Positions 1 through 64,000 of a stretch of DNA of 64,000 nucleotides are shown one piece after another (positions within the stretch are counted from its first letter, which is position 1; each line of letters opens with the position of its first letter). The stretch is from Utricularia gibba (taxonomy: Eukaryota > Streptophyta > Magnoliopsida > Lamiales > Lentibulariaceae). Both the position numbers and the translations under genes were made by a program. Below the pieces are notes generated by a model. That model saw only the letters and a list, made by a program, of their open reading frames with translations. It was not told the origin of the DNA and ran no database searches. The stretch covers positions 434,001 to 498,000 of the forward strand of contig CM007990.1 in the NCBI GenBank assembly GCA_002189035.1, read 5' to 3'.

Positions 1-3000
1 TTTGGATGGACTTGAGGTTGAGTTGGACGAAGAGAGGGAGGAGTCGTCGGATGATTTTGAGGAGCCTAGGCGGAAAGCTAAGAAAAACAGGGCTACTGAG
101 GGTGCATCAACGTCGGGAGCAGTTGGGCGTAGAAGTAGCCTGAGTTTGATAGGTTGGTCGTTTTTCTATATTTTGGTACCTGGAATTTTTCTGTGTATGT
201 GGAGGGCTGATCTTGTTAACTCATCCCTGAATGAGAAGAATGGATGTGTTACTGGTCTAACCATTAGATGCAGTTTTTGCCTGTAAAGAATGAATTTATC
301 GTTCTATCTTGATTTTGTGATCTTGATGGCATATATTGATCGAAAAATTCATCTCCTCCTCAGTTGAGGTCTCCAAGATTTCATTAAGATTTTGCATTTG
401 TTAAAATCCTGTTGGTTTCGTAATTATTCATTCATAGTTCATTAATTCCATCTTTCACATTCAAACTCATGTCCTTTTCTTCAGATGTCATTAAGGGTGA
501 TGCGAAAATGATTCCCAATGTAGTCAAATTTTGGGTTGAAAAGTATGAGAGAAGTCGAAACTCTGCGATGGCTGAACTCTTGACTTTGCTTTTTCAGGTT
601 GGCATGCTGGTTTTAATAATTTTTATGTAAGCGTAATTTTATTTGATGTTGCTTCCATAATATTGCTATCTTGCAGGCATGTGGAGCAGATTATTTTCTT
701 CAAGAAAATGATGTCGATAAAACTGATGTGGATGATGCTGTAGTTCAGCTTGTAAATATTGCCAAGGCAGTATCCTTTTTTTGAAAACAATGCTCATTTT
801 CAGTAGTTGAATGTGCAAGCATTTCATAGAATTTTGATGCAGTCTATTCAAAAGAACACAGTTGAAATTTCTTAACACTGATTTAGGGTGATATTGAAGA
901 TTTTCAAAATTCTAAAAGGGATCTCAAGCATTTCAAAGAAAATTTGCTGTCTTTCATAGATAACGTGGTTGGGGAATGTCAGGATGGACCGTTATTTGAA
1001 AAGGATGAGCCACTCTTTGATCGGTGCATAGACTACATCATTGCCTTGTCGTGGTAAGTTCCTTCATTTCTATAACTAGGAGTGTACTTTTCTGAGATAT
1101 CTAGCAGTTTGTTGTCATATATTAGTTTCTTCTTTACAGTACTCCTCCTAGATTCTATCGTCAAATAGCCACACTTATGGGACTTCAGTTTGTCTCATCC
1201 TTTATAAATGTTGCGAATAAGCTTGGTTCGCTGAGAGAAACTACTCAGCGGCAGCTAAATGCTGAAAAAAAGAAAAATGCTGAAGGACCAGGTATTGAAT
1301 CACTAAATAAAAGGCTGTCAATGGCACACGAGAAAATTACAATTATGGAAGACATGATGCGAAAAATATTTACTGGGTATGCTTATTGGCAGTTGTTCAA
1401 TTCAGTTTGGCTAATTGCATCTTTATAATGTGTCTAATACATTTTGTATGGTGAATTTTAGGTTATTTGTACATCGTTATCGAGACATTGACCCAGATAT
1501 CCGGATGTCATGTATAGACTCACTTGGAAAGTGGATACTTGAGTACCCTTCTCTCTTCTTGCGGGACTTGTATCTGAAGTACCTGGGCTGGACATTAAAT
1601 GATAAAGTAATTATTAGATGATGATTTGAGAATCCAGGAGTGAGAAATTAAGTTACCTGTAGCTAATATCTGCATCATTTCGTTCTATTTTGGCATGCAG
1701 AATCCTGGAGTTAGAAAGACGTCTATTCTGGCATTGCAAAGCCTGTATGAGGTGGATGATAATGTACCTTCTCTTAATCATTTCACTGAGAGGTTTTCTA
1801 AAAGAATGGTAGAACTAGCTGATGACATTGACATTTCTGTGGCTGTCTGCGCTATAGGCCTTGTTAAACAGTTACTCAGGTATGTGGTAGCAGAAAAATC
1901 TCTTTTGTTTGGCATTTATGAAATTGGCCCATGGAATTTCATGATTTTATCTTTTTTTTTTGTTTCTTTTACATGATGCAGACATAGACTTGTTCTGGAT
2001 GAAGATTTAGGTTCTTTGTATGACTTATTGATTGATGACCCTCCAGATGTTAGGCGTGCCATTGGAGGATTGGTGTATGATCATTTGATTGCTCAGAAAT
2101 TTAATGATTCAAGAACTCGGCCCACAGGTTTGTTTTGTGTTTTTGTCAATGTGCACACCTTATCTAAATACTGACTGAATTTGGCATTCTTCATCCTGTT
2201 TCTAGGAACTGATTCTGAACCTTCGGAGGTATATATAAATAGAATGCTGAAGATACTAAGAGAATTTTCAGCTGATCCCATACTGAGCTCCTATGTCATT
2301 GATGATATTTGGGATTACATGAAGGCCATGAAAGTATGCAACTTGCTTTGTCTTCAGACGTTTTTTTGTGTGTGTGTGTGTGTTTTTTTTTTTTTTTGCC
2401 TGATCTTATGATTTTATGCATTATTCAGGGCATGATAATGGTGCTGAAGTATTTTTCTTCGATATGTAGTCACTTCATTCACTTGCTCTCATTTCTGTTT
2501 TGGTCTCTTTGTGCATCTGCAATTCTAGGATTGGAAGTGCATTATTCAAATGATATTGGAAGATAACCCATCAGCTGAGCTTGATGATATGGATGCTACA
2601 AACCTGATCAGGCTCTTCATTGCATCAGCGAGGAAGGCAGTTGGTGAAAGGATTGTCCCTGCAACTGATAACAGACATCCACATCAAACAAAGGCTCAGA
2701 AGGTGATATTCGTTTCGATTATTATCATTTGTAATGTTTCTTGAAACATTCTTGTCACCACAAAATTTTCTATCTCGTGCCCATTGAATCATGATTCTCC
2801 TTTTCATAATCTTCGTTTCTTAATATTTATAGGAAATGTTTGAGAACAGCAAGCGTGAGATCACAGCCGCCATGATGAAGAATTATCCTCTACTCTTACG
2901 CAAATTTATCTCTGACAAGGACAAAGTAGGACATTTGATTGAAATTATGGTCCACATGAACCTAGAGCTGTACTCTCTCAAGCGTCAAGAACAGGTAAGT

Positions 3001-5779
3001 TAGTTGATTGAGATCAGTTTTTTAGTATTTTCTATCATGGGTATTACATTGTATGTCTTTGGCCACATTTCATTTTTCAGAATTTCAAGACTACTCTGAA
3101 ACTTATCCGAGATGTGTTCTTTAAGCATGGAGAGAAGGATGCTTTAAGATCATGTGTGAAGGCAATACGATTCTGTGCAACTAATAGCCTTGGGGAATTG
3201 CAAGATTTTGCCTCAAATCAGGTCAAGGAGCTTCAGGATGAGTTAATTCGCAAATTGAGATCTGCCATTAAAGATGTTCAGGTATATTCATTCATATGTA
3301 CACTGCAGGTATAATCCGTTGAAAATTGATATGCCCTATTTTTTTGGCAGAATGGTGGTGATGAATATTCGTTGCTCGTGAATCTGAAAAGGTTATATGA
3401 GCTTCAGTTATCATGCAGTGTACCTGTGGAAAACATGTACCATGATTTTGCAGACATTCTAAAAAATCATAGTAGCATTGACGACGAGGTAGATCTTCAA
3501 GTCCTCACATGTTTTTGTCCCTTTGTTTTCAACTCTGTTGTCTTCACTGATGATGAGTGTATTTTCATGATCCAGGTTGCTGCCTTTTTGCTTCTCAATA
3601 TGTTTCTACATGTTTCTTGGTCCCTGCACTCTGTTCTATCCAGTAATACGGTTTCAGAGGCATCTTTGTCGTCTCTTGTAGAGAAGCGTGATAGCCTGCT
3701 GCAACAGCTTCAGTATTTTCTTGATGACCCTAGACTTCACGTTGACAGTGGATCCAATGCGCTGCTGGCATACAGAGTACGAAGATTATGCCAAATGGCC
3801 TATTGTCAACTATGCCTTTCCTATAATACACAAATGTTCTGCTTGGGTGTATTTAACCTTGACTGTGTTGGGTTCTAACTCTGCCTAATTTGATGTCCTA
3901 ATAGGTGTGTGGAATACTTGCCGACACTTGGTGTTTGTTCAGAAGGTCTAAGTTTGCTTCAACAAAGCTGGATGCATTAGGCTACAGCCCAGATAAATCC
4001 GTGATTAAGAAGTACTGGAACGTGTGCCAGCCATTAACCGCTGTTTCTGGTAAGAGCTGCTGTTATTGTATTTCTTTCCCTCTGACATGTTTAATTAAGG
4101 AAGATTATAGCATCCCTGCGAATGGTACATCCTGTGAAATTTTTCAGGCTGCCTTGAATCTTTTGTGAATAACTTACTGGAACTTTTAATTTATGTTGGA
4201 AGTAATGGTCATTTCTAATTTTTGGCTGTTTCCATATTTCAAGATGATGAAGAAGACGAGAAAGGAAATAGAGAGTACGTGGAGGACACCAATGCAGATA
4301 CCATCATGTTTTGTTTGGCCAAGTTGGTGGCCACTGATTCAGTCCCCAAGGTAGTATATTTTGATCTCACTTCAGTCGGTTTTCTTTTTTTCGTCATTAA
4401 GATATTTTTGTGATCCCTATGATTTTTTGCTCTTTGTGGATGCGACTTGAAGTCAACTGCTCGTTATGAAGAAGAAATAAATGCTATGTCGTAGTTTCTG
4501 TTTGTCATAATGTGCATAATTTCATTAAGCATTCTTGTTCCATGAAGCTCAGCATGCTCCTTTAATCGCAGGAGCATCTTGCCCCCGAGATTGTTGCCGG
4601 TTTTGTCAAGTACGGACCAAGTGTTGGTGAGATTGTTAAGAATATGCTTACCGCCTTGAAGAAGAAAGGAGATATATCAGCTATTCTTCTAGAATCCTTG
4701 AAGCAGGTTGGACTGCTAGATGTGGATTGTTTTATGGGTGCCTTCTTTTACTGTTATATGTGCAAGTGGTTGTGTTATCTGATATACATTAATCCAGGTT
4801 CATCAAAATCATCTGCTTGTGACCTCTCATGGGAAAGGCGAATCATTGTCAAAAAAGTCTATCAAGGAATGTAAAGATCTTGCAATTCGGCTTTCTGGGA
4901 TGTATGCTGGTGCTGCTCGAAACAAGTACAGATCTGAAATTTTGAACATTGTTAAAGGAGGTATAAATTACGCATTTGTGGATGCTCCAAAACGGCTGTC
5001 TTTCCTGGATGCTGTGCTGCAGCATTTTGCAACCAAACTCCCCGCATCCGACATGAGTGATATGTAAGTTCACACAATCAATCTCCATATACACTCAAAG
5101 CATCAAATATACTCTTTCTGTTTTCTTATGAACCGCAGAATCAACCTCCATATGCACTTGATCATCAAATTTCCTAATTCATGTTTGCTTATGGCCTGCT
5201 ATTGTGGCCTGCAAATTAGAGGGGTGCTGCGCAGAATGCTTGCTCAAATTACAGTAGCTTCTGTTTGGCATGTTATGTTCTTGATACTGAATTTTCCTTT
5301 TTCTTGTCATTCAGTATGAATGGAGTTAAGGGAAGAATTGTGAATTTGAATACTGACAAGGACCCCGGTGCCTGGCGTCCCTACCACACATTCCTAGAAA
5401 CTCTTCGTGAGAAGGAAGGTGCCAAAGGTAAAGCCCAAAATCACTTCATCCGACTTCTATACGCTGCATGGTCTCATTATTGAAATCAATCGTTATATGC
5501 TCTCATCGTTTTGTTCTTACTCCGATCTGGGTCACTGCAGATGCCAAAGAAGTCGCGGCTGTCCGGCGCCGTGGTCGTCCTCGTAAGGTCCAGAACGTGC
5601 AAGGGAAGCGACTCTTTGATGAGCAAAATTCAAGTGGAGAAGAAGATTCCATAAGTGGGTCTGAGCAGGACCATCTCAAACATGAAGACGAAGACGATGA
5701 TAATCCTTCGATACAGTCGCTGAGAGCGTCATCCAAATCAAAATCATCAAGGTCATCAAAGGACGACAAGAGGATCTGA
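1..5779 (+). CDS. SCC3: Cohesin subunit SCC3 (STAG/SA family), 5'-partial
   Basis: SCC3 is the HEAT-repeat subunit that binds the SMC1/SMC3/SCC1 ring and loads or holds cohesin on chromatin. Twenty exons can be joined in one frame: 1-152, 485-597, 677-769, 887-1053, 1140-1376, 1462-1606, 1701-1879, 1982-2127, 2206-2333, 2529-2702, 2833-2994, 3081-3281, 3351-3488, 3576-3776, 3905-4049, 4244-4350, 4572-4706, 4798-5063, 5315-5427, 5541-5779. They give about 1079 residues, close to full length for plant SCC3, so only a short N-terminus lies left of the window. The STAG core is clear (VIKGDAKMIPNVVKFWVE; then the stretch after RDIDPDIRMSC). The N-terminal part visible is acidic with a basic patch (RRKAKK). 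The C-terminal tail carries an AT-hook-like RRRGRPRK followed by an acidic, serine-rich region ending in DDKRI. A 3'UTR intron (about 5790-5868) is likely. The frame is intact throughout. Confidence 0.96.
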
Positions 5780-6631
5780 CACACCCTCGGTAATGATCAT
5801 TTCTGCCACTTAACAGTCACCTTTTTCCATGATCTCATAACCTCCTTTTTTGCACCTTCCATTGCAGGCGAAGTCAACCACCCACGCTGCTCCCATTCTC
5901 CAGCCGGTTTAGTATCATGGAGTCTTTCAGATGTCTAAAAGGTTGGATTTTTATAGATTTCCCTTACATCAATATCATGGTGTATTAACGTGTAGCAACT
6001 AGTAGCCACCATGGCGATGGATGTATAAAGTGCACCAAAGGATCCATCCGCTTTCGCATTTATATCCGGCGAGTACCATCCGCCCAACCATTCAATGCTC
6101 ATTCGTGCTTGAATCCAGTAGATGTTGCTCCGGACATTTATTGTCTCCCGGAGCATGCATTTAATAAGGCTTGTCTTAGAGCAGACAGCCCCGACAAGAT
6201 TAGAAAGAAATATATCGAAAACCCGCTATTAAGTAGGCAACACAACAGATGAACCAAAAAAGAAATGGGGATGCAGGTACTTGGCGCTTCCACCATTCAT
6301 CACTTACTACTAGAAAGAAGATGAATTTCCTTCAAATGGGGATGCAGTGAAGAGGAGGAAAGGACATTCCCTTGTTAATACAGGTTAGTGTGCTGCTTGA
6401 TCACACCTTTACTGTGTGTTTTTATTGTAATGTTGGTGATTAATATAAGATGCACTTCAAAGCAGGGTGTTTACAAGAAGAGATCAGGGACACCAACAGA
6501 TGACTAGATGGGTGCAATTATTCAAAGTGTGGCCCTTTCCTTTGCCCCCATGATCTTGGAATAATTTTAGGATTATTTGGTTTTTTTTTTCTGAAAAGAA
6601 GGGTATAATGATGTTCCCATTTTACCCTTAT
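5780..6631. other. SCC3 3'UTR and convergent intergenic spacer
   Basis: The SCC3 3'UTR, with a probable intron (GGTAATGA donor, ttgcag acceptor near 5868), runs into a spacer facing the 3' end of the minus-strand LRR gene. No open frame here resembles a protein and no repeat or RNA gene was recognised. Confidence 0.5.
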
Positions 6632-7815
6632 CTACAAGGTGCATTCTTGGGTAGGCCTTGATTTCTGAGACCCGGCTTTGAAAGGGCAGGGGGTCTCCAG
6701 TGGCGGAACCATGCAGTTGTACTGTAGACACACCGAGGTGCTCTGTGGAATCTCCACCGTCGGGTTGATCTGGATCCCCGTCAGATAGTTGTGCTGCAGA
6801 TACAGAACCTGTATGCTTGCCGATAGGATCCTGTCCACGAAGCAACCGGGGACCTGCCCGGAGAATCGGTTGTTGTTCAGGTACAGAACCGGGACCGTTG
6901 AGAACGAGGGCGGTATATCGCCGGAGAGGCGGTTGAAGCTGAGATCGAGGGTCTGGATTTTCACCGGGCTGCCGGTGGGTTGTACGTGGCCGGAGAGCTG
7001 GTTCCTCTGCAGTTGAAGCGTGGTGATGGGGAAGGTGAATAGAATTCCCGGGATCGCGCCGACGAAACGGTTCGCGCTGAGGTCGACGTAGTTTAACTGG
7101 TTTAATGTGGAAATCACGCGGGCGATTGGACCGGAGAGGCGATTTGCGGACAGCGAGAGGTGTTGGAGAGATGAGGGGAGGCCTTGGCGGGGAGCCACCC
7201 GTACAGCTGGTTCTGATTCAAATCCAACCGGGTTAGTTTCTGTGATATCAGCGGCGGGATTGTACCGGTGAGGTGGTTGTGGCAGAGTATGAGGTTTGTT
7301 AGCGCCGGCAGTGTTCCGATCGAAGCAGGGATGGTGCCATTAAGCTGATTGTAACTGAGGTCCAGAGTTTCCAGGCCTTGAAGTGTTCCCAGGTTTTGGG
7401 GAATCTCACCGGAGATAAAATTGCGACTGACAGCTAAAAACTTGAGCGATTTCAATTCCGTGACGTTCTGCGGCAGACGGCCCATTATCCGTCCCGGGAC
7501 GACGGTGAACTCCTCCAGAGCGGTGAGCTTCCCGATGGCAGGATCGAGTCTGCCCATCAACCCAGGGGATCCGGCGCGGGGATCGCCGAGGTTAAGGGCG
7601 CTGACTCTGTCTCCGACACAGTAAACCCCGGCAAAGTTACATGGGTCGGAGGTAAAATCCCATGAAGCGAAGTAGTTGGAGCCAGGCATATCCTTCAAGC
7701 TCTTTCTGATGGATTGCAGGGCCAGGAAATCATTGGGGTCGAGCATGGCCTGGGAGACCACTGCGAAATTCCAAAAGAAAACGAAGATGCAGCAGCAAGA
7801 GCTCCATCTCTCCAT
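6632..7815 (-). CDS. Secreted leucine-rich repeat protein, frameshifted by one base
   Basis: This is a cell-wall or apoplastic LRR protein without a kinase domain. A hydrophobic signal peptide (residues 1-22, start ATG at 7815) is followed by the LRR N-terminal cap (SDPCNFAGVYC) and about nine plant-type LRRs (LxxLxLxxNxLxGxIP). The C-terminal cap includes LQHNYLTGIQINP and CLQYNCMVPP, typical of a conserved single-exon plant LRR family. The coding frame changes inside the fifth to sixth repeat: upstream residues read ...LYGWLP in one frame and LPSSLQHLSL continues in another. The switch falls at the G4 run 7189-7192 (C4 on the coding strand). One extra C there restores the family pattern and makes the length 394 aa. 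I infer a sequencing or assembly error; a real null allele is the alternative. A TATA box lies upstream at 7863-7874. Confidence 0.88.
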
Positions 7816-7862
7816 CGGAGGAATGAATTTGAAGGGAACGCAGGGGAGGTGGCGATGTGTAT

Positions 7863-7874
7863 GCATATATATAT
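7863..7874 (-). promoter_or_regulatory. TATA box of the LRR gene
   Basis: An uninterrupted TA tract (atatatatatat context) lies about 50 bp upstream of the LRR start codon, at the expected place for a TATA element with a short leader. It could also be a simple repeat. Confidence 0.5.
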
Positions 7875-7906
7875 ATGTGCAGGATGGTGAAGAAGCTTTA
7901 ACGTGA

Positions 7907-9801
7907 AGCTTTAATGGAGACAGCCATCAACAGCTGTAGAGTGGCGTAATCATAGAGCCCCCGAAAAGATAGATAGACGTATAAATTTGGCTTCACAGGA
8001 AAGCAATCAAGAAAACTGAAGCCTTATTGATGGTCTTTAGTGCGTGCAGGAGGAGATGGGCCGATGCTTGATGAATAGCCATAGTGGGAAAGGGGGCTGC
8101 CTGTCTCGTGGACCCTGCTGCTCATCAGGCCCCGGTAGGTGGTTTGGTCATTGGAAGGAGTGGGGGCTCCCGTACCTTGCTCCGTCATATTCGGGTATAT
8201 CTCTTCTTCTTCTTATTCTTCTCCTCCTAAACAACAGTTACCATTCCCATTTCTCGCCTTCTCAGGATTGGAAGGATTCCATTTGAGCAGACCAATTACA
8301 AAGCGGCAACGATGACACTCATTCCATCTGACAGGGGGGTTTTGATTGTCATCACCTTAATCCCCCATCCTACATGTCCAGCCTTGCTACTGAGTGAAGC
8401 ATCCCATAATAAGAATCAATAAATGCACTGTTGACGTGGCGTTCTCTGCCTTTTGACCTTTGTCGGGATGGGGAAGCTTCCGCCCGGGCCCCGGCGCAGA
8501 CAATTCCGGCACCCCTCCTCGGTTAGTATAGTTTTCATCATGTGTTTCTGTATTTTTGTCTTCCTCCTATTCCCATTATGCCATCTATCTTCATTCTTGA
8601 AAAGTTGATTTTGCTGAGTTTTGGGGTTTTGGTAGCTCAATGTGGGCATTGGATGAATCGGGTTCATTGATACCCATCATTCAATCCCAAAATCTAGCTC
8701 TCATGTTAGATCCTATGCAAAAAAAGTGTCTTGATAATGCATAAATGTTGTGAGCATGATCAAACACATGGTGGAGGCGGAGAGCATTAGTTATTAATCT
8801 CTATTATTGCAGCGCTGGGCCATGGACAAGGGTATAGAATAGTAATGGCATGACCTCCCTTATTTAATTCCCGGGGTGCTCTCTTACAACTGGTGTTAGT
8901 GTTTATGGAGCATGTCCGTTTTAGTACATTATAATTGGAATGTTAGGTGTGCACTAATAGTTGCACTAAAAGGTCATTTTCCGCACACTGATCATCATTA
9001 TCCCCTCTTTATAACAATTACCATTTCACATCGGATTATTTGTTTAATTAAAAATTATGATTTCTTGTCTGAAAGTTCTTTATTTAAATTACATGATTCT
9101 GTAGTTTATATTATATTTTACAATACTATGTTTCACTATGCCATCAACAAAGCAGGTGTAAGAGTGAGGGCCCCCGGCTCTCTTTCTTACATGACAACAA
9201 AATCACATTAAGAAGGATGGTGGACGAGGAAGAGCCTACCTGTCCTAACACATCATCTTCAAGCAGCAGCAGCAGCAACCAGACACTGCAGCTCTGCTTC
9301 AATTATTTTGAAGCAGTCCCCTACAAAAAACTTCATGAGCTGCCCTCTTCGTACGTGGATGATTCCTCGCAAATCGAATAGTCGATATGGTGCGCATTAA
9401 GACACTTTACACTCGTTCGTTGTCGCATGGTTCCGTGCTGCTATGATGTGTCACTACTATCATATCGTATAGCATCCTCCTCCATCACTCATGATGTCGT
9501 TCTATGTTAGTGGATTGGATGGAGAAAATCTTGTTATTTACCCTTTTTTCTCGTTCGGTTTGGGCCCCTTTTACGGCCCATTAACAGATTTGGCCCATGT
9601 GATGCTGCGCGTGGAAAGCACGCAGATTCTCTGTTATCCAGTTGTAGCAAGGTGTTGGAGTTTTTTTTATCAGAGTGACCACTAGGGCGATCTGCATGAA
9701 CAAAAGATGATATAGTCTCCTGCATCCAAAAATAGTGAAGCTCCTCATTTGGTTGTTGATGGAAATGCGCCTTCTTCCTGCATGGAACTCCAAAACACCA
9801 C
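7907..9801. other. Intergenic region, 1.9 kb, no gene recognised
   Basis: Several short open frames exist on both strands but none has coding character or family motifs. A pyrimidine-rich tract with repeated tct units lies near 8200-8225, and an (agc)n run near 9262-9280. Three GGCCC/GGGCC-type motifs occur at about 9563-9597. The left part includes the promoter of the LRR gene, and the right end may include a last exon or 3'UTR of the bHLH-like gene. Confidence 0.5.
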
Positions 9802-11361
9802 TCATAAGAACAAACAACATGAATGGGGCTGATATGCGGAAGGAATTTCTGGAACAGTCAGTGATGAGAATATTGCATGTCGGAGGATGAAGAAGATGCT
9901 GACCTTGTAGGTAAACCCCTTCAATGGATTCTCATGTAATCCTTCAGAAAAAACTGTAGGCATGACTATGAGGCCTCTGCTTTGGAGCAGCTCATAAGCT
10001 GCTGACGGATCGACACTAATCAATCTCCCTAGTGTTTCTTCTACTGGCCCTTCAAGCATTTGTTCATGGACAATATAATGGCCAAGCCCCTGAAAGTTGA
10101 AAAACAGCAATTTTGATATTCATATGCGGGATGATGATATCTTTAACAATGGTACTGCAGATGAAGTTGAGTCATGTACCTCTAGGAATAACACAGAGCT
10201 AGAAGTGGGTTCGCCACCTAATCTTCTTTGACTGAGATCCTAAAAGACATATAGCATCTCTAATACTTGTAAGCATGTGCGCTAAAGCTAATAGAATGGG
10301 TGAGAGTGAAAAAAAATATAATAAAAACAATCCTCCCAATGCAGAGTAGTAGGGGAAATAGTTTCCGAGTCCAAAAGCATCACTGATGCTACCTTCATTT
10401 GGCACTGCAACTTCTTCACGTAGTCAATGACGTGATCCAGAAATGCTTCTCTATCAACCTGTAATCATACTTTTCCTCATTCAAAGAATGAAAGCTGTGT
10501 TTTGGGTGAATTTGTGCAGTCTTACCATTTGTGAATGAGGCACTACTTCTTGTAAAGCTCTAAGTGCATGCGATAATCTCATTCTGCGAGACTAAACAAA
10601 ATCGAAGAAACATCTGAGATGCATGAAAATGAAAGGGAAAACTCTCTAACCCATTAAGACAGGAAAACGCCTGGTGATTCACAAGAGAATATGCATACAC
10701 GGTCACTAGCATATGCTTTCTCCCTCGATCTCTTCCTTCTAGAATCAGAAGTGTGATGTGTTTTAGCAGGACCTGATCTTAAATAAGCTTGAGGAGCATA
10801 ACTGCTATCCGAACTCCACACTTGTTTCTGTGAACAAGTATTCCTATGAGGGAGGCGTATGGAGGCTTAATTTTAAAAAGGGCCACGGTACAAACTTGAC
10901 CTGAACTCCCACTTGATCTTCCGAGTTTGCAAATTGACTCGCAGAATTTCCCTCAAAATGCAAGCTCACATATGGTTCCTGCTAGAACCAACTACAAAAT
11001 CACATTTCACATATAAAATCGAATCATCAGTCATCAATGCAAAAGTAGCCGGCTATACCAACTGAGAATGTTCTGAAATGAATCCTTGGTTTTGCGGCTG
11101 CATGCTATAATGCATTTGCTCCTTGGGTTCAGAGTATCCCTTTTCACTAAGGAACTGCAAATAATTGTGAGGATTCTCCTGGAAATGTTCCCACTGAGTT
11201 GTTAGAACCGGCATTTCATAAGTGCCACTACTTTCAAGAACCGTGACATCTTGCTGCTCGTCATTGATGCCACCAAGAAACTCATAAGCATTCTCTGATA
11301 TCCTCCCATTAAAAGTCACCGGGAAAAAATGCGAGTTCCTTCTAAAATCGTGTTCCTCCAT
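9802..11361 (-). CDS. bHLH-like transcription factor with weak basic region
   Basis: Seven exons splice in phase 0: 11059-11361, 10901-10981, 10699-10827, 10526-10591, 10393-10458, 10180-10239 and 9904-10089. The start is MEEHDFRRNSHFF at 11361. The N-terminal 140 residues are acidic and low-complexity. The basic part reads RRKRSREKAYASDRSRRMRL and helix 1 HALRALQEVVPHS. Helix 2 is FLDHVIDYVKKLQCQMKDLS. After it comes RRLGGEP, then a conserved C-terminal block (GLGHYIVHEQM...LLQSRGLIVMPT). The basic region lacks the usual H-E-R spacing of E-box binders, so DNA binding may be weak or altered. The 3' end is uncertain: either the frame runs through to a stop at 9802, or a GT donor at 9903 leads to a short last exon I could not place. 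The family is known from angiosperms, but I do not assign a symbol. Confidence 0.75.
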
Positions 11362-12340
11362 TACACAACCAGCGAACTGCGCTGCCAACCAAATAAACAT
11401 TTTTTAAAAGAAAATCATGAAAACAATATTCAAGCGATACAACTCGAAATCTAGCACAAAACGGTAGAACACTACTAGCAATCGTTTCGAAAACATCATA
11501 TGGATAAAATGCGTATATCGAATACTCCTGGGCTCCGTCACATATCTGCATATCTACAACCGCAGAAATTAAACACCAAAACAACAAGTTCACACGCTGC
11601 GAAGCATCAAACAAAAGCATGCCATTGTAGAAGCACAAAACCTGGAGACCAGACGGAAATGCGTACTATTGTACTGTTACGTACCCCATGAAGTGGAGAC
11701 GAAGAGAGGGAAAATGCGATTTACAAAAAAAGAAAACAAAAACAAAGAAGGCTTTGGGCCTATTTGAAAAGGGCCGATCCATTGCTTCCTATGGGCCTTA
11801 ATAAGGAAAACAAAAAATAATAATTTATAATGAAAAAATTTTATGGTAAAAATCACAATACTAAAATATTATGTTAGCTTATAGGGAACAACTCATATGA
11901 TAAGTACGACAGAAATGTTACGATTTCTCATAAATTATGATGATTCTAGTTATACAATATATTGATTCAAGCATTGTTCCAAATCGATTACATTGAATCA
12001 TGAAAATCCGATCATCTGATAAAACAAAGTCACAATTTACATATGATATTCAATATTATAAGAGTTATACATATCATCTCCTATGTCGTATATTGAATTA
12101 TTTAAAATCAAAAAAATGATTTCGAATAGTCATGGTCTAAACTACTAAAAAAAATATAGTTTATGATCTATCACCAAACATGGACGTAATAAACTAACAT
12201 ATTTCATTTCTTAAGTTAATATTTTTGGATAATTATTTAATTAAATGATTTAGAAATTGATATAATATAAATATCATCTAAATTTTGTAATAATATATCT
12301 AATTATTGTATCTTCAAAAAAAAAAAAAGCTTTACTCATA
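11362..12340. other. 5' leader/promoter of bHLH-like gene and AT-rich spacer
   Basis: The leader of the minus-strand bHLH-like gene contains an intron acceptor (ttggcag) just upstream of the start codon. Around 11755-11805 there are three GGGCC/GGGCCT motifs (site II-like, common in plant housekeeping promoters). From 11806 to 12340 the sequence is strongly AT-rich, with no open frame or clear repeat, and ends in an A12 tract near 12317. Confidence 0.5.
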
Positions 12341-14225
12341 CTCCCTGGACGGTTGACAGCGGCATGGATAGTGTCCTATTTCAAACGCCCACGCGCTGGT
12401 GGTTCTTGAGAAACGGGGAGCTACCGGGATCTGGAAATCTTCATCGGAGAAAGGACGGGAGTGAAACCAAAAAGCCATGATGATGAAGGAATAATCCGTT
12501 TCTGTTCAGAGATGGAATGAATGCGAATAATCGGTGTGATGTGAAAACTTGAAACATATGGAGAGCACACAGTGTGAAGAAGATTTGGCATCAGATACCA
12601 GACCAGTAGGAATTCGAAAACGAGGCCTGGATGTGACCTCCCCAGCAGAGGACTTTTGCGCACAGCACAAACATGGCGAGATTGCTAAAGGCCCTAACGA
12701 CCAGGAAAAGGAGAAGATATTGTTGAAGATATGCTGTTGCTGTGGGGAGGCTATGGAGCCAATGGGGTGCCGAAAACGCTGCTCCATGGGGCCGTACCCT
12801 TCTCAGTGCAGTTGGGTACGAACGCTTTGAAAAGTTTTGCGTGCAGATGGGACGTGGGAAGGGACCCTCTCTCATGCTGCTGCTGCCGCTCCATGTTTCA
12901 AATTTGTTTCCCTTGCTTTTGCTCATTCTAGTGGAAGCCTTATACCTCTTATCCTACTGTGCGAGCATGAATTCCCACCATCCCTGTCAGATTCTTTTAA
13001 GGATAAAACAACGTGAGCTCTGCTGTGTGATGGGAGATGGAGGGGCCGAGGAAGAAGATGAAGCATATAGTCTGGTGAAGAGATGGCATCATCAGACCGC
13101 CCCTTGATTTCATTGTACAGAATGGGGATTCCCCACAAAACTCTAGGTCTTGGTGTGCCTACAATTATGCAGGCTGCCTCAAAATGGATCTTACACACAC
13201 ATTTGGGGTGAAAGCTCGGATCTTGTACACACAGATGGCAGATTAACTACATATAGTGTTAGTGCGGCTCGAACGCATGATTCGTGCATCTTATCACCAT
13301 GTGCAGTCCTTGCTTTATTTTTCCTTGATGGGCTCCTTGGAGGAGGAGGAGGAGAAGAGGTAGTAGAGCAGCTTGGAGACACACATGTGCAGATGTAGTG
13401 AAAGGAGATTTTGCAATAATGTGATGGATAGGAGAGAGTATGATGAGGAGAAAGAAGAAGTTGGTGACAGGAAAGGAATTTGAAAAGGTGTTCCCTTGCC
13501 ACATTGAAAAGGAATTTGAAGCACATGTTCATGAGCTACTACTACGTTGGAGTCTGATGTGCCTTGTTGGTTGTTAGAACATGTACCAATCTTTGATTCT
13601 TGAAGTGGGATTTGGATATTGGATCCATGGACTTGGATTATCTTCCAGAATCATGAATTGGTGCAAGATTTTAGCAGAATCACCTTGGGAACCACTAGGA
13701 GACAACAAGTGTGAAGAGAATCCCAGCTCTAGATCAGCAGCACTTTGCTGTGTACAGTTTCTGCTTCCTTGATGATATCCATTTATTGGACTCCAGCTCC
13801 AAAAGCATAAAGTCAGATGTAGAAACCAAAAAGTTGAAGAACATGTGGATCATAAACAACCTTACAGAAACACAGAAACAAAGTTGAAATGCGAGCAACC
13901 CCACGTACATTCTGGTACACCATTAAGCTGGGATCCAGATGGAATCCCGTTCCCCGCAGCACTATACGTGTGCATGCATTAGATGCCATAAGAGCCAAGT
14001 TGTCTCCATTAGGAAAGCCTGAAGTCTTCTGTAAGATACAGCAGTTATCTTGTTCTGATGGTTTGGGAGGAGGGATTTTAGCGCAATGGGATGGCAACAG
14101 CACTTTGGTAGTAGAGAGATTACACTAGACACAGACAAGCATCTTCCTATTCGACAGATCTAACTCCAGACACCAACCATGTCTGGAGTTTATTCATAAT
14201 GATTTGTAGGAATGTCGTTCGATGA
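12341..14225. other. Gene-poor spacer with no supported coding gene
   Basis: Base composition is more balanced here than in the flanks and several 80-120 codon frames are open on both strands. They overlap one another, lack family motifs and do not connect by plausible splicing. The part near 13800-14225 is probably the 3'UTR of the FANTASTIC FOUR gene. A CT-rich microsatellite-like tract lies near 13340-13360 (plus-strand gga/gag repeats). A non-coding transcript cannot be excluded; I saw no conserved microRNA. Confidence 0.4.
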
Positions 14226-14816
14226 TCATGAAATGGCGACGCAGTATGGCAAACTCCTCAGCCTGTCGTTGTGGTGAGACTCGCCGTTGCAACGGTTACC
14301 GGACCACTCGCCGCAGTTGATGACACAGCACCCGCCTCCATCTTCTTCCTCCGCAGTGGCGTCCCATGGACGGCGGGTGTCGGTCTCGTCTTCGGGCTCC
14401 TCGACGCCTTCCCAGTTGTTGCTGATGATATAAAGGCGGAGCCGGCCCTCGTGGCGTTCGATTCCGAAGTGGGTGCTGCAGGAAGACGGCTTAGAGGCTT
14501 TGATCACCAGCCTTCCTTCTTCCCGCTGGGAATGGATATGGAGAGCGATGGAGGTCAGGGGAGGAGGAAAGCTGTAGCTTTTCTTCTTCTCTACGCATTT
14601 AAGCTTTGGGGCGGCAATCGGGGTTTTCCGATACTCCGGCGCTGTTCGATCCACCGGTGGTTCGATGGCGCTCCCGCTCTCACTCCCTAAGCTCTCAGTG
14701 CACATCTCCAAGCTTCTCAAGCTAAGAAACGAACCCGAAACGGGATGAACATACATTTTCTCATGGAGAAGAAGCTTGTTCAGATTGGAGAAGCTCGAAG
14801 AAGAGGACGATGACAT
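14226..14816 (-). CDS. FAF: FANTASTIC FOUR (FAF) family protein
   Basis: FAF proteins repress WUSCHEL and regulate shoot meristem size in Arabidopsis. This is a single-exon gene of 196 codons. The FAF domain is at residues about 80-135: FPPPLTSIALHIHSQREEGR then LVIKA, CSTHFGIERHEGRLRLYI. The usual C-terminal acidic stretch follows (EEPEDETD), with a Cys-rich end (GGGCCVINCGEWSGNRC). The start is the ATG at 14816 preceding a poly-Ser run; the codon just upstream is GTG. A good TATA box lies 90 bp upstream. The family assignment is firm; which of the FAF paralogues it matches is not. Confidence 0.88.
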   Translation of the reverse strand: MSSSSSSSFSNLNKLLLHEKMYVHPVSGSFLSLRSLEMCTESLGSESGSAIEPPVDRTAPEYRKTPIAAPKLKCVEKKKSYSFPPPLTSIALHIHSQREEGRLVIKASKPSSCSTHFGIERHEGRLRLYIISNNWEGVEEPEDETDTRRPWDATAEEEDGGGCCVINCGEWSGNRCNGESHHNDRLRSLPYCVAIS

Positions 14817-14904
14817 CACTCGAGAATGTTTCTTCTAAGTTGGACTCAGCTGCAAGTGAAGTTGAAGCAGAAAACTGCAGGCAGCTATGGAAGGAGGAGA
14901 GGTT

Positions 14905-14914
14905 CTATTTATAG
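14905..14914 (-). promoter_or_regulatory. TATA box of FAF gene
   Basis: CTATAAATAG on the minus strand is a near-perfect plant TATA box. It is about 90 bp from the FAF start codon, giving a leader of about 60 nt. Confidence 0.75.
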
Positions 14915-14924
14915 GTTCCAAACC

Positions 14925-15720
14925 ATGGGAACAGAACATAGGTTTATACTGTACAGGATTACTTTTCATCGCTTTAATTCAAATACATGAAAAAAATTCC
15001 AATGTGCCCACAAACATATATTTTAAGATCCTGCACTTTTCATATTGTCTTGGAGCTCAATTGAAAAAACAAGATCCGAATAGTCGATCCGATCCGATCC
15101 GTTTTTTGATCGACCCCATGGTTTCGAAACATGGTAAAAGAAAGTAGCAAGTATTATGCTCCAATAAGTTGGATTGCACAAACTATAATTCAAGAAAAAA
15201 TTGAAAATATTTACGTACTATATCAATTATGAATATGGATAAGAATTGATTCAATTAAATTTAGTTTAACATGTATTTTTATAAAAAAATATAAAATCAT
15301 AACTAGTAAATATGTAAAATAGATAATATCGTGTATATATATATATATATATATCATATTATTAGTTAATAAAAAGGAAGAAGTGATCTAATTAAATTTG
15401 ATATGATACATATTTTTAAAAAATAAAAATAAAAAACCATGAATATCAAATACATAGAATAGATAATATGGTACTAAGATGCTAAATGATTAAATAATGA
15501 GAATATAAGATTTCATTTAAAAGAAAAAAGAGGAGAGGTAGTTATATTCTTCATATTACATCAATTATAAGTAAACAACAATAATCAATCTAATTAAATT
15601 TTATATGAGATATATTATAAATAAAAAATGTAAAAATATATATATAAAAAATATTTATCTAAAATAGATAATATGATAAAGACTAGCAAGCATCACTTTT
15701 CAATAAATTTGGAATTGGAA
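14925..15720. repeat. AT-rich spacer with three degenerate repeat copies
   Basis: After the FAF promoter the sequence becomes extremely AT-rich. Three diverged copies of one unit can be followed, near 15215-15330, 15360-15480 and 15550-15690. Each has a ctaattaaatt-like core, then atacatattttta-like DNA, then an AGATAATAT core preceded by aaaatag or gaatag. A GCAAGTATTATG-like edge near 15147 recurs as GCAAGCATCAC near 15687. A (TA)n microsatellite lies at 15335-15353. No coding potential is visible. It may be an old tandem duplication or a decayed mobile element. Confidence 0.45.
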
Positions 15721-16227
15721 TCTGATTCATCGGCTAATTAATCGGTACAGAGTGGGACACCGGAATCGGGATCGGGATCGCGAATGTCTGGTTGATCGTT
15801 TTGTGGTTTGGGGTGTTTGTTAGAAACGACACCCCACACCCGCGCTGGATGCGAATGGCGTAAAAGTGGATTCGCGTCTACTCATTTATTGAAACTAAAG
15901 CCGCTTTCTCTAAAGACGAGATCATTGGGGGGCAAAAGGGATCATTACACCAATAGTAGTAGTAACACATCATGCTCCTCCATTTCAGTCTTTTCCCCCC
16001 TTACTGTTTCTTTTTCTTTTTTTTTTTTTTTTCTGGAGAAGAAGAAGAACACCCACTTGGTCGGAGTGAGATTTAGGGAACGGGCCACGCTGGGGGGAGG
16101 CCCATCGTGGGAAGGGTAAATGCGTCATTGTCGTTGGAAGGAACCGAAGCGAAGAGAAGCTCCGCCGTCGTTTCATTATCGGAGCTCTTCCCACGCGCAG
16201 ATCGCGTTTTGTTGAAGAAGGGCGCGT
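15721..16227. other. Promoter and leader of the unrecognised gene at 16228
   Basis: A balanced-composition region contains a poly-T tract (16018-16033) and a GC-rich leader (16070-16220). Short open frames are present but they do not continue into a recognisable protein. Confidence 0.4.
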
Positions 16228-17242
16228 ATGGGAGAAGGAAGACCAGTGTGAGTGACGATTGGCTTCCGGCTGTTAGTTTTTATTGTTTCCGTAATTTGTT
16301 TTGTGGGTTGGGCAGGCGCCTTTTGATTCGCTCGATTTTGAGCTTCTTTGAGAACCCCATTTCTCCTGTTTTCGCAAGGATTGAGGAAAGCTGTCATCTT
16401 GAAAGTTTTCTGTGTTGCTAGGATAATGCACGTTCTCATCCCGGCGGACCTGAGCAAGCGAGCAAAAGATCTGGTGCTGTTCCTAGAAGGTCAGTTCCAA
16501 CCCGGAAAGCAGCTTCTGGTTTGGGGGTGGATCGTACAGAAAACCTAGCAGAAAATGGGAGCGTAGATGAACATGGGAATGGTCGAATTGAAGCTTCAGC
16601 TGTGGCACTCACAGGACATGTCTTGGACTCAGAGCGGTCACAGAAACTTGATTACATCATTGAGTTAGTGAATGAATTGAGGGCTGAGGTTGTCTCTCTG
16701 ATGTTGCTTACAGTTGAATGATCACTTGGTAATCCCCTGACGAATCCTTTTATTTTGGATACATGTGCTGCTCAAGTATCATGCCCAGACTCAAGGGCTG
16801 AGCCCTGCCATGGAGAAGAAGGCAAATTCTCTTCCTTGCTTCAACAATGTTCGATCAACCCCCATTAGAGTTCTGGGATCATGGCCTTATCTTGTTCTCC
16901 TGGTGAACTCCTGTAGATTGGAGATTTGCTGGAGGAAAACTACCGCTATATCAGGGAATACGACTTCCTGCAGGGACAACTGGCAGTGGTATTGACCAAC
17001 TCAGATGTTCTTTGCATGCACAAATGATGAAAGCATTTCGTTTTCAGTATGAGGAGATGTACAACCGCGAACCTGCTCGGGGTCCGGAGGAGATGGTTGC
17101 TGCAGATGAAGCCGAAACTGCAGGTGAGGATGATGAACCGAATGCACCACCCTCTTCGAAGAAACGCAGCAAGTCATCGTCCTCTGCTGCTGCTCGTCGG
17201 GTTGCCACAGCGAGCAAAAGCAGAAAGCGGGCTCGCTGCTAG
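16228..17242 (+). CDS. Uncharacterised small, probably nuclear protein
   Basis: I do not recognise this gene. Four exons fit: 16228-16245, 16422-16688, 16917-16988 and 17048-17242, with GT-AG junctions, giving 183 aa. The N-terminal part is basic and low-complexity (ASKRSGAVPRRSVPTRK). A central helical segment follows (KLDYIIELVNELRAE joined to IGDLLEENYRYIREYDFLQG), probably a coiled coil. After EEMYNREP comes an acidic stretch and a C-terminal nuclear localisation type tail (SSKKRSKS...SKSRKRARC). The evidence for a gene is that conserved-looking helices join only across the splice sites and that the tail ends in a stop at the end of the open frame. The first exon (six codons) is the least certain part. 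It is probably a plant-specific protein; no function is proposed. Confidence 0.6.
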
Positions 17243-17587
17243 CGGAAGCAGGGGCTCTTCTCCTGCTGTCCTAACAGGCTCTTACTCCGTTGGCTGTGTG
17301 GGCAACTGCTAATCCACTAGCCAAGTATATACTCCATGGACTGAGAATCAGATGCAGTTGGGTGGTGGAGCTTATGGCCAATCCAAAATTCCATTGTTTC
17401 AAAGACTCGTTCTTTGTGATTCAAGTAGTAAGTCATCAAGGTGCTTTTGCTGAGATGGGAAAAGAAAATGTTTAATGAATCTCCAATTTGTCGGGACGGT
17501 TTCCCACACAAATTCGTTATCCACACAAGGAGAGCAAGTACCTTGAGATAAACGTCGCGTACAGTTGGAGCGCCTAAGCTTGCTCCA

Positions 17588-19158
17588 ATGGCGATCAGGG
17601 TTTCTTCTTCTCTTCTACTATCGTCATCCTCCACCTCCTTCCCTGTTTTTCCGCATCCTTGTGTTCCTAAAGCTTCCTCCTTCCGGTGGGGGTCGCTCTC
17701 CTCCTCAATCTCCGTTTCTCCATCTGCCATTCCTGCACCCAAAACCGCTGCTTCGAAATCATCTCTCTTCGCTGTGAAGGCGGAGAAGAAGAATGTGTTA
17801 ATAGTGAACACCAACAGTGGAGGCCACGCCGTCATCGGATTCTACTTTGCAAAGGAACTCCTGAGCTCGGGTCACGGTGTCACCATCTTGACAGTTGGGG
17901 ATGAGGGCTCCGACAAGATGAAGAAGCCGCCGTTCAACAAATTCTCAGTTCAGTTTCTGTTCTCTAGCAACGGAATGGGGTGCTTCCTTATCCTCCTAAC
18001 CTTTCGGGACTGTGCAGGAAATTGTGGGTGCTGGAGGGAAGACAGTCTGGGGTGAGCCATCAGACATTGGGAAAGTATTAGAAGGTAATACCTTTGATGT
18101 AGTGCTGGATAACAATGGCAAGGACTTGGATGCAGTCAGGTAATGATGGGCTGTTTCATCGTTCTTGTAATTCGAGCATCATCACTGGATTTGTGTCCCA
18201 AGCAGATTCGTATATGAATTGAATGCTCACCGACAGGCCAGTAGCAGATTGGGCAAAGAGCATTGGTGTGAAGCAGTTTTTGTTCATAAGCAGCGCCGGG
18301 ATCTACAAAACAACAGAAGAACCTCCCCACGTTGAAGGGTACGTCCTTGATGAGTAAGAAGCTGATGGGTATGAACATTTTACTGAAAAATGGAAGTCTT
18401 CATCTTACCAGGATACAGTGAAGGCTGATGCGGGTCATGTTGGAGTTGAGCAGTACATCTCGGAAACCTTCGATAACTGGGCATCATTCCGGCCACAGTA
18501 CATGATTGGCTCCGGCAACAACAAGGACTGCGAAGAATGGTTCTTTGACCGTGAGTCAGCTAGCAAATCTCTGCACACACCATGCTTCATAGTGGTACCA
18601 TTTCAATGCCAACAAGTGAACCTTGATTGATGACAGGTATTGTGAGGAACAGGCCCGTTCCGATTCCCATCCCGGGGATCCAGCTCACCAACATCTCTCA
18701 TGTTAGAGATCTATCATCAATCCTTTCCCTAGCAGTTTTAAAGCCAGAAGCTGCACAAGGGAAGATATTCAACTGCGTGAGCGAACGGGGTGTTACACTT
18801 GATGGGATTGCAAAATTATGTGCCAAAGCTGCTGGACTGCCTGTAGAAATAGTGCATTATGATCCAAAAGCAGTGGGAATTGATGCCAAGAAGGCATTCC
18901 CTTTCAGAACCTTGGTACTGGTTACTCTGTCCTCCCTCTAGCTTCAAGCTCAAGATGTCCATGTTCTCATAAAAACACTTAACTTTGCAGCATTTCTACG
19001 CTGAGCCACGGGCAGCAAAGGAGCTTCTGGGATGGAGTGGCACCACAAACCTTCCTGTGGACTTGAAGGAGAGATATGAAGAGTACATCAAGATTGGTAG
19101 AGACAAGAAGGAGATCAAGTTTGAATTGGATGACAAGATCCTCGCAGCAGTCAAATAA
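17588..19158 (+). CDS. CSP41A: Chloroplast stem-loop binding protein CSP41a
   Basis: CSP41a is an atypical short-chain dehydrogenase-fold protein that binds and cleaves stem-loop RNA in chloroplasts and stabilises ribosome-associated mRNAs. Exons are 17588-17947, 18018-18139, 18237-about 18340, 18412-18550, 18637-18914 and 18991-19158. A Ser-rich transit peptide covers residues 1-60. The Rossmann start is [20 protein letters not shown]. Other landmarks are [36 protein letters not shown] and [14 protein letters not shown], ending in ILAAVK. The third intron is odd. The strong donor AGG|GTACGT at 18339 leaves the next exon one base out of frame. Only a weak donor four bases later (TAC|GTCC) is in frame, and it adds one residue. 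A missing G at the 18411-18412 acceptor is an alternative explanation. Confidence 0.95.
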
Positions 19159-19421
19159 GTTGCAGGAGTTTGGATCCTGGAAAAAGTTAAGCACAATTCG
19201 TGATCACTAAACAATAAAACAGACATCGCAGTGATCAATACACAGGAGTGTAACTAAGCAAATAAATCGCAACTTGTTTCGGTTCATGGTAATGAGATAG
19301 CGAGCAAAAACATATATCATGAGAAGAGAACCATCTTCCCATTTATTGTCTGTAGATGAGCCAGCATCTGTAAAAGCAGTATCCAGAGCGAAAACTCTGT
19401 CATTCCCACGAATCAAACAAG

Positions 19422-19951
19422 TCAAGAGCGAGGAAGAAGGCACTGATCCGTATTATGAGCAGAAGATCCATCACGTTGGGCTGGAGGCCCTGAAACGGAG
19501 AACTTCCTCGAAAGCCTGGTTATACTCGGCCCCTCAACCACTCTCACGTCCACTTTCTGTCCAGCCTGGCAGCTCCCCACGAAGCTGCTAATATAGAAGA
19601 AATGCCCCGCGCTCCAAATCACGATAGAGTCGTTACCGGTGACGTAAACCGCCTCCGGTGCCACCATTGTACACGCGTGGAACTCCGATCGGCTGACTTG
19701 CACCACGTTGCTATAGAGCGGATTGTACTCGAAAACTGTAACGAATCAAGATCGCATTTCAGTTCCATTTCAATCCCCGAGATACGGAGACTCCGCTTAC
19801 CGACACTGTCGCCGACTTTGAAATTTTGAGACGAAGACCAAAGTGAGTAGTCGACGTTCACGGCGGCGGTCCATCCGGCTGAATCCCCGACCTTGTGCAC
19901 CACTCCGTCGCAAATACCGGCAAAGGCGACGGCGAAAACGAAGTGGATCAT
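19422..19951 (-). CDS. Phytocyanin / early nodulin-like protein without copper ligands
   Basis: Two exons (19802-19951 region ending at 19801, and 19422-19735) join at the position usual for phytocyanins and give 154 aa. There is a short hydrophobic N-terminal signal, then HKVGDSAGW, a second-exon start [15 protein letters not shown] and [11 protein letters not shown]. Phytocyanins are blue-copper domains outside the cell membrane. Here the first copper His is replaced (YSNVVQVS instead of a His before NVV). The Cys/His pair of YFIC..GHC reads [10 protein letters not shown], so both ligands are Ser. The two Cys expected for the structural disulfide (HAC and GSC) remain. It should therefore be a non-copper-binding early nodulin-like type. 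The C-terminus is Ser-rich without a clear GPI signal. It is divergent from the TIC-like gene (about 1 kb between starts). Confidence 0.82.
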
Positions 19952-20943
19952 TTTTCTTGTTAAGAACGATATCTTTCAGACGCGCTCGATCATATTTGCA
20001 GAGAAAAAAAGTGCAGTTAGGTGGAGAAGGCGGAAGTGAACTGCGGCGGTTTTGGCATGACGAACTCCACCCCGATCGCCATGGATTGCTATTCGGTGTC
20101 TCATTGTAAAAATCTTTCACATTTTTACCGCGGCGGGTAATCCCATGCATATGAAACTAAACTCGTAGGCAAGGTAAACACACTTTTCACCTGGGTAGAA
20201 ATCAGACAACAGTAAATAATGGCGGTAAATAAATGAAGGCAGGGTGAATTATTTAGTGCTTTCGGAAGGTGGGGCCCGCAGAACACAGCCGCGCGCGTAC
20301 AAACGCGCCAGCTCTCTAGAAACCCCCACGTGAGCTGTTGTTCCACTGACCGCTGTTCAGGAAATGGAATCTTACGCGCGCTACAGATATTTCGTTATTT
20401 TTTAATTAATTTTTTTAGAATATTAAATGACATTTTTTGTAACAAAAATTCAGAATATTTAATGTGTGTAACAATAAAAAGTATATCATTATGAGCCTGA
20501 CCAATGAGACGAAATAACGGATAAAAAGGGGAGGTTAAAATAAAGTAAACAATGTTGTTGTCACGTATTCCGTGGGGCCCATCTTTTGATCATAATCAGG
20601 AAAGGGACAGTTTCGCCATGCTGGCATTAACCCTTGGATGGAGTTTTGATCCAACGGTGCTTCGGGCGTTTCGCGGAGGAAGAGAAATCGTCGCCGTCCA
20701 TTTTGGCTCGGCATTGCGTGTTAAGAAATGGTGAGCGGTGGGAGCGTGGAGAGGGAGGGAATGTGAGGGGAGGTGTGGGGAGTGCGGTCAAGTGTTCAAC
20801 GGATTCGGTTTCGTTATCTTTTTTCGTGAATCTCAGTGTTGGTTTTTTTTTTTCTAGCATCGATTTCTCCTGTTTTCTGGCGGTGGAGATGGTGAAAATC
20901 AGGTGAAAGTTTCAAGGCTGAATATTGGGGGATAGAGAGGAAT
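19952..20943. other. Divergent promoter between phytocyanin and TIC-like genes
   Basis: The left part is the phytocyanin leader. A G-box-like CACGTG lies at about 20329, and an AT-rich stretch at 20380-20480. The right part (20730-20940) is the leader of the TIC-like gene with a T-rich tract at 20845. No independent gene was seen. Confidence 0.45.
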
Positions 20944-23900
20944 ATGGCTTCTAGAAAGGCGAATGGTTCTAGTGTCAATGGCTTGAGAAAGCGTCAGAGG
21001 GTAACCGTTCAGAGAGGTACAACAGGTTTGGAGTATTCTTCAGAAGCCTGTTAAATCTATCAGTTTCTGTATCTTTAATTGTTTTTTCGGTTTTTTAGAT
21101 GAAGATGTGCGGTCGGAGTTGCTGGAAACGGGGAAGTATGGAGATCCAGAGCGTTTGAAGAACGAAAAGGAACGAGAGTTTGCGAAGAGGAGCGGCGGCG
21201 ACTGGAGCTGCTGTAGAGAGAATGAGAGCACGGATTCGAGTGGTGAAGAGTACTCTGAGGGGGAAGGTGATGTTAGAGTTCATCATCCACGAAATCGGTT
21301 TTCTTCTCCGTCGTCCCACTCCGTGAACAACCATCGTGGCTTCCGTGATCTCGCGCCGTCTCCGGAGCAAAGAAATTGTGCCGATGAAATCCTGGGTTTT
21401 TCTGTACCTCGAAGAACTCGCTCTGGTTCGTTTCAGGACTGGGTTGCTTCGAGTTTTCTCTCACTCTGTTTTTTTTTTTTCTGAATTTGCTTATTTTCCC
21501 CTATTTTTTACAAAATCTTCAGCTACGACGAGAAAATTTCCAGACATCATGGATACAAGAAGTGGTGGATTTCGGGAAGAGTTGGTCCAACGCAAACATT
21601 CAGAGCATCCGACGATGGTGCTTTCATCAGCTATGCGGGGAGATTCGCCTGCACCGCCGTTAGGTGTTTCGTTGAAGAAGAAGGTTATTGATTGCATCTT
21701 TTTTAGGAATTTTTTTACGGAGAACCTGTCACGGAAAGGAGATTCGCTGATTGTCTTTGTTCTTCCTACTTGCTTGTTTCGCAGAAATATTCAGAGACTA
21801 AAACTGGGTTTTGGAATTGCGCATTTGATTCCTTGGCGACCCCGGCTGATATCGAGATCGAAGCTGCTGAAGCTCTGTTCGACCTCATGCGGCAATCTTA
21901 TTCTCAAACCCGAATTCGCGAAGAGCCAGAAAAACTCGATAGGGAAAGGATATGCGATGCCCATGGCGGTAAAATTCGAGATCTCTTCACGGCTCTGGTT
22001 GAAAATTAGTGAATAATTCCTTTTCTTGAATAGACGTGGGGTTGGGTGGAGTACAGAGTTAAAGATATTAAGAGCTGATGGTAACGACAAGAATAATTCC
22101 TTTTTCAGATGAGGATGAAGCCTCAGCGAAAGCGAAAGCTGGAGAAACTTCGGTTGACTCAATCGGTGCAGTGAATAAACAAGTTGTTTTCGAGAAAGAT
22201 AAATCTTTGGATGAAGGGTTTGATGGATCGGTGCGTGGAGTTGAGCTTGCCATTAATAGAGAAGTGGGGTCTCGAAAAGAAAGCGAAACACTATCATATG
22301 TCGAAGCAAATCCTCGTGATGTCCGGGATCCGCCAGCGACAAACGCGTGAGTATTTTCCTGTTTTCTTTTCCATTTATTACACACTTCTTTTTGTTCCGT
22401 TCTCGATACGGCTTGCTTGCTGCTCTACCATTGGTCTCTTGTGTGGTGCAGGAACAATGCAACTGATTTAGAAGCTAAAAAGGGAACCCAGCACGAAATG
22501 GATTTGATGGTTAGTATTTCTCATAGAATTTGTTTTTAGATCGTGGGATTATGATTTCTTAGTGGTTCAGTGATGTTTGTCGGAGTTGTTGATGTTGCTC
22601 GACAGTCTTTTAGATAGGTTGCGACATTTCTTTTTTCCAGATTGCAGAAGTTCTCTCTGTGTTTTGTTTTCTTACGTGTGAATTTGATGCAGGGCAGAGA
22701 AGAGGTTCGACAAGAGGCCCCTCAATAGTTCTGTCTCAACTGGTGGAGGAGAACCCGGGATTTTCACAGCAAATTGTCCGGGAGGATTCCAAAAATCAAT
22801 GTACAATACTGGAAGCTTTTACTTCTTAATGAAGTCTTTGTATTTAGCTTCCTCATTGCTTTGGTTTTTGCAGTGCCAAATGCTGTGTTGCCTTCAGTTG
22901 GTGGAATAAACAACTTGCATGGTGTTGTTTCTCGTGGAGGGTGTGTCGAGAATCTGACTCTTTTATTTAATGGAAGATTCCCTTAGCTGAAATTGTTGTT
23001 TTTCCTGTAGGCATATGCCTCAGTTTCAAGCTGTGTATCCAACGGATGCAAGTGCCAGATTTATGAAGGTGGCTTTTCATTTGCCTGCGGTGTGCATTTT
23101 GCTCGTTTCTGTTTCGTTTATCATTGCTTTATATTTCCATTGTTTAAATTTGCAGCTGCCGCAGTTTAAATTGTCCCAGCCTCAGCCAAAGAGATGTGCC
23201 TTGCATCACTGCATAGCGAGGGATATTCAGAATCACCAACAATTAATCAAGTCCATGTCACTCTCAGCTCCTCCTGCCGGCATATGTGGATCCCAGATGT
23301 TAAACCCAAAAACAGTGTCAACACCGCAAAACCTCGTACCGGAGGACCTTTCACTAGGAGACTCTAAACCCCACAAGAAACCAGTAAGCATTTCTAATGC
23401 CTCTTCCTCTGTGAATGTTCCCCAGATAACCAATTTTACTTCAACAAGTTCTACACCAGACCTCAGCACATCACAGCGAAAAGATACTTATTCATGGTTG
23501 TCCGTTATTGCAGTGCGGTCCGGGCTTCACCTTTGGGCAGAAAAAACTTTTAACTAGCTCGTCTGCTGCTAACCAAACTGCTGGAGCAACTGGCAATGCA
23601 TCGCTGCCCTCTAATCCAGCAGAAAGGTCCATGAGTTTACCCTTTCCCAGAGGAATGTCTACAATGAACTTCAGTCATCCAGTGTTTCCTCCCAGCAGCT
23701 GCTACCCAGTTCCCATTTCGCCAAACCATGTTCTTCTCCCTTTTGGAGGAGTGTCCTCTACCGCCCCCCTTTTGACCCTTCATCATGTTTCAGTGTCAAC
23801 CAGATACAGAAAAATTCACTTCCCCTTGCTGTAAAGCCTCCAGCGTTCCAGAATATGGGGTCATTGTCCCAAAATCAGCCTCTGAGTTTGCAACAGAAGA

Positions 23901-24439
23901 ACCTGGACAGACGACGGGACGCTTCCACTCTTGGTGGGCTGTCCCCGAACCTGCCATTGGGTGCTCTTGGTGATCCCTTTTCTACGGGTAAAGCTGAACC
24001 CTTTTCTTCTCATCGGTTAGTGTCGCCGTTTGGAACAGCACAGAACTCTGGCATCTTCCAACTGCATCCTGATGTGATCCAGACAGCAGCAAATCAGCCG
24101 CCCCCGAGAAGGAGTTGCAAGGCATCATCTGATGCCAACACCGCGATGAACAGTGGCCAGATTCTTAACTTCTCGAACACTGGCTGTGCTGATCTGCCGT
24201 CTGCCTTTCCCGTGCCATTCCCTATCCTCACAGAGCACCAAAAGCCAGCCAGGATTGCCACCGGAGCAGCTGCTGGACAGTGGGAGGCCTCCATCCTTCC
24301 TCCAGCTGCCTCACTCCAGGGTGTGGGAGGGATTCAGACAGCAGCATTGACGGCGGCCACCTTGAGATCCGCCAGCAACCCAGAGATGGATGCTCCTCCC
24401 ACCCAGAAGAGGGGAAGCGTCATATCCATCCTAAGCTGA
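20944..24439 (+). CDS. TIC: TIME FOR COFFEE-like clock regulator, frameshifted
   Basis: TIC is a nuclear plant protein needed for circadian amplitude and jasmonate signalling. Exons: 20944-21025, 21099-21425, 21523-21683, 21785-21968, 22109-22346, 22452-22509, 22698-22800, 22874-22940, 23011-23068, 23156-about 23383, and 23514-24439. Family marks are ILGFSVPRRTRS, the IEIEAAEALFDLMRQ segment, and the PQFKLSQPQPKRCALHHCIA block followed by a Ser/Pro-rich region. Two problems occur. Between 23384 and 23513 the frame is open and coding-like, but does not continue into the next part unless that stretch is an intron or carries an indel. At the C6 run 23764-23769 one base is missing: SSTAP must continue as PFDPSSCFSVNQIQ. 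With that base, and with 23384-23513 read as an intron, the length is 810 aa. This is much shorter than typical TIC proteins (about 1500 aa), so it is a short TIC-like form. Confidence 0.78.
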
Positions 24440-25321
24440 CGAACAACACACTGGCAAGCCTGCTCTGGGAGCTCCCGATCAAGCCTGGAAGTCGAAGTTA
24501 AGCGGGGGGCATCTTGGGTTGAAGGACAGGCACCCAGGTATGCCTTGCCACTCCACTTTCATCATCACCCATTCTTTGACTCGTAGGCGGATCCTGAATC
24601 CAAAACCTGCTCTCTGTCACCTCTCTGCGTTAAACAAGTTGTTCCCTGTTTATTACTTACTATTTTGATGATTACCACTTGTAACCACAATTTCCAACCC
24701 CCAAACAGTAGCTTGCATTCACAATAATGCGACTAGGTACATGAGATGCATGCCCCTCCATCACCCAAGCTCCCTTATATGAATATTTATTGGGAGTCGT
24801 CAGTAAATAGAATTAAATATGAGTGTGATACTTACATAAAAGAAAAGCATTGGTCCCAGTTTGTAAGGTATGTCTGTTTTCTTTTGTTTTCTTTTCTGTC
24901 TGTCTGTCTTTCTGTTTGTGCTGGTGTGATGGAACGGTCCATCTCCATCTAATTCTTTTACTATTCATTTAGGATGATGATAATAATAAGTAGCAGCTCC
25001 ATGCATTCCATCGAAAGGTAAGTAGGATGAATAAATGCGGAGCGGAATCGCTGTCACCTACACCTGATGCTGCTGCTGTGCAGCGTTTTAGGTCATCTGT
25101 GTGTGTGTGGGTAGACAGATTCTTGTTTTCTTTACCTTCTTACCCTCCCGGAGGAGGGCCGGCCGGCCGGCCGGGTGAAAAGTATAGAATTACTTCCGTC
25201 GCCGTGCAATGAAAGGAAAAGGAGATCATTATTGCAACAGGGATGGAAATGGAATGCGACTCAGTTGGGAGGACCCCCCCCCTCCCACGGAACAAAACAA
25301 CGAGAGGTCTCTGTTTAATGC
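24440..25321. other. Convergent spacer between TIC-like and OVATE genes
   Basis: This holds the 3'UTR of the TIC-like gene, a TCTG-type microsatellite at about 24893-24912, and a GGCC-rich palindromic cluster at 25157-25174 (GGCCGGCC repeats). No gene was recognised. Confidence 0.45.
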
Positions 25322-25758
25322 CTACATTGCTTTTCTTGGTTTGGGGGTGGGGGGAGGGCGTACCGGTACCGGAGACGTGCCGCGGCGGCTGGGGGCGAGG
25401 GAGACCAGTAGATCGGCGAAGGCGGCGAGGACGAACTTGTGGGTGTCCTTAGTGTTCAGGGAGAGGTAGCACATCAGGAGGTGATGCAAGTAGTCCCACT
25501 TGACTTCCGCCCCCCTCCTCACCTCCACCATCTCCTGCATTGATCGCCGGAAGTCGACGTACGGGTCCGCCGAGTAGGTCGGCACCGCCACGCACCCGCC
25601 TCTCATATGCCCCCGCTCCCGGAGGAGTAGTCGACGATGGAGTTGGAGGAGCCGGGGGAAGAGAAGAAGAAGCGCTGAGACGCGATGGCCGACGCGATCG
25701 AGTCCCGTGTCGCCGTCTCCTCCTTGGGGCCATTTTCGTGACTCTCGGCCTCCCACAT
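25322..25758 (-). CDS. OVATE family protein (OFP), short and frameshifted
   Basis: OFPs are plant repressors that bind TALE homeodomain proteins and shape organs. The OVATE domain is clear: SADPYVDFRRSMQEMVEV, then LHHLLMCYLSLNTKDTHKFV and AAFADLLVSL. The upstream part with SIASAIASQRFFFSSPGSS is in another frame. The switch lies at the C5 run 25610-25614, where one base is missing. With it, the product is 145 aa from the ATG at 25758. Most OFPs with this domain have a longer N-terminal region with an NLS; the frame upstream of 25758 stays open to 26118 but does not look like protein. So the start is uncertain and the gene may be N-terminally short. Confidence 0.78.
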
Positions 25759-27126
25759 TGATGAGAAACCAGAAGCAGAACAAGGAATTATTTGTAGTGC
25801 AACTGCCCACACGGACACGGATTTACTGTCCGGACGCCCGTGTCCATCATTTTTTTGAATTAAAAAAACAAAAAATCCCACCAAATTAAAATCAATTATT
25901 AATTCGTATTTAATAACAAAGTCGTTTGTTTTTGGATGAAACGTCAATTTGTGTGTGTGTTTGGAATGGGATGGTTGGTTAGTTCCTTTTGTGGCGCGGC
26001 GGAATCGGCGCAGCCCCGTCGCGCATTTAAAGAAACCGGGGACCAGAAGATCGGTGACCACCGGCTCCCGGAATTCAATGAGCCGTCCGGTCGTCACCAA
26101 CCACCGCGAGCTCGCCACATAACTGACAAGGATCCGCCGCCTAACTCCTCATAACGGATTAACTAACCCCCACCCCAATTCCCAAGCATTCCCAATTTCC
26201 AGTTATTATTATTATTAATCGATTAAATGATATTGGAATTGGTTTACATAAAAATGATGTATTGAATGTGTGTGGGTTTAAAATTTTGTAATCTAATTTA
26301 TATCTATAGATAAATTGATTTTGAATAATATGATATAAAATATATTATCAAAATATTCATAAATTTTCATATCCTGTAACTATAGTACATCATGCATCGT
26401 TGAGGGTAAGGTTGCAAATGAGTTGAGTCGGGCCGAACAATCATAATATGGGCCTACAATATTGGGCTACCCGTGTAATAATCATAATATGGGCCGGGCC
26501 GAAATAAGCAATTTTGGACCCTATTTTATATCTTGAATTTCTATTTTATTATAAATATTTTTCAAAAAAGAAAAACAAATCCATACTCAAATTGGACCTT
26601 TTTCTAATAATAAATAGACCTTGATTTGATCACTCGCATTCATTATTAAAGTAAAAAGAAAAAAATTGAGGATGGACCGGACCATCGTGCCCACATGTCT
26701 CTACAATAACATTTGATCATGTCCGAGCATCTTTTTTTTCTTTCTCTTTTTTGTTTCTCAACATATCATTTCGAAAAATGAGACGTGTTATGTATTTTGA
26801 AGTTACGATCAAATTATGTAAAATAGAATCAGTTTTGAAATTATAAAACTTTGGTATAGAATAATATATAGTTATATTACAAAATTTAATAAAATGATAA
26901 GACATGATCACTAACAAAAATGGATTGGATGGGACTGAATCTGCACAACATGGCCATCAAATTGTCACACTCCTCCCTATTACATCCACTGCCTGAATTC
27001 ACCCTTCTCCTCTGTTTGAATTGCAGGGGAGGAGATAAAGTAGAACAGCTTGAGGTGGCAGTGACAATGGGGGATCTTAATCTGATGATTTTATTTATTT
27101 GTTCTAACATGGGGAGACAACACACC
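25759..27126. other. AT-rich spacer upstream of the OFP gene
   Basis: The spacer is strongly AT-rich from 26190 to 26900, with a 16-bp direct repeat (aatcataatatgggcc) at about 26440 and 26481. The repeated GGGCC motifs may be site II-like elements. No gene was recognised. The right end is the 3'UTR of the FLZ gene. Confidence 0.45.
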
Positions 27127-27946
27127 TCAGGGTTCTTCAATCTTCATCCCTTCTGAATGAATCATTTCTTGGAACCGGCATTCTTCGCTGCAGAAGGGTT
27201 TCTGCTCGCTGTGATTCCCAGAAGGGGGATTTCAGAATCATGGAGTTTTCAAAATGAAAGAAGAGGGCAAGGTAGGTGTACCTATGGGGGTTAGGCTTCT
27301 CCTTGTCGTCGTCTTTGAGGAGCTCTTTGCAGTGGCCACAGAAACCCTGCGTTGGACAATCGATTATGATGTCCTTCTCCTGTGGGTGATCGTCATCATC
27401 GCTGTTCTCCACGATGTAATCGTCGAAAATGTGGGTGGTTTTGGGGTGGGGACCGTGGGTGATGACGCAAGTGTAATCCTCATAAAGCTCCATTTCCTTG
27501 AGAGACAGGTGCCTGATGAGATCTCTTGATCTGGGAAAGGAGCTGCAGAGCTGGGAGCTCTTCGTCTTGGTTCCAAATTCAGACGGTGGAGACGGCGTGT
27601 TGGTTGCCGGAAACTGGATCCTCGGCTTTGATCCAAGCAGCGCCATTCTGCTGACTGGTTTCGAGGGAAAGTTCCCATCATCGCCTGTGTCTTCTTCAAC
27701 AATGGAGTAAATCAGAGCCAACCCGATTGCTTCTGTAGGCTTTTTGGGAACCGGGTGTTGGTTTTGTGAAGATGGGGTGGAAGATTTGGAGAAGCCAGTG
27801 TCGTGAAAGGCGAAAGGGTTGGTAGAAATGGACGAATTCTTGGTTTCAAGAACTGAAACTGGACTGCAGACAACGGTTTCTGAACACTCTGAAAGCTTTT
27901 TGCTGATGAACTTGGGGGATGTTAGAAATGGAGGCTGATCAGCCAT
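27127..27946 (-). CDS. FLZ (FCS-like zinc finger, DUF581) protein
   Basis: FLZ proteins are plant-specific adaptors that bind SnRK1 kinase. Two exons (27282-27946 and 27127-27208) give 248 aa. The long first exon is Ser/Pro-rich with the family-type segments SETVVCSPVSVLET, IGLALIYSIVEED and SRMALLGSKPRIQ. The zinc finger is split by the intron as in other family members: FCGHCKELL in exon 1 and KPFCSEECRFQEMI in exon 2. All four Cys are present, but the usual D-x-Y-M-Y-x-G stretch between the pairs is replaced by an acidic/basic linker (DDDKEKPNPHSEQ). The exon 2 frame was chosen because it alone gives FCSEEC. The start is the ATG at 27946 (MADQPPFLTSPKF). Confidence 0.82.
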
Positions 27947-28870
27947 CAAAAGCTTCTTTCCTGAATCCCAGCTACGGATCTCGTTTGGTAATATACTACA
28001 ACCAGTTAGCTAATTCACCCTTCCCCCAGCCGTAAAAAAGACAACAGTAAAAAAACCCAACAATCATCCAAACAAAAAACTCCAAAAAACACCCAACGGT
28101 TATCAATCAAAAGATGGTCTTCTTTTCTCAAAGCCCACGATGTAAAAGATAACAGCGAAAAGCAGAAAGCTCGAACTTCAAATCCCTACTCGTAACTATC
28201 ACAGTGTCACGCAGAAAGAACAAATCCTTCACATTTCCCTTCCCAAATTCCCGGGTTTTTCAACAGATCTGAGCCGCAGCCTCATTACAAGATCCAAGTA
28301 ACAGAGCTCCCGCATTTCGATGACTCAACCGAAGGCCGTGGAGAGGAAGAGATCGCCGGAGACGAGAACCATCGACGGGCTCCGCTGCTTTTAAAGAGGA
28401 GAGCACGCGAAATTGCTAAAATTATTTAAAAAAATAAACGTTAATTTTTACTGCAATCTGAAAAATATTAATAAAAAGAAAAATCCAAAAGGGTAATTTC
28501 GTCATTCTACAAGAACCGTGAATGGCGATGGACCCCACCCTGGTTCAATGATTGTGTTATGTGGTGGGGAATATTTTATATATTATGCATTTTATTTAAT
28601 TTTATTACAGCAATTTTAGTGAACTGTAAGAAGTGAACAGGCACCGTGAAACGAAAATATCTGACTGGCGTTTTCCCCTGTGGGGCCACACCGTTGAGTG
28701 ACGTCATTTCCCACGTCACAGTCCGATTCGAGTTGACCTCTTGTGGGCCGGGTTTTCTGATGGGTACACATTATTTCGGTATTTTCTTCGTAATTCGAAA
28801 TATATATTTTTATTTTTATCAAAATTTCTCTATGAAACAGGAACATGAAGAAATGCAACGAGCGCTTTCC
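27947..28870. other. FLZ promoter and leader, LTPG downstream spacer
   Basis: The left half is the likely leader and promoter of the FLZ gene. The right half is AT-rich around 28420-28620. No open frame with coding character was found. Confidence 0.45.
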
Positions 28871-29474
28871 TCAGAATCCCATCCATCGAGAACCCATTAG
28901 AGCGGCGATCACAAGGATGCCGCCGGCAGTTGCAAAGGCTCCTCCGGTTGCCCTTCCGCCGGAACCTGGACGGAGACTCACATCATCATCAGGTTTCATA
29001 CGAAAAAGGATAAATTAAACTTACCTGTATGGGGAGTTCCCGGTGGCGGAGGAGTGCTATTGGCGGAAGGTGCAGTGGGTGGGGAGACTTCCGGCGCACC
29101 AAAAACTCATCATTTTAGCAACAGGACATGATAGTGGAAGAAGCATGGTGAAGTAATCTGTGGGGGTACGTACCGTCTTTGCAGAGGCTAACAGGCGGCG
29201 TCTGGATGTTGCATGCGGTTGGCAGCGACAACGCCTTAGTTTGGTCGCCGGAAGCACCGCCGCTGTTGAGCAGGGTGCATAGGCACGTCGCCTGATTACT
29301 GATGACGGAGGAGAGGTTGGAGCAGCAAGATGGGGAAGGGGTGGAAGAGGTGCCGGTGACGAAGTCGATGCACGGCGTTAGGCTCGTCAGCACGTCCGCG
29401 CATGGATCCTGAGTCTGAGCGGCAACTGTGCCCAATACGATCACTAAAAACGCCGCCGCGAGCTTCACCGCCAT
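28871..29474 (-). CDS. GPI-anchored non-specific lipid-transfer protein (LTPG)
   Basis: LTPGs carry cuticular lipids at the cell surface. Three exons fit: 29174-29474, about 29025-29105 (an alternative acceptor gives 29025-29087) and 28871-28965. The product is about 158 aa. A signal peptide (start MAVKLAAAF) is cleaved near AQTQ. The 8-Cys motif is visible: DPCADVLTSLTPC, SCC, CLC, ACN and LCKDG. A Pro/Ser/Thr-rich linker (TPPPPGTPH) follows, then a hydrophobic C-terminal tail (GGAFATAGGILVIAALMG) that is a typical GPI signal. The second acceptor is the only weak point; both choices keep the frame. Confidence 0.88.
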
Positions 29475-29864
29475 TCCTGTAATGAAGAAGTTGAAGGACT
29501 GCAATAAGACGACAACTTTATGGGGATTAAATAGTGATACTGAAGTGAAAATGTCGTCTCCTTCCTTGGCCTAACTCCGTACGATATCCTGCCACTTCCC
29601 CCTGCCGGATGGTATCAAATGGTGTTAAAATTCATTGAACCAGAAAAACCCTATTTGATTTTTTCTTTTTTTCTGTAGGTCACACGGGGAACCATCTCAC
29701 ACCCATATTTATGCGTCCGACTTTATCGACGGTGGATATTGCAAAGCTTTAACAGCCATCGATAACTTAGAGAAGGGAGAAACGCCCGGAAGGCCATTCA
29801 GACGTCGGCATTCTTGTTCTATATAAACAGATCCGAGCTACTGAACGAGACACCACGAACAACA
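29475..29864. promoter_or_regulatory. Divergent promoter LTPG / Ole e 6-like, with TATA box
   Basis: A 390-bp divergent region. TATATAAAC at about 29820-29828 lies 40 bp upstream of the Ole e 6-like start codon. On the minus strand a tatttaat element lies about 60 bp from the LTPG start. Confidence 0.6.
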
Positions 29865-30160
29865 ATGGAAGTGAAAACCAAAGCCGTGTTCTTTCTCCTC
29901 TGCACGGTGGCGCTAGCGGCGGCGCTCGTCACTGCGCACGACGGCGACGTCCACACCCCAGCCTTCGAATTCGACGCTTGCTACGACGACTGCAAGAAGA
30001 AGTGCGCTGAAGAAGGCAATCACGACGTCGTCTGTGGGTTCAAATGCGACACCCAGTGCGCCGTCAAACGTATGATCATAGTTAATTACTAAATTACCCT
30101 TCTCTTTATTAAAATCTCACACTCCAGACCGTATGTTTTGCAGGTGTTTTTGGACATTGA
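29865..30160 (+). CDS. Ole e 6-like small secreted cysteine-rich pollen protein
   Basis: This is a 73-aa precursor with a signal peptide (residues 1-24, cleaved near TAHDG) and a six-Cys mature region: C-x3-C-x3-C, then C-x3-C-x3-C (CYDDCKKKC and CGFKCDTQC). The pattern and spacing match the pollen allergen Ole e 6 family, helical hairpins of unknown function. A short second exon (30144-30160) after CAVK gives RVFGH and a stop. Without splicing, the frame would stop nine codons earlier with RMIIVNY. Both ends are plausible. Confidence 0.78.
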
Positions 30161-30433
30161 TCAGCACACACGAACGCGTACTCGTTACTACAGTCCCCCA
30201 TGTCTGGCATGATGTCTCCCCACGTGCTCCCCATTAAATTCGCATTTTATTAATAAAGACTATACAATAATTTAATTAATACATATTGTAATTATTAACA
30301 CACTTAAATTAAGAAACGTAAACAAATCTGTATAATACCGGAAAAATCTTAGCGCCAAGGTATACCACTGCCTACCAAAAGTAGAGCAAAACCAGGGTAG
30401 TTCAACGTACCAGTGGCTGCGGGATCCCCCAAA
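30161..30433. other. Convergent spacer of Ole e 6-like and HMT genes
   Basis: 273 bp, AT-rich, shared 3'UTRs. A CACGTG lies at about 30221. Nothing else was seen. Confidence 0.4.
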
Positions 30434-32297
30434 CTAAGAAGGGGAAGAAGAAGCTCTGGTGCGGGTGAGGGCTTCATATATTCCTCTGATAGTGTGGGGA
30501 GTTGTTCTGCAGCAGCCTCCTACGAGGGATGCGCCTGCTTCGCACCATTTGTTCACGTACGAAACGAAATCTTCATCGGAGACACCGGTGTTTTGCTGAG
30601 AGAGGAAGAGGGAGAGGGAGAGATCATGAGTGGGAGGGAGTGAAACTTACAGAGTGTTGTTAAGAGTCTGGTTTCTCACTCACCACCCATTCCTTTCGAT
30701 CCGGGTCATAGCTCTCGCCACTATTGGGGTAAATGAGTATTGGTTTAGATGTAACCTGATAGAGATTTGGTATCAGTGTGGAGGGGAGAGGATGCAGGGA
30801 ATGTGTTAATGAGTTGGAGATGACAGAATGCTTACCTCTGCGATGGCCCTGATCAGATGCCTGATGAACCTAGGTGGAGTGCAGTTTATTCCAACGGCGA
30901 CTATGTTGTTGGATGATTCAGCAACATTGATGCAGCTCAGCAGAGAATCACCACTCACCACGTTGACTCCATCTTTGGAATTGAAAGAGAGCCATGCAGG
31001 GAGATTGAGTTTTTCTTCCTCCAGCAGCTGAGCAAACGCCTGGTGCAATAACACAGCATTGTAATATTCTATCTGCTGGAAGCATCTGATCATGAAGGGA
31101 TATAATGCACATGTTTTGCAAGAAGATATTTGCAGCACTTCAAAATTTTTAATAGAATTTTCTGACGGCTTCCCAATAGAATGCCCATACCTGAGCTTCC
31201 AGTCTGTTAGGTACTGTTTCGAAGGCTATAAGATCAGGACCCGCATCCGCAAGAACCTTGACCCTTCGCCGGTGAAACTTTTTAAGGAACTCAAGATCCA
31301 CGGCATCTCCATAATCACCACTGCATGTAAATTGATGCTAAGTCTAAACTTTTCCAGGAGATAGGGAGTTCAGGATTAATTTCAAGTTCGAATGAATAAC
31401 TATAACCATCAAAAGAGATCATAAATGATGGGAATTTGTGTCACAGTACCTGTATTCAGAGCCATCAGCAAGGTACGCCCCATAACTTCCAACGGATGCT
31501 GCAACTAATATCTGCCGCTGCTTGTATATCTTACCATCATTATCCTGACCAGCCCCGTTTTCAAGGCACTTGCTATGGTACAGATCCCGTGCCTCGAGAG
31601 CAATTTCAACACTTTTTCTTAGCAAGTTCTCACCCTCTTCGGTAGAATAGCCTTTATTCTCAAACCCCTGTATGGTAGCCTATGCACATTGAAGAACATG
31701 GAGTTTCAGAAACAATGTTCACATAGTGAAGGACAAAAATAACCCAAAGAGAACGAACAATGTACCTGATAAGAGGCAGTTAAGATGATGTCCGCCCCAG
31801 CCTCAAGGTAATCGAGGTGCACCTGTTAGTTAAATCGGATTAAAAAATGAAGCTCACAGCTCCAAAGCACTACATTTCACCCAGTCCACATAAAGAACAT
31901 CAATCCCTAATCAATTCTCTATCTGGAAAATAGAGAATTCACAAAAAACTTGCAATGATGGCGGGAGAAACGTTAATAGACTATGCTGACAACACGAAGA
32001 ACATCAAGTCCTAATTAATTAAATCAACATACAAGTAACCAGCTCAAAAAGAACTAAAACTTGTTACGCCAGCCCATCCTCTACACATTTCACAGACGGC
32101 TTATCGAGAGATAACCAAAACCATACAGCACGAATGAGGTGAGGCGAGGTGAGTAGGCATTTCGCACTCCACAGAGGATCGTTAAGATCAGCTCCGTGTC
32201 TTTCGAGCTCCGTCGCGAGTCCACCGTCGATGACCGCGAAACCGCCGCACTGGCGGAGGAAATCCGTCATAAACCTCTCCGCAATGCCCGTCGACAT
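30434..32297 (-). CDS. HMT: Homocysteine S-methyltransferase
   Basis: The enzyme moves a methyl group from S-methylmethionine (or S-adenosylmethionine) to homocysteine, making methionine, and drives the plant SMM cycle in the cytosol. Seven exons: 32127-32297, 31766-31822, 31450-31679, 31191-31320, 30836-31039, 30684-30755 and 30434-30595, giving 341 aa, the family length. Motifs: [53 protein letters not shown], then the zinc-binding cysteines in VGINCTPP and GGCCRTTP. The start is the ATG at 32297 (MSTGIAERF). The closest family member is HMT3 type, but I cannot decide among HMT1-3. Confidence 0.95.
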
Positions 32298-34008
32298 GTC
32301 CAACCGTTCTCTTTTCACTTGCCCGCGGATTGGCAGATTCTAGCGGCAGCCATCGACGCCTCCGGGCCTGAACATAATCTGGGCCCAAACATAAACCTTC
32401 AATGCTGCACATTGGGCCTCATTCTTCCAGACCCAAATAACTCCAATGGGCCCATTTATTTCTTCCTCTTTTTCTCAATATTTTATATTTTTTTCCCTTT
32501 TAGATCAAATTGAATATTTTTTTTTCCTATAAATTAGTTTTCAGTCCATAATTAAATTATCTAATGATATAATAAGATGGCTGGGGTTTTGAGGACCATT
32601 AAAACCATTTTATTTTTTTTATATTTTAAAATTGTGTTTTGTACGGACATTGATGAGGGACACAAGGTCCACTTTGTAGTTAATTAATTATAGTTTGAAA
32701 ATAAAAAATGAAAAAGACAAGACAGCCAAAACCAGCATTTGATTGGTCCACGTGTACGATTGGGGTCCCGACATCTAATCCAATTATTGGAGAAGATAGA
32801 CACCTCTTTTTTATCCACCTACTTCACCTCTTTGTTTATCACGCGATAATCAGAAATTAAAAATTAAAAATTAAAAATATTGATGTGGGACCCACGGAAA
32901 CCTGGATTATACCGTGCGTGCAGACTCTACTCAACTTTTGGAGTGTGAGTTTCCCAAAATGCCCTCGTCTTGCGTCTCCAGTTGACCATTTGACGACTCT
33001 TCCTCCTGCGTGGAGGCCTGGCATTGGATCTTGCCAAGAAACACGTTTGGTTTGGTTTGGAGGGCGGTGGCTGGTGGCTGGGTGGGAGTAATGAATGGTG
33101 TGTAGTTGTCAACTTTTCTTGGGTTTCAATTGCCGCCCTTTGTCCCAACCACGGCATTGGGTCACTGGGGGACCATTGCCGTTGCCACCATTTCACCCTC
33201 AACAGTTTTCATGTGAAAAAAAAATGGAAGTTTTTCTTGCAACTCCTGGTTAGAGAGGGAGAGAGAGAGGCGTTGATGGTGCGACAAAATTAAGGGGATA
33301 AAAAGGGAGACCGAAAGGAGTTGTACAAGTTTGCCTTTTTCTTCCTTGTTACAGGGAATCTCCCCTAATGAAATTCTTCCCAGTGCCCATTTATCGCGGG
33401 TTGCATTTAGTTCGTCTCCCTCGAGTATTTCGCCGGTTGTCTTAATGTTTCTTGGTGAGGCAGCCATGTGGGGTGTTAATGTGGTTAATTGTTGTGGGAG
33501 AAGTGGAGTTTGATTGGTTGGTGAGTTTGTATTTAGTGGAACTTTGGTTGATGATCGTGGGGTTGATTTTGTGATTTTGATACCCAACTCGATGATCGTG
33601 GGTTGATTTTGTGATTTTGATACCCAACTCGATGATCGTGTTCCTATTTCATTTTTAGTTTCCGGGGTGTTGATTCTTCCTACAGATAGGGCTGTTGAAT
33701 TATTCCAGCAACTTGGATAAGAAGGCAAGCGGAAATCAAGGTAATCGACTGAAGAAAAGTTTCCTTCATTGCTTGTTGAATACGATCTGGACTGCTGCAT
33801 TTGTTTTGAATGCTGAATGAAGGAGAATTTTACTGGATTGATCATGATAATCCTTTATTCATTTGTTCTATAGCATTATCTCTTTCATTTGGGCATGAAG
33901 ATTGTAATGAAAACAACTTCCATAAGTTAGAATGTAATAGCTTTGCAGTTACCTACAGTTACCAATGGCTTATCCCTCTTCGTGCCAGCTGCTTATAATA
34001 CGGAAAGG
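32298..34008. other. Divergent spacer HMT / NET1, with site II elements
   Basis: Near the HMT start, TGGGCC-type site II elements occur at about 32380-32452 (three copies). An AT-rich block lies at 32460-32720. The right part is the NET1 leader region, with a GA-rich tract at 33251-33268 and a 41/40-bp tandem repeat (33550-33640, reported separately). A minus-strand open frame of 227 codons (33162-33845) has repetitive, low-complexity sequence and is not supported as a gene. Confidence 0.5.
33550..33640. repeat. Two-and-a-bit copy tandem repeat, 41/40 bp
   Basis: Copy 1 (33550-33590, 41 bp) and copy 2 (33591-33630, 40 bp) are identical except that copy 1 has a G4 run and copy 2 a G3 run near their starts. 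The first ten bases of a third copy follow. It is a recent local duplication in the NET1 upstream region. Confidence 0.9.
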
Positions 34009-37000
34009 ATGGCAAAGTTTTCAAATGCCGACAACAGGAGAATGTACTCCTGGTGGTGGGATAGTCATATTAGCCCCAAGAACTCGAAGTGGCTTAAGGA
34101 GAATCTCACAGGTCCTTCCTTGTAGTCATATTATCAAGTTTACAGTGTACTGCACCATAATGTAATAAATTATCTGAACCTTTGTCTCCACGGTGGAGAA
34201 AGACAGTGCTGAAAAGCTTCTGTCTTGCACTGTTTTTTATGCTGTTATCCTTGATGCAAATGAGGTTTTTGAGAAGTTTCAGCTGTGCTTGTCCCTTTTC
34301 TCATGTAGATATGGATTCCAAAGTCAAATCGATGATAAAGCTCATTGAAGAAGATGCAGATTCATTTGCCAGGAGAGCAGAGATGTACTACAAAAAGCGG
34401 CCGGAGCTTATGAAATTGGTGGAAGAGTTTTACAGGGCGTATCGAGCATTGGCTGAAAGGTATGATCATGCAACCGGAGTTATCCGGCATGCCCACCGCA
34501 CTATGGCGGAAGCCTTTCCGAACCAAATGCCGGCAATGTTTGCTGATGATTCACCAGTAGGTTCTGCTGATAGTAGAACCTCTGATTCATCTACCCCAGT
34601 AAGTTTTCTTTGAAACAAGATTATTCCTGTTTCTTGATTCTTCTCATTACTTCCTTTTTTGTTCGCTAATGATCCTGACCTCGAACAGAACAGGGAGTTT
34701 ACGGATGATTCTGAATCGGTTGGCCGTAGAAAATCTTTTACACGTTTTAGGGATGAGTTCTTGCCTGTTGATCAGGCAAGGAGAGAGCTTCATTTTGATG
34801 AGATGGAGGAGAAAGAAGACAGCACCCACAGCAATAGGAGGAAGGATCATGACTCTGAGGAGATTATGGCTTTAAAGGAATCCATTGCTAAGCTTGAAGC
34901 TGAGAAAGAAGCTGGCCTTTCTCAGTATCAGCAAAGTTTGGATAGATTATCTGATCTCGAAAAGGAGATGGCCCAGATCAAGGGAAGTTTTGAAGTTCTT
35001 TCTGATCAAGCTAAGAAAGCTGAATCTGAAATCACTATCTTGAACAAGAAACTGACTGAAGTTGAAGCTGAAAAGGAATCTCATCTTCAAAACTACCAGC
35101 AATCTGTGGAGAAGATATCCAAGCTTCAAGAGCATGCTTGGGAACTTGATAAACGAGCCGAATCAGCTAATAGCGAAGCCCAGTCTTTGAGAAGTGAACT
35201 TGAGAAACTGGGATTGGAGAAGGATGCTGCTCTCAATCAGTATATGCAATCGTTGGATCTGAGATCGACACTGGAGAACAAGTTGCAGCTCACTGAAGAA
35301 GATTCTAAGAAGTTGAAAGAGAGAGCAGAGAAAGCGGAGAGTGAAATTCAAGTTCTCAGAGAAACTGTTGCCAAGTTGACTCAAGAAAAGGAAACTGCAG
35401 CTCAGAGATACCAACAGTGCTTGGATACAATCGCCACATTGGAGGAGAAGTTGAAGATTGCTCAGGAAGAGGCGAAGAAACTCAGTTTTGAGGTTACTAG
35501 CAGAGACACAAAGCTGAAGGGAGCTGAAGAACAGTTTTCCCTGTTGGAAAAGTCAAACCAGTCTCTTCATATGGAACTGGAGGCTTTGATGGTAAAAATG
35601 GGAACTCAAAGTCACGAGCTTACAGAGAAGCAGAAGGAGCTTGGAACGCTTTGGGCTCGCATACAGGAAGAAAGACTACGGTTTGTTGAGGCTGAAACGG
35701 CTTTCCAGACTTTGCAGCAGTTGCATGCACAAACTCAGGAAGAGCTTCGAGTTATGGCTTCTGATCTGCAGCACAGGGTTCAGAATATGAAGGCCATGGA
35801 GGCCGAGAAGCAAAGTTTGCAGGATGAATTCTCCGAGATTAAAAAGGAGAACAAGCACCTGGAGCAGCTAAATGCCTCTTTCGAATTGTCGATTAAGGAT
35901 ATGAAGGAGGAGATGTCAAGCTTGGTAGAATCAAAACAGAAACTCAAGGATGAGCTTGAGCTGAGATTTGACCAGAAAAATGCATTACAGCAAGAAATAT
36001 ATTGCCTGAAAGAAAATTTGAATGACTTGAACAAGAAGCATATAGGGATTATGGACCAGGTACATGCTGTTGGCTTGACTGCAGAGTCCTTGGAATCCTC
36101 AGTGAAGGAGTTGAAGAGCGATAATACTCGTCTGCAACAAACTTTGCAGATTGAAAGTAGAGAGAAATCAGCACTGCTCTCAAGGCTGGAAATTCTAGAC
36201 CAGCTCTTTGAGAAAAACTCTCTTCTGGAGAACTCACTAGCTGATTTGAATGCTGAATTAGAAGCTGCCAGGGGGGAGATCAAGAGGTTGGAAGAGTCTT
36301 TCCAGTCCTTGTTAAATGAAAAATCCACTATTCTCGAAGAGAAATCTAGCCTTGCTGTGCAGCTAGAGGAAACAAACAGGAATTTTGAAAAACTTTCGCA
36401 GCATAATGCAGTTTTGGAAAACTCCCTTTCTGATGTGCAGAATCAACTTGAAGTTTTAATGTCCAAGTCTAATATCTTGGAAGATTCACATCAGTTACTT
36501 GTAAATGAGAAAGCTTTGCTAAAGATTGATAATGATGGTCTAAGTGTTCAGTTGGAGGTTATTCAAGGGAAATTGGACGATCTTATGAAACTCTATGGAG
36601 AACTAGAAAAGAGAAATTTCGCACTTGAGAAAGAGAAGGAAGAAAATCTTAGTAATATAGGAGAGTTGCAGTTGTCTTTGGAGGTGGAGAGGCGGGAGCA
36701 TGTTAACGATGTTTATGTAAGTCAAACAAAGTTTAGCGAACTCAAAACCGAGATGGATCATTGGCAGGAAGAATGCAGAAGAAGAGAAGCAGAACTTGAT
36801 CAGATGATGGGTATTGCCTTAAATAATGACATTGAAATACTTGTTCTCGGCATAACTGGCCAGGACTTGATCGAAAGAAACCACTTTCTCCGCAGTGAGA
36901 ATGTTAAACTTTCAGAAGAATCACTTCTACTAGGAAGGAAGATCTCACACTTAGAAGCAAATTATTTGAAGCAACAAGATGATAAAAAGGTTCTGATTGA

Positions 37001-40000
37001 CCAAAATAGAGTCCTGCGAGCAGGGAATCATCAATTGTTGAGGGCTGTCGACATGGCTGAGGATTTCTGCATTGATGCTAAAGGTGAGAAGGATCAGGTT
37101 TATATTGACCAGCTTTTAAGGAGGATTCAAAACATGAAACAATCCCTGAAAAAAAGTGATGATGAGAAAATTGAGGCTTCTCTTGAAATGATTCCACTTC
37201 TCACTTGGATCCGGCAACTGGTACATATGAATGAAGAATTGAGATCCGAGTTGCAAGAGGGAGACTGTTTTAAGGAAACTCAACTGAGGCAGATTGAGGA
37301 TTTGGGGTTAAAGCTAAAGGATATTCAAGCATCTTTCGAAGAGATGCAAAGAGAAAAAACAGAGCTTTATGCAGAGAAATGTTCTTTGACTGATGAGATA
37401 CTGGGTTTGGAGGAAAAGAGCAGTGTCCTTGAAGTGGAAAATGACATTTTGTCTATAGAAATGTTGGATCTAAAAACCATGTCTTTAATTTTCAGAAGGC
37501 TTGTGGATGAAGGAATGTTCACAATACAAAATCTCATGAAAGATCTGACAACTCTTCAGGACAAGAATGCTACCCTCGTGGGAAAGCTGCAGTTGGCAGA
37601 AGGAAGGTTGCAAGACGTTGAAATCGAAAATCTTCGTCAAAAGGAGGTGCTGCAGAAGATGGATGAAGAAGCCAAGGACTTCGCATTTTTAAAGAATCAG
37701 TTGTATCATGAGATCGAAAGTGGGAAAAAAATGTTGCAGCAGGCGGCGCTGGAACTTAAGTTGGCTGAAGAGAAACTTGTTGTAGTGGAAGAAGAGAAAT
37801 TTGAGTCAAAAAGGCAAGTGGAAGATCTAAGTGTGCTGTATAATATACTCAAAGTGAATCACAACGAACAGGGGAATCAGATCCTGAAACTATCAACAGA
37901 CGCATGCCATTTGAGGATTGAGAATGAACTCTTTCACGATGTGAGCGGGAACCTTGAAGGTGAACTGCAAAACAAATCCGAAGAGATAAACAGGTTGAAT
38001 GATGAGATTGAAAATGGAAAAAAAATGTTGCAGCAGGTGGGGTTGCAACTTAAGTTGGTAGAAGAGAAGCTGGTTGTAGTTGAGGAAGAGAAATGCCAGT
38101 CAAAAAGGCAAGTTGAAGGTCTGAGTGTGCTATACAATGAGCTCAAAGCGCGCCATGACGAGCAGGGAAATCAGATCTTGAAACTGTCAACAGATGCATG
38201 TCATTTGAGCATTGAAAATAATTTGTCGCATGATGTGAGCTTAATCCTTGAGGACGAGCTTGAAAAAAGATATGCAGAGATGAAGAAGTTGAATGATGAG
38301 ATTGAAAATGGAAAAAAATCATACACCAGGTGGGTCTGGAACTTAAGTTAGCAGAAGTGAAACTCGTTTTAGTAGAGAAAGAGAAGTTTGAGTCAAAAAA
38401 GCAAGTGGAAGGTCTGAATACGCTGTACAATGAGGTCAAAATGCGTCAAGATGAATACGAGAATCAGCTCCTGAAACTATCAACAGGCACATGCCATTTG
38501 AGCATTGAGAATGATTTCTTGCACGATGTGAGCCGAAAGCTTGAAGATGAGCTGCAAAGCAAGTCTGGAGAGATGAATAGGTTGAGTGATGAGATTGAAA
38601 GTGGGAAAAACATGTTACAGAAAGTGGCACTGGAACTTAAGTTAGCAGAAGAGAAACTGATTGTAGTGGAGGAAGAAAAATTTGAGTTAAAAAGGCAAGT
38701 GGAGGATCTAAGTACGCTATACAGTGAGCTGAAAGTGCGTCAGGATGAACAGGGGAATCAGATACTGAAACTTTCATCAGAGACAAGCCATTTGAGCATT
38801 GAGAATGATTTCTTGCATGATGTGAACTTAAGCCTTGAAGATGAGATGGAAAACAGATCTGAAGAGATCAACAAGTTGAATGATGAGATTGAAAGTGGAA
38901 AAAAAATGTTGCAGCAGATGGCGCTGGAATTTAACTTAGCAGAAGAGAGACTGATTGTAGTAGAAGAAGAGAAACTTGACTCAAAAAGGCAAGTGGAAGA
39001 TCTGAGTATGCTGTATAATGCACTCAAAGTGAATCACAACGAACAGGGGAATCAGATCCTGAAATTATCAACAGACACATGCCATTTGAGCATTGAGAAT
39101 TACTTCTTGCACGATGTGTGCAGAAACCTTGAGGATGAAATGCATAACAAAGACGAAGAGATAAGCAAGTTGGACAGAGGAGCTTCATCTATTCTGAGGC
39201 AATTTTTTCATGTCATGGTAACTCAGCTTCTATACGAGCAGAAGTGCCATGAACTTCAGGAAGCCTGTCTTGAATTCATGTATCAAAATGAAGCTCTTAA
39301 AACTGAATTGGCATCACTTGCCCCAGACATTGAGTCAATGAGGGAATGCGTTTGGTCACTAGAGAACTACACTAGTACACACATGAAGCTTCACCATCCC
39401 AAGGACGAGAAGCTGGAGGTACATTTGGAAAAAAATGAAATTTCAAATTTTGAGGACTTGAATTATCTGCTTTATCATTCCAATTTCATGCGGCTTCAAC
39501 TGACTATTTTATCCATTTCTAGGATCCTGATGCTGCTAAGAGTTTGGATGAAGTCGCCTCGAGCAAAAATGAGAAGCATATGCTGCAAGATCCCTTCATG
39601 GATCTGCATGGTAGACTTCAAGTGGCTGTAAAGACAGTAATGGGCATAAATGATCATTTGATTCAAGAAAGCGGTGATCTGCGTTCCAAATTGGACGCTT
39701 CAAATAAGCAACTGGAGTTGTTGCAGAATGAGGTTCAGAATATGAGGCCAAAATCTGAAATAACAGAGGCTGATGATGCTCTTTTGACTAAAGATATTGT
39801 GCTTGATCAGGCGTCGGATGGCAGTAACCGTCATGCAGTTGATGAAAATCATGTCTTGAAGCTATGGGAGATATCTGATCCAGACCCAACACTCAGAACA
39901 CCCAAGAAAAAAGAAGTTTTGGGATCATTTACCGAGGAAGAACTAACCTTGGGGATGCTAGAAACCTCAAAAAAGTCAGCTGATCTGGTCCATGAAGTAA

Positions 40001-40521
40001 ACAATATGAAGATCTTGCAGAGGCTGGGCTCTGATGTTCAGAAACTGGTGAATCTCCAACTCACCGTCCAGGACTTGAAAAAGAAACTCAATGTCACCGA
40101 GAAACACCAACGCGGCAAGGCTGTGATTGTGTGTGAAGCACTGAAGGGACAACTTGAAGAAGCTGACACAGCCATCTTAAAGTTGTTTGATGTCAACGAC
40201 AAGCTGATGAAAAACGTCGATGACAGGGCTTCTTTCGAGATTAAGTCATTCTCCTCGTTCGACTTCGAAGGGGAAGACGGTGGAGCCAGGAGGAGGAAGT
40301 TATCTCTGCAGGCATGTAGAATGTCGGAGAAGATTGGAAGGTTGCAGTTGGAAGTACAAAGATTACAGCTTGATCTGCTGAAACTGATGGATTATCAACA
40401 AGGAGGCAAAACAAAGACATCAATGAAAAGAATCCTTCTGAGGGATTACATCTACGGAAGAACCAGATTCAAAGACAAAAAGGCTCTTGTTTGCTGCCTG
40501 CAGCCTTCAACCAAGGAATGA
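34009..40521 (+). CDS. NET1: NETWORKED 1-type actin-binding coiled-coil protein, frameshifted
   Basis: NET1 proteins bind F-actin at the plasma membrane and plasmodesmata. Exons are 34009-34111, 34309-34598, 34689-39418 and 39523-40521. Residues 1-130 form the NAB actin-binding domain ([58 protein letters not shown]). The rest is a very long coiled coil, with a conserved C-terminus ([19 protein letters not shown]). Near 37710-39178 there are five tandem units of 98 residues. In the third unit one A is missing from the A7 run 38312-38318: IENGKK is followed by SYTRW instead of the expected [13 protein letters not shown]. Adding it gives 2040 aa in one frame. The intron at 39419-39522 (GT-AG) joins DEKLE to DPDAAK. 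Confidence 0.95.
37710..39178 (+). repeat. Five tandem 294-bp (98-residue) units inside NET1
   Basis: The GAG codon that begins each unit (of EIES/EIEN-GKK) lies at 37710, 38004, 38298, 38591 and 38885, so spacings are 294, 294, 293 and 294. Every unit has the order [22 protein letters not shown], QVEDLSxLYN, [16 protein letters not shown], then [14 protein letters not shown]. The one 293 spacing carries the frameshift. Units differ by many substitutions but keep length, so duplication is old and length is conserved. Confidence 0.93.
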
Positions 40522-42162
40522 GTAATCTGTTTACATTTTTCTACGAGACCCTTCTTCCATTTCTTTTGATCTCCCCCAATGGATTTGCAGAGCGCATGTG
40601 CTGTGTACATTTCGAATTGAATAATACCTACAGCTTCTGAACATGTGAGAGCAATTTTCAGTACTGAAAGAATCATTTGAGCTCCACGATTCGCTGTGTT
40701 CTGCAGCCATCTTGGAACAAGGCCTTCCATTATTGCAAAACTACACTTCTGGAGCACGATTCTGGGCCTGAAAAATAAGCCATTCAGAAGGGTCATCCCT
40801 AGACAGGTAGAACAAACCATCTACAGTCCATTTCTCTTTTCCTTGAGTAGGTGGAAATGCATTGAAGTTTTGCGTGTCCAAGTAGCAGAAACAGACTTAA
40901 CTCCTATACTATGTCTATGCGTGCCATTGCTGTCAGATCCCATAAAGCCTTCCTTCTAACACCCCAGATGATCTCATCCTTGCATCATCCTCAAACAAAG
41001 GGAGATCCCATTGATTGATTACTCTCACTAATCCCCATGGTGTGAGCCTGAGCCTGTACAGCGAAAGGGCAGGGCATCATCACAGGGACAAACGTGAGAG
41101 AATCTTCGAGGGAGACAGAGGGAATAACCTCGTTTGAGGGTGTGTCCAAAGGGAATGAATGAATGAATGATCCCAGCCATAGAGCAAAAAGGCTGGTTTT
41201 TGCTTTGAATTAAGAAAAGGAAATGTGAAGCGAAGAAGCAAGCAAGCAATGGGTCAGTGTTGTGTGCTCAGTAGATGCTACTGCTGGTGTAGGGCTGCCT
41301 CAGGGCACGCCAGTTTTTGTCGTTGATGATGCCGATGTTGAGGGGACAAGCCTCACCCCCATCTGACCCCTCGCCCCTCTTCCCTTGTCTTGCTCTCCAG
41401 CGTGCTGTCTCAGTGGCGCAGACGGGTATTTAATTTTTTTTCTTTCAAAAATAAAATAATTTATTCCAACTTTATAAATCATATGATATTTTGAGTATTT
41501 TTATCATTTCTATCCGCATGCATAATTGTTTAATTCAAAAATACTTTATTTAGGTAAATTTTATTAAATAACTTAAATATCAATCAAATTTTTTTCTAAA
41601 TTCAAATAACTCAAATATGATATTAATTAACCTATTTTACTGAAGATTAGTTGAACTAACCCTAGTTTTTCCAAATCGCGGCTTCCGGGACTCGCCGATG
41701 GGCAGCGGCGGTGGCGTATCTATCCATGCCGATAGGAATGGGACCGGCGCGCGATCGATGAGGAAGGAGGTTTGAGTGAGGAATGATGGGATGGGGATCC
41801 CCAGGTGGGGAAAAGCGAGGAGAAAAGAAAAAGTTGGCATGAGATGAAAAAGAAAAAGTTTTCGCATTGGAAAAGTAAAAGCGTAGCGTGTTTTTCCTCA
41901 ATTTCTTATTGTTGTTGCGACAATGTTGGTTGCATCGAGTGTGAGTACCTTTTGACTGTTAGTTTGGTTCGTTCTGAGCTCTCGAGGTACAACGCTGTGA
42001 AGCGGGAAGGGGAGGCGCAGATAAAAGGAGCCACTCACTGCGCTCTCATTTGTTTACTGTGACGGTAAGATGGGTGGGTAGGTGCATGGGGTAAGTGGTT
42101 TCTATTCTATAAAGCAGAACAATTGGGGTCTGTCATGCACAACAGTCCAGCTGCAACTCGAA
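40522..42162. other. NET1 3'UTR and promoter of the FORKED-like gene
   Basis: No coding gene was seen. An AT-rich block lies at 41430-41640. A GATAAAAGG TATA-like element at about 42019 is some 145 bp before the FORKED-like start codon. Confidence 0.45.
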
Positions 42163-44333
42163 ATGTACAACAATAGGAGCAGCGGGAGCAGCAAAATGGA
42201 CATTCTCTGGGCGGATTCCGGGGAACCCCACCTGCCGGAAAGTCCCAGGGGTCCGATGGAGTTTCTGTCGAGGTCGTGGAGCGCCTCGGCGCTTCAGGTT
42301 TTCAAGGCTCTGAGTCACAACCAGTCGGTGAATCTTCCCAAAGCTAACTCCGGCGCCGCAGTTGTATCCCCGGCGGAACATGTTGGTGCTGAAGAGGAGC
42401 CTGGTAGACTTTCTAGGAACACCTTCTCCTTCGCTTCCTCTGCAACATGCCAGCTCATACTCGAGCGGATTATGTCTCAGTCTGTAAGTTCGTTGCACAC
42501 ATTCGAATTTCCTGCAACATTTTGGGTCCTCATTGTTGTGTAATTGCAGGAGATCTCGCCTCTGACATCAGGGAGGCTTTCACACAGCAGTGGACCTCTC
42601 AATGGCTGTATGAATGAAGAGAACGAGAGTCCTCCGGTCTCACCTTATGAGGAGGAGTACGAAGATGTTGTCAAGGTTTGTTTTGTGTCAACAAGTGATT
42701 AACTCTCTAAAGATGTGCGACAATATCTGCTTTTGTTTCTTTCTGAAATCTGCTTTGTTGACTTCGCTAAAAATCTCAACTTTTTCGGTTTTCCTTGTTT
42801 GGTTGATGCTTTTTCTTCTATGCGTGCCGTAGGCTATAGTAGCTGGTTGAGTGGTTCAGTGGATAACGTCGTCTCAGTCGATTCGTGGTTTTTTTAGTTG
42901 ATTTTGAGTGCTGACACAGTAAAATTTATTGCGTTTGTTGCTTGAGTGTCACTGGATGAGGCCCCATTTCTGGAAAAAGATGGGAGCTTTGATAAGTTTA
43001 CTGTGTTTGATGAGGACCCATTTTCAACGTGAATAGTATTTCAACGCCAAGAACACACTGCAACCTCTGTTCACCGGAACTCCTCGGGCCGGTGGCGGCA
43101 CCAGCGGCGTCGCAACGCCGGGAGGGAAGAAGGTGGGTAGGTGGCTCAAGGAGCGGAAGGAGAAGAAGAAGGAGGAAACCAGGGCTCAGAGTGCGCAGAT
43201 TCATGCGGCTGTTTCAGTTGCAGGAGTTGCTGCTGCCGTCGCCGCCATCGCCGCCGCGACGGCAGCCGCATCTTGTAAGGGACAAGACGAACAGATGGCT
43301 AAGACCGACATGGCAGTGGCTTCCGCTGCCACTTTGGTGGCCGCCCAGTGCGTAGAAGCGGCGGAGGCCATCGGCGCCGACCGAGACCATCTACTTTCCG
43401 CGGTTTCCTCTGCCGTCAACGTCCGATCCCACGGCGATATTTCCACTCTCACCGCCGCTGCCGCCACCGGTAAACCAACTAAAAATCATACCCCCTGTTC
43501 TCTTCCACCCAAAGAACAGCACAGAACTAACCTTTTTTCCTTTCTGTTTTCCTCCCAAGCTCTCCGAGGAGTTGCTACCTTGAAAGCTAGAGCTTTGAAA
43601 GAAGTATGGAATGTTGCAGCGGCAATTCCCATTGAAAGGGGAATTAACAACACCAATGTGGATGGCCACTTAGATGATCTTGTTGCAGAGGAAAACTTCC
43701 TTGCTGCGTGCAATCAAGAGATGCTTGCTCGTGGCTGTGAGCTTCTGAAAAGAACCCGAAAAGGTAGCAACTACACAGTTCTTGTGCAAAGACCAACAGT
43801 TGTTGTGATCTTGACAGAGAAACAACTTTTTCTTCCTTCTCAGGTGATCTCCATTGGAAGATTGTCTCAGTTTACCTCCACAGGAGTGGAAACGTAAGTT
43901 TGCTTCATCATCCTCACAAAAAGCATTGTTACAGGCATGCCATTCGAACTCTCAAGCTTTCATGAATTTTAAATGCAGGTCATGCTGAAGATGAAGAGCA
44001 AGCATGTGGGCAAGACCATCACTAAGAAGAAGAAAAGTACCTACTTTTGTTCTCCAAAGTTCAAACTTCAATGCACTTTTCGAGTTTTTTCACAACTTTT
44101 CATCACCCACAGGTGTTGTTCTAGAGGTTACTAGAAATGTACCTGCATGGCCGGGCCGGCATCTGCTTGAAGATGGCGAGCAGAGGCGATACTTCGGGCT
44201 GAAAACCTACGGAAGAGGAACAGTAGAATTCGAATGCAGGAATGCTAAAGAGTATGAAATGTGGACACAAGGAGTCTCCAGGCTCCTCGCCATTGTTGCA
44301 GAAAGGAAGAGAAGGCATCAACCATGTTACTAG
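42163..44333 (+). CDS. FORKED-like / VAN3-binding protein (DUF828 + PH)
   Basis: These proteins act with the ARF-GAP VAN3 in vesicle traffic that places PIN1 and patterns leaf veins. Seven exons: 42163-42483, 42550-42675, 43037-43469, 43560-43763, 43844-43893, 43979-44036 and 44113-44333 give 470 aa in one frame. The N-terminal half has [20 protein letters not shown], typical of the auxin canalisation (DUF828) domain. Then comes [14 protein letters not shown] and an alanine-rich helix ([20 protein letters not shown]). [16 protein letters not shown] follows. The C-terminal PH-like domain starts at [13 protein letters not shown] and ends with [17 protein letters not shown]. The ATG at 42163 is the first in the frame; GTG at 42082 precedes it. 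Confidence 0.93.
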
Positions 44334-44589
44334 GCTTGCAACAATGCCTTGCCCTGAACAATCTGGAAGCCTGGTTTTTGAACCTTCGTCTCCAGTGGCA
44401 TCAGCTTCGTGTAATATCATTTTCTCTGAATAATGAATGATCTCTGACAATAATCAGCATGTAACAAAGAGGGCTATAACAATAAACATTGAAGATCACT
44501 CAAGAGTATAACACATGTTGCTGTTGCATTAGATACACAGTATGGACTATGAACAACAGTGCAGGATGGGAAGAAACCCCATTAGCAAT
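44334..44589. other. Tail-to-tail spacer, FORKED-like / LIFEGUARD
   Basis: 256 bp between two stop codons. The plus-strand gene's 3'UTR probably overlaps the minus-strand one. No feature beyond AATAA-type polyadenylation signals. Confidence 0.4.
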
Positions 44590-45572
44590 TTAAGTCTCAG
44601 CAGCTCTGAAAAGGTTCATCAAAGAGATGAAGAGATTGAGGATGTCCAAATACAGAGCAACGGAAGCCCAAATGTATTCGTCGTAGGAGTACCGCTTGAT
44701 CAGATTGTCTGTGTCGTAGATGATGTATCCTGCAAAGATTATTGATGCCACACCGCCGTAGATCATCACGGCGATTTTCCCAAAGGGGAAGAAGATCTGA
44801 AATGCAACAGTGCAGTTATAGTCAGCATACCATGAATACTACTTAACAGATAGATAACCCACAGGCAGATGGTAATGCAAGAACCTGAATCAGGGAGAAC
44901 ACCAGGAGGATAATCACAGCAGAAAACAAGAAGGGTCCAAGGAAATTGAAATCTTGGCCCCTCTTTGCGGCCCAGAAAGTGTAGAGAGTCAGACTAATCA
45001 CAACCACCGCTGTTAAGACGGCAGCCTCCAGAATCACTTTCCCTGCAAACGCAGAAGAACCTCAATTTTCCGGCGAAGGCAGAAGAACTTCAGCAATCAA
45101 AACCACTTACCGCTGGTGAAGGCACAAGTTATTCCCAAGGCAAGTGCAAGAGAAAGGGTGAAAACTCCTAGCAGAAAATAGTTGACCGGATGCTTCTTGT
45201 AGTAGAACTGCAACGGGCACAACGCTGCAAATCCCAAATCACCCGAATAAGCAACAGTAGGCAAAAGCACAAAAAATCCCCAATTCAAAAGAATACGCGA
45301 CCCCAAAGGAAGAGAGAAGTTTCCGTACTGATCAGAGGAGTGAAGATGATGACGATGTAAAGAGCTAAGCCAGCGCTGGTGGTTGCGAAGAATCGAGAGA
45401 CGGGATGAACAGAGACGACGACGGCTGCAACAACGACGGTGAAAAGCAACTGAATCGTGATTATTGAGTATATTTTCCGTATGAACGACCATCGGAGCTC
45501 CGGGTTCTCGAGCATCGCCGGGTACAGCAGCTGAGCGCCGCCTTCCACGTCACTTTTCCGACCACCCCACAT
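44590..45572 (-). CDS. LFG: LIFEGUARD / Bax-inhibitor-1 family membrane protein
   Basis: LFG proteins are seven-transmembrane proteins of ER/Golgi type membranes that modulate cell death and susceptibility to powdery mildew. Four exons: 45329-45572, 45111-45224, 44885-45042 and 44590-44796, giving 240 aa. Seven hydrophobic segments are visible, including LLFTVVVAAVVVSV, TLSLALALGITCAF, LTAVVVISLTLYTFWA and FLFSAVIILLVFSLIQ. The family ending is GYIIYDTDNLIKRYSYDEYI then ASVALYLDILNLF. Start MWGGRKSDVEGG at 45572 (ATG). Confidence 0.95.
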
Positions 45573-46228
45573 TCTGGAACCCCTCTCGAAATTGACCAAG
45601 GAGAATATGCTTTGACGAATTGAATACGTGAGGGGCAAGGCGGCCGTTATAACCACACCAAACCCAAACCCAAAGGAAACTTCCCGATGACCGTTCTTAC
45701 AATCCGACGGTCCCCCCTTCTCACTCCGGAAAGATCCAGATTTTCCAAGGACACTTTTTTGCGTAAACGTAACTTGCTGAGACAAAAAAATCAACAAACA
45801 TAAATATCTAACTCAAAGACAGGAGGGGTTTTCTTTTATTTTGAACAAATGGCGTATAGTGTAAACATCCAGTGGCAACAGCAATCACCCCAAAAGATGG
45901 CACCCGGCAGCAGGGAGGGAACTCTGTGGATCCCTTGAACAAATGCCTGCAGATCTCATTGAAAACTATGGCATCACATGAATACTAGCAGCAATATACA
46001 CATACATTGCTGTAGGTTCTGGATTTCAGAAAGCATAGGCTCTATGACGACGGACTCCAAAGGTGGAAAAAATGCGAATGGTGATCATTCGACGAGCTGC
46101 AAATCACAAACAAGAACAGCATCCCAGTTTGTGAACATGGATGGGTACTTTGTGCATCTCAGTAAAGTTCTGTAGTGCGAGATAACCTTGTTTAGAAAAG
46201 GGTGGAAGAGATGATTACCTCTTTTGTG
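45573..46228. other. LFG promoter and SEC24A 3'UTR
   Basis: 656 bp between tandem minus-strand genes. Open frames are short. No repeat or RNA gene seen. Confidence 0.45.
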
Positions 46229-49200
46229 TCATGCAGTTTGTTGGACTTGCCTGTGGATCAGCAACATCCAGTCGGGGTAGCCGTTGGCTCCGCCGAAATT
46301 GTCCTCCACTAGATTATTCAGAAAGAAGTAGCCTTCTCCTGGTTTTTCGCCTTGTCTCACGAGGCGGCATAATTGGAAGTATGATGGGTCACTCTCTCGG
46401 AACTTATTAAGTATCTTCATGAGCTTTCTTGAAATCGCATTCTCCTTCTGTGTAAGGTAAACCTGCATTAAAAGAATCAAGGATCATCTCAGACTAGATA
46501 CAATGAATGCAATGAAAATTGAAATTAGACACCATATGAGGCAGAGTTACAAAAAAATGGAAGATAGCTTAATTGATCAGAACTTGGTATTTTTTGAACT
46601 GCCATGAAGGAACAGAATCGGAATCATCAGGTAAGAAGCTTGCCTTGGAGATATCTGCCGAGAAATCATCCCCAAGTAGGCTCCTAATTATATCAGGTGA
46701 TAGGGAATTTCCAAACCATATGACAAATTGAAAGCCGTTGTCCAAGATATAAAGACATCTGGGATCTAAGCTCTGTGCGGTAAGTGGCAGCTTCGGTGCA
46801 ACATTTTCAAAGTCCCCAGGCTGAGAAGAGATACATCGTAAGGCATGCTTCGAAGATTAGGTATTACAGTTACAATTAAAAGATGAGAATAAAAAAAGCT
46901 TACTTTAATAAGGATGTCGTCTACCCGGACAAGAGTAGGATACAGAAGCTTCAACAATTTTTTAACTGGTAGAGCCATCATGGTAAATCCAGCTGCAGAG
47001 CGCTCATCAAGCTGCGCATCAGCATATCCACCACGTAATGGAACTGATTTAGCTATGGCTAATCCATACAAGGATAAGAATTTTAATGAATCTGGGAAGA
47101 TCAGCCGTCCGGACAGGCGATGCTGTACAGCATACAGATTTTTGTATTCTCTGAGGGCCTTGACTATCCGGAGTTGGACAGAATTCCGAGCATCTTCCAG
47201 CTTGTAAGACAAACTTTTTTCAATTGCTGCAATATTCAATAGTGATGAAAATTTTAGTTCCCACTGGGTTTGAGAAAAAAGCAGATGCTGGGAAAAAAAA
47301 AGGTGATTTCTCATACCCAGCCTGGTAAGCAAAGATACAACAGCACCCACATCAGCCAGGCGATACATTTGTCCGAGGTCTGAAACAACAGGCGCAGCAG
47401 ATGTATGCACTCGAATGCGCCTTTCCCCTGAAGACGATGTATATCTTTGAAATAGTTAAGTTTCATTGTCATTGATCATTAACTAAAAAAGCACAGAGAT
47501 GTAAAGAATCCCAAGAAGTAACATCATTTTAAAATAACGAAAAAAAATACACAGGCTATTCATGATATATATCTCAGCACTGTAATAAGAAGGATACAAC
47601 AGTGCCACTTGGAAATACACAGTTGTTGTTGTCAGTAATGTATCTTCTAGGGATAACTGTGCTCCATAGGCCTTATCACAGTCAACAGCTGGGAGAGAGA
47701 TCAAGTCCGTAGATCTCATCATGAAGTTTCCATGAAAGGATGTGAAACGCACACCTACAAAGCAAAACGACTAGTTCAAAAAACATGAAGGCCACTACAA
47801 AGAATAATAAAAAAGAAATCTATACCTTTTCCACATCTTATCCTCATGACTGATTCCCAAGCAGTGTCTCTGGTGAGATCTCTGCTAAGTTCATGTTGCA
47901 GCCTATCTTTATGAACGCTTGAATGGAAATTGGGATAGTAATACACCTGACCGCCAGTATACTTGGCCAGAGTTCCTGGTGAGTTACATAAAATACATAT
48001 GCTAATCATAGTCATCCATGGAAAACTTGTTTGAAAGTACACATATGGAAAAAAATTTCGATACGTAAGAGGATTTCAATCATTTTGTAACAAATAAAAA
48101 TGATGAAAAGTACTGCATCGTAATTCAAAAAATACAATTCAGCCACCAAAAACCCTTTAACTGTTTTCTCAGTAACAAAAAGAATTGAAACATCGCAATT
48201 CTTTGATATCTCAAGGTTTCTGTAACAAAAAACTGAATCTGAAACGAAAAGAGAAAGCAAGAAAATTAACGTAGCAACCAAAACAAGATACCCTACAATA
48301 AAAGCATTTTACAACATTGCAATGCAACCACTTACCTAAGGATGCTATGTCGGTGTACTTATCACTAAAAGAATAGACATTCACAGCAATCTGATACTTA
48401 TTTAGATCAGCAGCCATTTGCTTATAGAATGGATCTTCTGCTATTCGTAGTGTATGCTCCTTGTCTGTCCCATATAACTTGATATCATCTCCACGCAGCC
48501 TTAGGCGACCAACTCCCAGTGATGGAAGAGTATGTTGGAAAATCAACAATTTACCACCAAGTTGGCTCTAAGGAAAATGGTTAAAAAACAAGACCATCAT
48601 GCCAACATGAAAAAAAGCTCACAGTACCACAAAGTGCAATATCAGAATGAGAATCATAACAGCAAGACCTTTACAAAAAGTCAATAAAACGAAATCAAAT
48701 ATTACAAAAAACTAGATAACACTAGAAAATCTACGCACCAGAACCATGAATGTGGCTTTAAGGGCAGGGCCAAATGCAGATTCGACATTTACGTTATCAT
48801 GAAATACAGCCGGCAGCATATCAAGGAATGTATCTACCACATTCCTGGATTCTGACAAGTTCACAAGAAGGTCATCTGGTAATGGAACAAATATATCTTC
48901 CAAATCCGAGATGACCATCATCTGAGGTTGCATCAACGATGACTAGTGCAAGAGAAAGTCATGTTACTCGCCATATAAAGTTGTAGAAATTAAAAGGTTT
49001 TTTAGATCACATGCCTTCATGTTGTAGAAGTGTATGGTGCTATCATAAGTGATGAATCCAATCTGCGTCCTTGGATACCCAGGGAGACTGTCCAAACATG
49101 ACTTAATAGTTTGTGCCATGACCTGTAAAACAGGATACTTAAGCAAGTTTAACAAACAAAATATTTTTCCTGCTAAGTCTATCCTAAATTTGGTACAAAA

Positions 49201-50885
49201 TACTGTAATGAGAGGTCAGTAAGTTACTTGACAGCAACAAAAGAAATTACAATTACCTCAAGCATCCCACTTTGAACAGCAGATAGCGATACATCAATAA
49301 GAAAAAAATACGTAGGTGGCATTGGAGGGCGGACCATGTATTCAGCTGGAGCTATAATATCAACACTGCCCTTGTAAGTTCGGGCCTCTGATCTAAATCT
49401 ACTCTTCTTCCATTACCATCAATGTGAGCAAAATAATCGCCAGGAACTGAAAAGAAATGTTATCATAGATAAGTGCATGCCTAGATCCATTGGCAGGTCT
49501 CAGTTAGTAAAACATCGTAGCCACACATGCCATATTATATGTGCTCGAATCAAATGGCAATATGAAAGCCATATTATGGTCATAACAAAAAGGCTCTCCA
49601 AATCATATGAAAAAAATGGGATCTTATTTTCCAAATAAAAAACGGAAATTCAGAAAAAAAAAACTGACCATCATTTAAAAGTGAACAAATATTGCACCTC
49701 CATTTTCTCCCATTGTCTGTGAACACGACATAAGGGTTAATATAAGTACGGCATCGTCTACACCGTATTATGCCAGTTGTCGCAAAATTAACTACTGGAA
49801 CTTCATCCTGGAGGAAAATTACGTGATAGACAGATTAAATATACAGTGAATACAACAGGACATAGATCACATAAACCACAGAAAGGGTAACTAACCCCAG
49901 CAGGAGATTCAGCCAAAGGGCAGACAACAACACCTAGAGGCAAATGCCACCTAGAACACAATGATTGGGAACTCGGTACGCCACTTGTGGTCAGTCTAAC
50001 AAACCTTGAGCTGCAATTAGACGGATACATTTCAGAAAGAGAATTTGATTCAATGTCACCATCCAAAGGTCTTGGTAAAGATAGAGCATCAATTCCCCCA
50101 TCAAAAGATCCTGGGGCAGAACCAATTGTAAGTGAGTTAAAATCTTCCACCAAACCCTGAGCTGTAGAACTGGGTGGCGGGATCCCAACTTGTGCTACTT
50201 GGTTTCCTGGATAGACTGTGCCCATTGGGGTCGACATTGGTGGACTTGGATAAGGTACTTGTTGGGAAAGATAAGATGATGATAGGTTGGGCGGACCATA
50301 ACTTCCAAACTGTGGCAAAGAAGTAGGAGGATCCAGGGGAGGAGCTTGAGAAATAAAGCCTGAGGGCATATTTGTGGACTCTGGAATTGCAGCCCGTGGT
50401 GTTCCACTGCCAGTCACATAAGGTTGCCTTCCGAATGATTGAACAGATGGTTGACCAACAGGACCCAGCGAAGAGCTTTGAGGTTGTTGAGCAGGCACAG
50501 GTATGTTTGGATGATAGTGACCACCTCTGAGGTTTTGAGGACCGACAGGTAATTGACTGGGTTGGGGTTGTGGAAGAAAAGAAACAGGAGGAGGACCAGG
50601 AACTGGAGGCCTGAATGGCGGAGGTACAGAAGAGGGTGGTCCATATGCGGATGGGTGTGGTCTAAGTTGTTCGCTTGAAATACTTGATGGAGGCCTAATT
50701 CCAGGGCCTTCTGATCCAGCAATCTGCCCACTAGAGAAAGGAGGCACCTGAAAGTGAGATGCAATAGGCGGTGCAGGTCTAACAGCTGATGGCTCTGACG
50801 ATACAAATGGGGATAGGTTTGGCTGGGCAGAAAAACCTGCTGGAGGAGGTCGAAATGGGTAGCTTGGACGATTGGAATTTTCCAT
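46229..50885 (-). CDS. SEC24A: COPII coat subunit SEC24A, frameshifted
   Basis: SEC24 selects cargo in the COPII coat that buds vesicles from the ER. Twelve exons: 49896-50885, 49669-49807, 49257-49446, 49015-49122, 48739-48942, 48336-48567, 47826-47975, 47598-47754, 47317-47444, 46904-47226, 46644-46820 and 46229-46462. The N-terminal 300 residues are Pro/Gln-rich. The zinc finger is [14 protein letters not shown]. The trunk includes [11 protein letters not shown] and [19 protein letters not shown]. The gelsolin-like end has [18 protein letters not shown]. Exon 3 loses one base: DQRPELT must continue as [13 protein letters not shown], but the two-T run at 49372-49373 (AA on the coding strand) should be three. 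With it the length is 1010 aa. Introns after exons 4 and 11 use GC donors (AAG|GCATGT, AAG|GCAAGC). Confidence 0.95.
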
Positions 50886-51856
50886 TCCAATGAGAATTAT
50901 GCTCTGAGCCTGACATAGCGAGGTAAAGGTGGTATCTGTAAGTCATCATGCACCCAACATACCACGCATGAAGCAAGATAAGAACACACATTCTACGTTT
51001 GAAAATAAATACAAAAAGCTACCCTTTGCAGTGGAAACATTAGCCGAGATCTTTATCAAGCAAGAGAAATCATACATCAACAAAATTTAAACCCATTACC
51101 ACACTGCAGATGAGCTATTTTAGCTAGATATAGTAGGAAATCTAACCTTATAAGATAAAAGCTAGAGATACTTATACTATTCCTTGCAATTCCTCTTCAA
51201 GGGCAATGCTCATGAAAAACAGAAGATAGGAAAATGCAGGGACTACTTCAACTAAAATGCTAGACAACCAACACAACGGAGCCAATGAAATACGTGAAAC
51301 CACACAATTTGAGAAATCAAAATACCCGATACCAAAAAAACAAGACTAATGCCACAAACAATTACTCCCAGTGACCAGAATTAGGGCAAAGCCAACCGGC
51401 GTAATGCAAAAACCTTCAGTCTGATTACCCATCACCAGTACAATTAAGAACATACCAGAAAATTCTAACCTGATGGAAGATCTCAGCGCAGCGTTGAGGA
51501 AACCGATGAGAAAAAGGTCGTCAGCTCGCGATCGCGGAGAAGATTAAGAATATGAAGGTCTTTGTCGCAATTCTCTAGATTCAGGAAGGCGGAGATGGGC
51601 ACAATCTAGAACCACGGTCAGTAAAATTCTTCTTCTCACACGTATGGGCTAAAGCTCAAGCCCAGAAGTGCAGGCTGAGTCGTGGCCCATTGCTACTGGA
51701 TTAACTTGCAGAAGAAATGGTGGATAAATTACACCTAATCAAAAACCCTAAATCGAAAGAAATGGTTTCTTAGGTGGATTTTCATGGGGGACTCCGGCCT
51801 GGAGGGACCGGGTCTGGTTCACCGGCGTGTTGAACGCCGCACTCTGAAGTGTGGCG
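50886..51856. promoter_or_regulatory. Shared divergent promoter SEC24A / PPR, with telo-box
   Basis: The region holds the SEC24A leader and probable leader intron (50886 to about 51590). Between about 51640 and 51690 are GGGCT, GCCCA and TGGCCCATT elements (site II type). A telo-box (AAAACCCTAA) lies at about 51742-51752, some 105 bp before the PPR start. Site II and telo-box pairs are known marks of plant housekeeping and organelle-biogenesis promoters. Confidence 0.6.
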
Positions 51857-54661
51857 ATGGCAGCCCTTATCCATTACGCTTTGGGCTCAGTGGATGTCTC
51901 GGCACCTCGATGTTGTCTCGACGGAGCTCACAAAACCCAGCAGCCGAAATCCTTTCCAGACTCCGTTAGCTTGAAAAAATCAGTGCTGCAACTTTCTGAT
52001 GAATCACTGGTTATAGGAAAAGGGACCTCGGATGAAGCTTACTCGGTGGTACTTGATCATTGTGCGAGCCATAAATTGCATTCACTTGGCAAACAAATCC
52101 ACACGCATATCGCGAAACGTAACAATGTGCATGATTTGGCGTTTCTGGGGACTAAACTCGTCCTCATGTATGGTAAATGTGGTTTTCTGGTTGACGCGAC
52201 TGAATTGTTTGATGAAATGCCTGAAAGGAGCGTCTTCACCTATAATGCAATGCTTGGTGCTTATGTGTCGAGTGGAAAACATTGGGAAGCGGTTGAGTTG
52301 TTTGCTGAGATGCAGTTCTCAGGTATCTCTGGAGATGCGCATACTTGTAGTTGCATGCTGAAGGCCTGCGCAGGTGCTCAAGCTGAGAGTGTTGGGTCAC
52401 AAATTCATGGATATGCAATCAAGTCTGGCTTTTTTAATAATGCTATCGTAGTTAATTCACTTCTGAACTTTTATGAAAAGTGTGGCAATTTAAATGATGC
52501 AAAATTGCTGTTTGATAGCACAGGACGAGGTGATGCAGTTTTCTGGAATACAATGATTTCTGCATATGCTTCCAATGGGATGATGGATGAAGCGATGTTG
52601 GCTTTTGGAGAAATGCAGAATGAGGCAGTCTCTCCTAGCTCATATACTTTTGTTGCAGCTCTAAAGTCCTGCGAGGAGCTCTCCTGCGGAATGCAAATTC
52701 ATGCACTTGTTTTGAAGTATAATCTTGCATCTGATGGATACGTTGGGAATGCATTACTTGTCATGTATTCAAAATGCGGTAAGGTACCTGAAGCTGAAAA
52801 GGTCTTCTGCAGTATAACCAACAAAGATGACATATCCTGGAATTCAATGCTGACTGCATATGTGCACAATGGAATGTATGATGCATCTATTGATTTTTTT
52901 GTTGAGATGGCAGCAGGTGGTAGAGAACCTGACCATGTTTCAATCATTGGAGTTCTTTCAGCATGCGGAAGATCTGGTAACCAGTTCAGTGGAATGGAAG
53001 TTCATTCTTTCGCTTTAAGAAATGGGATGGACATGTATCTTCAAGTGGGTAACACCATCGTTGACATGTATGCAAAATGTTCCAATACGAGGTATATGGA
53101 AGACGCCTTCAAAAGGATATCCCAAAAAGACTGTATTTCCTTTACAACAATCATAGCTGGCTATGTTCAGAACTATTGTTTTATGAAGGCCTTGCAAACA
53201 TTCCGTGAGGCACCATTGAGGAATATTGTTGTTGATGAATTGATGACAGAATCTCTCTTGCTAGCCTCTCGAGGGTTGAAATGCATTTCAAAAGTGAGGG
53301 AGATCCATGGCTACATAATAAGAAAACGGTTGTCAGATACTGCACTGCAGAACACTTTAGTGGAATCCTATGGAGCTTGTGGGGAAGTAAACATCGCCAG
53401 AAATATTTTTCAACTTATTGAAGCGAAAACTGTTGTATCCTGGACAAGTATGATAACATGTTACGTTAATAATGGTCTTGCCAGTAATGCACTTCAACAC
53501 TCATTTGATATGATCAAAGCAGGTGTTGATCTAGACTCGGTTGCAATTTTAAGTATTCTATCATCTGTTTCAGTTTTATCAGCTCTAAGGAAGACAAAAG
53601 AGATTCACAGTTTTCTGGTTAGGAGGTGCATGCATTTAGATGAATCCATTGCCAGCTCCCTCATAGATACGTATGCAAACTGTGGTGCTTTAGACACTTC
53701 ACACAAGATCTTCAGTTCGCTCAAGAGTACAGATTTAGTTTTATGGACTAGCATGATAAATGCATATGGAATGCATGGCCAAGGTATGAAAGCCATAGAA
53801 CTCTTCATGAAAATGGAGGCTGAGAACTTTGTTCCTGACCATGTGACATTCTTAGCACTCTTATCTGCATGCAGTCATTCTGGACTAGTGGATCAAGGCC
53901 TGGGATTTTATAATCGTATGCTGTCTGTATACAGAATAGAAACATGGCCTGAACACTACGCCTGTGTAGTTGATCTTCTTGGTCGAGCAAATCGCCTAAA
54001 AGAAGCATTTGATCTTATCCAAGGCATGAAAATACCCCCTCCGGCTGCTGTATGGTCTGCTCTCCTCAGTGCCTGCAGAGAACATTCTAACATGGTGATC
54101 GGAGAAATAGCTGCAAGGAAGGTTCTTGAATCGGATCCCCGGAATCCCGGTCACTATGTACTCATATCAAACATGTACTCCGCAGCAGAGAGATGGAAAG
54201 ATGCACAAGAAGTGAGAACAGCAATGAAGTCCAAGGGACTGAAGAAAGAGCCTGGCTGTAGCTGGATTGAAATTGGAGACAAGATGCACACTTTCACAGC
54301 AAGAGATGCCTCTCATCCACAGTCCGATGCAATCTTCAACAAACTCTCCGAGATAACCAATGAATCAGAGACGACAGGAGGTTACAAAGCAGACACAAGA
54401 TGGGTATTGCATGACATCCCAGAGGAAGAGAAGGTGAAGATGCTTCATGGACACAGTGAGAGGCTGGCTTTAGCTTATGGGATTCTCATGACCGCAGATG
54501 GGAATCCCATCAGGATCACCAAAAACCTGCGAGTCTGTGGAGACTGTCACCATTTCTTCAAGGTAGCTTCCAAGATCTACAAGCGTGAGATTCTCTTGAA
54601 AGATGCCTTTAGATACCATCAGTTTAGAGATGGGCTTTGCTCGTGTGGTGATTTTTGGTGA
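51857..54661 (+). CDS. OTP86: PPR protein, DYW class, OTP86-like chloroplast RNA editing factor
   Basis: Single-exon gene of 934 aa, frame intact. PPR repeats of the P-L-S pattern run from residue about 55 to 760 (for example LVLMYGKCGFLVDATELFDE, SKCGKVPEAEKVFCSI). The E/E+ extension and DYW deaminase domain follow, with HSERLALAYG (HxE zinc and catalytic motif) and VCGDCHHFFK (CxxC). The end is CSCGDFW, a variant of the usual DYW. Its repeat order and phrases such as QVGNTIVDMYAKCSNTRYME agree best with Arabidopsis OTP86, which edits chloroplast rps14. The orthology is inferred. The start is the ATG at 51857; GTG at 51851 lies just upstream. Confidence 0.9.
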   Translation: MAALIHYALGSVDVSAPRCCLDGAHKTQQPKSFPDSVSLKKSVLQLSDESLVIGKGTSDEAYSVVLDHCASHKLHSLGKQIHTHIAKRNNVHDLAFLGTKLVLMYGKCGFLVDATELFDEMPERSVFTYNAMLGAYVSSGKHWEAVELFAEMQFSGISGDAHTCSCMLKACAGAQAESVGSQIHGYAIKSGFFNNAIVVNSLLNFYEKCGNLNDAKLLFDSTGRGDAVFWNTMISAYASNGMMDEAMLAFGEMQNEAVSPSSYTFVAALKSCEELSCGMQIHALVLKYNLASDGYVGNALLVMYSKCGKVPEAEKVFCSITNKDDISWNSMLTAYVHNGMYDASIDFFVEMAAGGREPDHVSIIGVLSACGRSGNQFSGMEVHSFALRNGMDMYLQVGNTIVDMYAKCSNTRYMEDAFKRISQKDCISFTTIIAGYVQNYCFMKALQTFREAPLRNIVVDELMTESLLLASRGLKCISKVREIHGYIIRKRLSDTALQNTLVESYGACGEVNIARNIFQLIEAKTVVSWTSMITCYVNNGLASNALQHSFDMIKAGVDLDSVAILSILSSVSVLSALRKTKEIHSFLVRRCMHLDESIASSLIDTYANCGALDTSHKIFSSLKSTDLVLWTSMINAYGMHGQGMKAIELFMKMEAENFVPDHVTFLALLSACSHSGLVDQGLGFYNRMLSVYRIETWPEHYACVVDLLGRANRLKEAFDLIQGMKIPPPAAVWSALLSACREHSNMVIGEIAARKVLESDPRNPGHYVLISNMYSAAERWKDAQEVRTAMKSKGLKKEPGCSWIEIGDKMHTFTARDASHPQSDAIFNKLSEITNESETTGGYKADTRWVLHDIPEEEKVKMLHGHSERLALAYGILMTADGNPIRITKNLRVCGDCHHFFKVASKIYKREILLKDAFRYHQFRDGLCSCGDFW

Positions 54662-55292
54662 TGGTATCCCGCATCGGTTATAGAAATAAAATGTTTTTAA
54701 CTAAAAGTATCATCTTAATCTTGTATGAATATTTTAGTGATACTTTCTTCTAATATGTTGTATTTTCAGTATCTTACAGGATTAAGAAGGTTGACATAGG
54801 AGTTTTGAAAATAAGAAAAATATTTTATTTTGAATATTTTAAAATTATAATATAAATACTTACAAATAATAATTAAAAAATGATTAAATAAATTGATTAG
54901 CAGGAATAAGGCGTGAGTGGGGAAGAAGATGTAATTAGTAGCATTAATGGTGGATGGATGGATCGGGCGGAGATTTGATCGGGTTTCTGCGCGGCTCCAA
55001 ACTGCTGCTGGAGTTTGCTCACTCACTCTCCCCGTACGCCTATTGAATACCTTGAAGATCTAGTATTCCTCTGGATCCGTGCATTATTGAACTTTTTCAC
55101 GAGAATGGGGGGGACTGGGTGTTCCTCGCTGCTATACAAAACCTATGGCCTACGCCTTCTTAATATTCCGCCCTCTTCCGTTTTTCAGGCCTGTTGAGAA
55201 TTTTATATGAAACCAATTGCTGTTGCGGTTATCTGTTTTGACCTTCGTTTATGCGATTTTACGCGTCTGAATCAGCTGCATTCTGGAAATTA
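54662..55292. other. Spacer PPR / GBP-like, AT-rich then promoter
   Basis: AT-rich block at 54690-54900 (PPR 3'UTR), then a mixed-composition leader of the GBP-like gene. No gene seen. Confidence 0.45.
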
Positions 55293-58200
55293 ATGATACC
55301 CAGATCAGGGAGGATGAAGGGGCTCAGGGGGTTCACCGTTTGGTTTCTATTTCTTGCGTTTTTTGCGACTGGGGTGTTTTCTATTGAGAATTTTCGTCAA
55401 GCGTGAGTGCCCCTTGATTCTAGAATGGTACTTTACATGCATTTACTTTCTTTTATGTGCATTTGGCTTGTCTCCGCATCGTGGCTCTTGTTTTGCCAAT
55501 CGCGTCTGGCATTTCTGTGTTTGTATGCGGGCATCATATGTTTGTTGTTCTTTTTACAGTTGGTTGTACGTGTGCCTTTTTCCGCGCATCATTTATCCCT
55601 GCGGAAGGCGTTTGTTTGCTTTTCACCTGTATTTCCGTGGCAGTATTATCTGACTGCCTGAATTCTATGTGGGTGTAATTTCCTGTGCATATTTATTGTG
55701 GGCTCGCTGCCTTTGAATTTGTCATGATGTCGGCTTATTTCATTTGCTTTAAAGATCTGATTTTTTGAATAATATGCACACGTTAAATTCAAAATGAAGT
55801 ACTTGTTAACGTAATAAATTCAGGCATGCTGCAGTCAAATGAAAGTTCCTTTTTTCATGCCCTACGTTGTTTCATTAACTTTTATCATGCGTGGCTGGTG
55901 GCATCTTATGAGATGTACCTGAATGTTTGGTTGTTAAAGTGCACCTGATGTTGTATGTACATTTTTCTTTTGATTATTTCCATTCAGGTTTCCGATAATA
56001 GAGCCAGATCCTGGTCACACAAAGCTACGCCTCTCAGATGAAGGCTTGAAGGCTATTGAGAGAATCACTACTCCCATAGCTGCTGTTTCCGTAAGACTCA
56101 TCTATGTTGCCAGCATGTGAATATAAACATTTGACTGAATTCTATTTTTTGCAAAAGAATAGTTTGATTATGTGACAGTTAAGTAACCTCATTTTATGCT
56201 TGGTCGCTTGAAAGTATAGGAAGAGTTCAAGTCCTTTTTTGATTCCTAATCTTATTCTCTACTGATGCTAGTGTTGATGTGCATCAGGTCATTGGTCCTT
56301 ATCGTTCGGGAAAATCATTTCTTCTTAACCAGCTGCTGTCACTTTCATGTTATGAAGGTACTTCCTGGAACCCTGCCATTCTTCATCTCTGGACTTTCCT
56401 CTAATTGCAGTTATGCATGTCCTGATTTGGCAGGCTTTGGTGTTGGGCATATGCGTGATACTCAAACTAAGGGTTAGACCATAGTTTTGCAGTTTTTTGA
56501 ATACGCACAAATGGCTGAACGTGGATTTCAAATAGTTATTTATGGTTTGAATAGGTATATGGGTGTGGGCAGATCCAGTCATGGTCGATATTGATGGAGT
56601 CAAAACCTCAGTTTTCTATCTCGATACAGAGGGGTTTGAGAGTATTGGGAAATCTAATGTATATGATGACCGGTTAGTCTTGCTGCATGAGTCAGTTTGT
56701 GATTGTTGGTATGGATTATTGAGGGTTAGAACTGATATTGTTCCTGAATCTTGTATTACAGGATATTTGCCTTGGCAACTATAATGAGCTCTGTGCTTAT
56801 CTACAATCTACCAGAGACGGTTTGTGTCACTTGCCTTGGTGCCACACTTCTATTATGCCTTTCACCCATCTAACATGAACACACAATCAAATGAATCTTG
56901 AAAATCTTTTGGACCTTCAAGGCTGCAGCTATATGATGTTGCTTTTCATAAATGAATATTTGGAACATGTTTTTTAAGATCCTGTCTTGTCCTTATTTCT
57001 CCTATTGATTCATTGTTAGATACGTGAAGCAGACATATCTCGCCTGTCTTTTGCTGTGGAGCTTGCTGAAGAGTTTTATGGAAGGTTTATTATTATGTTG
57101 ATTAATCAATCATCATGCGATTTGATTTGAAGTTGACTTTGTTTTCTTGTTCTGGTACTTTTGCTATTGGGATGGTCTTCCATATGCATGGGCGTACAGA
57201 GTTAAGGTAAATCTAGTATCTCCAGATCATTTTTATCATTATAACTTTTCTTCTATATATTTCTTTTGTTTTAAAAGGAAGTGTTTCCTGCACAGTTGGA
57301 TGATCTCATATTGTTTTATGCAGGGCCAAGATGTAGCATTTGAACCGGCAAAGTTATTATGGTTAATCCAACGTGACTTTCTGCGTAAGTGTGCCACCAA
57401 TAGTCTGTAAAGGGTTTATGCAGTCAACAATTAACAGGTCTACCTTTAATTTATTTCTTTTTCCTTTTTTTTTTTGCATTGCTGTTTTTTTTTCAGAAGG
57501 GAAGTCTGTGCAAGAACTGGTCAGTGAGGCTCTTCAACGAGTCCCAAACGACAATGGTCAGCATTATACATTTCCTTAGTTGTCAGTTTTCATTAGCTAG
57601 ATGTACAATATAGATTTTGATTGGGTGAATCTATTAATTTGAACTGATTTTGAGCAGGAGACCAAAACATCGATCAGGTAAATTGAATTACTGGTCTCCT
57701 TTACTGCTCATTGGAGTATGGTAAATTGCGCTTAATCTTGTAATGATTGCTTAACAGGTTAACAAGATTCGGGAATCTTTGGCCATCATGGGAGATAACA
57801 GCACAGCCTTTAGCTTACCTCAGGTTCTTACCTTGCAACCTAATGGTTGAACGCAGTTTGGTAGCTCTGTTAGATATTTACATTAACTTAACAAAATTTT
57901 TATTTCATCAAGAAAATGATAGTTGGCAAGTATGCATGACTAAAAAAATCTGCGATCCAACTTCTGTTCTTTATAGATGTTGAAGATTCTTTCATTCTAT
58001 GAGCTTTTAGGTTCTTTCTCCAGAAAGTGTGGAAAATTGATTGGCAATGTCACTTTTGGCACAGCCTCATCTCCAACGCACAAAGCTTTGTGATTTAAGT
58101 GATAGTGACCTTGAACCTGCATATGTAAAGAAGAGGGAACAACTGAAAACAATCGTTTCCTCAATAATTCGTCCAAAGATTGTCCACGGAAAATCTCTGA

Positions 58201-59578
58201 ATGGCAAGGAATTTGTTTCATTCCTGGTGCAGGTAGGCCTGATTTTTTGGTATTTCAAAATTTGTAAATGTGCAATGCAGTCATGTTGTTGCTTACATTT
58301 TTTTTTCTTTTTTATCCATAGAGTAAATTTTCTTGGAAATGCTACATAGGTGCAACATATAGATAGCTCTCCCTTTTCTTTATTCCCTTTATTTAATATG
58401 TGAATCTTTTCTTCTTAGATACTTGATGCCTTAAATAAAGGGGAGATTCCATCCACGGGCTCCCTCGTGGAGGCATTCAATAAGCGCATTCTTGAGCGTT
58501 GTCTAAAACTATATAACATACGCATGGGAAATTTGGGGTTACCAACATCAGAAGAATCTCTTCAACAAGCACATGATGGTTCCAAAGAGGCAGCAATGCT
58601 TGCTTTTGATGAGCAACACTTTGGTCGTCAACATGCAAAGAAATCTGCTGATCAGTTGGTTGAAGAGATTGAGGGGGTTAGTTAGTCTCTGAATAGTTTC
58701 TGTCGAGAACAACCCCTGCTCAATTGTGCATTCATATGCTTTTTCAGGTGTACAAGAACTTCATTTTGGCTAATGAATATCAATCTTCAAAGCTATGCGA
58801 GGCTTTGTATACGAGATGTGAGGACAAGATGGACAAACTCCAAGTGCTCAGACTTCCGTCTATGGCTAAATTTAATGCAGGATTTTTTCATTGCAATAGA
58901 AGTTTTGAGAATGAGTGTGTAGGACCTGCCAAAGGCAACTATGAGGCACGCATGATGAAGGTTTTGGAACTTATCTTTCTGCAATATCTCTTTCTTTCAG
59001 AAAACCTTTGCTTCACTTTTCCAGAGTCCTCCATTGCGCCATTTTCTTCACATAACTTTTATTCCATGTCAATTTCTGCCTTGTAAATGCAGATGTTGGG
59101 AAAGTCAAAATCTTTGTTCATCAAAGAATACAACCAAAGGCTCTTCAACTGGCTGGTGGCCTTTTCCCTTGTTATGGTGGTGGTTGGGCGATTCATATTA
59201 AAGTTCTTTTTGATTGAAATTGGAGCATGGGTGCTTTTTATATTCCTGGAAACGTACACCCGCATGTTCTGGTCATCTGAGTCTCTCTATTACAATCCAA
59301 TTTGGCATACGATTGTCGCAAGTTGGGAAACTGTTGTGTATAGTCCTGTACTTGATCTTGACCGGTGAGTGGGATGCTTATAGCATTATCATACACTCTG
59401 GCCTCCTGCAATCTTTTTTAACCATGTTTGTTCCTGTTCCAATAGATGGGCCATTCATCTTGCTGTTGTTGCTGCAATTTTGATGCTTTACTGGAGATGT
59501 TACGGAAGAAAGAAACATGGATCTCGATGGTTATTACCACTCTACAACAACCGGAAAGAGCAGCGGAGATCCGAATGA
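55293..59578 (+). CDS. Guanylate-binding-like large GTPase (plant GBPL)
   Basis: Plant GBPLs are dynamin-superfamily GTPases linked to immunity and nuclear condensates. Seventeen exons in one frame (606 aa): 55293-55402, 55988-56090, 56288-56357, 56434-56472, 56555-56672, 56762-56819, 57020-57084, 57200-57206, 57324-57384, 57497-57556, 57658-57677, 57758-57823, 58065-58232, 58419-58676, 58748-58960, 59093-59364 and 59446-59578. An N-terminal hydrophobic segment (WFLFLAFFATGVFS) could be a signal peptide. G1 is GPYRSGKS and G3 is DTEGFES; RDTQTKG lies at the switch I region. The middle domain has AYVKKREQLKTI. The C-terminus has hydrophobic membrane segments (LVAFSLVMVVVGRFILKFF, LAVVAAILMLYW) and a basic tail (KEQRRSE). 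The 7-nt exon is reported separately. Confidence 0.93.
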
Positions 59579-60516
59579 AACCTGATTTTTTTCATCCTCT
59601 GGTGATTTAAATTTCACTTACAGGCACTCCTTGCTGATCAAAGACACCCATTCGGTGCCTACATCCCACAAAGCTGGGGACAACCTTGGAGTCTTTGGAG
59701 ATATTGCCATTCTTTTCTGTGCTGTAGGAGCTCCAGCCATTTCTGTGTGTCTGTGATGAACCAGAAGCCTGGAACAATGGAATTTTGACCTTCTCTGTGC
59801 TCAGATGGTTGCATCCTATGTAGCTCAATTCTTGCCAAGCTGTGTCATGGAGAGTCTTCATCCAGATAGGTGTGTCTGTGCCTGAAGTTGTGTGTATACG
59901 AATTAGATGATTTTGCTGTAAGAGGCACAATTCACTTGGGAAGTACATTCTCTTTTTTCATTCCAAACAGGCGTGCATGTGCATGCATTCGATGTTTTTA
60001 CCGTTTTACCCAAAACAAAAACGGTGATAACTGGATGGAGACAAATTGGTTCGTGGCTACAAACATAATTTGCTTTCAAGTTCTTGTTGGGCTGCTCTAC
60101 CTGTAAACCTCGAAATATCGGGCCGACGGCCCAGGAAATACTCGTGGAATTGAGCGGTACCCATGAGCTACCGGCCGGTGACCCGCCGGACCACCTTTAT
60201 GGCTCACAAAGGTACCCGGACCTGGGCTGTGCTTGTCCAGCCCCGGCCTTGTGCCAAGTTCTAGTTTTGGCAGTCTGATCATGACCGCTGTTTAACTTGG
60301 TCACCCAATCTCGATTCTGATCGCTCATCGCTGTAAGTGATTCTGATTCTGATTTCTCCGGTGCTCGGATTTCTGGGCTGTTTTTCTTTGAATCGCATTT
60401 CTGGTTTTTTGTGTGATTAATCTGCGGTAAGCTGTTAATTTTTCTGCAACAAGTTCACAATTTGGTGTGATTGCAGGTTTTTTTTCTGTTTTGTTGGGTT
60501 TGAGTTTGGAGTGAAG
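59579..60516. other. GBP-like 3'UTR, GC-rich cluster and VHA-F leader with intron
   Basis: The GBP-like 3'UTR runs to about 60080. From 60109 to 60260 there is a GC-rich block with short inverted repeats (reported separately). The VHA-F leader starts after it, and a probable 5'UTR intron spans about 60331-60477 (donor ctGTAAGTG, acceptor ATTGCAG). Confidence 0.5.
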
Positions 60517-61492
60517 ATGGCGAACAAGCCTCAGATCCGTACCAGTAACTCGGCTCTCATCGCCATGATCGCCGATGAGGTACCTCCCCATGTCGATTTT
60601 TCTTTAGAATTCTTAGATATCGTGTATTGATATGTATTGATCTCGGCAAATCTACACGCACTTGCCCATCACTGAGCATCTGCTTTTTCGTGTACTGTTT
60701 CTAGCTCAGCAATTGTTTAATCATCTTGTAATCAATGGACGGACCTCTCTGAAACTCTTCAAACTTTGCTGAATTTTGTTCCTTTTCGTTAGATGGCTCT
60801 TCCTCTTTGTTTCCTCAACTTCTGTTTTTCATAGGATACCATCACAGGATTTTTGCTAGCAGGCGTTGGCAATGTGGATTTAAGGAGGAAGACCAATTAT
60901 CTCGTTGTGGACTCAAGTAAGCGCAGTGCTTCTCCTTTAACTGCAACACCTCTCATTCTTACACAACAGAGAGAGCTGTGAAGGGATGTGCGTGTCACCT
61001 TTTTTCTATAACCTCACTCCAGAAGAGATGGTTATGCCAGTTTGTTGAATTTCTGGGCTTGTAGGGAGATTCTTTTGCCACTCACAATGCTTTGTACATT
61101 AAAGAGGGCATAAAATTTAGCGAAGTTGAGATGTGCTTTGTCTTAATGTCAATGCTGCTGGCTTTTTGCTCAGAAACAACAGTGAAACAGATTGAAGATG
61201 CATTCAAAGAATTCACAACCAGGGAAGACATTGCAATTGTCTTGATCAGCCAATATGTAAGTTTTCTGCCTCTGCTTATCAGAAAAATCCCAATACAACC
61301 TCACTCATAATCTGCTCCCTCCCTCAGGTTGCAAACATGATAAGGTTTTTGGTAGACAGCTACAACAAACCGATCCCAGCAATCCTGGAGATACCATCCA
61401 AGGATCATCCATATGATCCTGCTCACGACTCCGTTCTCTCACGAGTTAAGTACCTCTTCTCCGCTGAGTCCGTAGCGTCCGGAAGGCGTTGA
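60517..61492 (+). CDS. VHA-F: V-type H+-ATPase subunit F
   Basis: Subunit F sits in the central rotor stalk of the V1 sector and couples ATP hydrolysis to proton pumping at the vacuole and Golgi membranes. Four exons: 60517-60579, 60835-60916, 61174-61256 and 61328-61492, giving 130 aa, the family length. The sequence is nearly invariant across plants: [55 protein letters not shown], ending [10 protein letters not shown]. The frame is intact. Confidence 0.98.
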
Positions 61493-61849
61493 ATTGTGCT
61501 TGGCTTTGTTCTTCATTCTGCTGATTCCAGTTCTGGTGTTAGAACTAAGAATTCTAGCTTGGGTTTCTCTGATCCTGAGAACATTTTGTCTCAACTTGTG
61601 CCATTGTCTTTTCAATAAATGTTCCTCTTCTCCCTCCTTGGTAGCAAAACATAGAGAAATCTTTTCCTAATTTTTAAAGGTAAAATTAACAACAATATAT
61701 TTATATATAATTTGTTAACGGATTGGGCCATTGTACTCTGCCTGGTTTTGCACTTGGGCCTGAATAGGAGGCCCAATAGCAAACGTAAGCATTCTGTGTT
61801 GGAGCGTGGATGACTCGCCGCAGTCGTCTAGTTCCACGCACGGCGAAGA
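61493..61849. promoter_or_regulatory. VHA-F 3'UTR and promoter of TatB-like gene
   Basis: The right half has TGGGCC-type site II elements at about 61723-61728, 61754-61760 and 61773-61778, within 130 bp of the next start codon. The middle (61670-61715) is AT-rich. Confidence 0.5.
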
Positions 61850-63152
61850 ATGTTCGGTGTTTCCTATGGACAAATTTTGCTGATTTTGGGCGCTGCCGCC
61901 GCTGTTATCGGTATCGTCTCTGCGTAAAATTCTGTTAATGAGTGATGGGATGCTGTTTGATTGTCATTGGAGTGAGGTTTTGTGTTGTCGTTGTGGGTGA
62001 AATTAGGGCCAAAGGATCTTCCGATCATTGCTAGAACGGTTGGGAGATTGGCTGGGCGTGCTATTGGGTATGCTCAAATAGCGCGCGGCCAGTTCAATAG
62101 CGTTATGCAGCAATCCCAAGCGCAGCAGGTACCGAATTGTGTGCGAAATTCATCAGCAGAAGTTGATTTTCTCGTATGAAGTTCTGGGAAACTGTTTATC
62201 AGGTACATAAGGAATTGCAAGATGCCATGGCCCAATTGGAAGCCATTCGCCATGAAATCAGGACAGTTTCATTCATGAATCCTGGCTCAATGACAACTAG
62301 GCTTGTGGACAAGATCGCTAACGAACCATTTGATGTTAATGGTGTGTCTGTTGCTTAACCATTTGTTGCACATTCATTTGGAATTGCATTTCACAGTACC
62401 TCTTTTTCATGTGGTTTAGTAAAGAAGGATTCTTCGGAATCTCATAAAGAGAGTTCATTGAATCCCCGGGAGGACACCCCCAGTGTACCTAAGGTAACAT
62501 CTTTTTTGTTGTGTGGAATGGGAGAAGCTTCAACCTGCTTTTCTGCTGAATTTGTTCCTTTGTATTGAGTTACGTGATTCTGATTTGTGATTTATCTCCT
62601 GTATTAATCACTATGCTTTTAGACACCCCGCGCCTAGAAATCAGATAATCAGCTGATATCCAGCTTTAGCTGCATTCTCCTTCCCTCCCCGGCATCGCCC
62701 ATGTTACATCATTCTTGCACCGTTTTTGTCGAATGATCCACCATCTTAAAGCCAGACACTTCTGTATCCTCAAGGACCACATTCAAGCAACCCCATCATG
62801 TTCCGACATGCATGCCGAGGCAACAGCATATGCAAGATTGGCAGAATCCATGCCTTTCAACTCAAACTCCATGGATGAAGTCATCAAAGAGCTGAAGGAT
62901 GGTTCAGGGCAGTTCGTCATTCTTCCCATATCAGCAGAGACTGCAAAACTACTACCCAACCGAAAAGGTTAGGACCTTTATCTCATCTCAGATTCATTCA
63001 TGGCTCCCAGTCTTCTGTCCTGAACAAATGTGACCTTCTTAGGCAGCTTAACGGGATCCGACATCCTCCTGGAAGCCATACTCGAGGAAGGGGTTGCCCA
63101 TGATGCACAAGGATTTCTGTACAACGCTCAAAGCCATACGGAAAAGGGATAA
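61850..63152 (+). CDS. TATB: Mitochondrial TatB-like twin-arginine translocase subunit
   Basis: Plants keep a mitochondrial Tat pathway: TatC is in mitochondrial DNA and a TatB-like subunit is nuclear-encoded. Six exons: 61850-61910, 62007-62128, 62203-62341, 62420-62493, about 62775-62967 and 63043-63152, giving 232 aa. The N-terminal TatA/B signature is clear: MFGVSYGQILLILGAAAAVI (one transmembrane helix), the GPKDLP hinge, then an amphipathic helix (IARTVGRLAGRAIGYAQIAR). A coiled region (VHKELQDAMAQLEAIRHEIR) follows, then a Ser/Pro-rich tail. There is no cleavable presequence, consistent with the known form. The acceptor of exon 5 was chosen for phase (CTCAAG|GAC) and is the least sure junction. 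Confidence 0.9.
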
Positions 63153-63477
63153 TTCTTAAGCGCCACCTCTGATCACTTACAAATCTGAATATCATGTAAC
63201 ATATATTTGAAAAAATTGATCATATTTAATATTAATTTTTTTAATGTAAGAAAACCATACAATTTAGAAAGAAAGAGAAGGCATTGAATTTAACCTAAAG
63301 CAGTAGAAAGTACAGAGACAAGAGACAGGGAAATTGAACTGAATGTCGCAGGAAAGATTTCAGCCACCCACATGCACGTTTGTTCTTCCTTCTTCTTCCT
63401 CTTCTTCTTCCATTGTCGTATTCAGAGTGCTCGTGAATACGAGAAGGGAAGAAGATGCCGACCCCAACCGGGAACTC
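63153..63477. other. Tail-to-tail spacer TatB-like / AUX-IAA
   Basis: 325 bp of shared 3'UTR sequence. A TCTTCTTCC-type pyrimidine tract lies at 63388-63411. No gene seen. Confidence 0.4.
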
Positions 63478-64000
63478 CTACTTGGGAGCTTGAACCTGCA
63501 ACCCTTTGGCTTCGGAGCCCCTCATGATCCTCATCCTTTTGCAGGAAGCAACGAACATCTCCCATGGCACATCTCCCACCAGCATCCAATCCCCATCCTT
63601 GTCTTGGTACGTCGGCGCGTACGGGGATGCGCTACTGTACCCCTCCCTTCCTGTTCCTGGGAACAAAAGGCGAGACCTTTAGAGATGTAAAGAAGAAGGG
63701 AAAAGGATGAGATGGAGGTTACCCAGGTTGCAGTTGTACATGTTCTGCAGAGCTGTGAGCAAATCGGCGTAGTTGTGGTAGAAGTTGAGGTCGATTTTCC
63801 TCAGATACGGAGCTCCATCCATGCTCACCTTCACAAACATGGCCCCGGAACGGTTATCCTCTTCCCCGGTTTTCCCGTCATGCTGCTGATGGAGAGTGTT
63901 TTTACGGTAGGAAGATCTCACCGGCGGCCACCCGACAACTTGCTGCCTGAAAAGTCATCAGAATCCATATCACCAACTGAGCCCGGGAGAGGACAAAACG
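63478..64000 (-). CDS. AUX/IAA auxin-response repressor, partial
   Basis: AUX/IAA proteins repress ARF factors and are degraded by TIR1 when auxin is present. The 3' part is visible as two exons: 63723-63946 and 63478-63656. The first contains the domain II degron [10 protein letters not shown] and the start of the PB1 domain III ([17 protein letters not shown]). The last contains the end of domains III/IV ([36 protein letters not shown]) and the stop. 63947-64000 is intron. The first exon(s) with domain I lie beyond the window. No frameshift in the visible part. The complete degron implies normal auxin-dependent turnover. Confidence 0.95.

Follow-up and report, generated by a model that had tools for sequence, protein, structure and literature searches.

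The question raised by this locus is whether five genes with interrupted reading frames are broken in the living plant or only in its assembled sequence. They lie in a window of 64,000 nucleotides (C2:434001-498000), which is the whole stretch analysed here, and the survey was extended to the complete assembly of 100.09 Mb in 516 contigs. We infer that this is the Utricularia gibba PacBio assembly, which was built by HGAP at 88x coverage with a contig N50 of 3.4 Mb (PMC5793159). Several contig sizes are exact multiples of 2500 (8500000, 6192500, 3452500, 2492500, and 642500). An initial annotation had described the five genes as one base short each, and a break was indeed found at or directly beside all five of the sites it had proposed:

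6632..7926, minus strand: LRR gene in two frames, interrupted near 7189-7192 within a run of four bases
22991..24439, plus strand: last coding region of a presumably TIC-like gene, with the break at 23764-23773, where C6 meets T4
25322..25780, minus strand: Ovate family (OFP) gene, interrupted near 25610-25614 within a run of five bases
34161..39631, plus strand: NET1-like gene, with the break at 38312-38318 (A7) within a 98-aa repeat unit
46640..50885 (outer limits approximate), minus strand: multi-exon SEC24A-like gene, with a mid-exon break at 49372-49373 (AA on the coding strand)

At all five sites two overlapping open frames on the same strand jointly encode one protein. Each gene contains a single frame break, is one base short, and encodes conserved protein on both sides. 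With high confidence we regard the five breaks as errors left in the consensus of a long-read assembly, which would have lost one base per gene, mostly within a short single-base run or next to one, with a preference for G/C runs. The genes are most likely intact in the living plant, since the same dropped-base error occurs throughout the assembly, and sequencing reads would be expected to show a longer run at the five sites.

For four of the five genes, intact relatives, protein structures or repeat units support the shortfall of one base. The LRR gene is covered on the minus strand by an upstream frame (7114-7926) and a downstream frame (6632-7339), which carry the Pfam LRR and LRRNT_2 matches between them and meet where GWLP is followed by RQGLPSSLQ. 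Four relatives from the same genome (L040, L041, L042, and L043) cross this site in a single frame and match both halves with no residue missing between them. Judged from its match coordinates, one of these relatives (L043/L088, C321:1294978-1295573) is itself one base short elsewhere. A DNA search made for the LRR site found no duplicate contig of this locus, just paralogues of 66-75% identity. In the TIC-like gene, C6 occupies 23764-23769 and T4 the next four positions (23770-23773). Its paralogue L080 on contig C451 is intact across the junction and reads ...VPLFDPSF...SSCFPLNQ in one frame. The residues of this paralogue fit a loss from the short T-run at least as well as one from C6, and the lost base may be located in either run.

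The NET1-like gene encodes a KIP1 domain within 34161-34613 and possesses a long coiled-coil exon. Between 37710 and 38980 at least 5 tandem copies of a coiled-coil unit of 294 bases (98 aa) were observed, about 80% alike in DNA. These units start at 37710, 38004, 38298, 38591, and 38885, resulting in spacings of 294, 294, 293, and 294 bases. The only broken unit is the one of 293 bases, and it contains A7 where two sibling units contain A8. In SEC24A the junction codons overlap by one base, and in several solved Sec24 chains the residue that ends the upstream frame directly neighbors, without a gap, the one that opens the downstream frame. No other close SEC24A copy was found in the assembly. 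In the OFP gene the Ovate domain (PF04844, E 1e-23) and an OFP-like N-terminal motif are read in different frames. Its break is argued from frame logic and motif order and appears to be the weakest of the five cases, because no close intact OFP relative spanning the junction was found. The closest-looking relative, L071 (C1:314406-314588), seemingly shifts frame upstream of its own Ovate domain.

The original proposal placed every site in a mononucleotide run. This description holds for the LRR, OFP, and NET1 genes and for the TIC-like gene, where the loss may be in T4 instead of C6, but the SEC24A site consists of just two A. The further claim that all five changes are deletions was confirmed. 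Taken by itself this count of 5 out of 5 is not significant (P = 0.06); it gains significance because genome-wide counts reveal the same bias.

These counts were derived from conserved families with few introns, namely GRAS, BAHD, HSP70, and UDPGT, the last being a weak control as just about 110-150 residues match the model. Length differences were calculated from the coordinates of neighboring partial matches in different frames, and only junctions too short for an intron were tallied. From 31 such junctions, 27 belonged to the -1/+2 class and 4 to the +1/-2 class (P = 3e-5). One of these 4 (C244:1854) turned out to combine two one-base losses that follow each other within a single gene. Where the exact length could be assigned, 15 junctions were one base short and none was one base long (P = 6e-5). 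Our purpose-written frameshift-aware alignment recovered planted -1 and +1 shifts in 40 out of 40 cases each and reported a false shift in 1 out of 25 intact domains. Hence, one-base-short breaks occur across the whole assembly, and the window is not special.

The GRAS genes also revealed an association with single-base runs. For this analysis, the interval compatible with each break was compared to matched intervals of intact genes. In the 11 break intervals the longest runs, which mostly were G or C, summed to 53 as opposed to 31 in the matched intervals, and none of 5000 samples reached this value (P < 0.0002). Protein-profile scoring could not pinpoint the exact missing base in these genes. 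A first localisation scheme, in which the junction residue was left unscored, was biased away from runs and was replaced by the interval test. Five GRAS genes (L034-L037 and L081), DELLA-type genes among them, break inside the same conserved stretch of Gly-Pro codons, where runs of C or G arise naturally.

The strongest evidence for under-calling in the assembly comes from two loci that were assembled twice. Over 2178 bases no substitution separates contigs C486 and C480, a pair that surfaced in a search for the TCP family; the only differences are two single-base losses, both of a C within a C-run. C316 and C412 differ over 4128 bases by 1 substitution and 10 gap openings; every loss falls in the small contig, both within runs and outside them. 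Natural alleles are expected to carry substitutions as well, so both pairs point to error, with the reservation that these loci are other than our five sites and that small contigs possibly are of poorer quality than the large contig C2. More generally, small contigs repeat parts of large ones (L020/L021 and L089/L090), C316 repeating part of C412 and C486 part of C480, and equal-scoring matches suggest that C241, C242, and C251 are further duplicates. Such repeated parts can serve as internal controls for the accuracy of the assembly. Homopolymer under-calling, the cause given by the initial annotation, was supported with qualifications. It agrees with the deletion bias, the bias toward G/C runs and the duplicate loci, but bases were in some cases dropped where no run is present. 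The cause is described more exactly as a deletion-biased consensus error that is strongest in runs of G or C.

Among the other explanations, true one-base mutations retain the most weight, although we consider it improbable that some or all of the five breaks represent recent pseudogenes or alleles that arose after whole-genome duplication. Many paralogues are present in the genome, whose redundancy could permit gene loss, and the control loci C402, C3:261, C244:2105, and C414 look possibly decayed. Like recent post-duplication pseudogenes, our five genes have a frame broken by a small indel. In contrast to such pseudogenes, they show one break each between long open frames, with no further stops. 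Purifying selection was unchanged downstream of the break in the LRR and DELLA pairs: dN/dS was 0.084 upstream and 0.095 downstream for the LRR gene compared to L040, and 0.147 before and 0.184 after the break for the DELLA pair. In the TIC-like gene the values were 0.18 before the break (43 codons) and 0.51 after it (47 codons only). Furthermore, SEC24A is without another close copy in the assembly, and the same type of error distinguishes duplicate assemblies of one locus. The view that these are not five independent pseudogenes is therefore supported.

Even less probable is that the plant DNA truly has the short runs and that the frame is restored, in many genes, by programmed ribosomal frameshifting or by transcriptional slippage on the runs. 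The stretch of Gly-Pro codons shared by the five GRAS breaks could resemble a conserved slippery site. However, close paralogues of two of these genes (L011 of L034 and L012 of L037) have an unbroken domain, and the shift is not conserved elsewhere either: the relatives of the LRR and TIC-like genes and the sibling units of NET1 are in frame at the site concerned. The breaks moreover are found in unrelated genes at unrelated positions, one of them in a run of just two bases. Unrecognised introns whose splicing would join the frames are highly implausible as well, despite the multi-exon structure of the TIC and SEC24A genes, because the frames abut or overlap in the DNA and leave no room; this reading was excluded for LRR, NET1, and SEC24A, where the shortfall is exactly one base.

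Consensus error, in our opinion, is an ordinary technical artefact and not a real biological feature, and as such it provides a useful warning. Counts of gene losses and pseudogenes may be distorted when they are taken from this assembly. About 11 genes in GRAS alone, including DELLA-type genes, contain one-base-short breaks, and in the surveyed families coding sequence is interrupted, as a very rough rate, once in several kilobases. Caution is called for where specific genes are claimed to have been lost from this compact genome.

Residual one-base errors are known from long-read-only bacterial assemblies (PMC8812927, PMC12007338). Our data conform to this type of indel error in the one-base shortfall with conserved frames at four of the five sites, in the excess of deletions over insertions and in the association with runs in GRAS genes. 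In addition, where other loci were assembled twice, the two versions are distinguished by indels and hardly by substitutions. As in the bacterial assemblies (PMC8812927, PMC12007338), most errors are deletions of one base, they concentrate in runs, and they break the frames of conserved genes. There is no difference in kind; here the errors are found in a plant nuclear genome, mostly in G/C runs, with some bases dropped outside runs.
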